Source: Aphrophora alni (Eukaryota; Arthropoda; Insecta; Hemiptera; Aphrophoridae). From it: a stretch of 64,000 nucleotides of DNA. Under the pieces are notes generated by a model. That model had not been told where the DNA came from, searched no databases, and saw only the letters and a list, made by a program, of their open reading frames with translations. Where the stretch lies: the NCBI GenBank assembly GCA_963513935.1, contig OY740772.1, forward strand, positions 104,679,989 to 104,743,988, given 5' to 3'. How positions within the stretch are numbered: position 1 is the stretch's first letter; each line of letters opens with the position of its first letter. The translations under genes were made by a program, and so were the position numbers. Positions 1 to 64,000 of this stretch are shown here, one piece after another.

Positions 1-704
1 GCTATTTTTCCACACTTTTTACAATAGAGGCGATTACGACTGTTTTCTATTTCAAGACATTTTGGACACCTACGTACTAGACTTTATAACAAGATTTCTC
101 GGCGCCACAATGCCTATTACGTCAATTATCTTCACGAAGGACAGCTGATTGATATAATTACAATGAGTCACACTCGACATTGTCTAATCTATTTGTATTT
201 AGTTTAAATTTAAGATACCCACCACTTCTAGGCTTATTTACACAAAATGTTGAGTTCTATACAAGTGTTTGTTTCGAACACGTTAGAATGAGTATTTGAA
301 CTTTGATTAAACTGGAGCACCTGGAAAAATAGGAGGAGTTAGGAATTGTATATTTATTTTTATTTACAATAAATTACAATGCACAAACTATCTCACTCGA
401 CCATTTCAAAAAAACAAAACAAAAACTATCCAGAATTTCGATAGTTGTCAATCAAAAAGTGAAAATGAAACACAGAACTACCAGGATGTTTCTGAACTCT
501 CCTAACATAATTCGGGGTATTATTGTTCCTTGGGTACAAAAACCTAATACAATCAGGTGTCTATATCGTTTCGTTGTCAGTCCGTATGTATTTATTTACA
601 AAAAAATAAAAATAAAATAAAAATTAGCATTACAAAATTGAACAAAATTTGGATACAGTGTTGCTATTTGTAGTTTCAGTTATTATGTTAAGTGTCATTA
701 TTAC
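1..704. other. AT-rich stretch without a gene
   Basis: No coding region or RNA gene recognised. Bases about 430-480 share a stretch (TGTCAATCAAAAAGT and flanks) with about 22977-23010, so part of it is dispersed repeat. A motif CCAGGATGT at about 481 resembles the end of an insect MITE family also seen near 21279. Confidence 0.5.
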
Positions 705-920
705 AACCCAACTCGTTTCAAAATGGAGGCCATTTAAAACTTTTAAATCGAAATAACTGTAAAACTAGCCATTTAAAAAAAAATACAAAAACAACTTCGG
801 TAAATTTTATGATAAATCCATAGTTGTTTTTGTTTTAAAATTGGGTGAAACAAACGAAATTTGAAATTTCTTGTTCAGCCGTAAAAACTTTGAAGCCACC
901 ATTACGAAACGAGTTGGGTT
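705..920. mobile_element. MITE-like element with 26-bp terminal inverted repeats
   Basis: The ends at 705-730 and 895-920 are inverted copies of each other starting AACCCAACTCGTTTC and continuing AATGG(A/T)GGC, with about three mismatches. The interior is AT-rich with no ORF. Size (216 bp) and structure fit a non-autonomous DNA transposon. The superfamily cannot be told, and no clear target duplication was seen. Confidence 0.75.
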
Positions 921-1015
921 ACTGAAATTAACAATATCATCAATCCACCCAAAATAGTTCAATTCTGTCTAGACGGAACACTCTGTATATACTGAGTGAT
1001 TCATTTATTGTGGTA

Positions 1016-1258
1016 TAATGGTATACCGTAAACTATTAAAACTTTAAATGGGGGACGGTTATTACATTTTCATATAATTTAAAAAAATTTTGTAAACTGA
1101 AAAATAGCCGTCATTTTACAATATGTCTGACAACTTTTTAATTTCTTATGAGGACCCCTATTTTCAATGGTTATTAGAATCTGTACAAAATTATTTAAAA
1201 AAATTATTTGTAGTTATTGTGTGATAAACCTACCCCTTTAGGTGTAAAAGGCACTTAA
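1016..1258 (-). repeat. Left arm of an old inverted repeat that hosts the Jockey-like insertion
   Basis: Read on the minus strand this arm matches 6345-6560 on the plus strand, including the stretches AGGTTTATCA, AATTTTGTAC and AATAGGGG. The match continues past the retrotransposon insertion point into 5945-5965. The arm therefore existed before the insertion. Class of the repeat unknown, probably a foldback or MITE-type element. Confidence 0.65.
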
Positions 1259-1265
1259 AGTTTCG

Positions 1266-1272
<7 letters not shown>
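1259..1272. repeat. Target-site duplication, 3' side of Jockey-like element
   Basis: AGTTTCGAAGATTT occurs here, next to the element's poly(A) (poly-T on the plus strand), and again at 5931-5944 next to its 5' end. The last few T bases merge with the tail, so the duplication is 12-14 bp. Confidence 0.85.
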
Positions 1273-1297
<25 letters not shown>

Positions 1298-1432
1298 ATT
1301 TATTTATAACACTACAACTAGCTTTATCAGCTAACCAGCAGCTTATTTTCTAACAGCAATCGTGACAGTTTATTAGGTTATTTCCCAATGTCAATACCTA
1401 TGTTCACAGCTCCACACCCACAACTGTGAACT

Positions 1433-4102
1433 TTAAACCAAGTCAAAAGGCTTCAGTCTTTTAAGGCGTCGCACTAACTCTGCGTTGTCAAGCAGCTGAA
1501 GTACTTCAACGTTTTGGTGGTTATGGAGTCGAGACTCATGCTTTTTAGCTTGCTTTTGTATTTCGGCCTCTACCGTTTCGATCTTCAAGTCCCTGTGAAT
1601 AGTGTCATTGCTGACATACCAAGGAGCTTTCACTAAATTCCTTAATACTTTATTTTGAAAGGTCTGAATAATTTTGATATTAGACTTCTTAGTGCAGCCC
1701 CATAGCTGTATACCATATAACCATACCGGTTTTAGCACTTGCTTGTATAGCACTAGTTTGTTATGTACTGATAATTCTGACTTTCTTCCAATCAGCCAAT
1801 GCATTTTCTTTAATTGAATACCCAGTTGTTCACGTTTCTTCTTAACATGTTCCTTCCAACGTAGCTTAGCATCAAGGGTCATACCAAGATATTTTGCACT
1901 GTTGGCATACGGTACTATATTTTGATCAATATATACTGGCTTATAAACACCTTTTCTATTTGTAAAGTTTACATGCACTGATTTTGTCTCATTAATCTTG
2001 ATACGCCATTTTTTAGTCCAAGCAGTGACATGGTCAGTCGCATTTTGCAGTTTACTTGTTGCATCTCCTACATCTTTCCCTACAGCCAGGATAGCCGTAT
2101 CATCAGCAAATGTGGCAATTAAGACGTCACCATCCTGAGGCAAATCATGAGTATAGATTAAGTACAGTATAGGTCCAAGTACGCTACCTTGAGGCACTCC
2201 AGCTTTGATGTTCCTTAGCTCTGAATATTCTGAATTCATCCGAACTCTAAAAAGTCTATCTGCTAAATACGAACTCAATAATTTACTCAGTTTTTGCGGA
2301 AGTATAGCTTTTAATTTGTTATTAATTCCAACATGCCAAACTTTATCAAAAGCTTGAGCAACGTCTAGAAATAAAGCCGAACATATATTTTTTTCTTCTA
2401 AGGCCTTTTCAACAGTGCTTGTTAATCTGTGCACCTGATCTATTGTCGAGTGCTTTTGGCGAAATCCAAACTGATGCAATGGTATAATCATTTTTTCTTG
2501 AATTACTGCCATAAGTCGTGTCAAAATAATTCCTTCAAATACCTTAGATAGGACAGGCAGCAACGATATTGGACGGTATGAGGTTTTTTCTGTGGTTGGC
2601 TTTCCAGGTTTCGGAATCATCACAATTTCCGCCACCTTCCACTGACGAGGAACATAAGTTAATCTTATTGCTGCATTAATAATGGATGTTAATTTTACAA
2701 TAGCTTTCTTTGAAAGCTCTTTAACAACTTTACCAGTGATCAGGTCATAACCTGGAGCTTTTTTCTGTTTAACTTTCGTTTTGATTTCTCGAATCACCTC
2801 TTTCACTGTTGCAGGACTGATATTCGATTTATCTGGGTTGATCATTTTATCTAGGTTTTCCTTTGCTGTTTGCCTTGTAGGAGCACAGAAAGTATCTTCC
2901 AAGTAATCTGCAAATAATTCCACCTTTTCTTTGCTATCTCTAGCCCAAGTTCCATCTTCTTTCTTCAAAGGAGGAGACTGAGTAATAGGTCTCTTAAGAG
3001 ATCTAGCTGCTTTCCACAAGGAATAGTCACTGGTTTTATCGTATGACAAATTACCCATGTAGTTACTAAAGGTTTCGTTCTTTATTTCAATAATCATATT
3101 TTTCAATTCCTTACCTAACCGGTTTAACACATTTTTGGACAGTGGTGTTCGTGATTCTTGCCACCTTCGTCTTGCTTTTCTTTTTTCTTTTATTTTTTCC
3201 CGAATTTCGATAGGATAGTTAATTCCTCTGGTTTTTCCTTCGACTTTTGGAGTATTTTCCCAAGCCGATAATTGGATGTTAGCAATTAGGTTTTGAAGCT
3301 CAGTCTCCAGTTGTTCTATTGTTTTAAGAGGCGATTTAAGGTTTATTCTGCGATCCAAATCATTTTTAAATCCATCCCAGTCGGTATGAACGTTTACCAG
3401 AGTGGAAGGTTTTTGTTTCCTTATAACTGTTTGGCTGACAGTAAGAATAATGGGCGTATGGTCAGATGAAAGCTCCTCAGTCGCCTCAATGTCTGTGTAG
3501 TTGCTATTAATTCCCTTCAAAATGAAGAAATCTATTAGGTCTGGAATTTTCCTATTATCAGTCGGCCAGTATGTAGGTGTGCTTGTTGACTGAAATTCAC
3601 ACCGATAACATATCGCAGCCTCATACAGTTCCTTTCCTCTGGGTGATATTAACCTGGAACCCCAATATGTGTGCTTGGCATTTAAATCTCCGCCCACAAT
3701 AAAGTGGTTACCCATCCCCTGAAAAAATGCTTCAAATTGAGTATTCTTTATTATATGTCTAGGTGGGCAGTATATCGCTACTACTGTCACATCCTTAGAC
3801 TCAGTTTTGACTCTAACTAAGGTAGCTTGAATTTCATTTGTCTCATATTTAATATCTTCATAATGACTAATGTTTTCCTTAATAATGACAGCAGTTCCAC
3901 CACGCGATTTATTGCTAGGATGAATAGTATTATATATCTGGTAGCCTTTTATTTTAATATAAGATTCTTTAGTGAAATGGGTCTCCGAGATAAGGCATAT
4001 ATCAATTTTATGGCTTTCAAGAAATATTTCCAACTCATGTTTGTGTTTCAAGAGGCCGTTAGAGTTCCAGGCTGCTATTCTCACAGTCTCCATCACCATC
4101 AT
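1433..4102 (-). CDS. Jockey-like ORF2: AP endonuclease and reverse transcriptase
   Basis: An open frame of 889 codons. Residues about 5-225 are an apurinic-type endonuclease: AAWNSNGL near the start, SETHF around 40, GGDLNAKH near 137 and SSDHTPIIL near 215 carry the expected Asn, Glu, Asp and His. The reverse transcriptase follows with SYRPISLLPVLSKVFE, QFGFRQKHST, LFLDVAQAFDKVWH and GVPQGSVLGP. The catalytic box is FADD at about 665-668, a common variant of YADD. The C-terminal part carries the cysteine/tryptophan thumb region and ends with no RNase H. The first ATG overlaps the stop of the preceding frame as ATGA, so translation probably depends on reinitiation. The protein would nick target DNA and copy the element RNA in the nucleus. 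No stops or frameshifts seen, so it may be functional. Confidence 0.95.
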   Translation of the reverse strand: MMVMETVRIAAWNSNGLLKHKHELEIFLESHKIDICLISETHFTKESYIKIKGYQIYNTIHPSNKSRGGTAVIIKENISHYEDIKYETNEIQATLVRVKTESKDVTVVAIYCPPRHIIKNTQFEAFFQGMGNHFIVGGDLNAKHTYWGSRLISPRGKELYEAAICYRCEFQSTSTPTYWPTDNRKIPDLIDFFILKGINSNYTDIEATEELSSDHTPIILTVSQTVIRKQKPSTLVNVHTDWDGFKNDLDRRINLKSPLKTIEQLETELQNLIANIQLSAWENTPKVEGKTRGINYPIEIREKIKEKRKARRRWQESRTPLSKNVLNRLGKELKNMIIEIKNETFSNYMGNLSYDKTSDYSLWKAARSLKRPITQSPPLKKEDGTWARDSKEKVELFADYLEDTFCAPTRQTAKENLDKMINPDKSNISPATVKEVIREIKTKVKQKKAPGYDLITGKVVKELSKKAIVKLTSIINAAIRLTYVPRQWKVAEIVMIPKPGKPTTEKTSYRPISLLPVLSKVFEGIILTRLMAVIQEKMIIPLHQFGFRQKHSTIDQVHRLTSTVEKALEEKNICSALFLDVAQAFDKVWHVGINNKLKAILPQKLSKLLSSYLADRLFRVRMNSEYSELRNIKAGVPQGSVLGPILYLIYTHDLPQDGDVLIATFADDTAILAVGKDVGDATSKLQNATDHVTAWTKKWRIKINETKSVHVNFTNRKGVYKPVYIDQNIVPYANSAKYLGMTLDAKLRWKEHVKKKREQLGIQLKKMHWLIGRKSELSVHNKLVLYKQVLKPVWLYGIQLWGCTKKSNIKIIQTFQNKVLRNLVKAPWYVSNDTIHRDLKIETVEAEIQKQAKKHESRLHNHQNVEVLQLLDNAELVRRLKRLKPFDLV

Positions 4103-4404
4103 TTTTGTTTCCCTACTAAAGGCATGTTATTAATTGATTTTCTAAAACCACTTTCTAATTTAGTGAGTCTGTCGAGTACCCTTTCGTTTAGCTTTTCTTG
4201 TTGATCAATTTTTTTAATTAATTTTTGAAGCAGCTGATTAGTTGATGTCTCCTCAAGTTCATCTTTTTTATTAGTGATAGCAGTTCCTACCTTGTTCGCA
4301 TAAGAGTCGAATTGTTTTGTTTGCCTTAATTTGCTTTCCTCAATGTTTGTTTTTACTAGAATTTCTTCTTGAAAATGGCTTAGCTGAGCCAACTCTCTGT
4401 TGAT
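4099..4404 (-). pseudogene. C-terminal tail of Jockey-like ORF1, in a shifted frame
   Basis: This frame opens just upstream of the ORF1 stop (4380-4382) and runs about 100 codons to a TGA overlapping the ORF2 start. Its content, SYANKV followed by a charged coiled-coil-like stretch (LLQKLIKKIDQQEKLNERVL), resembles the segment after the zinc knuckles in other Jockey ORF1 proteins. It has no ATG near its start. I infer it is the natural end of ORF1, separated by a one-base change (a -1 shift within about 24 bases). A programmed frameshift is possible, but no slippery heptamer is visible in the overlap. Confidence 0.65.
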
Positions 4405-5783
4405 TTAGTATTTCTTTTGCTAATAGTCTTTTCCCTCATTTTCTGTATATGCTTTGCTACTTCACAACCTCTGTAGCTTGCTGGGTGAGCCTCACCACAA
4501 TTAATACATCTTGGTGGAGTATCTTTGCTTTTTAGACAGTCGCTAGAAATATGATTCCCGGCACACTTTACACATTTTGCATCTCTTCCACAGAACCTTT
4601 GAGTATGGCCATGTCTCTGGCATCGTTTGCACTGAGGCACCATTCTTGGTTTCCTCAACGCTTCAATCTTAACTTTCATACCCATTATATTAACAATTGT
4701 ATATATTTTTTGCACACTTTCCTCTTTGCTAAAACATAACATAAACAAAGGCAAAGGCAATTTTGTTTTCCTTTCCAGGATATGCACAACATTTAATATT
4801 TTAAATCCCTTTTCTGTTAGCTCTTGCTTAATATCCTCTGGTTTACATGAAGGATGTAAGTGCCTAGCCATGACTTTTATTTCTCTGTTGTTTTTATCTT
4901 CATACGTAAACCATTTAAAGTTTTTCTCATTTAGTATTTTAACCAAGTTTCTATAGCAACTCTCTCCAACAACATTAACTTTAAGTTCGCCACTGCTGAG
5001 ATAGGTGACCTTGAAACCCTGCTGACAATTGCTTGACAAAAGACTATGAACTATTCCGTAGTCCACGCATCCTTCCAGAGTTATTGGTGGTGGAGATTGT
5101 TTTCCTTTGTCTTTCACTTGTATTGACCGCTCCGTTTTCTCACTACAGCCTCCCGCTCGATTTATACCTGAAGTAGATGGAGTCAATGAGATTTCAGGAG
5201 AATCGCTAGCTTTTCTTTTCTTATTCCTTTTCCTTTTATTAAGTATCCATTCCGTTTCTTTTGTGAGCTCTTCCTCATCGGTTTCATAGACTATGTTCTC
5301 ACGTTGACTTACTTCCCTACGCTCTAAAAGTTTAATTCTCTGCATTACCTGGGCTAGTTCTTGTTTTAGTTCAGAATTTTCCTGCTTCAATGCCTGAACA
5401 TCCTGTTGAGCTACTTGAAGATGGTTCCATAGAGCGAGTTCCTTCTGGGTTACCAATTCTTTATCAGTTATGGTTAACTCTTTTAGTTTAAATAACTCAT
5501 TTTCTGCAACTTCATTGTGTTCCTTTTGAAGATTCTCATTCTCTCTGGAGTCCTCAAGAAGTGAACTTTTGACATTTGTCTTCAAACTTTTATTTTCTGA
5601 TGGCGATCGAGTTAGTATCGAACTTCTTTTAAAAGGGTCTTCTTTCTCCATCTCTACTGATACAGTTTTGTCCTTGCAGTAGCTTGCTGACGACCCGGGT
5701 AAAGCCTGCTCGCTCGCTCCCCGTGCCGGTACTGGGGATCCTACTCCCTGCACCGTAACTTTTTTCTCCTTCTGAGCTTCCAT
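4380..5783 (-). CDS. Jockey-like ORF1: gag-like RNA-binding protein
   Basis: I choose the ATG at 5783 (protein starts MEAQKEKKV). The frame is open upstream to 5921, but that part lies in the 5' leader. The N-terminal third is charged with a coiled-coil region (LKQENSELKQELAQVMQRIK), then a lysine/arginine-rich stretch. A PRE/RRM-like domain precedes three CCHC-type zinc knuckles near the end: CKRCQRHGHTQRFC, CVKCAGNHISSDC and CINCGEAHPASYRGC. Such proteins coat element RNA and take it to the nucleus. The frame stops at 4380 while the expected C-terminal tail continues in another frame, so this copy is probably frameshifted. Confidence 0.85.
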   Translation of the reverse strand: MEAQKEKKVTVQGVGSPVPARGASEQALPGSSASYCKDKTVSVEMEKEDPFKRSSILTRSPSENKSLKTNVKSSLLEDSRENENLQKEHNEVAENELFKLKELTITDKELVTQKELALWNHLQVAQQDVQALKQENSELKQELAQVMQRIKLLERREVSQRENIVYETDEEELTKETEWILNKRKRNKKRKASDSPEISLTPSTSGINRAGGCSEKTERSIQVKDKGKQSPPPITLEGCVDYGIVHSLLSSNCQQGFKVTYLSSGELKVNVVGESCYRNLVKILNEKNFKWFTYEDKNNREIKVMARHLHPSCKPEDIKQELTEKGFKILNVVHILERKTKLPLPLFMLCFSKEESVQKIYTIVNIMGMKVKIEALRKPRMVPQCKRCQRHGHTQRFCGRDAKCVKCAGNHISSDCLKSKDTPPRCINCGEAHPASYRGCEVAKHIQKMREKTISKRNTKSTESWLS

Positions 5784-5930
5784 GTTTGGTTTATTTTCGG
5801 GGTACCTTCCCCTATCTGGTTTTTGGTCCGCCCCGGGTATTTGATTTCCCCGGTACCACTCATATCTGAGAGGCGTTCCCCTATCCGCCACCTGGGGAGG
5901 CGTCCGATATGGGACCAGCATCCCACACGG

Positions 5931-5944
5931 AGTTTCGAAGATTT
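5931..5944. repeat. Target-site duplication, 5' side of Jockey-like element
   Basis: AGTTTCGAAGATTT repeats the sequence at 1259-1272. Together they fix the element's ends. Confidence 0.85.
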
Positions 5945-6344
5945 GACGTTTAAAACATTTTCAGGACGCCATTTTCCATACTTTCTCATTGTTGAATCAA
6001 GATAAAAATGTAAGGTGGTGTAGTCTAGAAGGTGTAGGATTTATAATTTGTGCAACAAATAAAACCTTGATAGAATCTAGTGTAATTATAAGCTAAAACA
6101 AACGAAATGTTAAACAACCTTTCTTTAACAAAGCAGATCGTAATTAAACTACTGTTTTTTAAAGACCTGTAAATCCCTTATTCACTTCCTAATAGGTTTT
6201 TAATTATATTTTGGAACCAGATTTATAATCGTACAAAATAGTATTTTCTCAGGCTATTGAATACATTACTTAGCTTAATAGACTCTACCGAGTTTTTATT
6301 TGTACATAAATTATTAGTCATACAATGGTATTTACACAATTAAC
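5945..6344. other. Interior of the older repeat, no gene
   Basis: AT-rich sequence between the two arms of the inverted repeat that received the Jockey-like insertion. The first 20 bases continue the left arm. No ORF of interest. Confidence 0.4.
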
Positions 6345-6560
6345 ATGCTTCAAACGTCAAATGTTTGAAATTTTAAACGTCTACTACTCCTAAAAAAGTA
6401 GGTTTATCAAACAATAACCAAGAATAAAAAAGTATTAAAATTTTGTACACGATCTAAAAACACCATAAAAATAGGGGCTCCTATTAGAAATTTAAAATAT
6501 GTCAGCCATATTGGAAAATTGCGGCCATTTTTCCGAGTTTGAATAACATATTTTTAATTA
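6345..6560 (+). repeat. Right arm of the old inverted repeat with the empty target site
   Basis: Inverted copy of 1016-1258 plus 5945-5965. On the minus strand it reads AAAATTTCAAACATTTGACG, where the other arm has AAAGTTTCGAAGATTTGACG split by the retrotransposon. It therefore shows the unoccupied target. Confidence 0.65.
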
Positions 6561-6658
6561 AAACGAGTACATTGTTCCGCCTTTCTCACCTTCGTTAATC
6601 TCACGTTTGTTGACGCGTTTCAGATATACTCCATTCTCAAAATATTTAATAGTATTAT
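6556..6658 (-). repeat. 100-bp repeat with hammerhead-like core, copy 1
   Basis: About 80 percent identical by eye to 7159-7258 in the same orientation. On the minus strand 6640-6612 reads TTGAGAA, T, a short stem, then GAAACGCGTC, the hammerhead-like arrangement. It also contains TTCCGCC at its other end. Confidence 0.65.
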
Positions 6659-7158
6659 TATTTTTTTAAATCTACTTTTGCTAGGTTCACTACTCTTTCG
6701 TAAAAAATATTCTTTTTGACATTAGCATCCCCCCCTTTTTTTAATAAAAACAATTTTTGTTTAACTTCCCATATTTTACTTTAATTTCTTTACTTATTCT
6801 ATTTTTAACATCTTCTATTATGCTGTTTACTACTTCGTTTAACATAAGAAGTAAAGCTTTTTTTTTTTTATTTCGTTCTTCTTTATATAATGTTGTTATT
6901 TCCATCTTTATCCAATATTTTTCCGCTTTTTCAATTACTGTACTTATTTTGATGATTAACTTTTTGTTTTATTTTTGATTCTAGGATATGTCGGAATCAC
7001 ATTATTTAGTACACATTGTTGAAGCATATATCACAATATATATTAGCTCTCGTCATATATAATTTCTTAAAACTATATTCTATTTTTTTAACTATTCTAC
7101 TCAGGCTGACCAAGTTAACATTTTAAACATTATTTTGATCTCCGCTAGGAATATTATA

Positions 7159-7258
7159 ATTAGAATGAGTACATTGTTCCGCCTTTTCCAGCTTCGTTAA
7201 TTTCACGTTTTTGACGCGTTTCGGATATACTTCATCCTCAAAACATTTAATAGTGTTT
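7159..7258 (-). repeat. 100-bp repeat with hammerhead-like core, copy 2
   Basis: Direct repeat of 6556-6658. The minus-strand core at 7241-7213 is TTGAGGA, T, GAAGTATATCC, GAAACGCGTC. Comparing both copies restores a three-pair helix II (GGA/TCC). The ACGCGT after GAA is self-complementary, as expected of a minimal helix III. Confidence 0.65.
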
Positions 7259-8241
7259 AATTACATAAATCCCTAAACTTGTTTCACTAATGACATAAAC
7301 ATTTCCTTAGCGTAATATGGTTTTTATTTGGCGATGAAAGTGTTTTGTTTTAGCCAATTATTTCTGAATCATAATTGTGATTTTGCGCACGGGCTTTGCG
7401 CATTAATCTTCACATTTCATTAAAATTGAAGCAGATTTTAAGATATTACGTACTGTACTTCATAGCCCGGGTAATTTTTAGAGATGGTAAAAAATGAATT
7501 TCAATTTTAGTATACTAGTCAATTTTTTGTTTCAATAGTAGTCTACATCATTGTTTTAAAATCAACAAGGTTCCTCTGCGCATAAAAATACAAAGAACAA
7601 CTTTTTGTTTAATACGAGAGAAATTACCCGTCCATACAAGTTACTTGTCAAAGAGGTGTTAGTAGTCGAGGCATACTGGATTTTAAAATAACATGAGGTA
7701 TGTAAACAGAATGTTAGTTGAAGCTCATCCCAAGCTTATTGAACCGAACCTAACCTAACAGTTGTCTATTGTCAACTCACTTGGCGACAAATTGCTCCAG
7801 ACGCAGACAAATCTTTAATGGACTGTCAAGTGCAATCGGTGATTGTTCTTCCTGCATAATGCATCACTGAAGAGTCGTTGCGCTAGTTAATTACAACTAG
7901 ATTATGTTTGTACGGCTCCAAGTGGCAGAGGTATGGTGAATGGGGAGTTAAGTAACGTTTTAAAGCATTTACCTTCCTTGTTGTTACAAGGAGAAAAACT
8001 TGTCAGACCTTATAAAAATTGAAAAATAAACATAATGTAAAGACTCCTAGATCTAGAATACTTTAAGAGCTTTAAGATCGGATATTAACAAAATTTGGTA
8101 AAGAGAGACCAGATATGAAAGATGACAAAGATCTAACCCAAGAGAATGTGGGAGAGAAAGCCAGCCGGCTAAAAAGTTGAGGAAAGTAATCCAGGCAATT
8201 TTGCGTTTAGTGGAACGGGGACCAGTGGAGAAAAGCCATTA
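7259..8241. other. No gene; part of a dispersed repeat
   Basis: Bases about 7335-7475 resemble about 19225-19400 (shared TTTCTGAATC, GATTTT, CATTAAT and GCAGATTTTA blocks), so this is dispersed repeat. CCTAACCTAAC occurs at 7749. No coding region recognised. Confidence 0.4.
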
Positions 8242-8430
8242 TTATACTCTGTTCATTTGACTAAGGCGGTTGGAGAAAGGCACTACTTGCCTCACGCACG
8301 CACACGCACGGGCAAGATACAGTGACAGCCCCCTCCCCCACTCACACACATAATCCCCTGCGCTTGTGTGTGTGAGTGGGGGAGGGGGCTGTCCCAAGTC
8401 CGAACGCCTTCGTCAAATGACCAGAGTATA
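8242..8430. repeat. 189-bp palindromic foldback element
   Basis: The inner arms 8324-8350 and 8367-8393 are perfect 27-bp inverted copies rich in CCCCCTCCCCCACTCACACA, with a 16-base loop. Outer arms near 8244-8272 and 8400-8429 also pair with a few mismatches (ACTCTG..CATTTGAC / GTCAAATG..CAGAGT). Transcribed, it would form a long hairpin. It is probably a snap-back MITE, and much more GC-rich than its surroundings. Confidence 0.85.
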
Positions 8431-9540
8431 GTCATAGAGGGGAGGCAAGGGATTCTCTGAATAGTCGCGTTTCCTGACATCGATAGTTTGAGGTTGACCG
8501 ATTGCATGAACATCAATTTCACCAGATCTCTCAATTTCTTATTCTAGAGAGTTATCAAGGATTAAGTTTATAAACCACCCTTATCGGATTCTCTCGCTGA
8601 GCTCAGAGCAAGAACATCGCAGTTACACTTGACGTGTTTGGCAGGATTCAACTTCAAATGGGAGGTCTGAACCATGGCAATCACATTGAACCCAAATACT
8701 ATAAGGTAAAAAACTTAGTGTATTGTGCTACAAAATGACAGTAAAACCAGTTCTGTAAGTAAAACGAATACATGCATATGTATTTACAAAGCGGTAAAGT
8801 TCTTTTTGAAGCACCCTGTATACGTTAATGAGTTAGTTCCAATTAACGACGTCTGTGAAAGTAGCTCATAACCTGTAAACTGACTTCGTTAAAATTTGTG
8901 TGAAATCTAAAGAGTAATAAACACAAACTCGCGTGGAAAACCCTAAGTACAAAAATTACAGTTTATGAATAATAATAAAACAAAACATACAAGAAACAGG
9001 AACACTCTCAAGCAATTTCAGGCTCTATTTAAATTATATTTTTTAAAGACGATATTCATAGTTCATTTCAATTTTTTAACAACAGATATTTTTGGTGACG
9101 AATACTTTTATTTGAAAAAACAAAACAAAAAAGAACCGCTTATTTAGCTGAAGGATGAGTGAGAATGTTTGTGCAATGTTTTTGCACTGTTTATTTTGTA
9201 ATGTGTTTTAAAACACAATGTAGAAAAGCCCAATTGCTCTAATTTCGCCTCTATAATAAAGTTTATATTTATTTTAAATCTGTTCTATTAGGCCTAATCT
9301 GAGCCTACTTACCATATTCCTTCAAGCAGATCTTTACATCAGATTTGAATTTAAACCATGTTAATTACTCACACAACCGATACTTTTCACATTTTTAATG
9401 CCAGTAACAACTCAAGTTTCTCAACAACACATTCCCAATGCTTTCTCTTCAGTAATGCCAGTGAAAAGAAAACAATTGTTATTTTAATTGAAACAAAAAT
9501 CAAAGAGAATGGCTCTAAGATTATTTGAAAGTTGTTTTAA
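8431..9540. other. No gene recognised
   Basis: Mixed AT-rich sequence. CACCCTGTATACG at 8812 resembles the end of the Tc1/mariner-type MITEs elsewhere in the window, but its partner was not found. Confidence 0.35.
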
Positions 9541-9544
9541 AAAC

Positions 9545-9830
9545 CAGGAGATCTTTCCACCTGGCAAGGTATGATTAGTACTAAAAGACAAGCGAAGACA
9601 ATAAGTAAGAAGAGGGGGGACAAGTGCAGTCCCTGAGGGTTCCCCACTAGAACCGTAAATCAGTCTTCCCGAGTTCCGCCTTAATAAAATGACGTTGGTC
9701 AGGAAAGAGGGTAGAAAGGTCAGTCACTCCCCTTACATGGCCTATGAAACATTCATTGCGACTTCGGTGGTTGATTTATTGTCTGACATGTATTGATCCT
9801 CTTTATCTGTGGGATGCGGGAGAGGTTCAA
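9545..9830 (-). pseudogene. Possible decayed reverse-transcriptase fragment
   Basis: On the minus strand one frame reads TNVILLRRNSGRLIYGSSGE followed by PSGTALVPPLL, resembling the region before and at the GVPQG..LSPLL box of non-LTR reverse transcriptases. Frames change and the match is short, so this is tentative. Confidence 0.35.
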
Positions 9831-10049
9831 TTAGCCCAACCAGGCGAGATTTATTTACTTAAGCTAAGAACAAATTCATTAGTTCTTACACAAAGAGAAT
9901 AAGAAGAATAAAAGTATTTTGTGATCCGGGCAATCTCCTAACGCTGCAGTAGTGGCATCACTAGCGAAGAAAAGGAAAATATTTCAGAATCTTTTTAAGC
10001 TTGAACAAAGCTATTGTGATGCACTGATGAGAAAACTCAAGACTTCGTG

Positions 10050-10290
10050 TATTTTCTACGACCTCTGAAACGTTTTAGATGGCATTGATCGTACAATCTT
10101 GTTACAGAAGCTTGAATATTATGATAATACATGGGATATCAAACAGTTGGATTAAATAATAGAAAACAGAATATTGTTTATACTGACAGCTCTTTAAACT
10201 CTCGCCATTCCACGTGGGAGATAGACCTCCTCGAAGTACCTCAGGGTTCAATATTGGAGCCATTACTATTTTATATATAGGCTATTCTTG
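10050..10290 (+). pseudogene. Decayed non-LTR reverse-transcriptase fragment
   Basis: The plus strand reads FYDL*NVLDGIDRTILLQ then KLEYYDNTWDI, matching the usual FLDLSKAFDTVDH..LL.KL..YGI block. At 10239-10277 it reads PQGSILEPLLFYI, matching PQGSILGPLLFLIYIND. Several stops and frame changes separate the blocks. It is a dead relic of a Jockey-like or related element. Confidence 0.75.
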
Positions 10291-10372
10291 TTGTTTAAAG
10301 CCGAAAAATCTTTCACTCATCATCGCTTTTGAAAAGAAAAAAATAAAATAAAAATTAAAAAAATTTAAAAAA

Positions 10373-10400
10373 AGAAGAAGAAGAAGAAGAAGAAGAAGAA
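10373..10400. repeat. (AAG)n microsatellite
   Basis: About nine AAG repeats following an A-rich stretch. Confidence 0.9.
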
Positions 10401-10989
10401 AAGAACAAGAGATACTTCGAATACTCTAATAACGCCAAATTTGGAAAAGAACAAGAGTTGGACAAGAGAGACCTGATAGGTAAGATAAAATAAAGGGATT
10501 TATCTAAAGACTTTATAAAGAAATGTGCAGATCCAGCTAGCGTCACTTGATATTGTCACGCCTATACTCACTATAGTAGACCACTGAGGGCTAATTTTAG
10601 TAAAAGTTTGTTTTGTAAATAACTTACCGAGCGATTCAATTCAACCATTTCGTAAATATGATTGTTGTTATGTAGTGGCAAAAACATACTATTAGTTCTA
10701 TTTAGCAGGTTTCAAACTCCTAGCCTGGCCTATAATTATATTAGGTTTTAAAATTGTATGTTCCGTTTCAAAAATCGCGGACACTAAAAACAATTAATGT
10801 TCGATTCCAACGTAAGAACTAGAAACACAACACGTGCTCCAAAACAAAATAGGGGTTCTTAATCGTCCTCATCAATCTGTGTGATTAAACAAATTTCCAG
10901 CATATCTAGGTACACTAATCAATTGATGGTTTTCTCTTGAAAAAAATAAGGGTCTTAAAGTTTTCTCTTGTTTAAAGCACAGACTTTTG

Positions 10990-11443
10990 AGCTATTATGA
11001 AGGATTGTCGTGGATTTTCACTGCCACAAATCCGAATCAGTTTTATCTATTCACGTTACCACTTACATTGAAACTCGACTCATCACTGAAGATTATGTTT
11101 ACAATGAAATCCTTGTCTTCATCCAATCGATGCAACATTTCAGTACAAAACTCCTTACGAGAAACTCTATCGGTGTCTCTTTTAGATCTTGTACCATTGG
11201 TTAATCTGTAAGGTTTGAGATGCATACGTTTTCTCAACACACGCTAAACAGTTCGCTAGATGCACGCCGGGTTGATTGTGTACGACTGACAAAACTTTGC
11301 CTCATTTGTTCTACGACATTGTCAGACACACCCTGACTGTTTCTTATTGAACACCCGGTTTCAACAAAACACTTATGGCACTCATAAATGAGAGGTCTAC
11401 TAGAAAGATCGTTGTCACACTCGTTACGAAAATCCCACGGCAC
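10990..11443 (-). pseudogene. Tc1/mariner-type (IS630 superfamily) transposase fragment
   Basis: Minus-strand frames give, in order, a helix-turn-helix part (SQGVSDNVVEQMRQSFV, STRRASSEL), VLRKRMHLKPYRLTNG, FCTEMLHRLDEDKDFI and IIFSDESSFNVSGNVNR with the first catalytic Asp in FSDE. A shifted frame then continues IRICGSENPR. This is the insect transposase type that carries a DUF4817-like N-terminus. At least two frameshifts, and the second and third catalytic acidic residues are missing. It differs in sequence from the element at 28261-29626. Confidence 0.85.
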
Positions 11444-11489
11444 AAGGGATTTGTAAATGTTGAATCTTGATGTTTATTTTAATTTAATT

Positions 11490-11490
<1 letters not shown>

Positions 11491-11532
<42 letters not shown>
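11491..11532. repeat. Poly-T run of 42
   Basis: Uninterrupted T run just beyond the transposase relic. It could be the poly(A) of a minus-strand retroposon, but no retroposon body was recognised beside it. Confidence 0.9.
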
Positions 11533-12289
11533 CAGAATTAAAATTGATAAATTGAGTATTACATTTTTGAATTTTCTTTTACAATTTTGACGGGAAATGT
11601 GTGTCTAATTAAAATTAATTTCATCATCAAAAAATAAATTATATTTATTGGTTCAGTAATTTAAATAAGGTTTGGAAAAGAATCATATGCTGGTCGGTTG
11701 ACAATCTCAACCAATGAAAACAAATTGACATTAATTAATTCAGTAATTGATGCATTAATTCGAAACAATCGGAAAATAAACGTCAAATAAATCGCCTAGA
11801 AACTTGGAAATAAGTGTTGGTAATGTAAAAACATTAGTTAAAGACCACCATAAATTGATCAAGGTGAGTGCAGATGGATTCCCCGTATTTTGAAGCCTAA
11901 ACACTAGCGCTGGAATTGTAGTTTCAAAAATTAACATAGAAAAACAGTGTGCAAATAAATAAATATTGTAATAATAAAAATTGTATAGTAGGCCCTATTA
12001 AAAATATAAACAGCTGAAATACCTGTTCATATTTGAACGCAACTCGTATTTCAACCCAACATGTCTGATATAATATTTTGGGACAAAAATACTCCCCCAT
12101 TTACAAATTGATTTTCCACCCTTGGGTTCAGTTCAAAGGTCATAAGTAAAATTCTCCCGCACCCTCTCTTTAACCTTTTTATGCCCTTGTTCAAGAAGGG
12201 GACGGAAGGAGAGGATAAGAGGTGAAAACATGGCACACGTTAAGGTTGGAACATAGATCAGATTTAGAAAATTCAAAATAAATGTCAAA
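11533..12289. other. No gene recognised
   Basis: AT-rich sequence without recognisable coding, RNA or terminal repeat features. Confidence 0.35.
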
Positions 12290-12620
12290 ATGGTTTTAAA
12301 CCGTTTTGTTATCCATCTCAGTATTTTAATCAACTTAACACGCTAAATTAGATCACTTGTAGTTTTCAATTCAATATGATACCTCACACGTCTACGATAA
12401 TAAACAGGGAAGTTATGGTAAAATATATAAATTCCAAACTTTACCTCCCGAGAAAATGTGATATTCATATAATTACAAGATCCGACACAAGCGAAGCGAG
12501 TTACATTACACATGTAGTCTACAACTTCGAGCTTCGCCAGGGCAGACATAGAGACACGAGCGAAGCGAGTCTCTATTTTGTGTCTCTATTTTTAAATAGA
12601 CACACATCTATGAGGCCCGT
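12290..12620 (-). repeat. Dispersed repeat family A, copy 1
   Basis: Shares its order of blocks with 15950-16400 (same orientation) and, inverted, with 54705-55060 and 63295-63740. Diagnostic blocks are GACACGAGCGAAGCGAGT (twice here, at about 12484 and 12552), ATATTCATATAATTACAAG, TACGATAATA and AACTTAACACGCTAAA. No coding capacity seen. Probably a non-autonomous element. Confidence 0.7.
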
Positions 12621-12717
12621 TTAGGCCTAGCCGATATTAGGAAAGTATTGATATACACAATTCCCAAGGTTCATAAAACCTGTGTAAGAACGGATTTAAA
12701 CAAATTTCGTTTAAAAG

Positions 12718-13460
12718 AGGATCTGCTTATATTACATTGTATGACTGGGCTGGATAAGTACCTCGATGGCGCCCATTAATTTAGTTTAAAGTGAAATACT
12801 TGTGTTTTATTTTTATATGTGTGTAAAATAGTTTTTAACATAAACCTAACCTAACATATCCTACAGAGCCCAAGAAATCAGATTTTGAGCATCAAACATA
12901 GTCGAATTGCTTGTATTACATTGTATAATGGGGCCGGGTAAGTACCTCGATGGCACCATTAATTTGTTTTAAAGTGAAATACATATGTTTTATTATTACA
13001 TAGTTTCAACATAAACCTAACATTTCCTACAAAACACAAGAAATCCAACTTTTCGACATCATATTTAGAGTATCTGCTTCTATTACATTGTAGAATAGAG
13101 CTGGGTAAGTATCTTAATGGCATTAATTCATTTGTTTTAAAGTGAAATACTTTTGTTTTATTATTACATCCGTGTAAAATAGTTTTAACCTAAACCTAAC
13201 CTAACCTTTCCGACAAAGCCTAAGAAACAAACTTTTGATTATCACATGTAAAGGATCAGTTAGTATAACATTATATGATGGAGCTGGGTAAGTACCTTGA
13301 TGTCTTCCATCAAGCGTACAAGTTAAATACTTTTATTTTATTATTACAATTGTGTTTTAGCCTAAACCTAACCTATCTTAACATTTGTAACCAACTTTTG
13401 AGAATTACACTTAGAATATCTGCTTGTACTTCATTGTATGAAGGAGCTGGGAAAGTTACC
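12718..13460. repeat. Satellite-like tandem array, 165-186 bp unit, 4 to 5 copies
   Basis: Units start near 12723, 12909, 13075, 13257 and 13422. Each begins CTGCTT(A/G/C)TATTACATTGTA, continues with GGGTAAGTACCTCGATGG, AAAGTGAAATAC and TTTTATTATTACAT, and most contain AAACCTAACC. Units have diverged by point changes and small indels. A further partial unit lies at 16502-16565. Confidence 0.9.
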
Positions 13461-14094
<634 letters not shown>

Positions 14095-14484
14095 AAGTCT
14101 GTGCAATTTCATTTCACGATTTTTAAACCAATTAAAAAGTATTAAATTAATAAAGACCTAAATTTAAGACAAATAATTCAATTAACGTTGAATAACAAAA
14201 AATCATGTTACTTAAAAGTTTTCTATGAAATTAATATTTCCAACTATAAACAGACGGGTAGAAGGAGGAGGGAAGTAGAGATGTCAGTGGAATTTGTGAA
14301 ATGAGATAAACCCCGCCCGTCATTTTAATCTGAATTACAGACTTAACTGTCGTGGAGGAGGGGGAGAAAATAACGTTGTATGCAGTGGTTTTATAAGAGG
14401 ATTATCATTCAACAGTGAGGGATGCTCTAGTCAGTCCGTCCAATACGAATGGAGTTGTTTTATCATCAAATCGTTTTTACTTAT

Positions 14485-14900
14485 AGACTACTGAATGAAA
14501 ACCCTCTAAACACAAAATGTGGTGGAAAGTTAGGTTTTGGCGTTACTTCAATGGGGGGAAAATCGGAGACTTTAGCTCACCGTTGGGCTCCTCTGGAGGG
14601 GGGGAGGTTAAAAGGTAGGGGCAAAACGGTTTTTGGTAAATGTCTTATGAGCAAGATATCAAAAACGTTAATTACAAAAGTTGTAGCTGACTAAATTTCC
14701 CATCAAAAGAGTCCTTAGTAATTTTTTCGTTAGACGCACCGGGACAGAGGTACGGGACAGAGGTAAAAACCTTTTTTTTTTTGCAGGGTCGTATAAGGTA
14801 TTATTACGAAAAAAACTTTTTATTAAAATTTTTTTTTAATGGTTTAGGCCGAATTTTGTATAAAAGCTCTAAATATGGGTATGTTAGTGTTTGTATATTT
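14485..14900 (+). repeat. Left arm of a 1.4-kb inverted structure
   Basis: Inverted copy of 15455-15855. Shared blocks include GTGGAAAGTTAGGTTTTGG, ACAAAAGTTGTAGCTGACTA, AATTTCCCATCAA and AAATATGGGTATGT. No ORF spans it. The arms have diverged by substitutions and indels. Confidence 0.8.
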
Positions 14901-14984
14901 ATGTAAAACTAAGTACCTACAACTACTATAACAACGTCCATTCTCTATTTGAAGTTATTTGTTAATGATGGAAGTTCAATTTTA

Positions 14985-15185
14985 TTATTATACATTTTTC
15001 GGACATTTGCCATCATTTGTGTGTTAGAAATCAAAACACGACGTTTCGGGAATAAGAATCAATTCCCGTTATCAATTGATTAAAAACTAAAGAAACATGA
15101 AACTAAGCCATGTAAGAAGTAAAATTAAATAAGAATACCACCAACCTTAATATCTAAGCATGCATCTCAGAGCTTAAACTGAGAA
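14985..15185 (-). repeat. Penelope-like terminal-repeat copy with hammerhead-like motif, inverted
   Basis: About 200 bp that, reverse-complemented, matches 32915-33130: TTAAGGTTGGTGGTATTC, TTTAATTTTACTTCTTACAT and CATTTGTATGTAA-type blocks occur in the same order. The hammerhead-like core on the minus strand (15078-15037) is TTGATAA, C, GGGAAT, an 8-base loop, ATTCCC, GAAACGTC. It lies between the arms of the 14485-15855 structure. Confidence 0.75.
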
Positions 15186-15454
15186 TTCAAAACGTGCATT
15201 TACACATTTTGCACATTTACCTGCATATACTGACTAATCAATGCGTATAAATGTGCATTTTTGAATTTAGACAAGTATAATATACGAGTATATGCATGAA
15301 AATATTTCTACACATGTTTGCACATATGTAGGCACATATACAACTAAAAATGATTACGTTAAAAAATGCACGTTTTTGTAGTTGTAGTGAGTGTGGATAA
15401 ATATATACATGCAAACATTTATACTCGAATATTTGGTATTACACGTACAAACAC

Positions 15455-15855
15455 TTACATACCCATATTTAGAAACTTTTTACTATACAAAAATCGGTCT
15501 AAACTGAAAAAAGTCAAGTTTCTTTTTACATAAAAATGCGAACAATTGCAAAAAAAAGTCTCAACTTTGAGGACTCATTCTCTGTCCCAGTACGTCTGAC
15601 GAAAAAATTACTATGGACACTATTGATGGGAAATTTAGTCAGCTACAACTTTTGTATTAAACGTTTTTTGACATTTTGCTTAGTTTTCAGATATTTACAG
15701 AAAAAAACCCGTTTGCCCCCCTTTAACCCCCCCCCTAGGGGGCTCAGCGGTTAGATGGAGTGGCACATTTGTTTTCTCCATTGAATTAACTCCAAAACCT
15801 AACTTTCCACTAAATTTCGTGTCTGGAGAATTTTTGTCCGGATTTTCACAAAATC
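15455..15855 (-). repeat. Right arm of the 1.4-kb inverted structure
   Basis: Inverted partner of 14485-14900. Includes a CCCCCCCCTAGGGGG tract near 15730. Confidence 0.8.
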
Positions 15856-15949
15856 TGCCTTTATACAGTGGTCCCACCCATAAGTATGAAGTCATGTTTT
15901 AAACGCAAAAATTTGCCCTCCGGTTTTTGACTAATTTTTAAGTTTCATG

Positions 15950-16400
15950 GCCTCAGAAAACCGAAATAGTGATATTCGACATCTTAAGTAACCACTATAG
16001 CTGCCACAAAAATAAACATTAGGAACATGATATTTGGTATAGGGAACTATAGTGAAATCATATTGAACTATATTTTTAAAAAAATCGAATTGAAGGCAGC
16101 TATTTTAAACTGTTTTTTGTTTATATATCTCGTGTGTTATTCAACTTATGACACACTAAACTAGATAGAAATTTTCAGAATTTAATTTTGCATCTAACCC
16201 CACATCTCTACGATGACAATAGCGAAGTTGTGAAAAATGATATTTTCACAAACTCCCCACAAAACGTGATATTTGTATAGTTACGAGAGATCGCGTCATC
16301 GACATGAGCGTAGCGAGTGGACGCACCTTCGCATATGTACAGCTTCGAGACCCCTTAGAGCCGAAGCACTGACACGAGCGAAGCGAGTGAAGACTTTTTA
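15950..16400 (-). repeat. Dispersed repeat family A, copy 2
   Basis: Longest copy on this side. Minus-strand order is CTTCACTCGCTTCGCTCGTG, GAAGCTGTACATATG, CGTAACTATACAAATATCA, GTGTGTCATAAG, then CCCTATACCAAATATCATGT. The same order appears on the plus strand at 63295-63740. Confidence 0.75.
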
Positions 16401-16501
16401 AATTAGAAGGTTCAGAAAAACAGTAACAAACATTTTAAATAAACTTAACCTAGCAGATAAGACTCCAATACAATTAAACATTTGGTCGTTATATAATTTC
16501 A

Positions 16502-16565
16502 GGATCTGCTAGTATTATATTGTATGAAGGGGCTTGGTAAGAAACACGATGGCGTCCATTAATTG
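16502..16565. repeat. Stray unit of the 12.7-13.5 kb tandem array
   Basis: Starts GATCTGCTAGTATTATATTG and continues GAAGGGGCTTGGTAAG and GATGGCGTCCATTAATT, as in the array units. Confidence 0.8.
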
Positions 16566-17394
16566 TAACTGTACACTGGAACAAAACACTAGATATTTCC
16601 AAAGTTAGGTTTATTTAAAAAAAAAAAAAAAAAAAAGGCGGATAGAAGGGAGACTAAACGTTTTCGGAACTGTGATCAAACACGCATGCGAAGCAGACTT
16701 TAATTTCAATGTTTTTATTTAAAACAAATCACCAATAACTGATTGCAATGGTCGGTCTAATTTCCACCCAGTATTAGAAATAAATAATCATTTGTCTTCA
16801 TTTAGGTTGCTTACGATTATAATCTTGTAAACAGTAAAAGCTTAATTTACTTGTTCACGGGCGAGATACTGCCAGTTGTATAGAAATGTAAAGAATGTCT
16901 CGCCACTATTCACAGGTCTCAACAAATGTTCGAAATATTCCCATTAGTCCTGTAATGTCTCTTTTATGCGAACATTCAATTTAAAATATTCTCCACTCAC
17001 ACTCGGTTACCAAGTCAAAACATATTGCAATGGAGTTTTCCAGAAAACAGTGGAAAAATTAAGTTTTATTTACGAGAAAATGTTAAAAAAATGTTAATTA
17101 AATTTCGTTTGGCCAAGCAGTTTTAAATTAGGACTACAATCATAAATTTGAAAACGCTAATATAATAGCAAACATATCTGTAATTAAGTACAGTTGACAA
17201 AATTGCCCCTTGCTTTAGAAAATTGATGTTCTATTTTAAGTTAAGTTATTCATGAAACTTTTACTTGACTATAATAAAAGGAACACTTTTAAGACAAAAA
17301 TAAAATATATGGTGTGTAGGACAGTGATTGCTCCTTAATTTGTATAATTTTTCTTTAAGTTTTGTTTGAGCAGAATTAAAAAATTGTCTCTAAA
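16566..17394. other. No gene; short poly-A
   Basis: Contains an A run of about 19 at 16617-16636. No other feature recognised. Confidence 0.35.
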
Positions 17395-17545
17395 TTGCAG
17401 GGAAATAGTTATTTGTGCAACTAGTGAGCAAAGTGGCACTTTTTTAAACGAGAGAAAAATGTTGACGCACGAGGCTTGCCGAGTGCGTCAATTTTATCGA
17501 GTTTAAAAAAGACACTTTGCTCACGAATTGCACATTATACTTTGT
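17395..17545 (+). repeat. Palindromic repeat family B, copy 1
   Basis: Outer part AGTTATTTGTGCAACTAGTG leads into nested inverted repeats: GAGCAAAGTG..CACTTT pairs with AAAGACACTTTGCTC, and TTGACGCACGAGG with GAGTGCGTCAA. The same layout, inverted, is at 27545-27690. The whole would fold into a long hairpin. Confidence 0.8.
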
Positions 17546-18400
17546 CTACAGTTGTTCATATTTTAAAACTATCAACACTGGGTAGAAGTTCTCACGTCAA
17601 AACTGAGGTTATTTATGAATATTACAAATAACTTAGGTGTATTGTTGAGGAAACGGGATTGCCAACTTCAAAACTCGGCAAACGAAAAATACTCTTGGTG
17701 TACATACACTGTCAATCATCTTCACGAATAATTACTTCCCTTTTCAACTTTAAAACGTTGTTTTGTTGTTTATTTATGTTGTTTTACATGTAATAATCTA
17801 ACCTACATACGGGACATTTCCTGTATATTATAAATCAATTCAAATAAATTTAACCTAATTTTCGTTTTGTTCGGTTGCCATCCGAAGTGAGCAAAGTAGT
17901 GTGTAAAGTGAAACTGTTGAGAAATCAGCTGTTTTGCAAACTAATTTAAATGAACAAAATGCCACTTAGTCAACAACTGTAGACAAAATATATTTTCCAA
18001 TAAGTGAGTAAATGACGCCGACACCCCAAGGGTCAGGCGACCCTTCCGCCAAACCCTCTTCGATTGTTTTACAAACTATAAAGCACGTACCAATCAAGTA
18101 AAATTAAAAACATAGATGAGAAGACGAGAGGGCAATATGTAAATGTGCATCGAGAGGGCCGTCATAATTACAAAGTCACACACACATCCACTTTATATTA
18201 CATTTAAATCAAGGCCTTTATTGGCACAGGGGCGGAGGGTGTAAACAAGCATTAGGGTCGAAGAACACTTAAAAAACAGAGCAGCCATTGTGTGTTTTTC
18301 TGTAGGGTGGGTCCAAGGATAATAAAGTCACCCCTGTTTGTTTCTTGGGTGTTATGACAGTCTAGGGTGTCATAATTGTACTGTACCCCGCTGCAACGTC
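17546..18400. other. No gene recognised
   Basis: Contains GTTGACTAAGTGGC-type sequence near 17965 and ACAACTGTAGACAAA at 17980, which is the inverse of TTTGTCTACAGTTGT at 17541. The family B repeat therefore probably extends from 17395 to about 17995 as one element. Confidence 0.45.
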
Positions 18401-18559
18401 TTGTTCTGCTAAATACTAGAGTCTAGATGCGACAATGAGGAGCAAGGTTTCGTAGATACCAATCTGCCTCACTCACACATCCACAACTACGTAATAAAAG
18501 GGTCAAATTTGTACTAAAACTACACGGGGGGCAGTTATTTCTATAAAGTCGAAGTCTTT

Positions 18560-18660
18560 TAAGCGGAAGTTTAAATTGTACAGACAGACAGACAGACACC
18601 GGTGTAATTAAGGGACCTACGGACCCTAATAAAAAGAAATCAATGAAAATGCTACCCATC
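18560..18660 (+). repeat. Dispersed repeat tail with GACAGACAGACA
   Basis: GACAGACAGACAGACACCGG followed by ACCTACGGACCCTAATAAA. The same order (GACAGACACG, ACATACGGACCCTAAAAA) recurs at 18998-19055, so these are the shared ends of two related repeat copies. Confidence 0.55.
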
Positions 18661-18997
18661 TTTTAATGGCTATTAAATGGTTTGTCTCACATCTCACAAA
18701 AAATATTTTTTAAACTTATACGCTACGCATTTCTCATTATATGGTTAAATTAGGTTGTATTCGTCATAAAAATAAATAAATAATATATGATTTTGCACTG
18801 AATTTTAATTTAAAATACAAATAATTTTTTTTTTCAAATTTGTAGATCACGCCGTGATCAAGGTAGAGGGACGGGATATGATATTTGAAACTTTAAATTT
18901 GGCATAACAACAACATATTAATATTTTCGTCAAATAAACATACATATTATAAATCAGAATAATTTCTTTTTATTTTTGTTACCCCGGGTTGTGATTT

Positions 18998-19060
18998 ACA
19001 TACACAGACAGACACGCGCATGAAATTAGTTTTACATACGGACCCTAAAAACGATCCAAT
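18998..19060 (+). repeat. Second copy of the GACAGACA..GGACCCTAA repeat tail
   Basis: See 18560-18660; about 55 bases are shared. Confidence 0.55.
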
Positions 19061-19807
19061 TATGTCAGTTCCGTATTTACCAATTAAACATTTTAATGAA
19101 CCAAGAACGGCCTTTGAAAACAAAGTCTATTTTAAAATAAGGACATAAACTTCAACAGTAGAATAAACACACCCTCAGCGAGAGTTCTATTTAACGTTTT
19201 AATGATGACGGTCAAAGTTCATTTTTTGTTTTCGTCAATTGTTTCTGAATCGTAATATTGATTTCCTTGTAATTTTGGTTCATTAATGTTCATATTTCCC
19301 TAAACTTTGAACGAAATCAGTACCTGCAGCAGATTTTATAAATTAAGCATTTTATCACAGCCCACGAATCGGTATTTTTTTAAAAACGACAACCAATACA
19401 TTTTGTTTGTGTCATTAGAATATCCGCTTGAGCGAAATTTGATGGAAATCTTTACAACGGATTTTGAGTAAATTGTAATTTTGTGTTATATTTTTTCAAG
19501 GCAGCTATCTCCAAATTTTTACTTAAAGTCCCAATATGTTGACAAACCAAATATTAATAAAACGGCACACGCTTTCATTCTGCACATACGACAGAGATCA
19601 AACCACGTCTTTAGTCATATTTGATTAAAATACAGCTTTTAGTGACAGCGGACAAGGTTCATGTTGTTTTTAGCAAACATTTTTTTTCTCTTCAACAATG
19701 CTTATTGTCCAACTTACGAGTGCATTCTCCTTGAAACATTAAAAACAAGATTTCATGCAATTTAAAATTAATTATAAATAAATATTGAGCAGTAATTTTC
19801 GTTACTT

Positions 19808-19943
19808 AAGCGCGTTTCAACTACAAATTCGCCCATCTTCAATGATGCACGAGCTACAATAACGTCTTGAATAAGTTTTAGTTTAGTTATTGTAGCTAGT
19901 ACATCACTGAAGATGACGACTTGTCATTGAAACGCGTTTGAAT
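19808..19943. repeat. Palindromic element with two hammerhead-like cores
   Basis: Arms 19808-19863 and 19886-19943 are inverted copies (about 56 bp, roughly 80 percent paired). The plus-strand core at 19904-19941 is CTGAAGA, T, GACGAC/GTCATT helix II, GAAACGCGTT. TCA before and TGA after it pair as helix I. The minus-strand core in the left arm reads TTGAAGA, T, ..., GAAACGCGC and is more decayed. Confidence 0.75.
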
Positions 19944-22900
19944 AAATAAACTTACTATTTGTTTGAATTTGTGTTAAAAACTTACTCTATCATGTTAAAA
20001 ATGAAAAAAAAAAGTATATTATTGCAATTTTCTCAAGTAAATTTATTTTATAACATAATTTTCTAGGAAATATATATAAGTACATTAAATATTTTTATAA
20101 CATTTTTAGCATATTAATTTTTCAAGAGAAAAACACCCCATAAGGGAAAAAATAAATATTTCCCCCTAAAAATGTAGCCAAACTACACGCATGATTTTTT
20201 TTTTTTTTTTTTTTTTTAAAGAAAATATTTACAATCACGTTCCCCCCTTAAAATTAAATATTTTTTTCGAAAAACCATAAAGGTACTGTAATTACATCTT
20301 GTATTTTAATTTCACAAGTTACTGAAGTTTGATTTTCCTTCCCCACTTTTTGAAATTTTTCAAACGTTTACATTAGAGAATGCGAAGTTTAAAAAAATAA
20401 TAAAAAAATAAAATAAAAAAATTAATAAATAAAATAAAATGACAAATTTTTGCCAAATTATCTAAAAGTTTTTCAACCGTGTCTAAAGTGTTCATTTACG
20501 ATCTAAGAACAGGTTCTAAAACAGCTGATTACTATATTCAGCGTGCAAAACATTATTGGAAGCAAATTAACATTGATTAAATGTGATTCATTATTACACG
20601 CAGAATAAACCAGCTGATAAATAAACGTCCTAACCTAACCTAAAACCAGCTGATTCAGGTTTATTATTGTCACGTGGCCGCTCACTGAACAATAAACAGA
20701 CCCACCTGACCTCAAATATATTTATAGGCCTAGTTGTTCAATACCATAACAACCTGATTTTCAAATTGATGAGAACGATTTTGAGTTGACAAACATTCCA
20801 ACCTATAATTTGTATAACTCTTATTAAACTAAAATAATAAAAATAGAATGTATACTGCAGTTGTGGGAAAATGTTCTGTGTAATTTAAGTGTAAAATGTC
20901 CATCACTCTCAAAAAATGACTGCGCTCCGCTACGCGTCACGCGGTAACTTTTTCTCTCTTGCGATAACCTATTTACACCCTTAATAAATAAATACCTACT
21001 TCCGGGTCCTTTTCACTCTCTGGTTTATAACAACAATTAACATTCTTTTCTCTCGGTTTTACAAGCCAGTATTGTAAAAGATTGCCCCGTTATATTTTGA
21101 TTTTATATCCTAACCTAATTCAACTGGACGTATGTTTAAAGAATCTAAATTACAAAGTTCAGCTACTGATATTCATGCTCAAACTTGGTTCTCGTTTATA
21201 CTAATATTTAACATTAGCATTTAATGACTTTGAGTTGATTTCTTATCAGTAGTTTTACAGTACAGAAAGCATCTACAGGATGTCCCGTAACTCTCTGGAA
21301 CCGTTTGAAGAATTGTTTGTTAAGATAAAAGATCCAATAAACATAAGGTCCAAATAGTTTCGTTTCACATTTATCCGCCTTTTTTTTAACACAAAATCTT
21401 TATATCTTAGGAAGTAGATAAGACACTGAGTTCAAATTTGGTTTACTTTTTTTACCAGGGTACTAAAAACCAGAACGTTCTCTTGTATATTTTCAAAATG
21501 GCGGCCGTTCAAGTTTTTAACGTTAAATATCTCTAAAATCGTTAAGTTTACAAGGAACAAAAAAGTTTACTTTTTTAATAACAAATGAATTGTTTCATGT
21601 ATTTTTTCTGTACGTTTAAAGGATAACCGAATTTTCAGCAAAAAAACAAACACAAATTTAATAATTTCATGGTAGTTATCTATCTACAACATCAACAATT
21701 GATCTAGACCTAAAATATATCTGAATTATAAAATAATAACAATAAATTTTATTTTTCACAAGTGTTTTGAAAATGAAAATCTTGATTTTAACGTTTTCAA
21801 AATATCGACTGTTTAAAAACTTTAAAGTAAAAATACTCAACGGTTGGTTTCACACAAAAAAAGAAAGATAAAAAATGATAATTTCATAGACGAATTAGGT
21901 TTAAAGAAATTAGGCGAGGAATAAATAAAATATTAATATTTTAAGTTAATAAGATTTGTTGAAAGGCGATTCTTTTTTAAATTTAAATAAATCAAAGAGT
22001 TAGAATATAAATATTTACTACACTTAATAGTTAAAAGAGGGCAACCAATTCATTCTATTTACAACTGCTCAAAATCACGACCTTCAACATGGTAGGACAA
22101 CTTAAATCTATCAAGTATCGACCGCCGGTCCAACCGTTTTTGAGTAAAACATTCCCAACAATTTCAACATAATTGGTGAAGCCGATTTTGAGAAATTACG
22201 TCTTTTTTACAGATAATTCAAGAACTGGAAGTGTTGGTGATATGGTGAATATTAGGTTTTTTTACTGATTCCTTAGATGCAAAATTTGATCAAAAATCGT
22301 TAGAGCTAATCCCACACATCCTTCTGTTGACGCAAATATTAAATAAAAATATACGACGCTAAAAATATCAGTTCGGTATTGAAATAAGTCAAAATTGTTT
22401 CTTTTCGATAACTTAAAATTTGGGGGTTGCTGACAAAGAAAAAAAAATACGAGTTTAATGAAATCATACTCAAGTAGTTTTGATAAAGAAGACTACTAAA
22501 TTGGCTTACAGTTCAAGTAGGTGCATTTCTTTTTTAAGTTGAAGCAAAAAGTCTATTGAGATTTGCAAATCATGTGCAACAGAATAATTGACATATCAAT
22601 GAAGTACTCTACACTTCATCTCCTCCTGACAGGAATCTTTTAGCGATCATTCATTCAAATTACACTAACCTAAACAAAATATCTCATCCATCATTCTTAC
22701 AAGTGACAAGATATCCATTATTCTTCATAACCCAGTCTTGATGAAAGCTTATATTTCATAGAATGTAAACAAAATCAAGGGTGGTTGAGAGTATTTGTTG
22801 TTTAATTGTCTATGAAGTCATGAGTAATGTATTTTGATCCAGAAACAACATTTTTTAAAGTGAGAAGTGGCACTTGACAATCTTCCAAATAAATGGTGCA

Positions 22901-24520
22901 AAACCACTGCAGAACTTTCTCATACACCCATCCCCAAAAGAAAAGGAAATTTTTTTTAAAATGTCAGTTCGGTAATTGTCAATCAAAAAGTAAAAATGAA
23001 CCATGGATGGATCTTTGATTTTTGTTTTCTTGTCAATTATTCCTAATCCACGATATTCTATAAAATTTGACCCTTGAGGCTCATTTTAGTGATTAGGGGT
23101 TTAAGAATCCCAAGGTGACCTAGCTGGATCTATACTTTTTTCATGTAGTCATGGGTTAGATCACTCTCTTTCATCTTTATTATCTAGTCTCACTTGACCA
23201 ACTCTAGTTCTTTTCCGACCCAAAAAATATTAGAGTATTCGAGGACTAGGGGTCTTTTTTTTATAAGGCGTTCGTGACCGAAGAGGTTTTTCATCCCTTT
23301 AAACGAGGAAAAAATATATAAAATTTGATTGAAATCGGTTAAGCTAATATCAAATTTTGAGTTATCACAAAATTGAAAATGTCACAAAATATGACCAAAA
23401 TATGCGATATTTGATTAAAATTGGTTCATGCGTTTGGGTGGTATATGACATTTGTCAAACAGACATTCTAAAAACCACTTTTGGCTGTAATATTTTTCAT
23501 TTTTTTCTAAAACTCAAAATTTGATGTCTGCTATAAGAGAAAAACACAAAATTAAAATTTTCTCAAAATCGGCTCTAACGATTTTAATTAAATGTTGTTC
23601 AAAAAAGAATTTTTTAATGACCCATATAAAATAAATAAAGTGATATTAAGGTTGTTAATACCAACATGTCAATCTGAAGAATGATTAAGAAAACTGATTT
23701 AAATGACACTCACAATGAGGTTATTAACATCACACTTGAAATGTCAAAGATAAAATATTAACTTATTTGTTTATGATAAACCAGCTGGTATTGACACATG
23801 ATCATTTTTATTATTTGCTGGCCATCTGTCAGAATTAATGTAGACACTTTATATTGTTATTATGGCTAAATGTCCCATATGCCAACTAGGCTAATGAATA
23901 TATGGAACCGAGAACAACCTGAAGAAATATTTTGAATTTTTAACCTTGGATCTAGTGTATTAGTGGGGTCTCGTTTTGACTCGAGTATTTAGCATTTTGT
24001 CTGAGTTTGTTATGCAGCATGTCTAATAATAATTAATATTCAATTTACGAACCAAGTTCTTTGCTTTTTAAACCAAACAATGTATGTACACAGATTTTAA
24101 AATTTTAATATGGCTAATACTCAAAATAGTACATTCCAAGGCATGGATGAAGGTGCCTAACTAAACATAAAACACAGACTCCTAAGTATTAAATATTGTA
24201 TTAAGAAACATTAGCACAAAAAACTTCAAACGAAATGTGTAATTGAATCGATTTCTAAAACTTTCCTGCAAGACGGTTTTACCTGATTAAAAATTCACTC
24301 AGTACTTTATTGATATTTTCATTTATACCAAAAATCTTTTCAAAAACATTCAGAGTTTCATAAGATTACAAAAATATGAATGGTACATTAATTCCCTGTT
24401 ATTTCCTCTAAAACTTGATAAAACTTTTATAAATTCAATAACGAATTAGCGTCAAATATAAACAATAGTCGAATCGATTACATTTCCAACTAGTAGCAAG
24501 ATCTGTTTACAGAAAAAATA
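19944..24520. other. Long AT-rich stretch without a gene; MITE-like sequence near 21279-21560
   Basis: No protein-coding region recognised over 4.5 kb. A T run lies at about 20195-20217. CAGGATGTCCCGTAACTCTC at 21279 and TTTTCAAAATGGCGGCCG near 21497 are typical of insect MITE ends and interiors and resemble 705-920 in style. CCTAACCTAACCTAA occurs at about 20630. Bases near 22977-23010 match the stretch at 440-465. Confidence 0.4.
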
Positions 24521-24880
24521 CAGCAGAATCTCATTAGTCCAGATGTCACTTCAGTTGGACAGCCTTAAAAAATAATGTGACTTTTCTCTACGAGAGTAAC
24601 CAGTAGCAAGTTGTTGATCTACTGCGACTTAACCCAACACCTCTCTTGGTTCTAGGGTGTGTGACAACACCCTTCACTGTCAGTTAGTAATTCTGTTTAT
24701 ACGGTATATTTGACCTTGTATTTTACCGTTGTTTTTTATTTAAACCGAATTTATGAAACTATTGCTTTCTTTTGTATGTTGTGATATCGTTGAGCAAGTA
24801 CGCTGAAGGTAAGAAACGTAAACCGAAGATTCTCTCTCGTCATGATAAACTATGGATTATAGAAAAAAACTTTAAAAATT
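24521..24880 (+). pseudogene. pogo/Tigger-like transposon 5' fragment
   Basis: CAGCAGAATCTCATTAGTCC at 24521 resembles the terminal repeat of pogo/Tigger elements. About 260 bases on, the frame SLSKYAEGKKRKPKILSRHD then KLWIIEKN resembles the start of a pogo transposase (KRK..LT...K..II, CENP-B-type helix-turn-helix). The rest of the transposase and the other end were not found, so it is a truncated relic. Confidence 0.5.
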
Positions 24881-25789
24881 AACACCAGTAGCGAGCATTT
24901 CATTTACTTTGTAAAGTGATGAATTTAGAGAGTTTCAGATCTGGTTAGACATATAATCTGTATAGTTTCCGCATGATTATCTAAATAGTTGGTAATTCAA
25001 TATCTGTTTCTTCTCTACTGGGGATTTCAATCATACCTTGGCTCAATTTAATCCAGAAAACTTAAAGCCCATTTAATACAGATTAATGATCTTCTATTGT
25101 ATCTGTGGCTGAATTGGATAGATTATAAAGTTTACAAAGCAAGCATTAAATAAATATTTCAAAGTTTCCTATTGGGAAAGAACACCTCATTCCTTTAAGT
25201 GTGCAACTTTTCTCTTTCAAAGGAATTAATCCCTCGAGAACAGTGGTGTTATTTTTACCTTCGAGATGTAAGATGAGAAAGAGGAATTGTGCTGCATTTT
25301 TACACAATAACTAAGTTTTAACTTGCATTTAATAGGAACACTTACACTTATTACATTTTCTACTTGTAGACTCATTCTAAAATTTGTATTAGTACTTTTA
25401 TATACTTCATTGCACAAATTGATACTAAATTAAATTAAAAAATTTCCATTTGCTCTTGGGAAAGGTTGTAATATTTTATTTTACGTCAACAATTAATGTT
25501 CAGCTCATTTTAGTGGCATTTACAGCATTGTTTGAGGAAGCCAATACATCAAAAGAATTAAAACTAGACATGCACAATGACTTCAATTTGCATTGATGAT
25601 TCACCAAACATTACATAGTAATGAGTCCTAAGACTAAGTATATAATATATAACACTACAGCTAAACTTTTCTTTTCAAATTATTTTAAAATATCATGACT
25701 TAGTACAAAAAAAAAAGTTAATACCCGGTAATTGAAAGATACACATAATATTACATGTAACAACATTTAATTTACTTAAACCTATATGA
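24881..25789. other. No gene recognised
   Basis: AT-rich with no coding or repeat structure that I recognise. Confidence 0.35.
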
Positions 25790-26160
25790 AGATTGAAAGT
25801 CTTAAAATCAATATATTATGGTATAACACATTCCAATTGAAATATGGGATTACAATCTGGGGAAATGGTTTACAACTTTAATACTTTGCACGTTTATTCA
25901 AAATTTTAACACTCCACTAGAAATTTATACATTTATGAGATACTACGAATCTTCAGTAATAAAAGTAGGAATAGTACAATTAAATTATATTTCAAAAGAG
26001 AAAACATGAGGTATCATTTCAACGTGGATGTATCGGAACGGAATCTATCAATTTTTAGAAAATTTTATTCATATCTAGTCCCCAAGTTTTTTAACTCAAT
26101 GCCAGAATATGTAAAGAGTTGTAAAATAAATAAAAAAAATTCAAAATGGTAAAGGAAGTG
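25790..26160 (+). pseudogene. 3' fragment of a non-LTR reverse transcriptase
   Basis: The plus strand contains YGITIWGNGLQL, as in the YGI..WG box at the end of non-LTR reverse transcriptases. Further on, in another frame, MRYHFNVDVSERNLSIF then VPKFFNSMPEYVKSCKI matches the usual FNSLPEEIK C-terminus. Several stops and frame changes; a dead 3' fragment. Confidence 0.75.
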
Positions 26161-26449
26161 TTGATGAATAATACAGTAATCGAATTCGATCTTCGTACAG
26201 TACAATAATAGGAAAAATTAGTATAATGGTTTTTCATAATAACCTGATATAAATTGAACAAAATTAAATATGTTTTTATCTTTCTTTTTTATTCATGAAG
26301 CAGATTTGGTTTTGAGGTTACTTTGTATATAGTTCATATTATAATTATATGTTTTTGTTCAAATTATCCTTTGATTGTGTTGTTGGACAACAGAATACTG
26401 ATTTTGTGTAATTTTGGAATCTTATTTTTTAAATTTATATAAACATATA

Positions 26450-26959
26450 AACAGGCTGTTCCAAAAGTATGGAACATCTCTCGTATATTCAAATTTTTTT
26501 TATTTACAGTAATAAAAAACTGTCTAAATGATTTATTAGTATGTAGTAAATTTTATTTGACTGAAAATTTTTAACATAAGTTAGAAAGAGTATTAATAAA
26601 AACCATGTAATGAAAATAAAAATTACAGTGGTATTAATGAAATGGTGTAAGCCTAACTAACCGAGTTATTTTTTCACTTGTTTAGACTGATCTTATGTAA
26701 AAAGGTTACATAGGCAAAAACAAAAAATACTGAAACATCAAGAAAGTAATAAACCTTTGAATAACACACACTCTCACACTTTTAAATTACTAAATCTCAA
26801 CAAATGCTCAACTTGTTCGCCGTGTGTAGTTTGACAGTGGGCCAAAGCTATGTAAAGCAGGTTCTTTTTATCCAAAACCATTCCCGAAGTTTCATTTTCC
26901 TATTTCAATTTGTTCAAAAAATATGGAAGGGGCTCCATACTTTTGGAACACCCAGTATA
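26450..26959. mobile_element. MITE with TIRs ending ACTGGGTGTTCC
   Basis: Left end 26451-26475 (ACAGGCTGTTCCAAAAGTAT) and right end 26932-26957 (inverse ACTGGGTGTTCCAAAAGTAT) are inverted copies flanked by TA-rich sequence. The 510-bp interior has no ORF. The ends resemble in style those of the transposase-bearing element at 28261-29626 (CAGGGTGTT), pointing to the Tc1/mariner superfamily. Confidence 0.85.
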
Positions 26960-27111
26960 TATTTTTCCCTTGTTGTTTAAGCTAAAAACTTCCAATTATC
27001 ATCACCTTAAGTGTGTTATAATATAATATATATTTTCCTACAGTTACCTGACAAAGCGGGTCTTCTTGCACTGATTATAGTACGCAAAGTAGCTGATTCC
27101 TGCATTTACTT

Positions 27112-27165
27112 ACTTTCCCGCACTCATTTCACTTTCCCGCACTCATTTTACTTTTCCGCACTCCA
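27112..27165. repeat. 19-bp tandem repeat, three copies
   Basis: ACTTTCCCGCACTCATTTC is repeated at 27112, 27131 and (diverged, shortened) 27150. It lies at the edge of the repeat family B copy. Confidence 0.9.
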
Positions 27166-27544
27166 GAATTTCAACCAAACAACACAAAATAGTGTGCATG
27201 TATAAGGCACGTAATACGTTTCTCTTGAAAACAAGTTGGCAACACTACTAACTCGATCAGCTGTGTGACTAAATCGATCAAATGGTGCATTGTTGTCATT
27301 CAACGCTTTGGACTTATAACTTAACCTATATCCTGTTGTTGAGTATTTGATAGATAAGAGTGTTTGTTCAGATTTTGATTCATTATGTTTGTATAAACAT
27401 TCATTCAGATTTTTATTTGTTACTTTGTGAAACAATTTCGTTTAAGTTTTGATTTGTTAATTTGTGGAAATGCATAATAAAAGTTCACCTTTATATACAA
27501 TTACCTGTTATTTATATGGTTTATAGTAACTGTAGGAAAAATAT

Positions 27545-27690
27545 AATGTGTTACACGGGCGCAAAGTGTCTTTGCTGCACTCGAGAAACTTTCCGCACTC
27601 GCCTGCGGCTCGTGCGTAAAGATTTCTCTCAAGTGCAGCAAAGTGTCACTTTGCGCACTAGTTACACAAATAACTATTGTTTATTTGAAT
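27545..27690 (-). repeat. Palindromic repeat family B, copy 2
   Basis: Reverse complement reads AGTTATTTGTGTAACTAGTG, then nested inverted repeats (GCGCAAAGTGACACTTTGCT pairing with AGCAAAGACACTTTGCGC; TTACGCACGAGC with GCGAGTGCGG). Same architecture as 17395-17545 with compensating differences in the stems. Confidence 0.8.
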
Positions 27691-28039
27691 TTAATGTAAT
27701 ACACAATTTTTGGAAGCTCACCGTTTATATCAATACATGGGCAATTGATAAATTTGGTTTTTAATTACTGGTCAGCTGGAGGTTTATCTTTCATTCTTAG
27801 TTTTCCTTATGCATTTTTCATTGTGTTTCTTTACTTTTTATAGAGTTGTTTAAAATATGTTCGATTTTGTATATGTTATTATAATTAAGGCAGAAATATT
27901 ATAGAACTGTAATGAATCAATAAATCAAATTTAAAATTGACTTAGTGTCAACAACGTTAAGTTATATTACATAATATTTGAAAATGTTGTTCCCCATTAT
28001 TTTAAATAACAATTTTGTGCCGATGTCACTGGTTAGGCA
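27691..28039. other. No gene recognised
   Basis: AT-rich spacer, nothing seen. Confidence 0.35.
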
Positions 28040-28260
28040 CCGGAATCATGCTTGGAATCTGGTTGCGTTGGTGATGGTATTGTGGTAGGACTGGAACAGC
28101 TTTGGTCCATAGACGACCAAGAAGGGAATCCGAGAAGTGCAGTGCCTGACAACTGGATAGAACTCGCGTATTGTCCTCCCGTTTTATTTTTATTTCGTCA
28201 GATAATGACGTTCCCTAGATCCTCAGGAAGGCCTGTGAGACAGTCGGACTGCTTTATATA
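28040..28260. other. GC-richer patch of unknown nature before the transposon
   Basis: About 220 bases near 50 percent GC in an AT-rich region. One plus frame is open (CLESGCVGDGIVVGLEQLW and on), but it matches no family I know. It may be the end of an older element or a fragment of a host exon. Confidence 0.3.
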
Positions 28261-29626
28261 TACAGGGTGTTCAACTTAAAAGAGGCCCTATTGCTCATTG
28301 GGTTGTAAAAAAATGAATTTTCTTTTGGAAATGCATGAATTTGTGTGAAACTGATTAAATACTGTTTCTAATGTTGGTATGAGTGGAGCTGGAGTGGGGA
28401 TGGCTGGTTATTTCCGGTTTATTGCAGTCGCACCAGTGAAGGTCAAGCACTGACGTTTGAACAAAGTGAGGTTAGGTAACATTTTCATGTCCTGTTGTTT
28501 GTTAAAATGCGCTTAACTGTTGAAGAACGTGTATTCGTGATTGAAACTTATTTAGTGACGAAATCTCCTGCTGTGTGTCGGACAAATTCATGGACAAATT
28601 TGAGAAAGAAGCACCAGTGAAAAGTGTAATACAGAAGTTAGTAAAAAAGTTTCGTGAAACAGGTTCAGTGTTAGACAAGCGTCGTGAGAGGCAGCAGTCA
28701 GTTTTAACTCCGCAAGTCGTTCAGGATATTAGAGAATCAATTACGAGATCTCCACAGAAATCTTAGCGAAGACTAAGCCGGGAAAAGAACATTTCATTAG
28801 GTACAGCCCACACTGCTGTGAGAAGAATACTTAAATGTTATCCATTCCGAATGCAGGTTTTCCATGAACTAAAGGATTCTGACTATGTCAAAAGGGTTCA
28901 CTACTGCCAATGGTTCAAGACATTCAATAGAGACAACAATATTTTAGATCAACTGTTCTTTACAGATGAAGCTTGGTTCCATCTTGGAGGTTATGTTAAT
29001 AGTCAAAACTACCGGACCTGGGGTACTGACAACCCACATAATTTCATTGAAACTCCACTACACCCACAAAAAATAGGCGTATGGTGTGCGGTTTCAAGGG
29101 GAAGAATAATAGGACCTTTGTTTTTTGAAACAACTGTGAATGCTGCCGTCTACCAAGACATTATCCAACAGTTCATAGGTTTACTGCAAGAGGATGAGCG
29201 TTACTGAGGGCTGCAGCAGGATGGTGCCACTTGCCACACAGAACGCTCTAGTATGGAGATGCTACAGGAATTTTTTGATGGAAGAATCATTTCAACAGGA
29301 TTATGGCCACCACGATCCCCTGATCTGTCCAGTCTTGACTTCTTTTTGTGGGGCTACTTAAAAGAAATTGTTTACAGAACCAATCCTCATACCCTACAAG
29401 AATTGAAGACAAACATTACTAATGCAATTAATGAGATAGACAGAGTACAGCTAAGAAGAGTGGCCAGGAACATGGTGAAACGTGTTGACAAGTGTCTAGA
29501 TATGGATGGACGACATTTTCATCATTTGTTGTAATTCAGTACAATGTAAGTTTTGTTAATAAATATATTGTAATTTACACACTAAACTAAAAATTGGGGC
29601 CTCTTTTTAGTTGTAACACCCTGTAT
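28261..29626 (+). mobile_element. Nearly intact Tc1/mariner-type transposon
   Basis: Terminal inverted repeats of about 27 bp at 28261-28288 (TACAGGGTGTTCAACTTAAA then AGAGGCCC) and 29597-29625 (inverse), flanked by TA steps. One transposase frame fills the centre. The 1.37-kb size is usual for the superfamily. Only one frameshift and two stop codons separate it from an intact gene, so it is recently dead. Confidence 0.92.
28507..29534 (+). pseudogene. Transposase (DUF4817-type, Tc1/mariner superfamily), broken
   Basis: Starts MRLTVEERVFVIETYLV. A one-base frameshift follows CR, near 28580. The frame then continues DKFMDKFEKEAPVKSVIQ through a helix-turn-helix (VLTPQVVQDIRESI). A TAG at about 28764 interrupts PQKS*RRLSREK. 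The catalytic region has FFTDEAWFHLGGYVN (first Asp). A TGA at about 29205 follows EDERY, and QDGATCHT gives the second Asp. PPRSPDLSSLDFFLWGYLK holds the third, with about 38 residues to the Asp of SLDFF. The C-terminus ends DMDGRHFHHLL. It would bind the terminal repeats and cut and paste the element. Not the same lineage as the mariner relics at 33216, 53340 or 55800. Confidence 0.92.
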
Positions 29627-32410
29627 ATGGAAATATTTAGATGGATGAGTTGCAAATAGGCTTACAGCCTTTGACTATCCATAATACCACTAGTGTTATA
29701 TGCAGATCATTTTGTAATTATATTGCAAGTCCTTCTAATTAATTAATTACAATGAACTCATTAAGGTTACCTGCAGTGGTGTTTGGTTAGACCGAGATAA
29801 ATGGTTTCACAACCTCACAGGGTATAAGCAAACATGGATTCCTCAAACGGTATTTTTACATGAAGCAAAGCTGTAAAGACAAGATAAGATACCTTATCTC
29901 TGTCAGCTAAAAGAAAAATTGGTGATTTTTTTTTTATCATAACATATACCTTGGATTTTATTACTTTTAGAATCAAGTAATTAACACTCTGTGATTCTTA
30001 GTTTTTGAGGTTATGATTATCAAGAATTACAATGTATTGAAAATGCTGTTGTTAACTGATTAAATAATATATGGTGCACAAAGTGACTTTCTTATTCAAC
30101 AATTTAGATTAAGAATATATATTGTACAACTTGATGAGAAATGGTAAGGTTAAAGGGAAAAAAAAATATTACAAACCATGTATGACTTCATACTTATCGG
30201 CAGTAAAGTATAATAACTTTAATCACTACGTTGGTGTGAATTGTCCATGTTCTTTGATTGGGTGGAGTATCTCTTAAATACATCATCCACAAGGGCTTAA
30301 TGCTATTCCTAATGAATAATAGACGGTTTGATACTAGTTTGCATTCCCAATAAGCTCCTTGAACTTCAGAATCTTCCTGACAAGGTTGTCTTGAAAAACT
30401 GTCTCTACATTTATCAAAGAAACAAGGGTCTCAGCCTTTCCTGATCGAGGCATTCACATTCAAATGTCAAGTACTCTGCATGTCACATTTCCTCCCTAAT
30501 GTATATCTTCAATCCTGTAAATATTTTATCAGATGGCAAAGCCCTGTAACAAACTCTTTTTTATTACCCATGCCTAATAAGATTAGGTCAAATGCTATTT
30601 AGAAAGTTTGCAAATCTGAGATACACCTCCCTTTCTTCTCGTACGCTATCTGAGCCGTGTTGATGACTTTCATGGCCAGTCTCTTGGATATTTCTCAGAA
30701 CAGCTCAAGACCTATGAGTTTTACTGCTTCCTCATGGTTTCTAAACCAGCATGTCTAAAACTACATTCACAATAATTCTAGCATGTCCAAGAACTCTTTA
30801 TTCCTACATTCTTGATGCCCCCCACCCCCTAAGCTGTGATATGATTCTGAAATAATCCCAGACTAACTTGATCTGAATTTATTGCAATCCAAGACTTTAT
30901 TAGGCTACACATCCTTGAAATCAAGTTTCAAGTGAAATATCATTAAAAATATGTAACAATAATTATAAAATGATTTTCACATATATTTCTTACAACCTGT
31001 TCTTTGTGTATATGTAAGTCTGTAAAGGACATTCTTGATGATAGACAAAAATAAAAACATTCAAACACAAATGCATTTTTTTCTAAATACAGTAAACAAA
31101 ACCAGAAAATTTTTTGAATTCCTCCAGACTCATATGGTGAGTTCTGGATCTTGCACACAGCTATCTCTGGAAGATTGAAAACACAAGTGACCCCTACTAC
31201 CATAAAGAGCTGGCACAAAAGTGTGGTCTCAACGTTAGAAATCAAGAGTTCCTGAAAATATTCAACATCTTACCTGGTCTAAAGATAAGAAAAATCTGAT
31301 TTGTAACTAAGGCAATTTGCCCTGCAGATCATTAATCAGTTTCATTTTAAAAATTACAGACTCAGAAACTATACCGATGAATCATACAAAACCAGTTTCC
31401 ATGCATGAAGAACTCAGTCATCCAATCACTCCCAAGTCTGGTTAGAATATATGAAAATGAGCATGCTTACACTCTGGTGAAAGTCAGAGTAGAACTATCA
31501 CAACCTATATCTTAATCTCGGGAAGATAGTGGACTCAGCTGTGCGACATTAGCTGAATGATCAACACCGGATAGCCGTAGCTGAAAGACAATGGACTCTA
31601 TCTCCAAAACCAAGGAACTGTCTCACGGATTATTCCTTAAGCAACAGGCTCATCTGTTCTTATTTGGAATCGCAAGGATGGCCAGCAGTATGCGAACAAA
31701 TTTTGAGGACAGCAAACTACCAATTTGTATCGGGTCTCTCTAAATGGGCAAAAATCCATGCCTATACATTTTACAATAAATGTAAGTATTAAAGAATTGT
31801 ACTTGGGTTTTCATTTCTTTATCTCATTCATAAAACCAATGTATTGTCATGTGATTGGCTCTTAGGACGGGTTATTTTCAAAATTTTAAGTTGCTCACTG
31901 TGTACAATGCTTTATTTAGTTGCTTGCATAACAGTTTGTAATGAAATGGCTAAAGTTAAAACATGAGTTAATTGTTCTGAAAATAACTCTTATATGAATA
32001 GATATGTCATGTGTTCAAAACAACATATGACAAAAGTCTCATTTGCATTACAAAGACCAATGATCTATGAAAATAGAGGTAGCAGAATCACTAATATCTT
32101 TCATTGTGCTATACCTCCCATTGAACCCTAACTATTGCAACATTAGAGTTAACTATAGAAAACAAAGTACTGCCATAAATATGCATATATGAATGGGTAT
32201 AGTAATGACTCATCACTAAGTTCTATACAATTCATACATCTTAAACTTTACTTCCTTATTCATGAAACATGAATTCTTGAGAAGCTATTGTTTCACGTAA
32301 ATTAATAACAATTGGCAATATAGTGATGTTGCAAAAAAAAAAACTAGCACAGGTGCTCTGTTTCTCACTTGCTAACAATATGGAAAGATGATGTAGCAAT
32401 CATAATCTAT
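29627..32410. other. No gene recognised
   Basis: 2.8 kb of mixed sequence without a recognisable ORF, repeat or RNA. Poly-A at about 32332-32343. Confidence 0.35.
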
Positions 32411-32692
32411 GAGGGTATTTAAGTGCCTCACCATAACCGCACAAGCCGCAGATAAGAACAGATTCAAGATCAGGCATTCTATACAAATCGAAAATTGTAG
32501 AACATATATGGTCCGAAAATCACAAATTTAATTGGGAAGAGGCAAAAATCATACACCGGGAAAGTAACTTATACAAAAGTAAAATAATTGAAGCCTCATA
32601 TATAAAACTAACGGACAATCCTATCAGCCAATCAAGTATAGAAGTAAGGCCATTATGACTCCCATTATTTAAAAAAGAACTAAAATTTGATT
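32411..32692 (+). pseudogene. Penelope-like element ORF, 3' end (GIY-YIG region), broken
   Basis: The frame EGI*VP near 32411 fits the GIY start of a GIY-YIG endonuclease. After a deletion the frame reads KIVEHIWSENHKFNWEEAKI, IHRESNLYKSKIIEASYIKL and SSIEVRPL*LPLF, where the stop replaces the expected Trp. This order (EH.W...H..NW..A.I, RE..Y..R...EA..I, W.P) is the characteristic C-terminus of Penelope-like retroelement proteins. The reverse-transcriptase part is absent. It leads directly into the terminal-repeat-like sequence with the hammerhead-like motif. Confidence 0.8.
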
Positions 32693-32914
32693 ATAATACC
32701 CCTGCAACTAAAAAACAAGCTGAAATTTTACCTGTTAAATCGCCACAAGGGGTTGTAACCCACTCTTGGGCTAGGAAGCTTAATACAACTAACAATAGGC
32801 CACTCCCCTAATAGTTTGTCACGCCTTCTGGACCACGTCACTTGTTGCTGTATCTTTGATACAACAACATGTATTTGACGTTAGTTGTGTGTTACCGCGA
32901 TTGTGTTTTTTGAC

Positions 32915-33130
32915 TTCTCAGTTTTAACTTTGAGATGCATACTTAGATATTAAGGTTGGTGGTATTCTTATTTAATTTTACTTCTTACATAGGCTTAGTT
33001 TCTAGTTTTATGTTTCTTTAGTTTTTAGTCACTTGATAATGGGAATTGATTCTTATTCCCGAAACGTCGTGTTTTGATTTTTTACATACAAATGATGGCA
33101 AATGTCCGAAAAATGTATAATCATAAAATT
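32915..33130 (+). repeat. Penelope-like terminal repeat (pLTR-like)
   Basis: About 215 bp downstream of the GIY-YIG relic, repeated inverted at 14985-15185. It carries the clearest hammerhead-like motif of the window and ends CAAATGATGGCAAATGTCCG, a block also found inverted or direct at about 15000, 50530 and 50710. Confidence 0.75.
33030..33071 (+). ncRNA. Hammerhead-ribozyme-like motif (U3-A8 variant)
   Basis: Reads CAC (helix I), TTGATAA (core, consensus CUGANGA), T, GGGAAT, loop of 8, ATTCCC (perfect 6-bp helix II), GAA, ACGT (self-complementary helix III), C (cleavage-site position), GTG (helix I partner). The extra pyrimidine between the core and helix II and the U3/A8 in place of C3/G8 depart from the textbook motif. 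Activity is therefore uncertain. Confidence 0.55.
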
Positions 33131-33215
33131 CTATACAAGTCCCCCTAAATGACGCTAGTGTATTTAAAATCTCTGCATGTGTGAGTTATCAGTTTACGTT
33201 ATACTGTAAAACACT

Positions 33216-33525
33216 ATGTCTATCACCAATCCTGCCTATTGTGAAGTGAACTTTGTGATTAGATTTTTGAATGCAAAAAATATTCATCTTGCTGAAATTA
33301 ATTGATAATTACAATTTTGTGGACATTTTTAAGGAAGGAATTATGAACATGCATAAATGATGTAGACTGTTTAATGAAGGAAGAGCTTATGATGTTCATG
33401 ATGAGTCACAATCCAAACAACCAATTGTCAACAATGAGGATTTGACAAATAAACTAAATAAGTATATTCATGAAAACAGGTGTTTTACTATTGATGAGGC
33501 TTTTTCTCAATTTCATGATGTATAA
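33216..33525 (+). pseudogene. Mariner-like transposase N-terminal fragment
   Basis: Starts MSITNPAYCEVNFVIRFLNA, and after stops continues CRLFNEGRAYDVHDE, LTNKLNKYIHENRCFTIDEA and FSQFHDV. These blocks match the DNA-binding N-terminus of an insect mariner group (VIRFLNAK..., W..RFNEGR..VHDE..SGRP, I.ENR.FTI.EL). The catalytic half is missing. Confidence 0.75.
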
Positions 33526-34084
33526 TTTATGACAATGTTTCTGTTTAGCTCTAGTACAAGAAGATTTGTGGCAGGTGGGTTCCAAGAATGCTTATAGAAT
33601 ACACATACAAAAAATATCGAATATTGGGTCTGTCATTTTTGAATCACTATAACCAAAATGGTGATAAATTTTTTAACCACATAATGATGAAATTTGGATC
33701 TTCCATTATACGGCTGAGACAAAGCAGTAATTAAAAAAAAATTCAAGCAGATTCCGTCAACTCAACAATTCAAAAATATTCTGGTAAGTACCTTCCCAAC
33801 ACTTCCATTCAAAAACATTTCTTTATATCTTCTACTAAATTAAGACTGTTCTTTAAAATATTAGATTTATGGTTAGCTTATGCATAATTCTATGATCATT
33901 GCATAGAAGGTAACAAAGATAGGAACTTACCCTCAGATAGGAAGGTAAGCTCAGGAACTTACCCTGCATTGAAATGAATGTACTTTTTATTTTCACTTCT
34001 TAGCTAAGTAGTCAAAAAATGCAAACCAATAGATATAGGCTTCCCCATTGTACTACCAACACATTCTATATTATACTAAAGGCC

Positions 34085-34220
34085 TAGTCAGATGATACTA
34101 GTATTAGCTGCTAGTAGATTAGTAGTTAGTAAACTAGCACTGTGGGAACTAACAACTAGCTGCCAATTTAATTAAAGAGCTAGTGTTTTATAGCTCGCTA
34201 GTGAGTTTTGACATGTTTGA
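34085..34220. repeat. CTAG-rich repeat stretch
   Basis: CTAGT/ACTAG words recur about ten times (for example GATACTAGTATTAGCTGCTAG), partly palindromic. Resembles the ends of a MITE, but both borders are unclear. Confidence 0.4.
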
Positions 34221-34439
34221 TTTTACTAGCTGATAATCGGAAGAAAGAGGTTAAATTATTATTTTAAAAATTACTATTGTAGCACATTGAAACATAATAA
34301 ACAAGCACAAAGATGACTTACTTTGATATATAGTTGTAGCACATCAAAGATAGCTTGTAGCATTTCAGGTAAAAAACTGAAAATCAGTTAAAAAGCTGAA
34401 GGAATAAAAATTGCAATGATTTGAATGAATTACCAGTTG

Positions 34440-34440
<1 letters not shown>

Positions 34441-34490
<50 letters not shown>
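34441..34490. repeat. (TA)25 microsatellite
   Basis: Fifty bases of alternating TA. Confidence 0.97.
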
Positions 34491-34491
<1 letters not shown>

Positions 34492-37179
34492 CTGAGTGTT
34501 ATTTCAAGTTTGGTCCACGAGGATATTGTTTCTCTCATAAAGGTGTTTGGTTTCTTCATGAGACACTACTTTCAGTAATTCTTCAAATTGTAACTCAGTC
34601 TTTTACATAAGCTTTATGTATTCACTACGATCATCCAAAGCTAGTTCTTTCAAGTCTCGAAGAAATCTCAATGTTTTCCCTCAGGTACATTCATTCCCTG
34701 ACCCATATACTTCGTGGTTGTTTTTTCAGCATACGTTGGCATAGTTCCTGCACTCCTATTTTTAGAAATTCCTGACATGCTTCATGAATAGATCGAAGTC
34801 AATAAAACACTGCACCAATTCCAAATAACACCTCTGAGTACTAGCTGTGTAACATGTCTGCTACCATTTCAACATTTATAAGATAAAGTTTTGATTCTTG
34901 ATATACTGATAAAAATGTAGCATCAAAAATGTGTTTAACAAATTTAAACTCGAAATCTTAATAATTTAAAAAGTTATAAATATTTTTTTAAACCACAAAA
35001 TGACCGACAGATGGAAAACATTTAAAGTTCGCACAATATTTTCTGAATATTCTGTATAAAGTTAGAGAATTTTCAGACTCATGCTAGAAGGCTGTAAGAC
35101 ATATATTCTATTCTCAGTAAATCATATTTTAACTGGGTAATTAAGTTTTCTAGTTGAAGACAAATTTTTCACTTAGCCATACAAAGTGAAATCTAGCACG
35201 ATATTTTGAAAAAGTTTGAAATTAATCAATAATGAAGAACCACCAACAGGTTATCGAACAAATTCGTAAGTTGGAACCAATGAGTTAAAAAACTGCAAAC
35301 TTACCAAATCAGATGCTTACAATGGAATATAACTCGGCACTATAATGGAACCACCTTCATATATAACACATTTCTTTTAAATTGAAAACTTTTTAAAAAT
35401 ACAAAGCATTGTACACATGTATAGGAATGAATAGGTATTTTTCAGAGATTGATAAGAATAATAATAAAATAATTTCTTTAACAAATCATATAATTAATTA
35501 GGATTATCGACAGGTTTTATGAATTTCAGAAAACATAAATAGCCGATACCCTAGAACAGCGGTTCTAAACCTTTTTTCCTCCCATACCCCTTATTAGGGT
35601 TTTCATTTATGAGTATCCTTCCTTTCATAAAACTAGTTTCTTTTTTTTTTTAATATTCAATATTCATATTTGAGTTGGCCTTCGACCTTGGTGCACACAA
35701 CATGTATATTGCATGCCTTAGTAATCTCTTCTTTCACTGCTGTCAATGACATTTCTTTTTTGAAATTCAATTCTAAAGAAGAATCCGTTGAAAATTCAAT
35801 TGATTCTTCATTTTCAGATATTTATATTATTTTGACAAGGGTAAAACCAATGGATTTGAAAATCAGTTCTGTTATCTTCACTATTTCACTTCAGAATACT
35901 GTCTGAATGACACCCTAAGTTCTCTTAAGTGAGTTATTACATTACTTTTAACTTCTTTGATAATTTCAACTCGTTCTTTGATAAGAAACTGTGAAGCTTT
36001 TCAAAAACTACACATTGATATAAGATTCCCAAAAATCCATTTTCTTTATCATAGACTCGATTTTGTCACATGCCTTAAAGATGGTTATGGAACTGTTTTA
36101 TAATCTTAAGTAAAAATGCATGGAACTGTTCATGTTTAAAATGCAGAAAGAATTATTTTTAGACAATTATTACTAGAGAAGAAATAAAAATTTATATGTA
36201 ACATTTATCTGATAGGATTGATATTCAAGATGGCAGCACTTGCTTATTGCTATTATTATTATTCTGTTTCTACTTGTTGCTAATCTGACACTGGTATTCT
36301 ATGCCAGGCAATAGATTTTCATCTCCTTATTTTCCTTTCATTTACTTTCACTTTTAGCCACACCTCGTATTAATTCATTTATACTATTATAGCTGTAGAC
36401 TTGATTGATAACATCATTTGCACAAACAATAATTATTAATAAACCATGACATCAGCAAATAATAATGTTAGTCATAGGCCAAAGGTAATTAAAAATGACT
36501 ATTTACTATTGTTTTATTAACTGTTTAAGTGTTTCACAACGTACCAAGATAAAATACTGTAGGAAAATTTTAAATAATAATTCCCACAAGGAAGAAAAAC
36601 TTATGTAAGAGGACATAAATTGAAGGACACATCCGGGATCTGACATTGGATTAAAATGAGCACATTAGACATATAAACTTAACTTAACCAAAAAGGACAT
36701 TTTTAAAAATTGATTAAAATAATTTGTATTATAACTTTCTCAAATGTAGTCTCTAAATTAGGAACAACTTAGGATGGCAAATTAACAGGCGAGCAGTACA
36801 CCTCTAAAATATTGCTTTTAAAGCAAAGATCTACTAACACAGTAGAGAGTATTTCAAACTGTTTTTATTAATTTACTACGCCTATTTTAAATACAATGAT
36901 ACGGAAATTTGATTTTTCAAAATGTAAAACAAAATTTTACAACTAAGAAAAAATTTGTTAGGATATTTTAGAAAACATTATGTTTAGCATTTTAACAGTA
37001 AAAATAAACACTTTTTATTCTTGCACATTTTTCTAAAATGTATATTTCACGAGCAATTGGAGTTCCGAAATGTAAAAATTATAAAAAATCACTATTTCGC
37101 AAATTGAATTACAGTACTCGAAACCATTGAAGTAATTTAGATCAAATCAAATTTTTAAATAATTGACTAACAGGGATCA
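34491..37179. other. No gene; possible hAT end at about 35556
   Basis: CAGCGGTTCTAAACCTTTTT at 35556 resembles the terminal repeat of hAT elements and precedes the hAT pseudogene, so it could be its 5' end. The partner was not identified. Otherwise AT-rich. Confidence 0.35.
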
Positions 37180-39060
37180 AATATTGACCGGATATGTTGT
37201 AAAAAACTTACTAAAAATTTACAAGAAACTAATAATTTGAACAGTCTTTTACTGGGAAGCCAGAAGCAAAATGGGCTAGAGGATTTAAATGGCAACATGA
37301 TCGACTATATTTTTATGGATCAGTTTTATTCAAAATTTCCGAAAAACGTAGCTGTGCGGAATATTATAAATGAAAAAAAAAGCGGTGCAGTGGGAAAAAA
37401 ATAAAAGGATTGAAGTAAAAAATCAAAGAACACAAAATATCGCAATACACTTAAATGAGTGTCTGAAACCTTGAAAATAAGCACAATGTTGTCACTGATA
37501 GAAGAAAACACAGCAAAAGGGTGTGCGATTCTCAAGAGAATTTTGGATGTAATAATAACTATGTTCACTTGTAATTTAACATTTAGAGGCCATCACTATG
37601 AAGACATCAACACTCTCCCAAAGACTCATATAGATGATGGAAAAAGTAAAATAAAGTATTTATCACTCTAAGTGCAATACAAAAGATTGGGTTGGCTTCA
37701 AAGTACGTTCTTAATGGTATTATAAGCTAAATTCAAGAAGCCCCTTTTTCCTCTTTAATCTTAGGTACAACTCAAGAAATACCTAAAACAGACCAAATGG
37801 CAGTAGTTATAAGGCAAGTGTTAGTTGAAAACAAACTAGAAGTTAAAAAATCGTTCTTGGGTTTTATGGCTCTCACTGATCAACATGCAGAGAAAATAAG
37901 TGGTTATGTTTGGAATTTCTTAGAAAAAAATAATATTTCAATTAAAAAATGCAGGGGTCATGGATATGATGGTGCAGCAGTAATGAGTGGTACATACTAT
38001 GGTATTCAATCCAGGATAAAACAATTATCACAAAATGCAGAGTACATGCATTGTGCTTCCAATAACTTAAACTTAGTCCTCAATGGTTCTGTAAATAATA
38101 TCACAGAAATTATAATTTTCTGACTTGGTGAAGCAAATAAATGTGCACTTTAGCAAAAGTCTCCCGAGAAGGCAAGCTTTACAAGAAACTTCCAATGAAT
38201 CGTGTATTGTTAACAAGACTCTCAAAAGGTATGTCCCAACAGATGGTCATTTAGGTACGATTGTTTGTTGGCTGTTAAAGGCAATTTTAAATCTATCTTT
38301 AACTGATTGACGGCAATAATTCTAAAATCGTAAAAGAATGAAGTAGTAGAAGAAGCAACAGTGCTCAAAAAGCAAATGTCAAGTTTTCATTTTATTTTGA
38401 TGTTAGTATTTCAAGGTAAGATCTTAGAGAAAATCATCATACCTTCGAAAACATTACAAAAACAAAATTTAGCTATCGATGAAGCAGTCATCCTCCTAGA
38501 AAGGAGTGTAATAGAACTGAAAAAAAACAGGAATAAGTTTGAAGAGCTTATTGAAGAAGCTAAAACGCTTGCCTGAGAGCTGGAATGCTGAGCCTACACT
38601 AACACTCAAGCAGAGAAGATAAATTAAACCATTTTTTTTACAAGTTTACCAAAGATGTAGGATTTATCAATCAAGAACACCGCTTTAAAGTTAAAGGTTT
38701 CAGAGCATGACAAAAAATATTAATAATAATTTTACCTTTTTGATGCCTAAATCTCTGACTGAGTGGACTGATTGTGAACTCAATAATTGTACCAGGAGGT
38801 TTTGTGAAAAATATGAAGATGTTGTGCCACAATGCATTGATTTCACAAATCGTCTGCTTAAAAAACATTGCCTCATTTGAAATCAAAAAGAGAAGCGTAA
38901 CAAAAGTTGTACAATTTGAACAATTTTTATTGATATAAAACAAAACCTTATCAAGCAACCTCTCTGACGTGTGCAGAGCCTGAAATGTTTTTGAGGTTTC
39001 CAGAGGAACTTATGAAATTAAGAATTAAAATTGAAAATAAAATGGACTTTAAAAAACTAC
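37180..39060 (+). pseudogene. hAT-type (ZMYM-like) transposase pseudogene
   Basis: Fragments in three frames appear in the correct order. RILDVIITMFTCNLTFRGHH contains the RGH motif. MALTDQHAEKISGYVW is followed by KKCRGHGYDGAAVMSGTYYG, the diagnostic G.GYDGAA.MSG motif, and CASNNLNLVL. VHFSKSLPRRQALQE comes before a degenerate LKR.CPTRW region. GKILEKIIIPSKTLQKQNLA leads to a helical segment, and FLMPKSLTEWTD to FCEKYEDVV. The order matches hAT proteins annotated as zinc finger MYM-type 1-like. More than five stops and frameshifts; the dimerisation end is unrecognisable. An old dead copy. Confidence 0.8.
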
Positions 39061-40739
39061 ATTATTGATATTCTTTAATTATTGATGTTTTAATATTTGT
39101 TATTTATTGATGACATTATTTAAACGTGTTAAGAGATATTTTTGACATATAATCACAAAGATAGCGCACAAGAGTTAGTAATTTGCTGCACAAACTTGGC
39201 TGCCTATGCATGCTTTTGATGATGAAAAACGTGCTATTGTAGTAGGGTTTCTGGTCTTAAATATACAAACTATGAAACTTTTGAATATATCTGGTTATTC
39301 CATACAGAGAGTTGATAATAAAATTAGTTAATTGGTCTTCAAGTAATACAATTTGCAAAATTTAGTTTTCCATTATAGGAAAAAAAAAAAGTTTTAGAAA
39401 AAGATGTCTGTAGAATTTTCAAACGATTTTGATCTTAATGGTCCACTTTAGAAAATTAATTTTCATTTTATTGAATGTAGAATAGTTCTAGTAGTTAAAT
39501 AAAAACAGTTTTAAACACTACTGTGTAGATTTAATGAATGGAAAAAGAGGTGTGCTGCTTCTCCATAACACAGAACTCACATACAGATAATAATATTAAT
39601 AGTTGAGTGAAATAAGATAAAAAACATCATTGCGGAGTGCCGTATTATTGTTTACGTCAATTCTTAGGTACATTTTAAGGTTGCATACCAAATTTGTCCC
39701 TATCTGGAGCTGAGCATAATAATTAATATCTGGTAATAACAAATTTTTATTTGCAAAATGATACAATTTTTAAAGTTTAAAAAAAATATATCACCATTTC
39801 CATAGCTCATACAAAAATTATAAAAAAATTTGTTCACTTATTGAATTACAAAGAAAATAAGATGGGTTTGAAGAAGATGATTTAATGAGTTGTTAGATAA
39901 CATAAATTTAATATTACTCATTCCTATTTTAAACAACTAACTATAAGTATGGAAATTATTGATTTTCATGAAACTTTAGGAAAACATATTTCTTACAAAG
40001 ATTAATAAACATTCTAACTTTCAAATAAACATATTGAAATATTATCTAAAATCCTCGTTTTTTGAAGAAAGTTTAAGGCCTTTAAAACAAGCAAAATGTT
40101 GGACACACTTGGATTGTCTTTTCAATTGTAGGTTTTTAAAAGTACTAATGCAAAAAAGAAAAAAGTCTATAGAATGTAATTAACTTTTTGTAATAGGTAG
40201 ATATATATAAATAAACATGAGAATCGTTTCACTGTATTGTTGTAGTAAAGTACGAAGCCAGCCAGCTGGAGTAGAGAATATAGTCAAGTCGAATCAGGTG
40301 TTTTTAAGAAAGACACGTTTCTACGCTTTCTCATTTTCACAATTATTTTAATACGCAAAGGAGTAAGCAAAATACATTTCAGTCTAATATATAGATTAGT
40401 TTATGAATAAATGCATAAAATGCATAATATAAGATATCTCAGCTGCTAATTAAGATATCAAAGTTTTTATTTATTTATTTAAAAAAAAAAATTTTTTTAT
40501 AGTCTTCATTTGTTTAATGTACTTGTACATGTTTAAACAGTTTTATTTCATGGAAAATTGTGATTTAAAAAAATGCAATTGCTTTTGCATAGAAGAAGTA
40601 CTTTTAAAAAACCTAAAATATATAAGAAAATTCAAGCCTGTACAATCTTTTGGACTATTTATACAAATCCTTAACGTTTTTGTGAAAAATGGATTTTTTA
40701 GTTATGTTTTAAATATTTTAAAATGAAATTTAGTATAAT
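39061..40739. other. No gene recognised
   Basis: Very AT-rich sequence, A runs at about 39378 and 40481. Nothing identified. Confidence 0.35.
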
Positions 40740-40890
40740 TATTATTCAACACAAAAAGCATTTTCTTTAAAGTTTCATTAAAAACCATCAATAATTTCTT
40801 CCCTCCATCTACAATTAAATTTAAAGCATGTGCAATTAATAATTCGGCAGTAGCTTTTGTTCGAAATGACTGTACAATCGACCATTACCA
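40740..40890 (-). pseudogene. Possible hAT transposase fragment
   Basis: The minus strand reads FRTKATAELLIAHALNLIVD then GGKKLLMVFNETLKK, resembling the C.AH.LNL.V..GLK motif of Ac/hobo-type transposases. Short and without the first Cys, so tentative. Confidence 0.35.
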
Positions 40891-43800
40891 TGCTCTAGAA
40901 TAAATTTAGCATTAACATGGAGCAATGTGTCAATGTGAAATTTTTCAACAACTTGTAATTCATAAATCTCCTATAGAAACGTTCTACTTATTAATAAAAG
41001 AAGTGTATCTATCAAGTTCTCACATTTTCAATTGGTTTAAAAAATGAGAGTAGAGAAGTGATTGTTCAAGTATCTGATAAATTACGTAACATCGATTGAA
41101 AAACTAGATGAGAATTTGAAGAAAATAAACATATCCTCGAAGATGGTGCTCTAGACTCTTCATTCCTGAGCAGAAGTAAACATGAATAAACATTTGTGGT
41201 GATATTTTTGTACACATGAAAAATGATTCTGACTTTTTAGAAAATATAATAACTTGTAACAAATCATGCTTTTTTTTCAGTATGATCCAGAAAGTAGTAA
41301 CAATCCATATATAGAAGACTTCAGTTCCATCAAGTCAAAAAAAACATAGAAGACCAAGTCCAAATTCAAAACAATAATTCTGAACAGTAATATCTGGTCG
41401 GTCTTGGAGGAACAAATCAATAACGTTTTAAAAATGTGTTATGTCAGAGAACCAGTTAATTAAGAACAATAATTAACAACTGATTTATAATGTGATAATT
41501 ATACTAACAAAAATTGAAATATCCGTGATGTAAATATCCGTATGTGTTTCATACCTTTTGATGAATCCTTTGTTGGCAAACAAGTTATTTTGACACTTTG
41601 ACGCTTGAATATTCCATGTTCATAGTTACTAGCTAGTCAACATTTACAGAATTTATATTTAAACAATAGATGTTCATACTTACACACAATTGACTCACTC
41701 TTGTATTGTTCAATTGCATTCAGTCCGTAATGAAACACAGTTACATAGCAAACTAATAAAACATTTTACCAATATTTTGTAATAATATAGATTTAGTGAA
41801 TATTAAATGAGATTAATGTAGAATAATTGTCTGTCGTTGCATTAACTTGAATGTGTTGCAAACTATTAGATGACGCTAACGCAAGATATGTTAACTATAA
41901 GCGGGCTCAGTGCCTTGGCTCTATAAAGCAATGGGTATGAGAGCAGTAAGATGCTTAGAAAAAAGCAAAACCTGAGCATGTCTGGTCAACTTGGTGTCAG
42001 TTTTTCTGGAGGGTTTAGAGAAATTCGTTAGGACATAATGTCACCTTGTTTTGACCAATCGTAGGTCCTCATTGAACAGTTATGTAATTATCCGCCATAC
42101 CGTGTGACATTGAGTTGCTTAACAAATTCAAAAACCGGTCCATCGAAACCGAATCAACCGGATATGACTGTTTGTTCAGGTGCTTGATAACTGAATATTA
42201 TCAGTTTTTTCACTATCCAAAAGATGGTTCATGTTGATTACATGGACGGATTTAGACTTTTGCTGCCTTGGGCAGAAAATAATTTACTGTCATTTGGTAC
42301 ACTCTCTTCAAGCCTGTTCACCTTCTTAGTTTACCAATATCATAAACTAGATGATTTAATATGGGGAAGGAGGCGTGCGATATTCAAAACGAGATATATT
42401 ACTTACATAATAGATTAATTCTATAAGAATAGTCAGGAACGTGTATCTAGTCAGAAGAATGTTTTAGAGTTAAATGTTTAAATATAAAATAAATAATATG
42501 GTCCATCTGACGACCCTGTTCGAATCATAGAAAAGAGATCTGACAATACTATTCACACCAAACCCTCTATATATTTCTGTCAAATAATAAAAAAATCTTC
42601 CAGAACATTCCAAATCCAAATTAATAACATCATCGTTGATAGAAACAATAAAATTTGTGTCTTGATGTGAGCCAAAACAAAAGACACTTCTCAAGAAAAC
42701 TCCATTAATGAGGTCTCAAGGCAGATTATTGCATGGTTGAGTCAATTATTTTAAAATCTTAGGATAATAACAAAAGTTATTATTCTACGAAAATATCAAA
42801 GTGCAGTATTTAACTAAAAATAAACCTCAAACTCAGAGCGTTGAACTATTTTAAAAGTAATAAATTCAGTGAATGTGTGTTTGATATAAAACACGCTAAG
42901 TTATAATAAACCATATTCTTGAAAATTTTATTAGAGGAACTATTTCATTCAAATTTAGAACCATTAATAAAAAGAACTTAAGGAATTATTACAAATATTT
43001 TGTAGTATTGGGAAATTTTGTTAGTTATTAAAATAAAAAGGGACGTACAGATTTATTTGAGTTAATTAAATGTTATGACTATTTGATGATCATTTTGATT
43101 TGATTAAAATTTAAGACGGTTTGGTGAACATTTTGATTTTGGTCTTATTTTATGAATATATGGGTTTCAGATTGGATTAGAATTGTTAAGATTTAAGTAT
43201 TTTTCTGTCGTTCTAAATTTTATGTTACATTTATGGATTTCAGATATCACGACTGTATTTTAATTTAAGTAATACACTCCTCCGAAGAATTCATGCCCAG
43301 GGATTAACTTTAATTTTAAAAAAAGAGTACATGTGCCCAACCACATGTTGCCGCTCTATAATTGCATTTATAATTTGAGTATGCATGTACAATAGTAGAG
43401 TAAAATAATTCATGTTTTAAAATCAATAGTTCCGCGATCGGAGGAAGCATGAAGGTTATAATAACACTAATATTATATGTACAATATGTCTATAAAGACG
43501 TAGGTACAATGGACATAAAGGTGTACAAAATTTTGACGGATAACTACCAAATATACAACAGTCATCAGATAGATCCCACAAATCCATGTTCAATCACTTA
43601 AGTAAAAAATGCAACTGTTTTGAAAACTTGACAGACACTTATGGACATGAGGGTTGGTGATAACACGCCGGGGAAAAGGAGAGTCACCCTCACTTCGTAG
43701 AAGTACAGTTCAAATTTAAACTATTCACGGTAACAACCAGCGCTAATATATCACATTCAGATCGAGTTAAAAATAAACAGTAATGGAAGGGCTTCATTCT

Positions 43801-45145
43801 TTAATGCTCACAGCAATCACATTTCCCCAGTATTTTTATTTATTACTAAACCTAGGTAAATATGTGTTTGAAAATCAATATTTCTAATTTTTGTTTTTCT
43901 AACAAATTTTGCGACCCCAGATGGATACCTATTCCGTCTACTGGGAAATATATCCCTGGTTGATTAGGTGTTTGAAGGTCAAACTGTTAAACTCCTCTAC
44001 TATAAGAAGGTTTTGTCAATATTTGATGAACAAGTATGAAGAAAAAGACCAGAAATATGGTAGAACAACTCAAGAATTCACCAAAACAAAGTGTCAACAC
44101 GCAATGAGTTGTACGTCAAAATGTTTTTCGTGTAGCACGGAAATCCATCAGTTTGATCTAACCCATGTGACCTTTTATTTATGAACTGGAATAAAATTTC
44201 TATAGCTGTATTTTGTTTATTTTATTTATATACTGATCACGTTACTGGAAAAAGTTATCGGGTAATATTCCTGCCAGTAAAATATGGAAGAAAAATTTGA
44301 ATTTCAAGAATGGGAAGAAATTATAATGATTATTATTAAGGGAAAAGCGATGGGGGGGGCTGATGAAATTATCAGAAGATGATCTCCAACATGGTTTTCG
44401 ATAGTGGAAAATTTGCTTGGAACAGTAAAGGGATTTTTAAAGGAGTACACAGAAGGGTATAACATTTCCCATATATAATTTGTTGATTTCTTTTTTTAAA
44501 TCAGTCTAGTTATTTTGTAGAAACATATATTTAACCTTTAACAGGTTAATGACAAGTTTATTGCAAAATAATTTTGATTTTCACAGATAGTTAGCAGATT
44601 TAACTATAAATTATTAAAAGTCTTGTGCTTGTATAAAATATTTAAAAACTTTATTTTGTTTCAATTATTTTTAACTGTCAAAAAGGGTTATGCATTTCAT
44701 TATTTAATCGTAATGCTCAGTCTAGAACATGTATATGTCAATTGTTCATTTTAGTTTTATCATATTGTAAACATGTTAAATTTATTGCCTATAAAAAAAG
44801 TTTAAGGATAGTAAATAATATAGAACTGAATTATTTATACCTAAACTCATCATTTTAATAATATTTTTTCAGTTTACTACTACAGTAGTTAGCAATGTAT
44901 AGGTACTGTTTTAGTTAAGAGGGTTGTAGATATTTTTTTGTTCTTTGGTGCAGCATGATCAATTGGTACCAAAACTTTTTTTTTTTAGTGGGAATTACTT
45001 ATTTTAATAATTGCAAATGTAATTAAAATAAAACTTTAATACGATTTCTCGAAAATACGGTTATTATATCAAATGCATTTCAATGAGAACGTCACCATAT
45101 TTAGTAATGCATAAGGACAATAATCAAACTACACCTAACTAGTAT
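40891..45145. other. No gene recognised
   Basis: 4.2 kb of AT-rich sequence. Short open frames (for example 43909-44184) have no recognisable motif. I searched the minus strand for the missing PP2C exon (a DN(I/V) motif) and found no convincing match. Confidence 0.35.
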
Positions 45146-45158
45146 TGTAGCTTATCCA

Positions 45159-45197
45159 TTGCTGAAGATGGTAATATTGTCACTGAAATGTGTTTGA
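45159..45197 (+). ncRNA. Hammerhead-like motif
   Basis: TTG, CTGAAGA, T, GGTAAT, loop, GTCACT (five or so pairs), GAA, ATGTGT, T, TGA. The core C3 and G8 are both canonical here. It sits in the sequence TAGCTTATCC..AATAAACG resembling the right arm of 19808-19943. Confidence 0.45.
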
Positions 45198-46879
45198 TTT
45201 AATAAACGTATTTGTGAAAAATTGTGTTCAACTTTTTTTTAAATTCAATACATCTCAAAAGTCAACTTCAATATTTATTTATAATCAATCAATTTATTTG
45301 ATGACTGTGTTATGATGTAATAATTGAGGTTGATTATGAAAGTGAGGAAGAATTAGTGGCAAACAATGCAAGTGATTTGATTGACATTCATGATTCTCAG
45401 TGTAGGTAAATTAATGAATGAAACAGTGTGGTGTTGTTATTATCAATGATTTTACAAATTCTAAATAAATTGCCCATCTCCACAGAATGCTTTGAAGCAC
45501 ATAAAATTGAGGTTTTAGTGCTATCATCTAACGGCCTACACCTGTAAATTAGAAGATAGCTTGCCATATTATAGAGCTCCAAGAGGGATGTTAAATAATT
45601 TCACTCATTCTCTTCCTCTCCAGTTAGGGCTCAAAATGACTCTCAATGCACTAGTTTTAAGTGTCATTATACTACCATAGTGGCGCACGACTATACAAAA
45701 CCTTTCAGACCCAATTTCTATTTTGATTAGTATTTATAATACTTTATACATTATAAAAACACAGGTTGACACCAATTCTTTTACTCGAAATTTCCTAGAC
45801 AGTGTTCCACGAATATATTAAACTTTTTAAATGGTTATGCTGGACCATACATAATTCAATAAAGATCAAATGTTGTAGTTATGTTCCTAAAAAACTAAAA
45901 AGTATATAAATAAATTTGAGAGTTTTATCTTGTAGCAAAACAAAATGATGGGTTTTGAAATAAGCACATTTTTTGAGAAATTAGATCCCTATGCATGGCC
46001 TATATTTTTGTTTTCCGATACCTCATGAACCAGCATTTTTGGAAAGATGCTTGCCAATACCTTTTTGTTTGGGTTCTTAGAAGCAAAAAGGGACCTTGAG
46101 CAAAATTTGATCAAAATCTTATTATTTTTCCCTTAATGGCAGTTACCCCCAAATTTCCAGTTAACAAAAATATGAAAGTTACAAGAAATGGCAAAAATGT
46201 GTCTATAAAAGGCCTTCCACAAGGAGCACCTAAAAAGTCTAACGAGTATTAGCTGTCAGTACGGTAACTAGAAGATTAACTAGTGATAGAATTTCCACTA
46301 TTTTTTTAAAGAATCTTTGCATGAAATGTGTGAAATTCATTGAGTCATAAAAAGATATTCATAAGGCAGTTGCTTCAATTTTGTTAAAAAGCAAAAACCC
46401 TCTTGGTTACCAAAACCTTATAAAAGAAGGAAGAAAAGATCATAAGAGTTGGTCAAAAGAGACATGAAAGTAAATATAAAAGAGAGGGATATAACCCAAG
46501 ACTACATGAAAATTTGTATAAATCCTGCTATGTTCCCTTGGGTTACACATTAATCTTGTACACATTAAAGTCAGCCCCTGACATCCTTCAAAAAACCCTC
46601 ACAATGACCCACATTATCTCAAACTGGTTATAACTAGAGATAAATCATGAGTATAATTATATGACCCAATCTTTACACTAGGAAAGTCTTTTAGTTCAAA
46701 AAATGTGTGTTAAAGTAGGAGGAAAGCCATGTTGATAATTTGTTTGTATTAAGGTTTTCTTCATGAGTATACTGCTGCAGGATAAAGTAATTAATAAATA
46801 AGGAGTACTGACTGAGGAATGCAGTAAAAAGGAAACAGGTAGATTAATTACAACAATGTACTCGCCAGTTCATTAAATT
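45198..46879. other. No gene recognised
   Basis: Mixed sequence, no recognised feature. Confidence 0.35.
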
Positions 46880-47133
46880 TCATGTAGGGTTTTTTGGAAA
46901 AACATAGAACCAGCTAGGAGCCTCAGTGTCTTTCAGCGAGAGATCCTGACATGGCTCCTTGTGATGTTTTCTAATTTCCAAACTGAAAACTCCACTGAAG
47001 AGGATCCAATTTTTTGTAAAATAATCCATGTGTGCTGAGTATAATCCCTCATTCACAAGTTGTCTGTGGGCGGTAAAAAATGCATGCATGCGCAACCTCC
47101 CACTGGAGGTCACCTCCCATGCTTCATTTGTTT
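46880..47133 (-). other. Possible alternative terminal exon of the PP2C gene
   Basis: A good acceptor (TTTAATTTTTCCCGTAG) ends at 47134. The sequence after it is open for 83 codons (ETNEAWEVTSSGRLRMHAFF and on, ending FVFPKNPT-like) to a TGA at 46880-46882. Its phase fits the donor of the 47502-47666 exon. It does not resemble the expected PP2C C-terminal part (GS.DNITV), so it would give a truncated phosphatase or is chance. No poly(A) signal seen close by. Confidence 0.25.
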
Positions 47134-47371
47134 CTACGGGAAAAATTAAAGTCAGATATGTTTTTAATAAACCTCATAATTATATTAAATTTACTAACAG
47201 TTAAATTTAGACATTAACCTTGGAAAGTGGTCCTTGGTATTACCTAGTAATACACAAATAGAAAAACACACAATAAAACACTAAAGTTCTGAAATATTTT
47301 GCAAACATTGTTCACTTTCTCAATCAGTAAAGAGTATAAAAAGAAGTATTATATATCTACATCCCTACTGT

Positions 47372-47431
47372 AATATATGTATATGTATATACATATATAT
47401 GTATGTGTATATATATATATATATATATATG
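47372..47431. repeat. TA/TG-rich microsatellite
   Basis: TATATGTATATG-type repeat passing into pure TA. Confidence 0.9.
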
Positions 47432-47501
47432 TCAGAAAATAAATGTAGAATAATAACCTGTACATGTAAAAATTTAAGAAGTTTATATTTTGATTAAATA
47501 C

Positions 47502-47666
47502 CTGGACATTCTGCTAGATGATTGTAGATGGCATTAGTTGCTTCCTTTTCTGTAACATAGTCCCAAAGCCCATCACAGGCAAGTATTAACATATCTTCTG
47601 AACCATCTAGATGAATACTTTCTACGTCTGGATCTGCACTAACATAAGGTTTGTACTTTACATCAC
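47502..47666 (-). CDS. PP2C/PPM1E-F-like phosphatase, exon d
   Basis: This 165-bp exon follows acceptor TTTTTTTCAG and ends at a GTATTT donor; phase 1 at both ends. Joined to the previous exon it reads GDVKYKPYVSADPDVESIHL, DGSEDMLILACDGLWDYVTE and KEATNAIYNHLAECP. AIGD and ACDGLWD carry metal-binding aspartates of the PP2C active site; the match to the PPM1E/PPM1F (CaMK phosphatase) group is strong. The final part of the fold, with the DN..V motif, should lie in the next exon, which I did not find in the window. Confidence 0.93.
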
Positions 47667-50042
47667 CTGAAAAAATAAACAGTCAAGTAGATTATTTAAA
47701 TTTCAGTAGTGTCAGACTTAAAAGACACAAAAAACTGCCAAATCAAACTAGTGATATCCTTACGCTCTCTAAAATTCAGGAAAAAAGCCTTTTCAAAACA
47801 ATCTGAGAAAGTTATTAATTTCTGGAACATTTTATTTGGTGGAGGAGTTTCTTAGCTACAACTGGGCAAATTGTCGTTATTAATTCCAGGAATAGTATGC
47901 AACTATTGTTAGTTTTTTTGGTTAGGGTAATAGTTGTATTGTTAGGTATTTTGTTTCACTCAGTGCAGTTTAATTTTTAAATATTTATAAACATGAATTG
48001 ATCTTTCATGATTTTTATATTTTTTTAGATGTTTTATTTACATTTCATCAATTAAAATTTACATAATCATATTTTAATTTATTTATTTCTATTGTAATGG
48101 TTTATCTCTGTTGACTGATCATTGTACATTTGATTATTATTGCATTCTTAATTAATTCTGTTGTATTGTATATAAATTTAATTAAGATTATCTCCATACA
48201 AATTACATTTTTCACTGCTATAATAAATAAATAAAACAAAAAGCGTATTCACACAGTTGTGTCATAAAAAATGTATCAAAACTACTTCGACTGTAAGACA
48301 AAAAATATGTAAAGCAACAATATATTTAAATGAAGTGTTGTATGATGAGTGAGTTTGATATCTATCAGCTCGGAACAAAAGCGAGGCCAATCAAATCATG
48401 ATGCCTGTATTTAGTCTTAATTATTTTGACTATACATTTAGGCCTGGGTTCCTTCCTTAGGTTTTGTTAATATTTCTTCATGTTCTTGTTTTATCATTTG
48501 AACCCTTGATTGCTGGGATCCTTCCCATCATATTTCTAGTACGGAGAAGAATTGTGTGGTATTCAGGGCAGTTAGAAGCAGCAAGAGAACTGACGACTAC
48601 CAAGATAAATGGTAAGAGGATTGGAAAAATTTTGGTAGCATCAATAAGTTCAAAAATGTGAAATTTATGGTATACCGCATTTCACAATCCGAGATTATTT
48701 TCCAACTTTTTTATAAATATTAATTTTAATTTTTAATATTAATTGTTTGAACTTCATTTGTTAAGTTGGCTGGATTTAAGTTGAGATTTTTAGCTTAAGT
48801 TTAAGTTAGTGGCTGTGTTCAGAATGCCCTGGCAAGTAATAGATCTCCCCCTCCCCCCTTTACCTTTACAATAACAGTGATTAGAAATAGACATTATTAT
48901 TGGCCAGAGAAGGAAAATAATAATAAAAACTGATAATCTCAGAGAGATGTTATAGAACATATTTATATGTATATTATATTTTTTATAAACATTTGCATGT
49001 TATTCTGCTGCAAGAGTTTGGAATACTTAACAACGATTTAATGTGTGCCATAGGTAAATGATTCAATGTAAAATCTCATAATTTAGTTTGAACGAATAAA
49101 CGGACAGTATACTTGAATAAAAATTTTATTAGAGAAAATTGATCTTAGAAAATAAAATTTACAACAAAATATGTTTTTTTTTTAATATGAATTTTTTAAT
49201 AGATTTAGTTCGATCTGTCCAAGTAAGTTTTTTTATAATGTATGTTATAAAGACAAGGATTTGCACATTAATCAAAACTATGGAATTATAATGGTAAATT
49301 AAACAAAACGTAAAAATGTTAAATTCATTTTAAATTATTTTTCTACATTTAAACTTAATTAATTAAAAGAGAACAAAAATAAAATAACCTGATAACATGT
49401 TCTAGTTTTAGCAAATCCATTGTTGAAACTCCACATGAAAAAGCTGTATTTTTTTTATGATAAACATTTTGAAAATTTATAATCACATGTTAAACAAAAC
49501 AGAAACTAAAATATACTTTTATCAACCTCAAAGCTCAAAATAAATCTGTTATTCTGTAGCAGATTTTGTAATGGCCTTCAGCTTTTTTAATTTTCATAAC
49601 TTCTAAACACAATTTATGAGAATGCTGATTACAGTAAGTCCTTGATTTAAAAACTTTGAACTGATGATAGAAACAAATCTCCAAAAACACTTAAATTCAA
49701 GAATATTATACAGCAATTCTGAGATCTAAGTAGGGATTGACAGGGTAAACATGTTTATTTACGTCAGACAGGGAATACTGTATTTCATCACTAGCGATAA
49801 ACACGACAACGGCTGTCGAAGAAGAAGGTAAAATTAAATTGTATTTGTTCATTTGTCACAAGTCCACATTTCTGTCAAACTACTCCAACAATACACTAGC
49901 TTATAGTATTTTCCTAAGAAATTCAGGGCTGAAGGAGTGAGGATTCCTTTCTTAACTTACTAGATTTAGTTTTATTTCCAACATAGTCTAACATTAGATT
50001 ATGTTTACACTTTTCATGTTTGTTATATTCAAGCTTTTTCGT
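47667..50042. other. Intron of the PP2C gene (2.65 kb to the next exon), no other gene
   Basis: AT-rich intronic sequence. The open frame at 48464-48661 on the plus strand has no recognisable motif. Confidence 0.5.
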
Positions 50043-50078
50043 TTGATAATGAGAGATAATCTGCACTCTCGAAATATT
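50043..50078 (+). ncRNA. Hammerhead-like motif
   Basis: TTGATAA, T, GAGAG, loop, CTCTC (perfect 5-bp helix II), GAA, ATATT. Related to the cores at 33030 and 50644, with T for C at the CpG-prone positions. Confidence 0.4.
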
Positions 50079-50314
50079 ATGTATTAATTTTTATACACAC
50101 AAATGTCTGAACAAACTATATCAGTTCTATACAGTAGTACATGTTATAAATTCTGACCTCCAAGAGAACAAAAAGTTATATGGCCATCATCTAAGCAAGT
50201 GTTACACTTTTCCATGCACTGTCAATCAGAATTTCATAAATATTTTCAGAGTTTTGTTTGTACCATCAAAAGTTTGATAGTTGAGAATTGTATTTTAAAT
50301 TAAATTAATCTTAC

Positions 50315-50408
50315 CAATTGCACGTGAGACAGCAAGCTGTCCATTAACTCTCCACATTCCCCAGAAGAGAACGGTACCTCCCATCTGTTCAATTCTATCT
50401 TTTTCGTC
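50315..50408 (-). CDS. PP2C/PPM1E-F-like phosphatase, exon c
   Basis: This 94-bp exon lies between acceptor TTTGTCCATTAG and donor GTAAGA; phase 0 in, phase 1 out. It encodes [20 protein letters not shown] then [12 protein letters not shown], corresponding to the E..RI...GG.V....[12 protein letters not shown] segment found in every PP2C. The next Asp comes from the following exon. Sequence between GG and WRV is typical of the PPM1E/PPM1F group. Confidence 0.95.
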
Positions 50409-50522
50409 CTAATGGACAAACAAAAACGCATGTTTTTTATTAAAAATAAAACAAATATTTCATTCTAGTTTTAAAATTATTTGAAAATGATTGATAGATT
50501 GTTCATACTATTAATATGATTT

Positions 50523-50722
50523 AATTGGACATTTGCCATCATTTGTGTAAAAATTAATACACAACATTTCGAGAGATAAATCAACTCCCCTTAACAAATG
50601 ATAAACCTAGAACAGATACACTTTTTTAATGATCTGGGTTTATCATTTGACAACGGGAGTTGATTTATACTCTCGAAATGTTGTGTATAAGTTTTTATAT
50701 ACACAAATTGCAAATGTCCAAT
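50523..50722. repeat. 200-bp palindrome with hammerhead-like cores
   Basis: Arms 50523-50606 and 50636-50722 are inverted copies (about 84 bp, few mismatches). Each begins and ends with AATTGGACATTTGC..ATTTGTGTA. Plus-strand core 50644-50685: CAT, TTGACAA, C, GGGAGT, loop, ACTCTC, GAA, ATGT, T, GTG. The minus-strand core in the left arm is TTGTTAA, G, GGGAG..CTCTC, GAAATGTT, with A6 lost. Confidence 0.8.
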
Positions 50723-52194
50723 TAAACCATATTAACTATTTCATTTTTAAACACCTATTTTATCATGATATTGGTTTTCAAATAGATACCTAAACAAAAA
50801 CAGTGGAAGTACCTAGTTGTACTATAGTATCTCTGACACTATATGAAAAAATCTTCTTCTCTATTATCAATTTTTATTTTTTTTATTTGACCACTTGCAT
50901 AAATATAAGAATTAAGAATATATAAAAATTGTCTAGAATTGACTTAATTAAATGAACAATTTGAAAAGAGGATTTTATTTGTTGCAGGACTTACAAGTCA
51001 TTAAGTTATGTTAGATTAAATTATTAAAAAACATATTGTAGAAAACGTTTAATCTAAATAATTTAATACATCGGTGGCCAATAGGTGAAAATGTTTAATA
51101 ATTTTGCTCAAAAGAGTCTTTATCAAGGTTCCACTGTCGCATATAATTCGCCCAGTCTACTGTATATATACTGTTAATTTGAATTTCTTCATAAAACCTG
51201 ATTGTTATAAGCTCTTTTGTCCAACAATGTAGAAATGATCTAACAAAACTTAGATCAAAATAAAAAAGTCTCTAGACATTGTTCTAACTCAGGTTCTTTC
51301 TTTTAACAAAGAGTTGCTTACTCTGACAGAATTTTATTTTCTATTCGTAACTTTTTATACATATTATAGAGTTATGTCAAATGTTTCTAGTTTGAATAAA
51401 CTTTACTGTTTCTTCTTCCCTATTTATTGTCTTCAATAAACGGATGCAATTCATGACTGTCGTATCAGAATGAAAAGTGGCTCGGAAATGAATATGTGGT
51501 TAATTTCGAAGAATGAATATATAACAATACGGATGAAATTCCATTATTTCAAATTCTTCAAAAATTTTAAGAAATACACTACTTGTATTAATGTTAATTA
51601 TGAATTCGTTTTCCGAACAGAACCATGTTTCTTGTTTATCGTTATTTTAAGTTTGAAATTGGGAAAGCATTAAAATGTTAAAGCTTAAGATCTGTGGTGA
51701 TGTTAGAATCTCTGCTTTTATGTGTTTTCATAAACCTGCAGGATTTATTATATGTAGGTTTATGATGGGAAATGTAAATTTTTGAAGGAGTCACCTCTTC
51801 TACAAGATCGATGACTGGGTTGATTTTCTTTGCTGAAGTCATCATTGAGGCATCACACAACTTTGATATATTGAAACTACGTACATTACCTCAAACTGAT
51901 GCAAGATGGGCCAATAATCCCTTCCTTAAAACATTTACCCAATACGCACACATATATTTGTTTAATGTACTGCATTACAATGGTTAAGACATTGCTTTTT
52001 ATAAATCTCCAATGTCTTCCAATTCAAACAGCCAAGCTTTAATTTGACTACTGAAAAGTGATAAATATAAATCTATTTCTATTTATAGATATTATCTTAA
52101 ATGTCTTTGGTTTGATATATAAAAATGTATTAAACAATTATTCACATCTATGTATACATGTTACACACATGAAAAATAATTAAAACATGTATTA
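50723..52194. other. Intronic sequence, no other gene
   Basis: Part of the intron between PP2C exons c and b. No recognisable feature. Confidence 0.4.
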
Positions 52195-52431
52195 TTTGAA
52201 GAAGTACAATCAGGAAAGTTTATGGGTATACTAATCGACAATAAGTTGAACTGGAATTACTCCATTAGCAAATTAGCTCAGGATATTTATAATGAGATAA
52301 TTAAAACTATACTGCATTATTTCAATAATTTTAACAGCCTAATATGGGTTAGTGTATTGAACTATAAAATTCATATTATAGGAAACTCATCAGTTCAGAA
52401 TATACAAACAATGTTTGAAATGCAAAAATAG
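52195..52431 (+). pseudogene. Non-LTR reverse-transcriptase fragment
   Basis: VQSGKFMGILIDNKLNWNYS then ISKLAQDIYN matches the FLG(I/V).ID..L.W..HI..L...I block that follows the catalytic region in Jockey/I-type reverse transcriptases. The rest of the frame is poorly conserved. Intronic relic on the strand opposite the host gene. Confidence 0.7.
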
Positions 52432-53024
52432 GCAAACGAGCTTATTGCACATCTGAAAATAATTTCAATGTACTCAAGAGTGCTTACATTGGCATGTATT
52501 TACGTACTTGAAAAGTTACTCTATTTTAAATTTAAATGTGATAATGTCTAGAATATGGATATATACACAATTATAGGCCAAAGAACACTTGCAACTATTG
52601 TGCCAGACAGCTTCCTTTACTATCCGGTTTAAAATTGAAGAATAAGTACCCGTGTTATCAATTTAAAAATTAATATTTTTTAAAATTTTGAAAATTACAT
52701 AGCTTTTAAAACAGCCATAGACAATTTCAATTGTCTGAATCATTCTTCTTGGTGGATGAGTGTGTACACCATGGTCTTGTTGTTTCTGGGCAAATGTAAT
52801 CTCTGACTTCACAGGTTCACTCAATTTAATTTATATTTCTAGAGTTTTGTCATTTTGTTTGTATATTTTTTTATGTGTATGCCTGTGGATTGTTTATGTA
52901 TGTGGTGCATCTGGCTATTTATAAAATAAAAAAAATTAAAATTGTAACATGACAATCATAGGCCACCATGATTGTATTTTGAATGATATGTATTATCTAT
53001 TCTTACCTTCTTTTATGTGTGTAC

Positions 53025-53115
53025 AATCCTATTTTCAACTTAGATTACCAGTTTCGACAAACTGATGATGACAATTTGATTGTCAAAACAGGTAACTTAA
53101 GTTGAAAATAGGATT
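53025..53115. repeat. 91-bp palindrome with hammerhead-like core
   Basis: Arms 53025-53059 and 53081-53115 pair with a few mismatches (AATCCTATTTTCAACTTA..). The plus strand at 53062-53094 reads CTGATGA, T, GACAA, TTTGA, TTGTC (perfect 5-bp helix II), AAA, ACAGGT, A. The core CUGAUGA is the textbook one, but G12 of GAAA is A here. The other arm still has TGTCGAAACTGGTA. Confidence 0.8.
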
Positions 53116-53339
53116 ATAGACAGACCTAAAAAAAAGGTAATCATAAATTGTAAAATATTTATACACATTTTTCATTTTTAAAGTTTGTTGTCACTTATTA
53201 TGTTGGTCTCGATGTAATTTGGCAAACAAATAGAGGCGACCTTTTATCACATAAGTTAACAGTCACTAACCCATTGGGATATTCAGTTGGCTGCTAGATA
53301 CTATTAAGTGTGTATTGTGTGACTACCCTATTCACAATG

Positions 53340-54450
53340 ACCAAGCGAGAAAATCTGCAAACCTGCATAAATTTTGCCTCAAATTTTGAACACTGAGTAT
53401 TTGGATGATTAAGAAGGCTTTCGTGGGATAATTCTATACAAGAATCCCAGATCAAATTGTGTGTCAAAGATCTTCCAATTGATCCACGTACTAGAACCCT
53501 TTATAAGTAGAACACCTGAGAATGTTGAATGAATGTCTGCGGTAAACCTATGAAAAATTATGACTGACATTGGAGAAAAAAATGATCTGGAGATTCCAAA
53601 AACTACTGTTTCAAAGATTTTGGAGAATCTTGGAATGATACATGTGATAGCAACATTTGTTCCATAGCTTGTCACAAGAACTATAGATATTGTATGGTGC
53701 AGTTGATGAGGCTTGCTTCAAACTGTTAACAATGATAAAGACTTCTTTAAACAGCTCATCGCCAGATGTATGGTGCAGTTGGTGAGGCTTGCTTCAAACT
53801 GTTAACAATAATGAACACTTCTTTAAACAGCTCATCGCCAGAAATAAATCGAGTGTCTATAGATTTGATTCTGAAACCAAAGCTCAGTTTCCCAATGGAA
53901 GTTGTCAAATCCGAATAAACTGTGATAAAGTCTGTAACATCAAGACCATGTTGAATGAGTTTTTAAATTGTGATGGTGATGTCCATCATAAATTCCCATC
54001 TCCAGATAAAACATTTAATAAGAAGTACTGGATTGATGTTATTTGCCAGACGAGAGATGCAAAAACAAGAAAACAAAGATGTGCAACTGGCAACTTCTTA
54101 ATGAATCATATCATTCATCACATCTCAAGCAGCGTGTTTTGGTAAATTTTGTAATCACAAAATGCTTCAGTCTTCTTGGTTTTTGTGACATCTGGGTTTT
54201 TTCAAAGCTAAAATCACTTTCAAAAGGGAAAAGGCTTTAGACCATTAATGCAATAGTTAAGAAGAACAGAATGAGGTAGCTGATAGCGATTCTAAAAAGG
54301 ACTTTGAAGACTGTTTATAATATTAAATTATAGAAAAACTGTGATTAGTTTATGATGTCAAAAGGGGACTATGTTGAGAAGTAAGGTGTTATTATCTTAA
54401 TCAAAGTTAATATTAAATGGCTGGATACTTTTCGGACAGACCTCGTACAT
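53340..54450 (+). pseudogene. Mariner (irritans-like) transposon, broken copy
   Basis: Frames in order: an N-terminal remnant (TCINFASNFEH, compare ICIKFC.KL), KTTVSKILENLGMIHV, LLQTVNNNEHFFKQLIARNK with the GDES motif degraded to RNKS, YRFDSETKAQFPNGS, CDGDVHHKFPSPDKTFNKKY, and an end KKDFEDCL. The likely 3' terminal repeat at 54423-54447 reads GGATACTTTTCGGACAGACC, as in mariners with CCGAAAAGTATCC ends. Many stops, a 76-bp internal duplication, and a missing 5' repeat. Inserted in the PP2C intron. Confidence 0.85.
53691..53842. repeat. 76-bp tandem duplication inside the mariner copy
   Basis: TGTATGGTGCAGTTG..TCATCGCCAGA occurs at 53691-53766 and 53767-53842 with about seven differences. 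It duplicates the LLQTVNN..FFKQLIAR coding stretch. Confidence 0.95.
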
Positions 54451-54704
54451 ACTATTAAATGCTACCTGAACAAGTACAGCTGAGTGCCGTCATGGTTCTT
54501 ACCCAGCTTCATCATACAATGTAATATGAGCAGATTATCTAAACAAAATGTCCAAAAGTTGGTTTCTCAAGTCTTGTAAAAAATTATAAATTGAATTGGT
54601 ATAACAAGGGGACTTATCCCATAGAGTAAATTGTTTAAAACAGTTGTTACACAGTTTTTTGAACCTGTAATTGTGTATATTACTATGTATGTATATATTA
54701 AAAA

Positions 54705-55060
54705 GTTTCACTTGCTTCGCTCTTATTAAGCCTAAAAGTTGACATATATGTAAAGCAGCCTTAACTTCTTATGCTGTCAGTGACATGACCCTGCTAGATC
54801 TTGTAACTATACAAATATTACATTTTTTTGAGAGAAATTAGGGTTCGAAATTATATTTTTGCTATTTCTAATTGTACTGTTTTATGTGAGCATATGTGTC
54901 TGCTATACCAAATTTCATGTTTCTATCTTAATTTTTGTTGCCACTATAAAATTATACAGATGACAAACGGACAAACGTACGACAATGACGACGGACAGAC
55001 AGCATATCTTAAATATTTTTCTGAGGCTATAAAGTGTAAAGATCAGTAAAAAAATGGATG
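54705..55060 (+). repeat. Dispersed repeat family A, copy 3
   Basis: TTTCACTTGCTTCGCTC, GACATATATGTAAAG, TTGTAACTATACAAATAT, GGTTCGAAATTATATTTTTG and TGCTATACCAAATTTCATGT occur in the same order as in 63295-63740. It ends in ACGGACAGACAGC, like the 18.6-19.0 kb repeats. Lies 150 bp inside an intron, downstream of exon b. Confidence 0.75.
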
Positions 55061-55210
55061 TTAAATTTTTTTGTGATTACTAAACTTACCCTTATACTTT
55101 GTATACTGGATAAGAAAAAGTAGCATCGTTGATTATACTGTGTCTCGGTGTTAGTCATCAGTATTTTAATAAAATAAATTATTTTGTTCAAGTAATACTT
55201 AAATCCTTAC

Positions 55211-55360
55211 CATTCTCTCAGGCTTGTGAGGTTTAACAAGCTGAATAGGTCGTCCTTGTCTAATCAGTACTGCTTGAGAATCACCCAGCCAAGCCACATA
55301 CAACATACTCTCTTTCGGCCTTAGAAGTGCACACACGGCAGTCGTTCCACTTTGAAGATT
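55211..55360 (-). CDS. PP2C/PPM1E-F-like phosphatase, exon b
   Basis: This 150-bp exon, phase 0 at both ends, has acceptor TTTTCTTTACAG and donor GTAAGG. It encodes NLQSGTTAVCALLRPKESML, YVAWLGDSQAVLIRQGRPIQ and LVKPHKPERM. SGTTA and WLGDSQ are the conserved PP2C motifs around the second metal-binding region, and L.KPHKPER is typical of the PPM1E/PPM1F branch (compare MEPHRPER in the mammalian proteins). Intact. Confidence 0.95.
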
Positions 55361-55799
55361 CTGTAAAGAAAACTTTGTAAATCATCAACATTCATTGACA
55401 GTTTAAAATAAATTAAACTATTAATAGTAAATTTTCTTTCATTGCTAATTGATTTTAAAATGTAAAAATGTACGCCCAATAGTGGTGCAAAGAAAGTTTT
55501 CATAACTAAAAGGTAATTTTGAGCTCATTGAATTTTCCCATGTATAGTAATTTTAATAATTTAATGTTAAATATTATTTATAATAAGAGGTTTGTTCTGA
55601 ACAGAATTTTTCAAATAGAAATAAATAAAGTATGAGTGGTGATCTCTGGTGGAAAGTATGTGAGCCAACTTTTTTTTTTTTTTTAATTTGTATCTCCATG
55701 TGGCAGTTAACCTGTGACTGAGGTAGTAAATTCAACGACTGTGAGATTTTCATTTACTATGAAATGGTATTGCAACAAGTTTAATAACTCATTCGCAAG

Positions 55800-56192
55800 G
55801 TTCAGCAGACTTTCAGTGATGATGCCATGAGCATCACAAAACTCAAAGAATGGCACAACTGCTCAAAGAATGAGTGTTCATCAATGGAGCCAACTTACAA
55901 TGAGATAATTGACCTAGTGCAGACATTGGTCATGCAGGACAGTTGTGTTACTATCCAAAAACTAGCAGACGAGGTGGGAATAAGCATCTGATTCGTACAT
56001 TCCATTGTAAGCCAGGATTTTCAGAGTGTCCACAAAATTTATCCTGAAGCTGTAAAGAATGAAATAACTGTGTCTGGGATTCCCCCATGTCAATGGTGAA
56101 TTTCACGAATGGTGATCCTGACATATTAAACACCATGGATAACTGGTGATGAGTTGTAAGTTTACAGGTACATCCCAGAAATGAGGGTCACA
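55800..56192 (+). pseudogene. Mariner-like transposase fragment
   Basis: TFSDDAMSITKLKEWHNCSK, VTIQKLADEVGISI*FVHSI and, near the end, ITGDEL*VYRYIPEM correspond to the DAMS..QV.EWH.RFK, RLT..E.A.E.GIS.GS.H.I and TGDESWVYGYDPE blocks of mariner (SETMAR-related) transposases. Frameshifts and stops are present, and the catalytic Asp of GDE remains. A different copy from 53340-54450. Confidence 0.75.
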
Positions 56193-57660
56193 GTAAATAT
56201 TCAACATTTGATCCAATACTAAGATAATTTATTTAGCAGTCACTTCAGACTGTTTAGATAGCCTACAAACGGGATCACTATAGAAGATATTGGCAGATGT
56301 TTCCTGACGTGGCTGTTTCCATTTTTATTGTATCTGAATTGAATTCAATTTTTTAAGACCCTTTGAAATATGTCAGTCGGCTCGGCATCATTCTGTACCT
56401 ACGACAGACACACATCAGTTCAAAAACTTTTTTTAGAAAATGGATATATCAGCAAAAATCAGCATCAACGTTCAACCTATTGTATAATTTTTTTTATAGA
56501 AAGTAAAAATTTACAACAAATATTTCATCTTATCACACCCTCATATCATATTGAATTTTAAAAGTTATCTTAACACATTAAAAAACAAGCAATAAATAAT
56601 AAAATATAGCTAATAACGCATGAATATATTTAAACAAATATTTATGTTGAGTCATAAAAATGATTAACTTTTGTGTAAAAAAAAATCTAAATAACAGATA
56701 TGAGTATGAAAATTTGTATTTTTAATAGTTAAAAATAATAATAATAAAGACATTTATTGCAACAATAATACAATGATGTTGCATGGTTGTTAAATATATA
56801 ATATAAAATTGTTAAAAAAGCACCTACAACAGATCATAAACGTAATTGGAACTATAAACAATGATGCAATATAATACTACACACTATTACTTCAGAGGTA
56901 GGAAATCTTCTAACTGCTTCAACGACTAAAAAATAGAATGATCATCTATCAAGGTTTCCTTAATCGTTGTAAAATTTTGGTTAATGAGACAACCAATAAA
57001 ATAGTTTCCATACCATTTAGATTTCGACCAAAACCAAAGCTATGCATTCGCTTCAATGTTCTATTAAAAAAAGTAACTAACTTTTAAAAGCCGATGGACA
57101 AATACTAGAATCAAGAGACTGCAGACCTACCCCAAACCATTAAAAAAAAAAAAAATCACAGCTATAGGCTTCTTGGATCCAGAGATATGCTTTAGGGAAA
57201 AAACATCCTTGGAGTGAAACATTTTCAAAACCCTTTCTTAGTACACATCTACAGCCTTACCCCAAGGCATGTTAAAAAATTCATAGCTCTAGGCTTCTTG
57301 GATCCAAAGATTTTGTGATCAGTTAGTGGGTTTTGACTTTTATATATATTTAGATAGACGAAGTTAAGAGGAACACAATCTTCAAAGTTAGTGTTATCAT
57401 ATTAAAGTAACACTAAATTAATATTAATTGTCCACAAAATTAAATTCCTCAGTCTATATCATAAAAAAAAATCAAATTATTGCTCTTTACCAGTTCTCAG
57501 AATTCCATATTATGGTCTATTTTACTGCCATGTAAAATATGGTGTTGTTGTGACCCAGCCAAGGAGCCCACCATTTATAATACTGTATAATAATTAATAA
57601 TTGACGATTAATGAAAAGGGATTCTAAATTTATAATTTTCTATAATAAAGAACGGGCAAC
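56193..57660. other. Intronic; short direct repeat
   Basis: Bases 57118-57187 and 57248-57312 are diverged direct copies (TACCCCAA, CATAGCT(C)TAGGCTTCTTGGATCC). Otherwise AT-rich, with no gene. Confidence 0.45.
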
Positions 57661-58197
57661 AACCAAGTAGATGTATTTTGTTGGATCAGCGGAGGGGGAG
57701 ATCACTGGGGGGAGAGAAGATGCAGTCAGAGTGGCTAGGAAAAGTCAGTCCGCGCGGAGAGGTAATCCAAGGTTGGACGTGCTTCCGCAATGGCCACAAC
57801 CTAAATTTATTAATCGTGTCTTTTCCAAAAAAGGGGGAAACATAGATATATAATTTTACTTAGTAATATGATTAAATTAAGTAACAAAAATAAAACTCTA
57901 AATCATTTAACACTAAACTTGTGTTGCATGTAATTTAATTATCGCCTGAGTCCGCGTCCTTGTTGCCACCCTGAAAGATTTCAGACAATGTGGATCCAGT
58001 CTCTAGCCAGCACAGGACTTCAGATTTTTAACAGGGGTTTTCTGTTGCCAAAAAGTGGGTAGCGGCCACAAATAATGTCAAAAGTGGGATTCAATTCAAA
58101 TGCTTTTGGGATTGGCACAGTAACACAAAACGCAAGTAAGAAAAACGTTTCATAAAATAAATAAAAAAAGAAGGAAAAAAAAAGGTTAAGGTTAAAA
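57661..58197. other. Intronic GC-richer patch of unknown nature
   Basis: Bases 57671-57853 are open on the plus strand (MYFVGSAEGEITGGREDAVR and on) and more GC-rich than the surroundings, but no family is recognised. Bases 57940-58130 are also GC-richer, without an ORF. Perhaps old transposon pieces. Confidence 0.3.
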
Positions 58198-58221
58198 TAT
58201 ATATATATATATATATATATA
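58198..58221. repeat. (TA)12 microsatellite
   Basis: Alternating TA. Confidence 0.9.
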
Positions 58222-58469
58222 TTTAAATGAATGATATTTTTTTAATTAATCTTTACTATGTTTCCCTCAATTTTTAATAATTTAAAGTTATTGGAAAATC
58301 TAAATAATTCCAGTAATTTTAAATCCTAAATTAAATATTAATTAATAGTTTTAAAATTGAGTCTATGGGTACTTCCAAGTGTGGTAGATTAGAGGATTAG
58401 GGAGAATTCTTCTGAAAGAGAGAAATTCTCCCAGATTCAGGGCAAATCTACGAAGATTGAAAGGACAAA

Positions 58470-58690
58470 TAGGCGGCCGCATTGTGATATGGGGCAATGG
58501 TATCAAAGGAGACTATGATGAAAATTTTATAAATACAAAAATATAAAGTTCGGATTATATTTGGTAAGAAATCATATGGTGTTCTTTCTTTCTTCCAAAA
58601 AACTGAACATTTTAACTTATCCGTCTATTTATATTTAGAGTGGTATAATGTATTTTAAGTTTTACACAGAAACAGACCATATAACACAAA
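58470..58690 (+). pseudogene. Non-LTR reverse-transcriptase fragment
   Basis: HIVIWGNGIKGDYDE, then in another frame VRIIFGKKSYGVLSFFQKTE and HFNLSVYLYLEWYNV, match the YGI..WG...., IR.I.G....S....F..L.IL..P.LYI.E end region of Jockey-like reverse transcriptases. Same region as 25790-26160 but an independent copy. Frameshifted. Confidence 0.65.
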
Positions 58691-59305
58691 GAAAACATAC
58701 AATCTAAACATTCCAAATTCCAAAACATAGTTTCCTCAAACTGCTGAATCAGAAACAATTCCTGATACAAATAAACATGACTGAGTTAAATAGAAATTTA
58801 AAATCACAGACAAAAGGTCTTTTAAAAAAAGAAATATTTAAAGGAAAATAATGTTTATTCCATAGATCAGCCATGAATGGAATAACAGAATACTTTGTTT
58901 ATTTTTCCTGTATCAATGTTTAATGTTTTTGTAACAATGTATTTTTATATTGGACATTGTAGATTCACTTGGCTGCTGAATAAATAAATAAATAGGAAGG
59001 GAGTGCTGAATTAGGGAGTTGTCACTGGAGATAATAACCAAGAATCCATAGCTCTGGAAATTGGCACACATAGTATACAAGAGAGATCGGAATATCAGTG
59101 CTTTAGTTCTGAAAACTCTTTCACAAGACGAAGATAATTAAATATGAAACAATAGTTCCAACACATCTAAACAACCTAACTTTCTCCACTGTTCTTTTCC
59201 ATGCAATAGGCCAAGATGCAAAATTAATCTTCTCTTCTACGACTTCAATAGTTCCACCAGTAAAAAAGAATTTTAAATTAAAGTCATCACACATGTAGAA
59301 TAATA

Positions 59306-59570
59306 AATGTTATCTACCAGCTATAGTGCTGGTTTTCCCATCTCTACATATTGGCCTAAACACAGACAACCTAAGCATCAAGATGAATGACCACAGACAT
59401 GATGTAAAAATCATGCATATAAAGAAACCAACTGTACAACATGCAACAATCCATAACGTTGATTTTTATGACTGCTTCATAACAAAAATTATAAAATCAC
59501 TCCCTTCAGAATGTAACCCCTCAGAACTAAGAAGATGAACACTCATCAATGGGTCATAAAATCTAGATAA
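59306..59570 (+). pseudogene. GIY-YIG endonuclease fragment, Penelope-like
   Basis: NVIYQL*CWF starts in one frame (Y-Q-L as the GIY element). After a one-base shift the frame continues HIGLNTDNLSIKMNDHRHDV (the Y.G.T...L..R...HR block), KKPTVQHATIHNVDFYDCFI, TKIIKSLP and LRR*TLINGS. Such GIY-YIG domains end Penelope-like retroelement proteins. The type differs from the relic at 32411, so at least two Penelope-like lineages are present. Confidence 0.7.
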
Positions 59571-60203
59571 CCTTAAACTTAGATAAATCATTCTTTATCC
59601 TTTTACCTCTCCCAACAGGCTTACTTAAAAAACATTCATCTGTGGTTCAACACTCAACACAGATCCATCCTCTGCAACCATATTACAACAATTATTTATC
59701 TTCTTTTTACAATCGCTACTGATTGAAAAAGTGTAGAACTATAGTGTTTTATCGTGTGTTTTACTATTTTACTGTTCCTGTATTTGTGCATTACTAGGTA
59801 TACCAAGGACCACTTTCTAAGATAAACCTACGTCTTTTATCCAATCTAAATATGAAATAAATTATCTTGATAATTTTGACAGAATTTAACAAAACATTTT
59901 AAGTGTGCCATTTTTTTAAAAACACTCTCTAGTATGCGATATTAGTCATACTCACTGTCATTATCTTCATTAGATCAATCTAATGTAAACTATAAAAATG
60001 ACAAACTAACTTAGTATACGACTATACTCCTTTATTTTTATTTTATTATTATTATTATTATTTTTTCAAAATGAAACTATACACAGTGAAGGTTTACAAC
60101 TGTGAAACTACAAAAAATATAATTCTGTACATTACTAGAGAGTCCAAATATTCCCACAAGATAGCAACATAATGCAGACCTTAGATATTTTATCGCTGGG
60201 TTG
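59571..60203. other. Intronic, no gene
   Basis: AT-rich. A TTA-repeat lies at about 60047-60062. Confidence 0.4.
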
Positions 60204-60218
60204 ATTTAGTACCACTTA
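60204..60218. repeat. 15-bp target-site duplication, 3' side
   Basis: ATTTAGTACCACTTA, identical to 61110-61124. Confidence 0.95.
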
Positions 60219-61109
60219 CTTCTTACTTCTTACTTCTTAGTTCAAGCGTCCAAGGCTGTACACCTCGATGGCTCGATGTCTCCGGTATACGTTTGCAGCT
60301 AAGGCCCAATGCTGAGTTTCTGTGAGGATCTTTCTGAGCATGGGCTCTTCACCGACATTTTCTTTTACGGTTTGTCTTTCTTCTATATGGTAGGTGCAGT
60401 GGATGAGTATGTGCTCCAAAGTCTCATCCTCTCTCTGGCATGTTCCACATGATGCACTGTCAGTTAAACCAAATCTGTGGAGGTAATTGTTCGTAATAAT
60501 ATGCCCCGTCCGAGCCCTAGCCGCAAATGTTGCGATTGCTCTCGGAACCGACTTGTAGATTTTGGGGTCATTTGGTTGTCTCTGAATTTCGAAGTAGACA
60601 CGGCCGGACGTGCAATTCTGCCATCTCTGTCGCCATTCCGCATTGAGAGACCGATTAGCAGTCTGCTTACAGTGCTGCAGAGAGTAACGTCGTTCTTCAC
60701 TTGGGCGCATGCTGCATGCCTGGTCAGCTAGAGCGTCTGCCGCCTCGTTACCCGGAACTCCACAGTGACTAGGTACCCACTGCAGCGTGATGCTTTTGTT
60801 TTTGAGCTGGGTTAGGATGTCGTAGATTTCCGATGTTCTGAAGCTGTAGTGGTTGGACCTGGGGTTTCGAAGGGTCTGCAAAGCTGATCTGGAATCTGTG
60901 AGAATGCATATTTTGTTTTCCTCGATCGTCGTGCAGAACTGTAGGGCGGCGTTTAAAGCTAAAAGTTCGGCATTCATGCTAGAAGACGCATCGCAAGGAA
61001 ACAGGTAAGACTCTCCCAATTGTGGACAGCAGAATGCTCCTCCACCTCGATCATTTATTTTATCGACAGAACCGTCTGTGTAAATTTTCAAATGATCACT
61101 GTATTTCTC
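60219..61109 (-). mobile_element. 5'-truncated non-LTR retrotransposon with RNase H
   Basis: Insertion in the PP2C intron on the gene's own strand, flanked by a perfect 15-bp duplication. It keeps only the 3' end of ORF2 and a tail of three GAAGTAA-type repeats (TTACTTC on the plus strand) in place of poly(A). An RNase H domain and a short-repeat tail point to an I/Nimb/Loa-like clade and not Jockey. The intact frame and perfect duplication mean a very recent event. Confidence 0.92.
60237..61109 (-). CDS. RNase H domain and C-terminus of retrotransposon ORF2 (truncated)
   Basis: About 290 codons, open from the truncation point to a TAA. RNase H residues are all present: Asp in KIYTDGS, Glu in SSMNAELLAL, Asp in ILTDSRSAL, His and Asp in WVPSHCGVPGNEAADALAD. 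The C-terminal region has a CGTCQREDETLEHILIHC zinc-knuckle-like motif, typical of the end of many non-LTR ORF2 proteins. The apparent start at 61121 is a GTG inside the target duplication, so this is not a true start. The endonuclease and reverse transcriptase are lost. It would degrade RNA in RNA-DNA hybrids if translated, but there is no own start codon. Confidence 0.9.
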   Translation of the reverse strand, partial: EKYSDHLKIYTDGSVDKINDRGGGAFCCPQLGESYLFPCDASSSMNAELLALNAALQFCTTIEENKICILTDSRSALQTLRNPRSNHYSFRTSEIYDILTQLKNKSITLQWVPSHCGVPGNEAADALADQACSMRPSEERRYSLQHCKQTANRSLNAEWRQRWQNCTSGRVYFEIQRQPNDPKIYKSVPRAIATFAARARTGHIITNNYLHRFGLTDSASCGTCQREDETLEHILIHCTYHIEERQTVKENVGEEPMLRKILTETQHWALAANVYRRHRAIEVYSLGRLN

Positions 61110-61124
61110 ATTTAGTACCACTTA
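61110..61124. repeat. 15-bp target-site duplication, 5' side
   Basis: ATTTAGTACCACTTA, identical to 60204-60218. Confidence 0.95.
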
Positions 61125-61172
61125 AGTAAAGCGTTAGATTTTAATTTTACAGAAAAAAAACATTAAGAATAT

Positions 61173-61333
61173 TGGAAATAATGAGATGATTATTTAATTC
61201 CACAAAACAGCTTTAATTGCGACATATGTTTCGCCGTTAGGCATTTTCAAGCAACAAGAAAATGCCTAACGGCGAAACATATGTCACAATTAAAGCTGTT
61301 TTGTGGAATTAAATAATCATCTCATTATTTCCA
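61173..61333. repeat. Near-perfect 161-bp palindrome
   Basis: Arms 61173-61248 and 61258-61333 (76 bp each) pair with one mismatch around a 9-base loop AAGCAACAA. They contain ATGCCTAACGGCGAAACATA and its inverse. The left arm with the loop, read on the minus strand, gives a full hammerhead-like motif; the right arm lacks the core end. Confidence 0.97.
61216..61255 (-). ncRNA. Hammerhead-like motif in the palindrome (U3-A8 variant)
   Basis: On the minus strand: GTTGC (helix I), TTGAAAA, T, GCC, TAAC, GGC (helix II), GAA, ACATATGT (self-complementary helix III), C, GCAAT (helix I partner, four Watson-Crick pairs plus a G-U). All three helices can form. It departs from the consensus by U3/A8 and one extra base before helix II. 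Confidence 0.5.
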
Positions 61334-61501
61334 TTATCATGGAATTCCATCATGTACCGACTGTTGTAACATTAAATTATATTAAGAATATTAACAAATT
61401 CAGATAAATTAGAACATTATAACACATTGTTTATCGAAACTGGTATTTTAACTGTTATTAAGTGTATATTTTTTATGTTGAAATGGATGTAAAGAATAAT
61501 T

Positions 61502-61523
61502 TACACACACACACACTCACTCA

Positions 61524-61582
<59 letters not shown>
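61502..61582. repeat. (CA)n followed by (TA)n microsatellite
   Basis: CA repeats with ACTC interruptions, passing into about 13 TA repeats. Confidence 0.95.
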
Positions 61583-61584
<2 letters not shown>

Positions 61585-61585
<1 letters not shown>

Positions 61586-61824
61586 AGGTCTAATGCATAA
61601 TTATAAATACAAGATTTGGTTATTTGTTGGAAAAACTAAGACATAGATTAAATGAATCAATGAACTATTACTTAGTTTTAGGTATCAAACTTTTTAATAA
61701 ACTGCCTGTCACATTTCAGTGTTTACCAAACAAGGATTTGTATCATAAATTTTACTGTTGGCTAAAAGAGAACCCGTTTTATAACTTACATAAATATTTT
61801 AATTATGAAATTGATATTGAGTAG
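61585..61824 (+). pseudogene. C-terminus of a non-LTR reverse-transcriptase ORF
   Basis: LEKLRHRLNESMNYYLVLGI, KLFNKLPVTFQCLPNKDLYH and KFYCWLKENPFYNLHKYF match the usual ending (N..L.LPR.RL..T..S....G...YN.LP..I..L....FK..L..WL....FY...E.) and run to a TAG. The open frame is undamaged over about 67 codons, but everything upstream is missing. Confidence 0.75.
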
Positions 61825-62921
61825 GCCTAAGCACTCTGTCATGTTAGTTTAATAGTTTACGTGACGAAATCTATTGGAATGTATGTACATGTGCTTAACG
61901 ACCCATAAATGTTTGTTTGTTTGATGGATGACACATACTAAATGTACATTCAGCTAAAAATTGATTTATGGTATTAATTTAGCTACAAGAGCACCAGAGT
62001 CAACAATATCGACAACTTGAACATAAGAACTGATCTAATATACCTAACCTATTCACTAACAGTTGAACTAACCTAACTATTCAGTGTTATACAGCTAGGT
62101 TCAATATTTATAGAATTGTAATATTTATAAAACAATTACTTTATTATATTTTTCTTTGAAGTAATTATACAGAAGCCATAACATGGTGTGGCTCCATTTG
62201 CTCAAAAGCATTTATGCTGATTGAGCCAAACATATCAGCCATGAAAAATTTTATATTTTGGTTTCGAAACAACTATTATGTGCAATTTAACTTTCTTGAT
62301 ATTTGACTAAGTCCAGATTCCATCTAAGTCAGTTTTTTTATCAATGGTGGTTTTTGATGATGATATACAATGTTTACACAAAAAACATATTACGACCAGT
62401 GATGATGTTTGGAAGTGAGACATAGAAGTTAACAAAAGGAAATGATAAAAGATTGAGGATTTGGGGAGTAAGGAGGGATGGTAAATGGTCAGGACAATCA
62501 AACCGAAATGGAACTATTTGATGAATCGGACTTTTCAACCCGAATAAAAATGGGAAGATTAAGGGTGAAGGAGAGATAGGTTGACGACTTGGAGGACGAC
62601 ATGAAGAAAATGGCAAATTTGAAGATGAAGAAAAATGGCAGATGATAAAAAGAGTGAAGCTCTATGGATGTAAAGTAAGATCCATCATACATCTGTGCAA
62701 TCTTGCACCTATGAAGAATCCTAAATTAAAGTAACATGACTTTGTTAAAAATTTATCCCACCATATCATTAAACACAAACACATTCTTTAACAAAAGAAA
62801 ACTAACATTTAAAGCTATCTGAGAACATAAACATTGAAAAGATAAAATGAGCCAATTAATTATGTAAACAGTTATATTCTTGAAAGGAAATATGTTAAAT
62901 AAGTTTTATCTTGAACTTTAC
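61825..62921. other. Intronic, no other gene
   Basis: AT-rich. The minus-strand open frames at 62307-62692 are low-complexity and not convincing. Confidence 0.4.
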
Positions 62922-63110
62922 CTCTTTCTCAGACTTGAGAATAAAGTGTTCATCAGTCTTTCTGAAGGCTTCTTTCAGAGCATTAACGGGATCTGTAGGG
63001 TAATAAGAACTATCTGCCAGGTACTGATGTAGATGTGCGACACTGTAAACTGCTGCGTCTAACCCATTGTGACCATCAAAGACTCCATAATAACTTGCAT
63101 TACCATAATC
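62922..63110 (-). CDS. PP2C/PPM1E-F-like phosphatase, exon a (first in window)
   Basis: This 189-bp exon, phase 0 at both ends, has acceptor TTGTATTTAG and donor GTAAAG. It encodes DYGNASYYGVFDGHNGLDAA, VYSVAHLHQYLADSSYYPTD and PVNALKEAFRKTDEHFILKS. FDGHNG is the PP2C metal-binding signature, here with Asn where GHGG or GHAG is usual. LHQYL, YPTDP and AL..AFR.TD..FL.K match the PPM1E/PPM1F group. PP2C enzymes remove phosphate from Ser/Thr with Mn/Mg; this branch acts on CaM kinases and PAK in mammals, so a similar role here is inferred. The start codon lies upstream of 64000. Introns after the four exons are 7561, 4802 and 2648 bp. Confidence 0.95.
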
Positions 63111-63294
63111 CTAAATACAAATTCAAATGTTTAGTTCTTACTTCTACACAACACATTAGTATATATATTAATTAAGTAATTAATTTCCTTACTTAATAGA
63201 ATAAGGATTACATAACAAATAAGGTAAAAATAACTAGTTAATATTCTTGATGTCACCTATGCTCTAACAGATCTTTTAGATGTGTATATATTAA

Positions 63295-63740
63295 AAAAAT
63301 CTTCACTTCGCTCATGTCACTGTCTAGGCCTCGAAACTGTACATATGTAAAGAAACCTACACTCGAATCACTCATGTCGGTCACACAGCCCTGCCATATC
63401 TCTTAACTATACGAATATCAGATTTTCTTGGGAGATCAAAGTTCGAATTTAGATTTTTGACAATAACTCACTATTTACCATCATGGTATGTTGGTACCAT
63501 AACATACAGAATTAAAATCACAAATATAGTGTGTTGAATAACACAAGAAATATGGAGGGGGAAGAAAGAAAAGAAAGGGAAAAAAAAAAAAAAAAAAGTT
63601 AAGATGGCAACTATTTTGACATTGTCAATTTGACTTTTCTGAATTTCAATCAAGTTCTATAATATGAACACACTACAGTCCCCTATACCAAATTTCATGT
63701 CCCAACATAATTTATATGGGTGCTATCGTGATTGTGTACC
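63295..63740 (+). repeat. Dispersed repeat family A, copy 4
   Basis: CTTCACTTCGCTCATGTCAC, GAAACTGTACATATGTAAAG, CTTAACTATACGAATATCA, AGTGTGTTGAATAACACA and CCCTATACCAAATTTCATGT occur in the same order as, inverted, in 15950-16400. A GA/A-rich run interrupts it at about 63550-63600. Lies in the intron upstream of exon a. Confidence 0.8.
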
Positions 63741-64000
63741 TACAGGCAACAATTATTGTACTTCAGTTTCCTGTTCCTTGTGTATGTATAAATAATTGTC
63801 AAAACTTGTTAATTATCAGTTGTACGAAGAAAACGCAAGGCGAAACAATTGTAGGATATTTATGTTATTAAAATTTTTGAAACTTGACTTCAGTGCTTTA
63901 TTTAATCCTATAATATAGTTTCAAGAAAAAATAACTGCTGTTACATTAAATATAATTACAATGACAACAGAATTTATCGGTTTTTTTTCTGTTTACTAAG
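63741..64000. other. Intronic tail of the window
   Basis: No further exon of the phosphatase recognised up to the window end. Confidence 0.4.

Follow-up and report, generated by a model that had tools for sequence, protein, structure and literature searches.

The twelve short motifs found along the window, by which we mean the whole 64,000-nucleotide stretch of Aphrophora alni DNA analyzed here, are in our assessment (a probability of roughly 0.93, judged from sequence) minimal type I hammerhead ribozymes of Penelope-like elements (PLEs), drawn from several PLE families and from their short non-coding derivatives. They share one plan: after a YUGANRA core come a single unpaired additional base, stem II, then GAA, a stem III that is self-complementary (ACGU, ACGCGU or ACAUAUGU) and H17. 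The hammerhead core at a three-way junction (CUGANGA ... GAAA ... H) is present in the best copies and genome-wide, with one extra unpaired base. The original prediction had proposed this layout, and core, insert, stem II, GAA, stem III and H17 are indeed all there; all 12 motifs could be read at their predicted positions, 11 of them were re-located from hand-aligned strings, and the motif at 19809(-) is present as well. The window copies are scattered and often decayed, many of them probably dead, and the motif occurs in many thousands of copies in the genome.

Known PLE hammerheads (Cervera and De la Pena 2014, as related in passages of PMC7761336 and PMC6466107) likewise have a minimal or palindromic stem III, a PLE context and tandem units. 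The families described here that combine U3-A8 with an extra U may or may not belong to those known collections, the comparison being one of descriptions rather than of alignments. Rfam hammerhead models gave no match in the window or in the 12 of 30 genomic loci scanned, even at E ≤ 10, and RF00163 gave none in any genome examined, 14 controls included; we read this silence as a limit of models built on a longer stem III. A covariance model had been suggested as a check, and one built from 18 loci outside the window (the external model) succeeded in part: seven of the twelve sites were the top seven of its nine window matches (E ≤ 10), and five (15037, 50043, 50560, 50644 and 61216) were not found.

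Motif Families in the Window

Family A contains the best-preserved copy, at 33030..33071(+), with stem I CAC/GTG, core TTGATAA (U3-A8), an inserted T, stem II GGGAAT/ATTCCC, the palindromic stem III ACGT and C as H17; all 11 of its 11 pairs form, and the external model scores it at E 0.18. The copy at 15037..15078(-), again U3-A8 with C as the insert, forms 10 of 11 pairs, the inner pair of stem I being lost. The copy at 50040..50081(+) (site 50043) has U3-A8, an inserted T, stem I CGT/ATG, stem II GAGAG/CTCTC and stem III ATAT and also forms 10 of 11 pairs; relative to 33030 four pairs have changed on both sides, and all four still pair. Two further copies lie in a head-to-head palindrome at 50511..50735, whose arms are 81% identical: the right arm holds 50644..50685(+) (U3-A8 with an inserted C, all 11 of 11 pairs forming, wobbles included) and the left arm the decayed 50560..50600(-) (TTGTTAA, insert G).

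Family B occupies two head-to-head palindromes. In the first, at 19791..19956, the right-arm copy at 19904..19941(+) has C3-G8, an inserted T, ACGCGT and stem I TCA/TGA and is matched by the external model at E 2.7e-10, and the left-arm copy at 19809..19850(-), also found by that model, has U3-G8 and a decayed stem II. The GAC/GTC hairpin previously assigned to the 19904 site is out of register, since the family genome-wide has a 6-bp helix II of the type GGCGAC/GTCGTT. In the second palindrome, at 45021..45245, the right-arm copy at 45159..45197(+) (C3-G8, insert T, stem III ATGTGT) is found by the external model and faces a mirror copy at 45069..45107(-), absent from the original prediction, with a broken core, CTAAATA, and C3-U8.

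The two family C copies, both found by the external model, lie at 6609..6643(-) (site 6612; TTGAGAA, U3-A8) and 7210..7244(-) (site 7213; TTGAGGA, U3-G8, one stem II mismatch), each with an inserted T and ACGCGT; the family C string TTGAGAATGGAGTATATCCGAAACGCGT recurs among the genome-wide U3-A8 cores. Family D is represented at 61218..61253(-) (site 61216) by TTGAAAA (U3-A8) with an inserted T, stem I TTGC/GCAA, stem II GCC/GGC and stem III ACATATGT, and all 10 of its 10 pairs form. It lies in a palindrome at 61169..61337, the arms of which are 93-98% identical and the center of which falls at the 5' edge of the hammerhead; the mirror motif at 61253-61288(+) lacks the core and has A and A at positions 3 and 8. 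Family E, at 53059..53097(+) (site 53062), has CTGATGA, an inserted T, GACAA/TTGTC, AAA in place of GAA, stem III ACAGGT and a mostly unpaired stem I (external model E 0.0057), within a palindrome at 52995..53148. Its source was probably a family whose stem III read ACCGGT, from which it has decayed; L035:3928-3971(-) is a possible relative.

Stem I, which the original prediction did not include, forms in several of the copies (CAC/GTG at 33030, TCA/TGA at 19904, TTGC/GCAA at 61216) and is incomplete at 15037, 6612, 7213 and 53062.

Motif Number Exceeds Chance

With a template this short, chance hairpins in an A+T-rich genome have to be considered. A strict search of the window (stem I of at least 3 bp, stem II of at least 4 bp, palindromic stem III) returned three matches against 0.05 expected from 40 shuffles, and two looser forms returned six against 0.175 and seven against 0.9, counts that are not independent because several of the matches belong to repeat family A. 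When 264 kb were scanned for the structure without bias, any base being permitted at positions 3 and 8 and the insert ranging over 0-2 bases, six strict matches emerged against 0.375 expected (eight shuffles). The insert was a single base in all six, and the 3-8 pair was C-G in two and U-A in four, three of the six matches being one family. Genome-wide, with ACGCGT fixed in the patterns and the self-complementarity of stem III thereby built in, we counted 12,323 C3-G8 cores, 1,675 exact U3-A8 cores and 514 C3·A8 cores, where reversed-pattern controls gave 0, 1 and 0, respectively; these counts cover three of the four Y/R combinations. Exact C-G or U-A cores thus number about 14,000, with more when changes are allowed. 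The controls and shuffles refute chance as the origin of the motif, and its probability is negligible.

Covariation in the Stems

Helix II sequences had been noted to vary while pairing persists, and this is borne out on the scale of the genome: 50 of 61 distinct C-G stem-loops (from the 100 matches listed) pair over at least 3 bp in stem II, against 5.5 for shuffled letters; among distinct U-A stem-loops the figure is 21 of 30, against 2.0. For 18 loci chosen from the 30 the covariation score was 0.696, where shuffled alignments scored 0.316 and slid structures no more than 0.182, and paired cells made up 95.5% of helix II and 68.1% of helix I; the 12 loci left out of this set include three in which stem II is nearly absent (L016, L019 and L022). 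Both helices draw support from covariation in these 18 loci, although one of the five measures, the number of pairs changed on both sides, stood at shuffle level (8 against a mean of 7.3; 232 of 500). Within family B in the window, pairing is kept in 16 of 30 one-sided and five of 10 two-sided pairwise changes, one row's string being short of one G. A stem I of three or more contiguous pairs is seen in 16 of the 30 loci. The covariation is strong for stem II and weaker for stem I, and the maintenance of stem II pairing across families argues that selection acted in vivo.

The U3-A8 Pair and a Tandem PLE

The claim that 3-8 pairing is kept in all copies is true of the 12 sites listed, provided that U-G is counted as a pair, but it fails in the mirror copies at 45069-45107(-) (C and U) and 61253-61288(+) (A and A); the template used, Y at 3 and R at 8, by itself lets three of the four combinations pair. 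The pair was C-G or U-A in all six strict matches of the unbiased scan. Whether U3-A8 with an inserted pyrimidine is a distinct variant or transition decay had been left undecided. On the decay account, U3-A8 and U3-G8 are nothing more than C3-G8 altered by transitions in dead copies, and the motif is a functionless fossil; decay is plain in several window copies (50560, 19809, 45069 and 53062), and 15 of the 17 C-A strings shown (514 counted) resemble, by eye, changed C-G families, one resembling the U-A family GGAGTATATCC and one being left unassigned. Against this, U3-A8 is found in all five family A copies, its 1,675 exact cores are three times as many as the C-A cores and at the listed places fall into recurring families, and the U-A strings largely retain stem II. 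Identical units of a tandem PLE whose reading frame is open carry U3-A8 as well, so it is not only decay; we regard the decay account as improbable and favor a distinct, stable form, carried by families A and D, one of the two window C copies and the tandem element.

This element forms an array at C1:16795740-16809972 in which the U3-A8 motif returns at intervals of 2,818 bp. A comparison of two units showed identity at 2818 of 2818 bases, and each has an open frame for reverse transcriptase (RT) and GIY-YIG; the unit L051 gives RVT_1 at 7.7e-09 and GIY-YIG at 2.9e-05. Among the 120 of 361 matches listed, the homologues at E ≤ 1e-60 for which an organism is named come from insects, and many carry Pfam PF26215 and PF00078. 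The motif thus stands beside an RT and GIY-YIG frame in tandem units, in keeping with the Penelope link that had been proposed. At the core, an AUG is followed by two codons and a stop, and the first Met of the long ORF lies 147 nt further on (L051:339).

The Poseidon PLE hammerhead of Anolis carolinensis, in which 3-8 pairing was tested by C3G/G8C rescue according to the relevant passages of PMC11167929, differs from the tandem element in these start and stop positions and from the U3-A8 carriers in its 3-8 pair. Covariation from C3-G8 to U3-A8 in natural hammerheads is already stated in PMC3088659 (Perreault et al. 2011), so the pair is no departure from what is known; the part of that paper concerned gives several examples among rare core variants, whereas here a single genome holds 1,675 exact cores. 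A figure legend in the same paper presents a putative repeat-type hammerhead with a palindromic stem III from Aedes aegypti. What the present case adds is a hammerhead that combines U3-A8 with the extra base and sits in identical, tandemly arranged units of a PLE whose frame is open. In a viroid hammerhead the extra base is reportedly an A, located before helix II. An extra nucleotide in the core of a viroid hammerhead is named in the title of De la Pena and Flores 2001 (reference 28 in PMC6155905), so the inserted base is not new either, although it is mostly U here. We lean toward the view that in whole PLE lineages the 3-8 pair changed from C-G to U-A, with an additional base ahead of helix II, and that these lineages remained mobile and gave rise to well over a thousand solo and inverted copies, making the genome a natural deep mutational scan of the minimal hammerhead core. 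This single genome offers a very large collection of naturally occurring variants of such a minimal, dimer-type hammerhead.

No Pfam domain was found in two stretches examined near families A and C, and within 1.5 kb downstream of the 30 loci no frame exceeds 123 residues; for these reasons we treat the copies as solo and do not link them one by one to parent PLEs. The putative link of each window copy to PLEs is drawn from the motif, the layout and the head-to-head copies. The short frames would also suit non-LTR retrozymes, which are short non-autonomous repeats with a hammerhead that move as circular RNAs and for which PMC7761336, in the passage concerned, proposes PLEs as the likely machinery, and one same-strand array with a 119-bp step does exist (C1:9571163-9571789). 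Retrozymes, however, are described in PMC7229834 as canonical type I hammerheads in tandem repeats with RNAs of about 170-400 nt, a combination that we did not find; the core here is of the minimal palindromic type and is carried by a PLE with an open frame. Among the 100 matches listed, neighbors less than 500 bp apart were head-to-head in nine cases, tail-to-tail in none and same-strand in four, all four in a single array. A retrozyme origin is accordingly unlikely, and we retain the PLE assignment.

Head-to-Head Palindromes

Palindromes surround seven of the 12 window sites with the motif pointing outward, a feature absent from the original prediction. Such head-to-head inverted copies resemble those reported for PLEs. 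Inverted arms as alike as those at 61169-61337 might also suggest foldback or MITE-like DNA transposons that contain the motif by accident, but all nine opposite-strand neighbors are head-to-head, the center junctions differ among four copies of one family (L006, L014, L028 and L029), eight other loci of that family have no inverted copy, and no convincing target-site duplication, shared or otherwise, was found in 12 palindromes. We consider a foldback origin very improbable. In the Penelope families of the rotifer Adineta vaga, the passages of PMC3846280 concerned describe head-to-head inverted pLTRs with an optional tail, explain the palindromes at the inverted junction by self-priming, and report target-site duplications of 8-10 bp in some copies, of which the 12 palindromes here gave no convincing example.

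For the PLE hammerheads we propose that two tandem units in one transcript, or a pair of RNAs, would join by their palindromic stem III to form a double hammerhead, which would cleave after H17 to yield unit-length RNA, possibly assisted by the protein that the element encodes, as in Anolis. Copying of RNA at the target would then fall to the PLE reverse transcriptase. Insertion in vitro was found not to need the ribozyme (PMC11167929). Because the center junctions differ between the four copies compared, the head-to-head palindromes would arise at insertion, and the differing centers bear on how PLEs produce inverted insertions. In two-strand folds the full double hammerhead formed in one of seven, that of family D.

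Hammerhead Layout and the 3-8 Pair

All 12 hammerhead-like sites of the original prediction are present in the window sequence, and a script found the hand-aligned strings again for 11 of them, the exception being the string for 19809, which is itself one base short. The hammerhead layout runs 5' to 3' from a stem I strand through YUGANRA, one extra base (an unpaired insert between A9 of the core and stem II), stem II, GAA, a self-complementary block and H to the other stem I strand; the blocks seen, which form stem III, are ACGT, ATAT, ACGCGT and ACATATGT. The sites comprise family A (15037, 33030, 50043, 50560 and 50644), family B (19809, 19904 and 45159), family C (6612 and 7213), family D (61216) and family E (53062). 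A descriptor combining stems I and II with the core, a palindromic stem III and H17, the predicted cleavage-site base, matches the window three times in its strict form, where 40 dinucleotide shuffles predict 0.05; looser forms give six matches versus 0.175 and seven versus 0.9 (40 shuffles likewise). A possible relative of family E was observed at L035:3928-3971 (-), with GAAACCGGT, the core CTGATGT and a 6-bp stem I, AAAAAT/ATTTTT (E 0.055); it suggests a family with ACCGGT as stem III.

Because the template behind the prediction, with Y at position 3 and R at position 8, itself favors pairing, the window plus 200 kb was rescanned with N at both positions, an insert of 0–2 bases and eight shuffles. 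Six strict matches were obtained versus 0.375 expected, and every one carries C-G (two) or U-A (four) at positions 3 and 8. Each also has exactly one extra base (T in four, C in one, A in one), these matches not all being independent because family A contributes three of them. Allowing a stem I of 2 bp adds one further match, C-A and without the insert, at an expectation of 1.4.

Genome-wide counts were made on the 1.70-Gb assembly of 388 contigs that contains the window. The C3-G8 pattern, CTGANGATGN{8,22}GAAACGCGT, has 12,323 matches (reversed-pattern control, 0), the U3-A8 pattern (TTGANAATG...) 1,675 (control, 1) and the C3-A8 pattern (CTGANAATG...) 514 (control, 0). Given these three cells, positions 3 and 8 would vary independently only if there were some 40,000 U-G copies (TTGANGATG..., of the form TTGANGATGN{8,22}GAAACGCGT), which we consider unlikely. 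Because the patterns fix both the stem III sequence and a T directly following A9, they test neither the extra base nor stem III. Family C of the window (TTGAGAATGGAGTATATCC) is seen again among the genomic U-A matches.

Covariation and Covariance Model

Within family A, 33030 and 50043 differ by four two-sided pair changes, with pairing kept in all four, and by two one-sided changes, with pairing kept in one; between 33030 and 50644 four pairs have changed and 11 of 11 still form. Simulated P values are 0.002 to 0.04 in four comparisons and 0.62 for 33030 versus 15037, the simulation being a rough guide with divergences set by eye at 0.30–0.35 (0.09 for 15037). Family B is weaker in the window, keeping pairing in 16/30 one-sided and 5/10 two-sided pairwise changes, where one row of the counts comes from the 19809 string with its missing base.

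In the genome, stem II begins after the T, with a mean length of 4.62 bp versus 0.03 when the T is paired (100 C-G matches listed, all counted). Stem-loops of at least 3 bp are formed by 50 of 61 distinct C-G sequences among the 100 matches listed, versus 5.5 with shuffled letters, and by 21 of 30 distinct U-A stem-loops, taken by eye from the U-A matches listed, versus 2.0 after shuffling. Thirty loci were fetched from the genome, and 18 were chosen by hand for alignment; the remaining 12 comprise near-duplicates and others, including L016, L019 and L022, in which contiguous stem II pairs number 0–1. The covariation score of the 18-locus alignment is 0.696 versus 0.316 after shuffling (0/500 as high), and slid structures reach at most 0.182; the eight pairs changed on both sides in this alignment are not above the shuffles (mean 7.3). 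At least three contiguous stem I pairs form in 16 of the 30 loci, with up to six in L004, L007 and L018.

A covariance model built on the same 18 loci, all C3-G8 and all outside the window, was then run on the window, where the prediction was recovered in part: the top seven of nine matches at E ≤ 10 are predicted sites (19904, 7213, 6612, 53062, 19809, 45159 and 33030; E 2.7e-10 to 0.18), and five of the 12 (15037, 50043, 50560, 50644 and 61216) are missed at this threshold, there being other stem III letters or decay at these sites. Rfam scans left the hammerhead models unmatched in the window and 12 of the 30 loci, and RF00163 over the genome gave no match for either the target or the controls and is therefore uninformative.

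A Tandem Penelope-like Element Carries U3-A8

U-A matches to the genome pattern lie at C1:16795740 and 16798558 (-) and at C1:16801486, 16804304, 16807122 and 16809941 (+), with a step of 2,818–2,819 bases on each strand; they form two tandem arrays arranged head-to-head. The 6-kb locus L051, with a tandem Penelope-like element (PLE), contains three hammerheads, and two neighboring units in it are identical at 2,818/2,818 bases. Each unit has an open frame of 828 residues (811 from the first Met) with RVT_1 (7.7e-09) and GIY-YIG (2.9e-05) domains. A protein search gives 361 homologues at E ≤ 1e-60. Of these, 120 were listed; many carry Pfam PF26215, and all that name an organism are from insects (Schistocerca, Phthorimaea, Euphydryas and Parnassius), relatives that point to an insect as the probable host. 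The form with U3-A8 and an insert had been proposed to be either a distinct variant or the product of decay in dead copies. Its occurrence, with an extra U, in identical units of a recently amplified PLE means that decay is not its sole origin. A spacing of close to 2.8 kb is also seen in another U-A family (GGGATTGCGGTCCC; C1:111882648 and 111885416).

We considered whether the extra U might simply belong to the start codon of the ORF, as it does in Anolis, and rejected this for the tandem element, in which the AUG meets a stop two codons later. Pfam searches returned no domain in the read-through frames examined close to families A and C, no PLE ORF was found within 1.5 kb downstream of the 30 loci (longest frame, 123 residues), and a family A string has no match in viral contigs, a set from which records near the window may be excluded.

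Head-to-head Copies and Palindromes

Seven of the 12 sites lie inside five inverted repeats (19791-19956, 45021-45245, 50511-50735, 52995-53148 and 61169-61337), with the motif facing outward from the center. Among 100 genome matches listed, neighbors closer than 500 bp are (-,+) in nine cases, same-strand in four and tail-to-tail in none, the four same-strand cases all belonging to one array with a 119-bp step. A GGCGAC-family hammerhead array with this step was observed at C1:9571163-9571789 (-), one step being absent from the exact matches, and is the closest approach to a retrozyme-like array in this genome analysis. The motif region recurs in inverted orientation in 11 of the 30 loci (two places counted twice). 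By eye, an imperfect palindrome (TGAGTTATAG...TTGTAGCTCA) lies close to the start of solo copies of the GGCGAC family, and the center junctions of this family's inverted copies differ among L006, L014, L028 and L029. The loops at 19.8 kb and at 45.1 kb resemble each other, which had hinted that palindromes replicate as a unit; this was rejected because center junctions differ. No convincing target-site duplication was found for the 12 palindromes searched, with a nominal P no lower than 0.04, for an A/T-rich match partly within the arms of 19791-19956.

The head-to-head copies are consistent with the self-priming proposed for Penelope elements of Adineta vaga, for which head-to-head is described as the commonest inverted arrangement, with palindromes at the inverted junction (PMC3846280). 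They are also consistent with the extension on both target strands seen for the Anolis PLE (PMC11167929).

Relation to Known Hammerheads and Cleavage

Structure, covariation, carrier element and inverted copies are established here by computation, and the hammerheads belong to a known class, for which this genome provides good documentation. PLE hammerheads have reportedly been in print since Cervera and De la Pena 2014. They are described as minimal type I motifs, without helix III or tertiary contacts, and as occurring both in pseudo-LTRs and dispersed (PMC7761336, PMC6155905). Natural hammerheads with U3-A8 are already published, as is, according to a figure legend, a putative palindromic repeat-type hammerhead of Aedes aegypti (PMC3088659). 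A literature search with two primary papers outside its reach turned up no PLE lineage described as having U3-A8 and the insert as fixed features, and we do not claim that this combination is unpublished.

Tandem transcripts in this genome would cleave as a double hammerhead. Dimer cleavage is credited to Lunse et al. 2017 in PMC10085705, PMC7761336 and PMC6466107. The Anolis PLE ribozyme is protein-assisted, and its C3G/G8C double mutant partly restores cleavage (PMC11167929). In two-strand folds, the full double hammerhead is the minimum-energy structure in one of seven, family D, other structures being lower in energy for the remaining six (L051, L004, A33, B19R, the L014 copy and C6).

Other Features of the Window

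The palindromes 17414-17534 and 27547-27668 are mutually related (77%), and the motif scans have no match there. A LINE at 1433-5960 (-) has two long open frames, one of 897 and one of 526 residues; the top database match to the longer frame is 100% identical and carries Pfam PF00078, PF14529 and PF03372. Immediately beyond the LINE ORF on its 3' side, 1079-1272 forms a 202-column inverted match (75% identical) with 6359-6557, which adjoins the family C copies. A 351-bp direct repeat of ~1.8 copies lies at 12716-13456, with relatives at 16501 and 54485, and 13897-14094 is occupied by a (GA)n array 99 units long (98% matches). Transposon protein remnants are found at 28767-29534 (+), 37731-38123 (+) and 60237-61121 (-), which by eye we take to resemble a Tc/mariner transposase, a hAT-like piece and a LINE RNase H domain, respectively.
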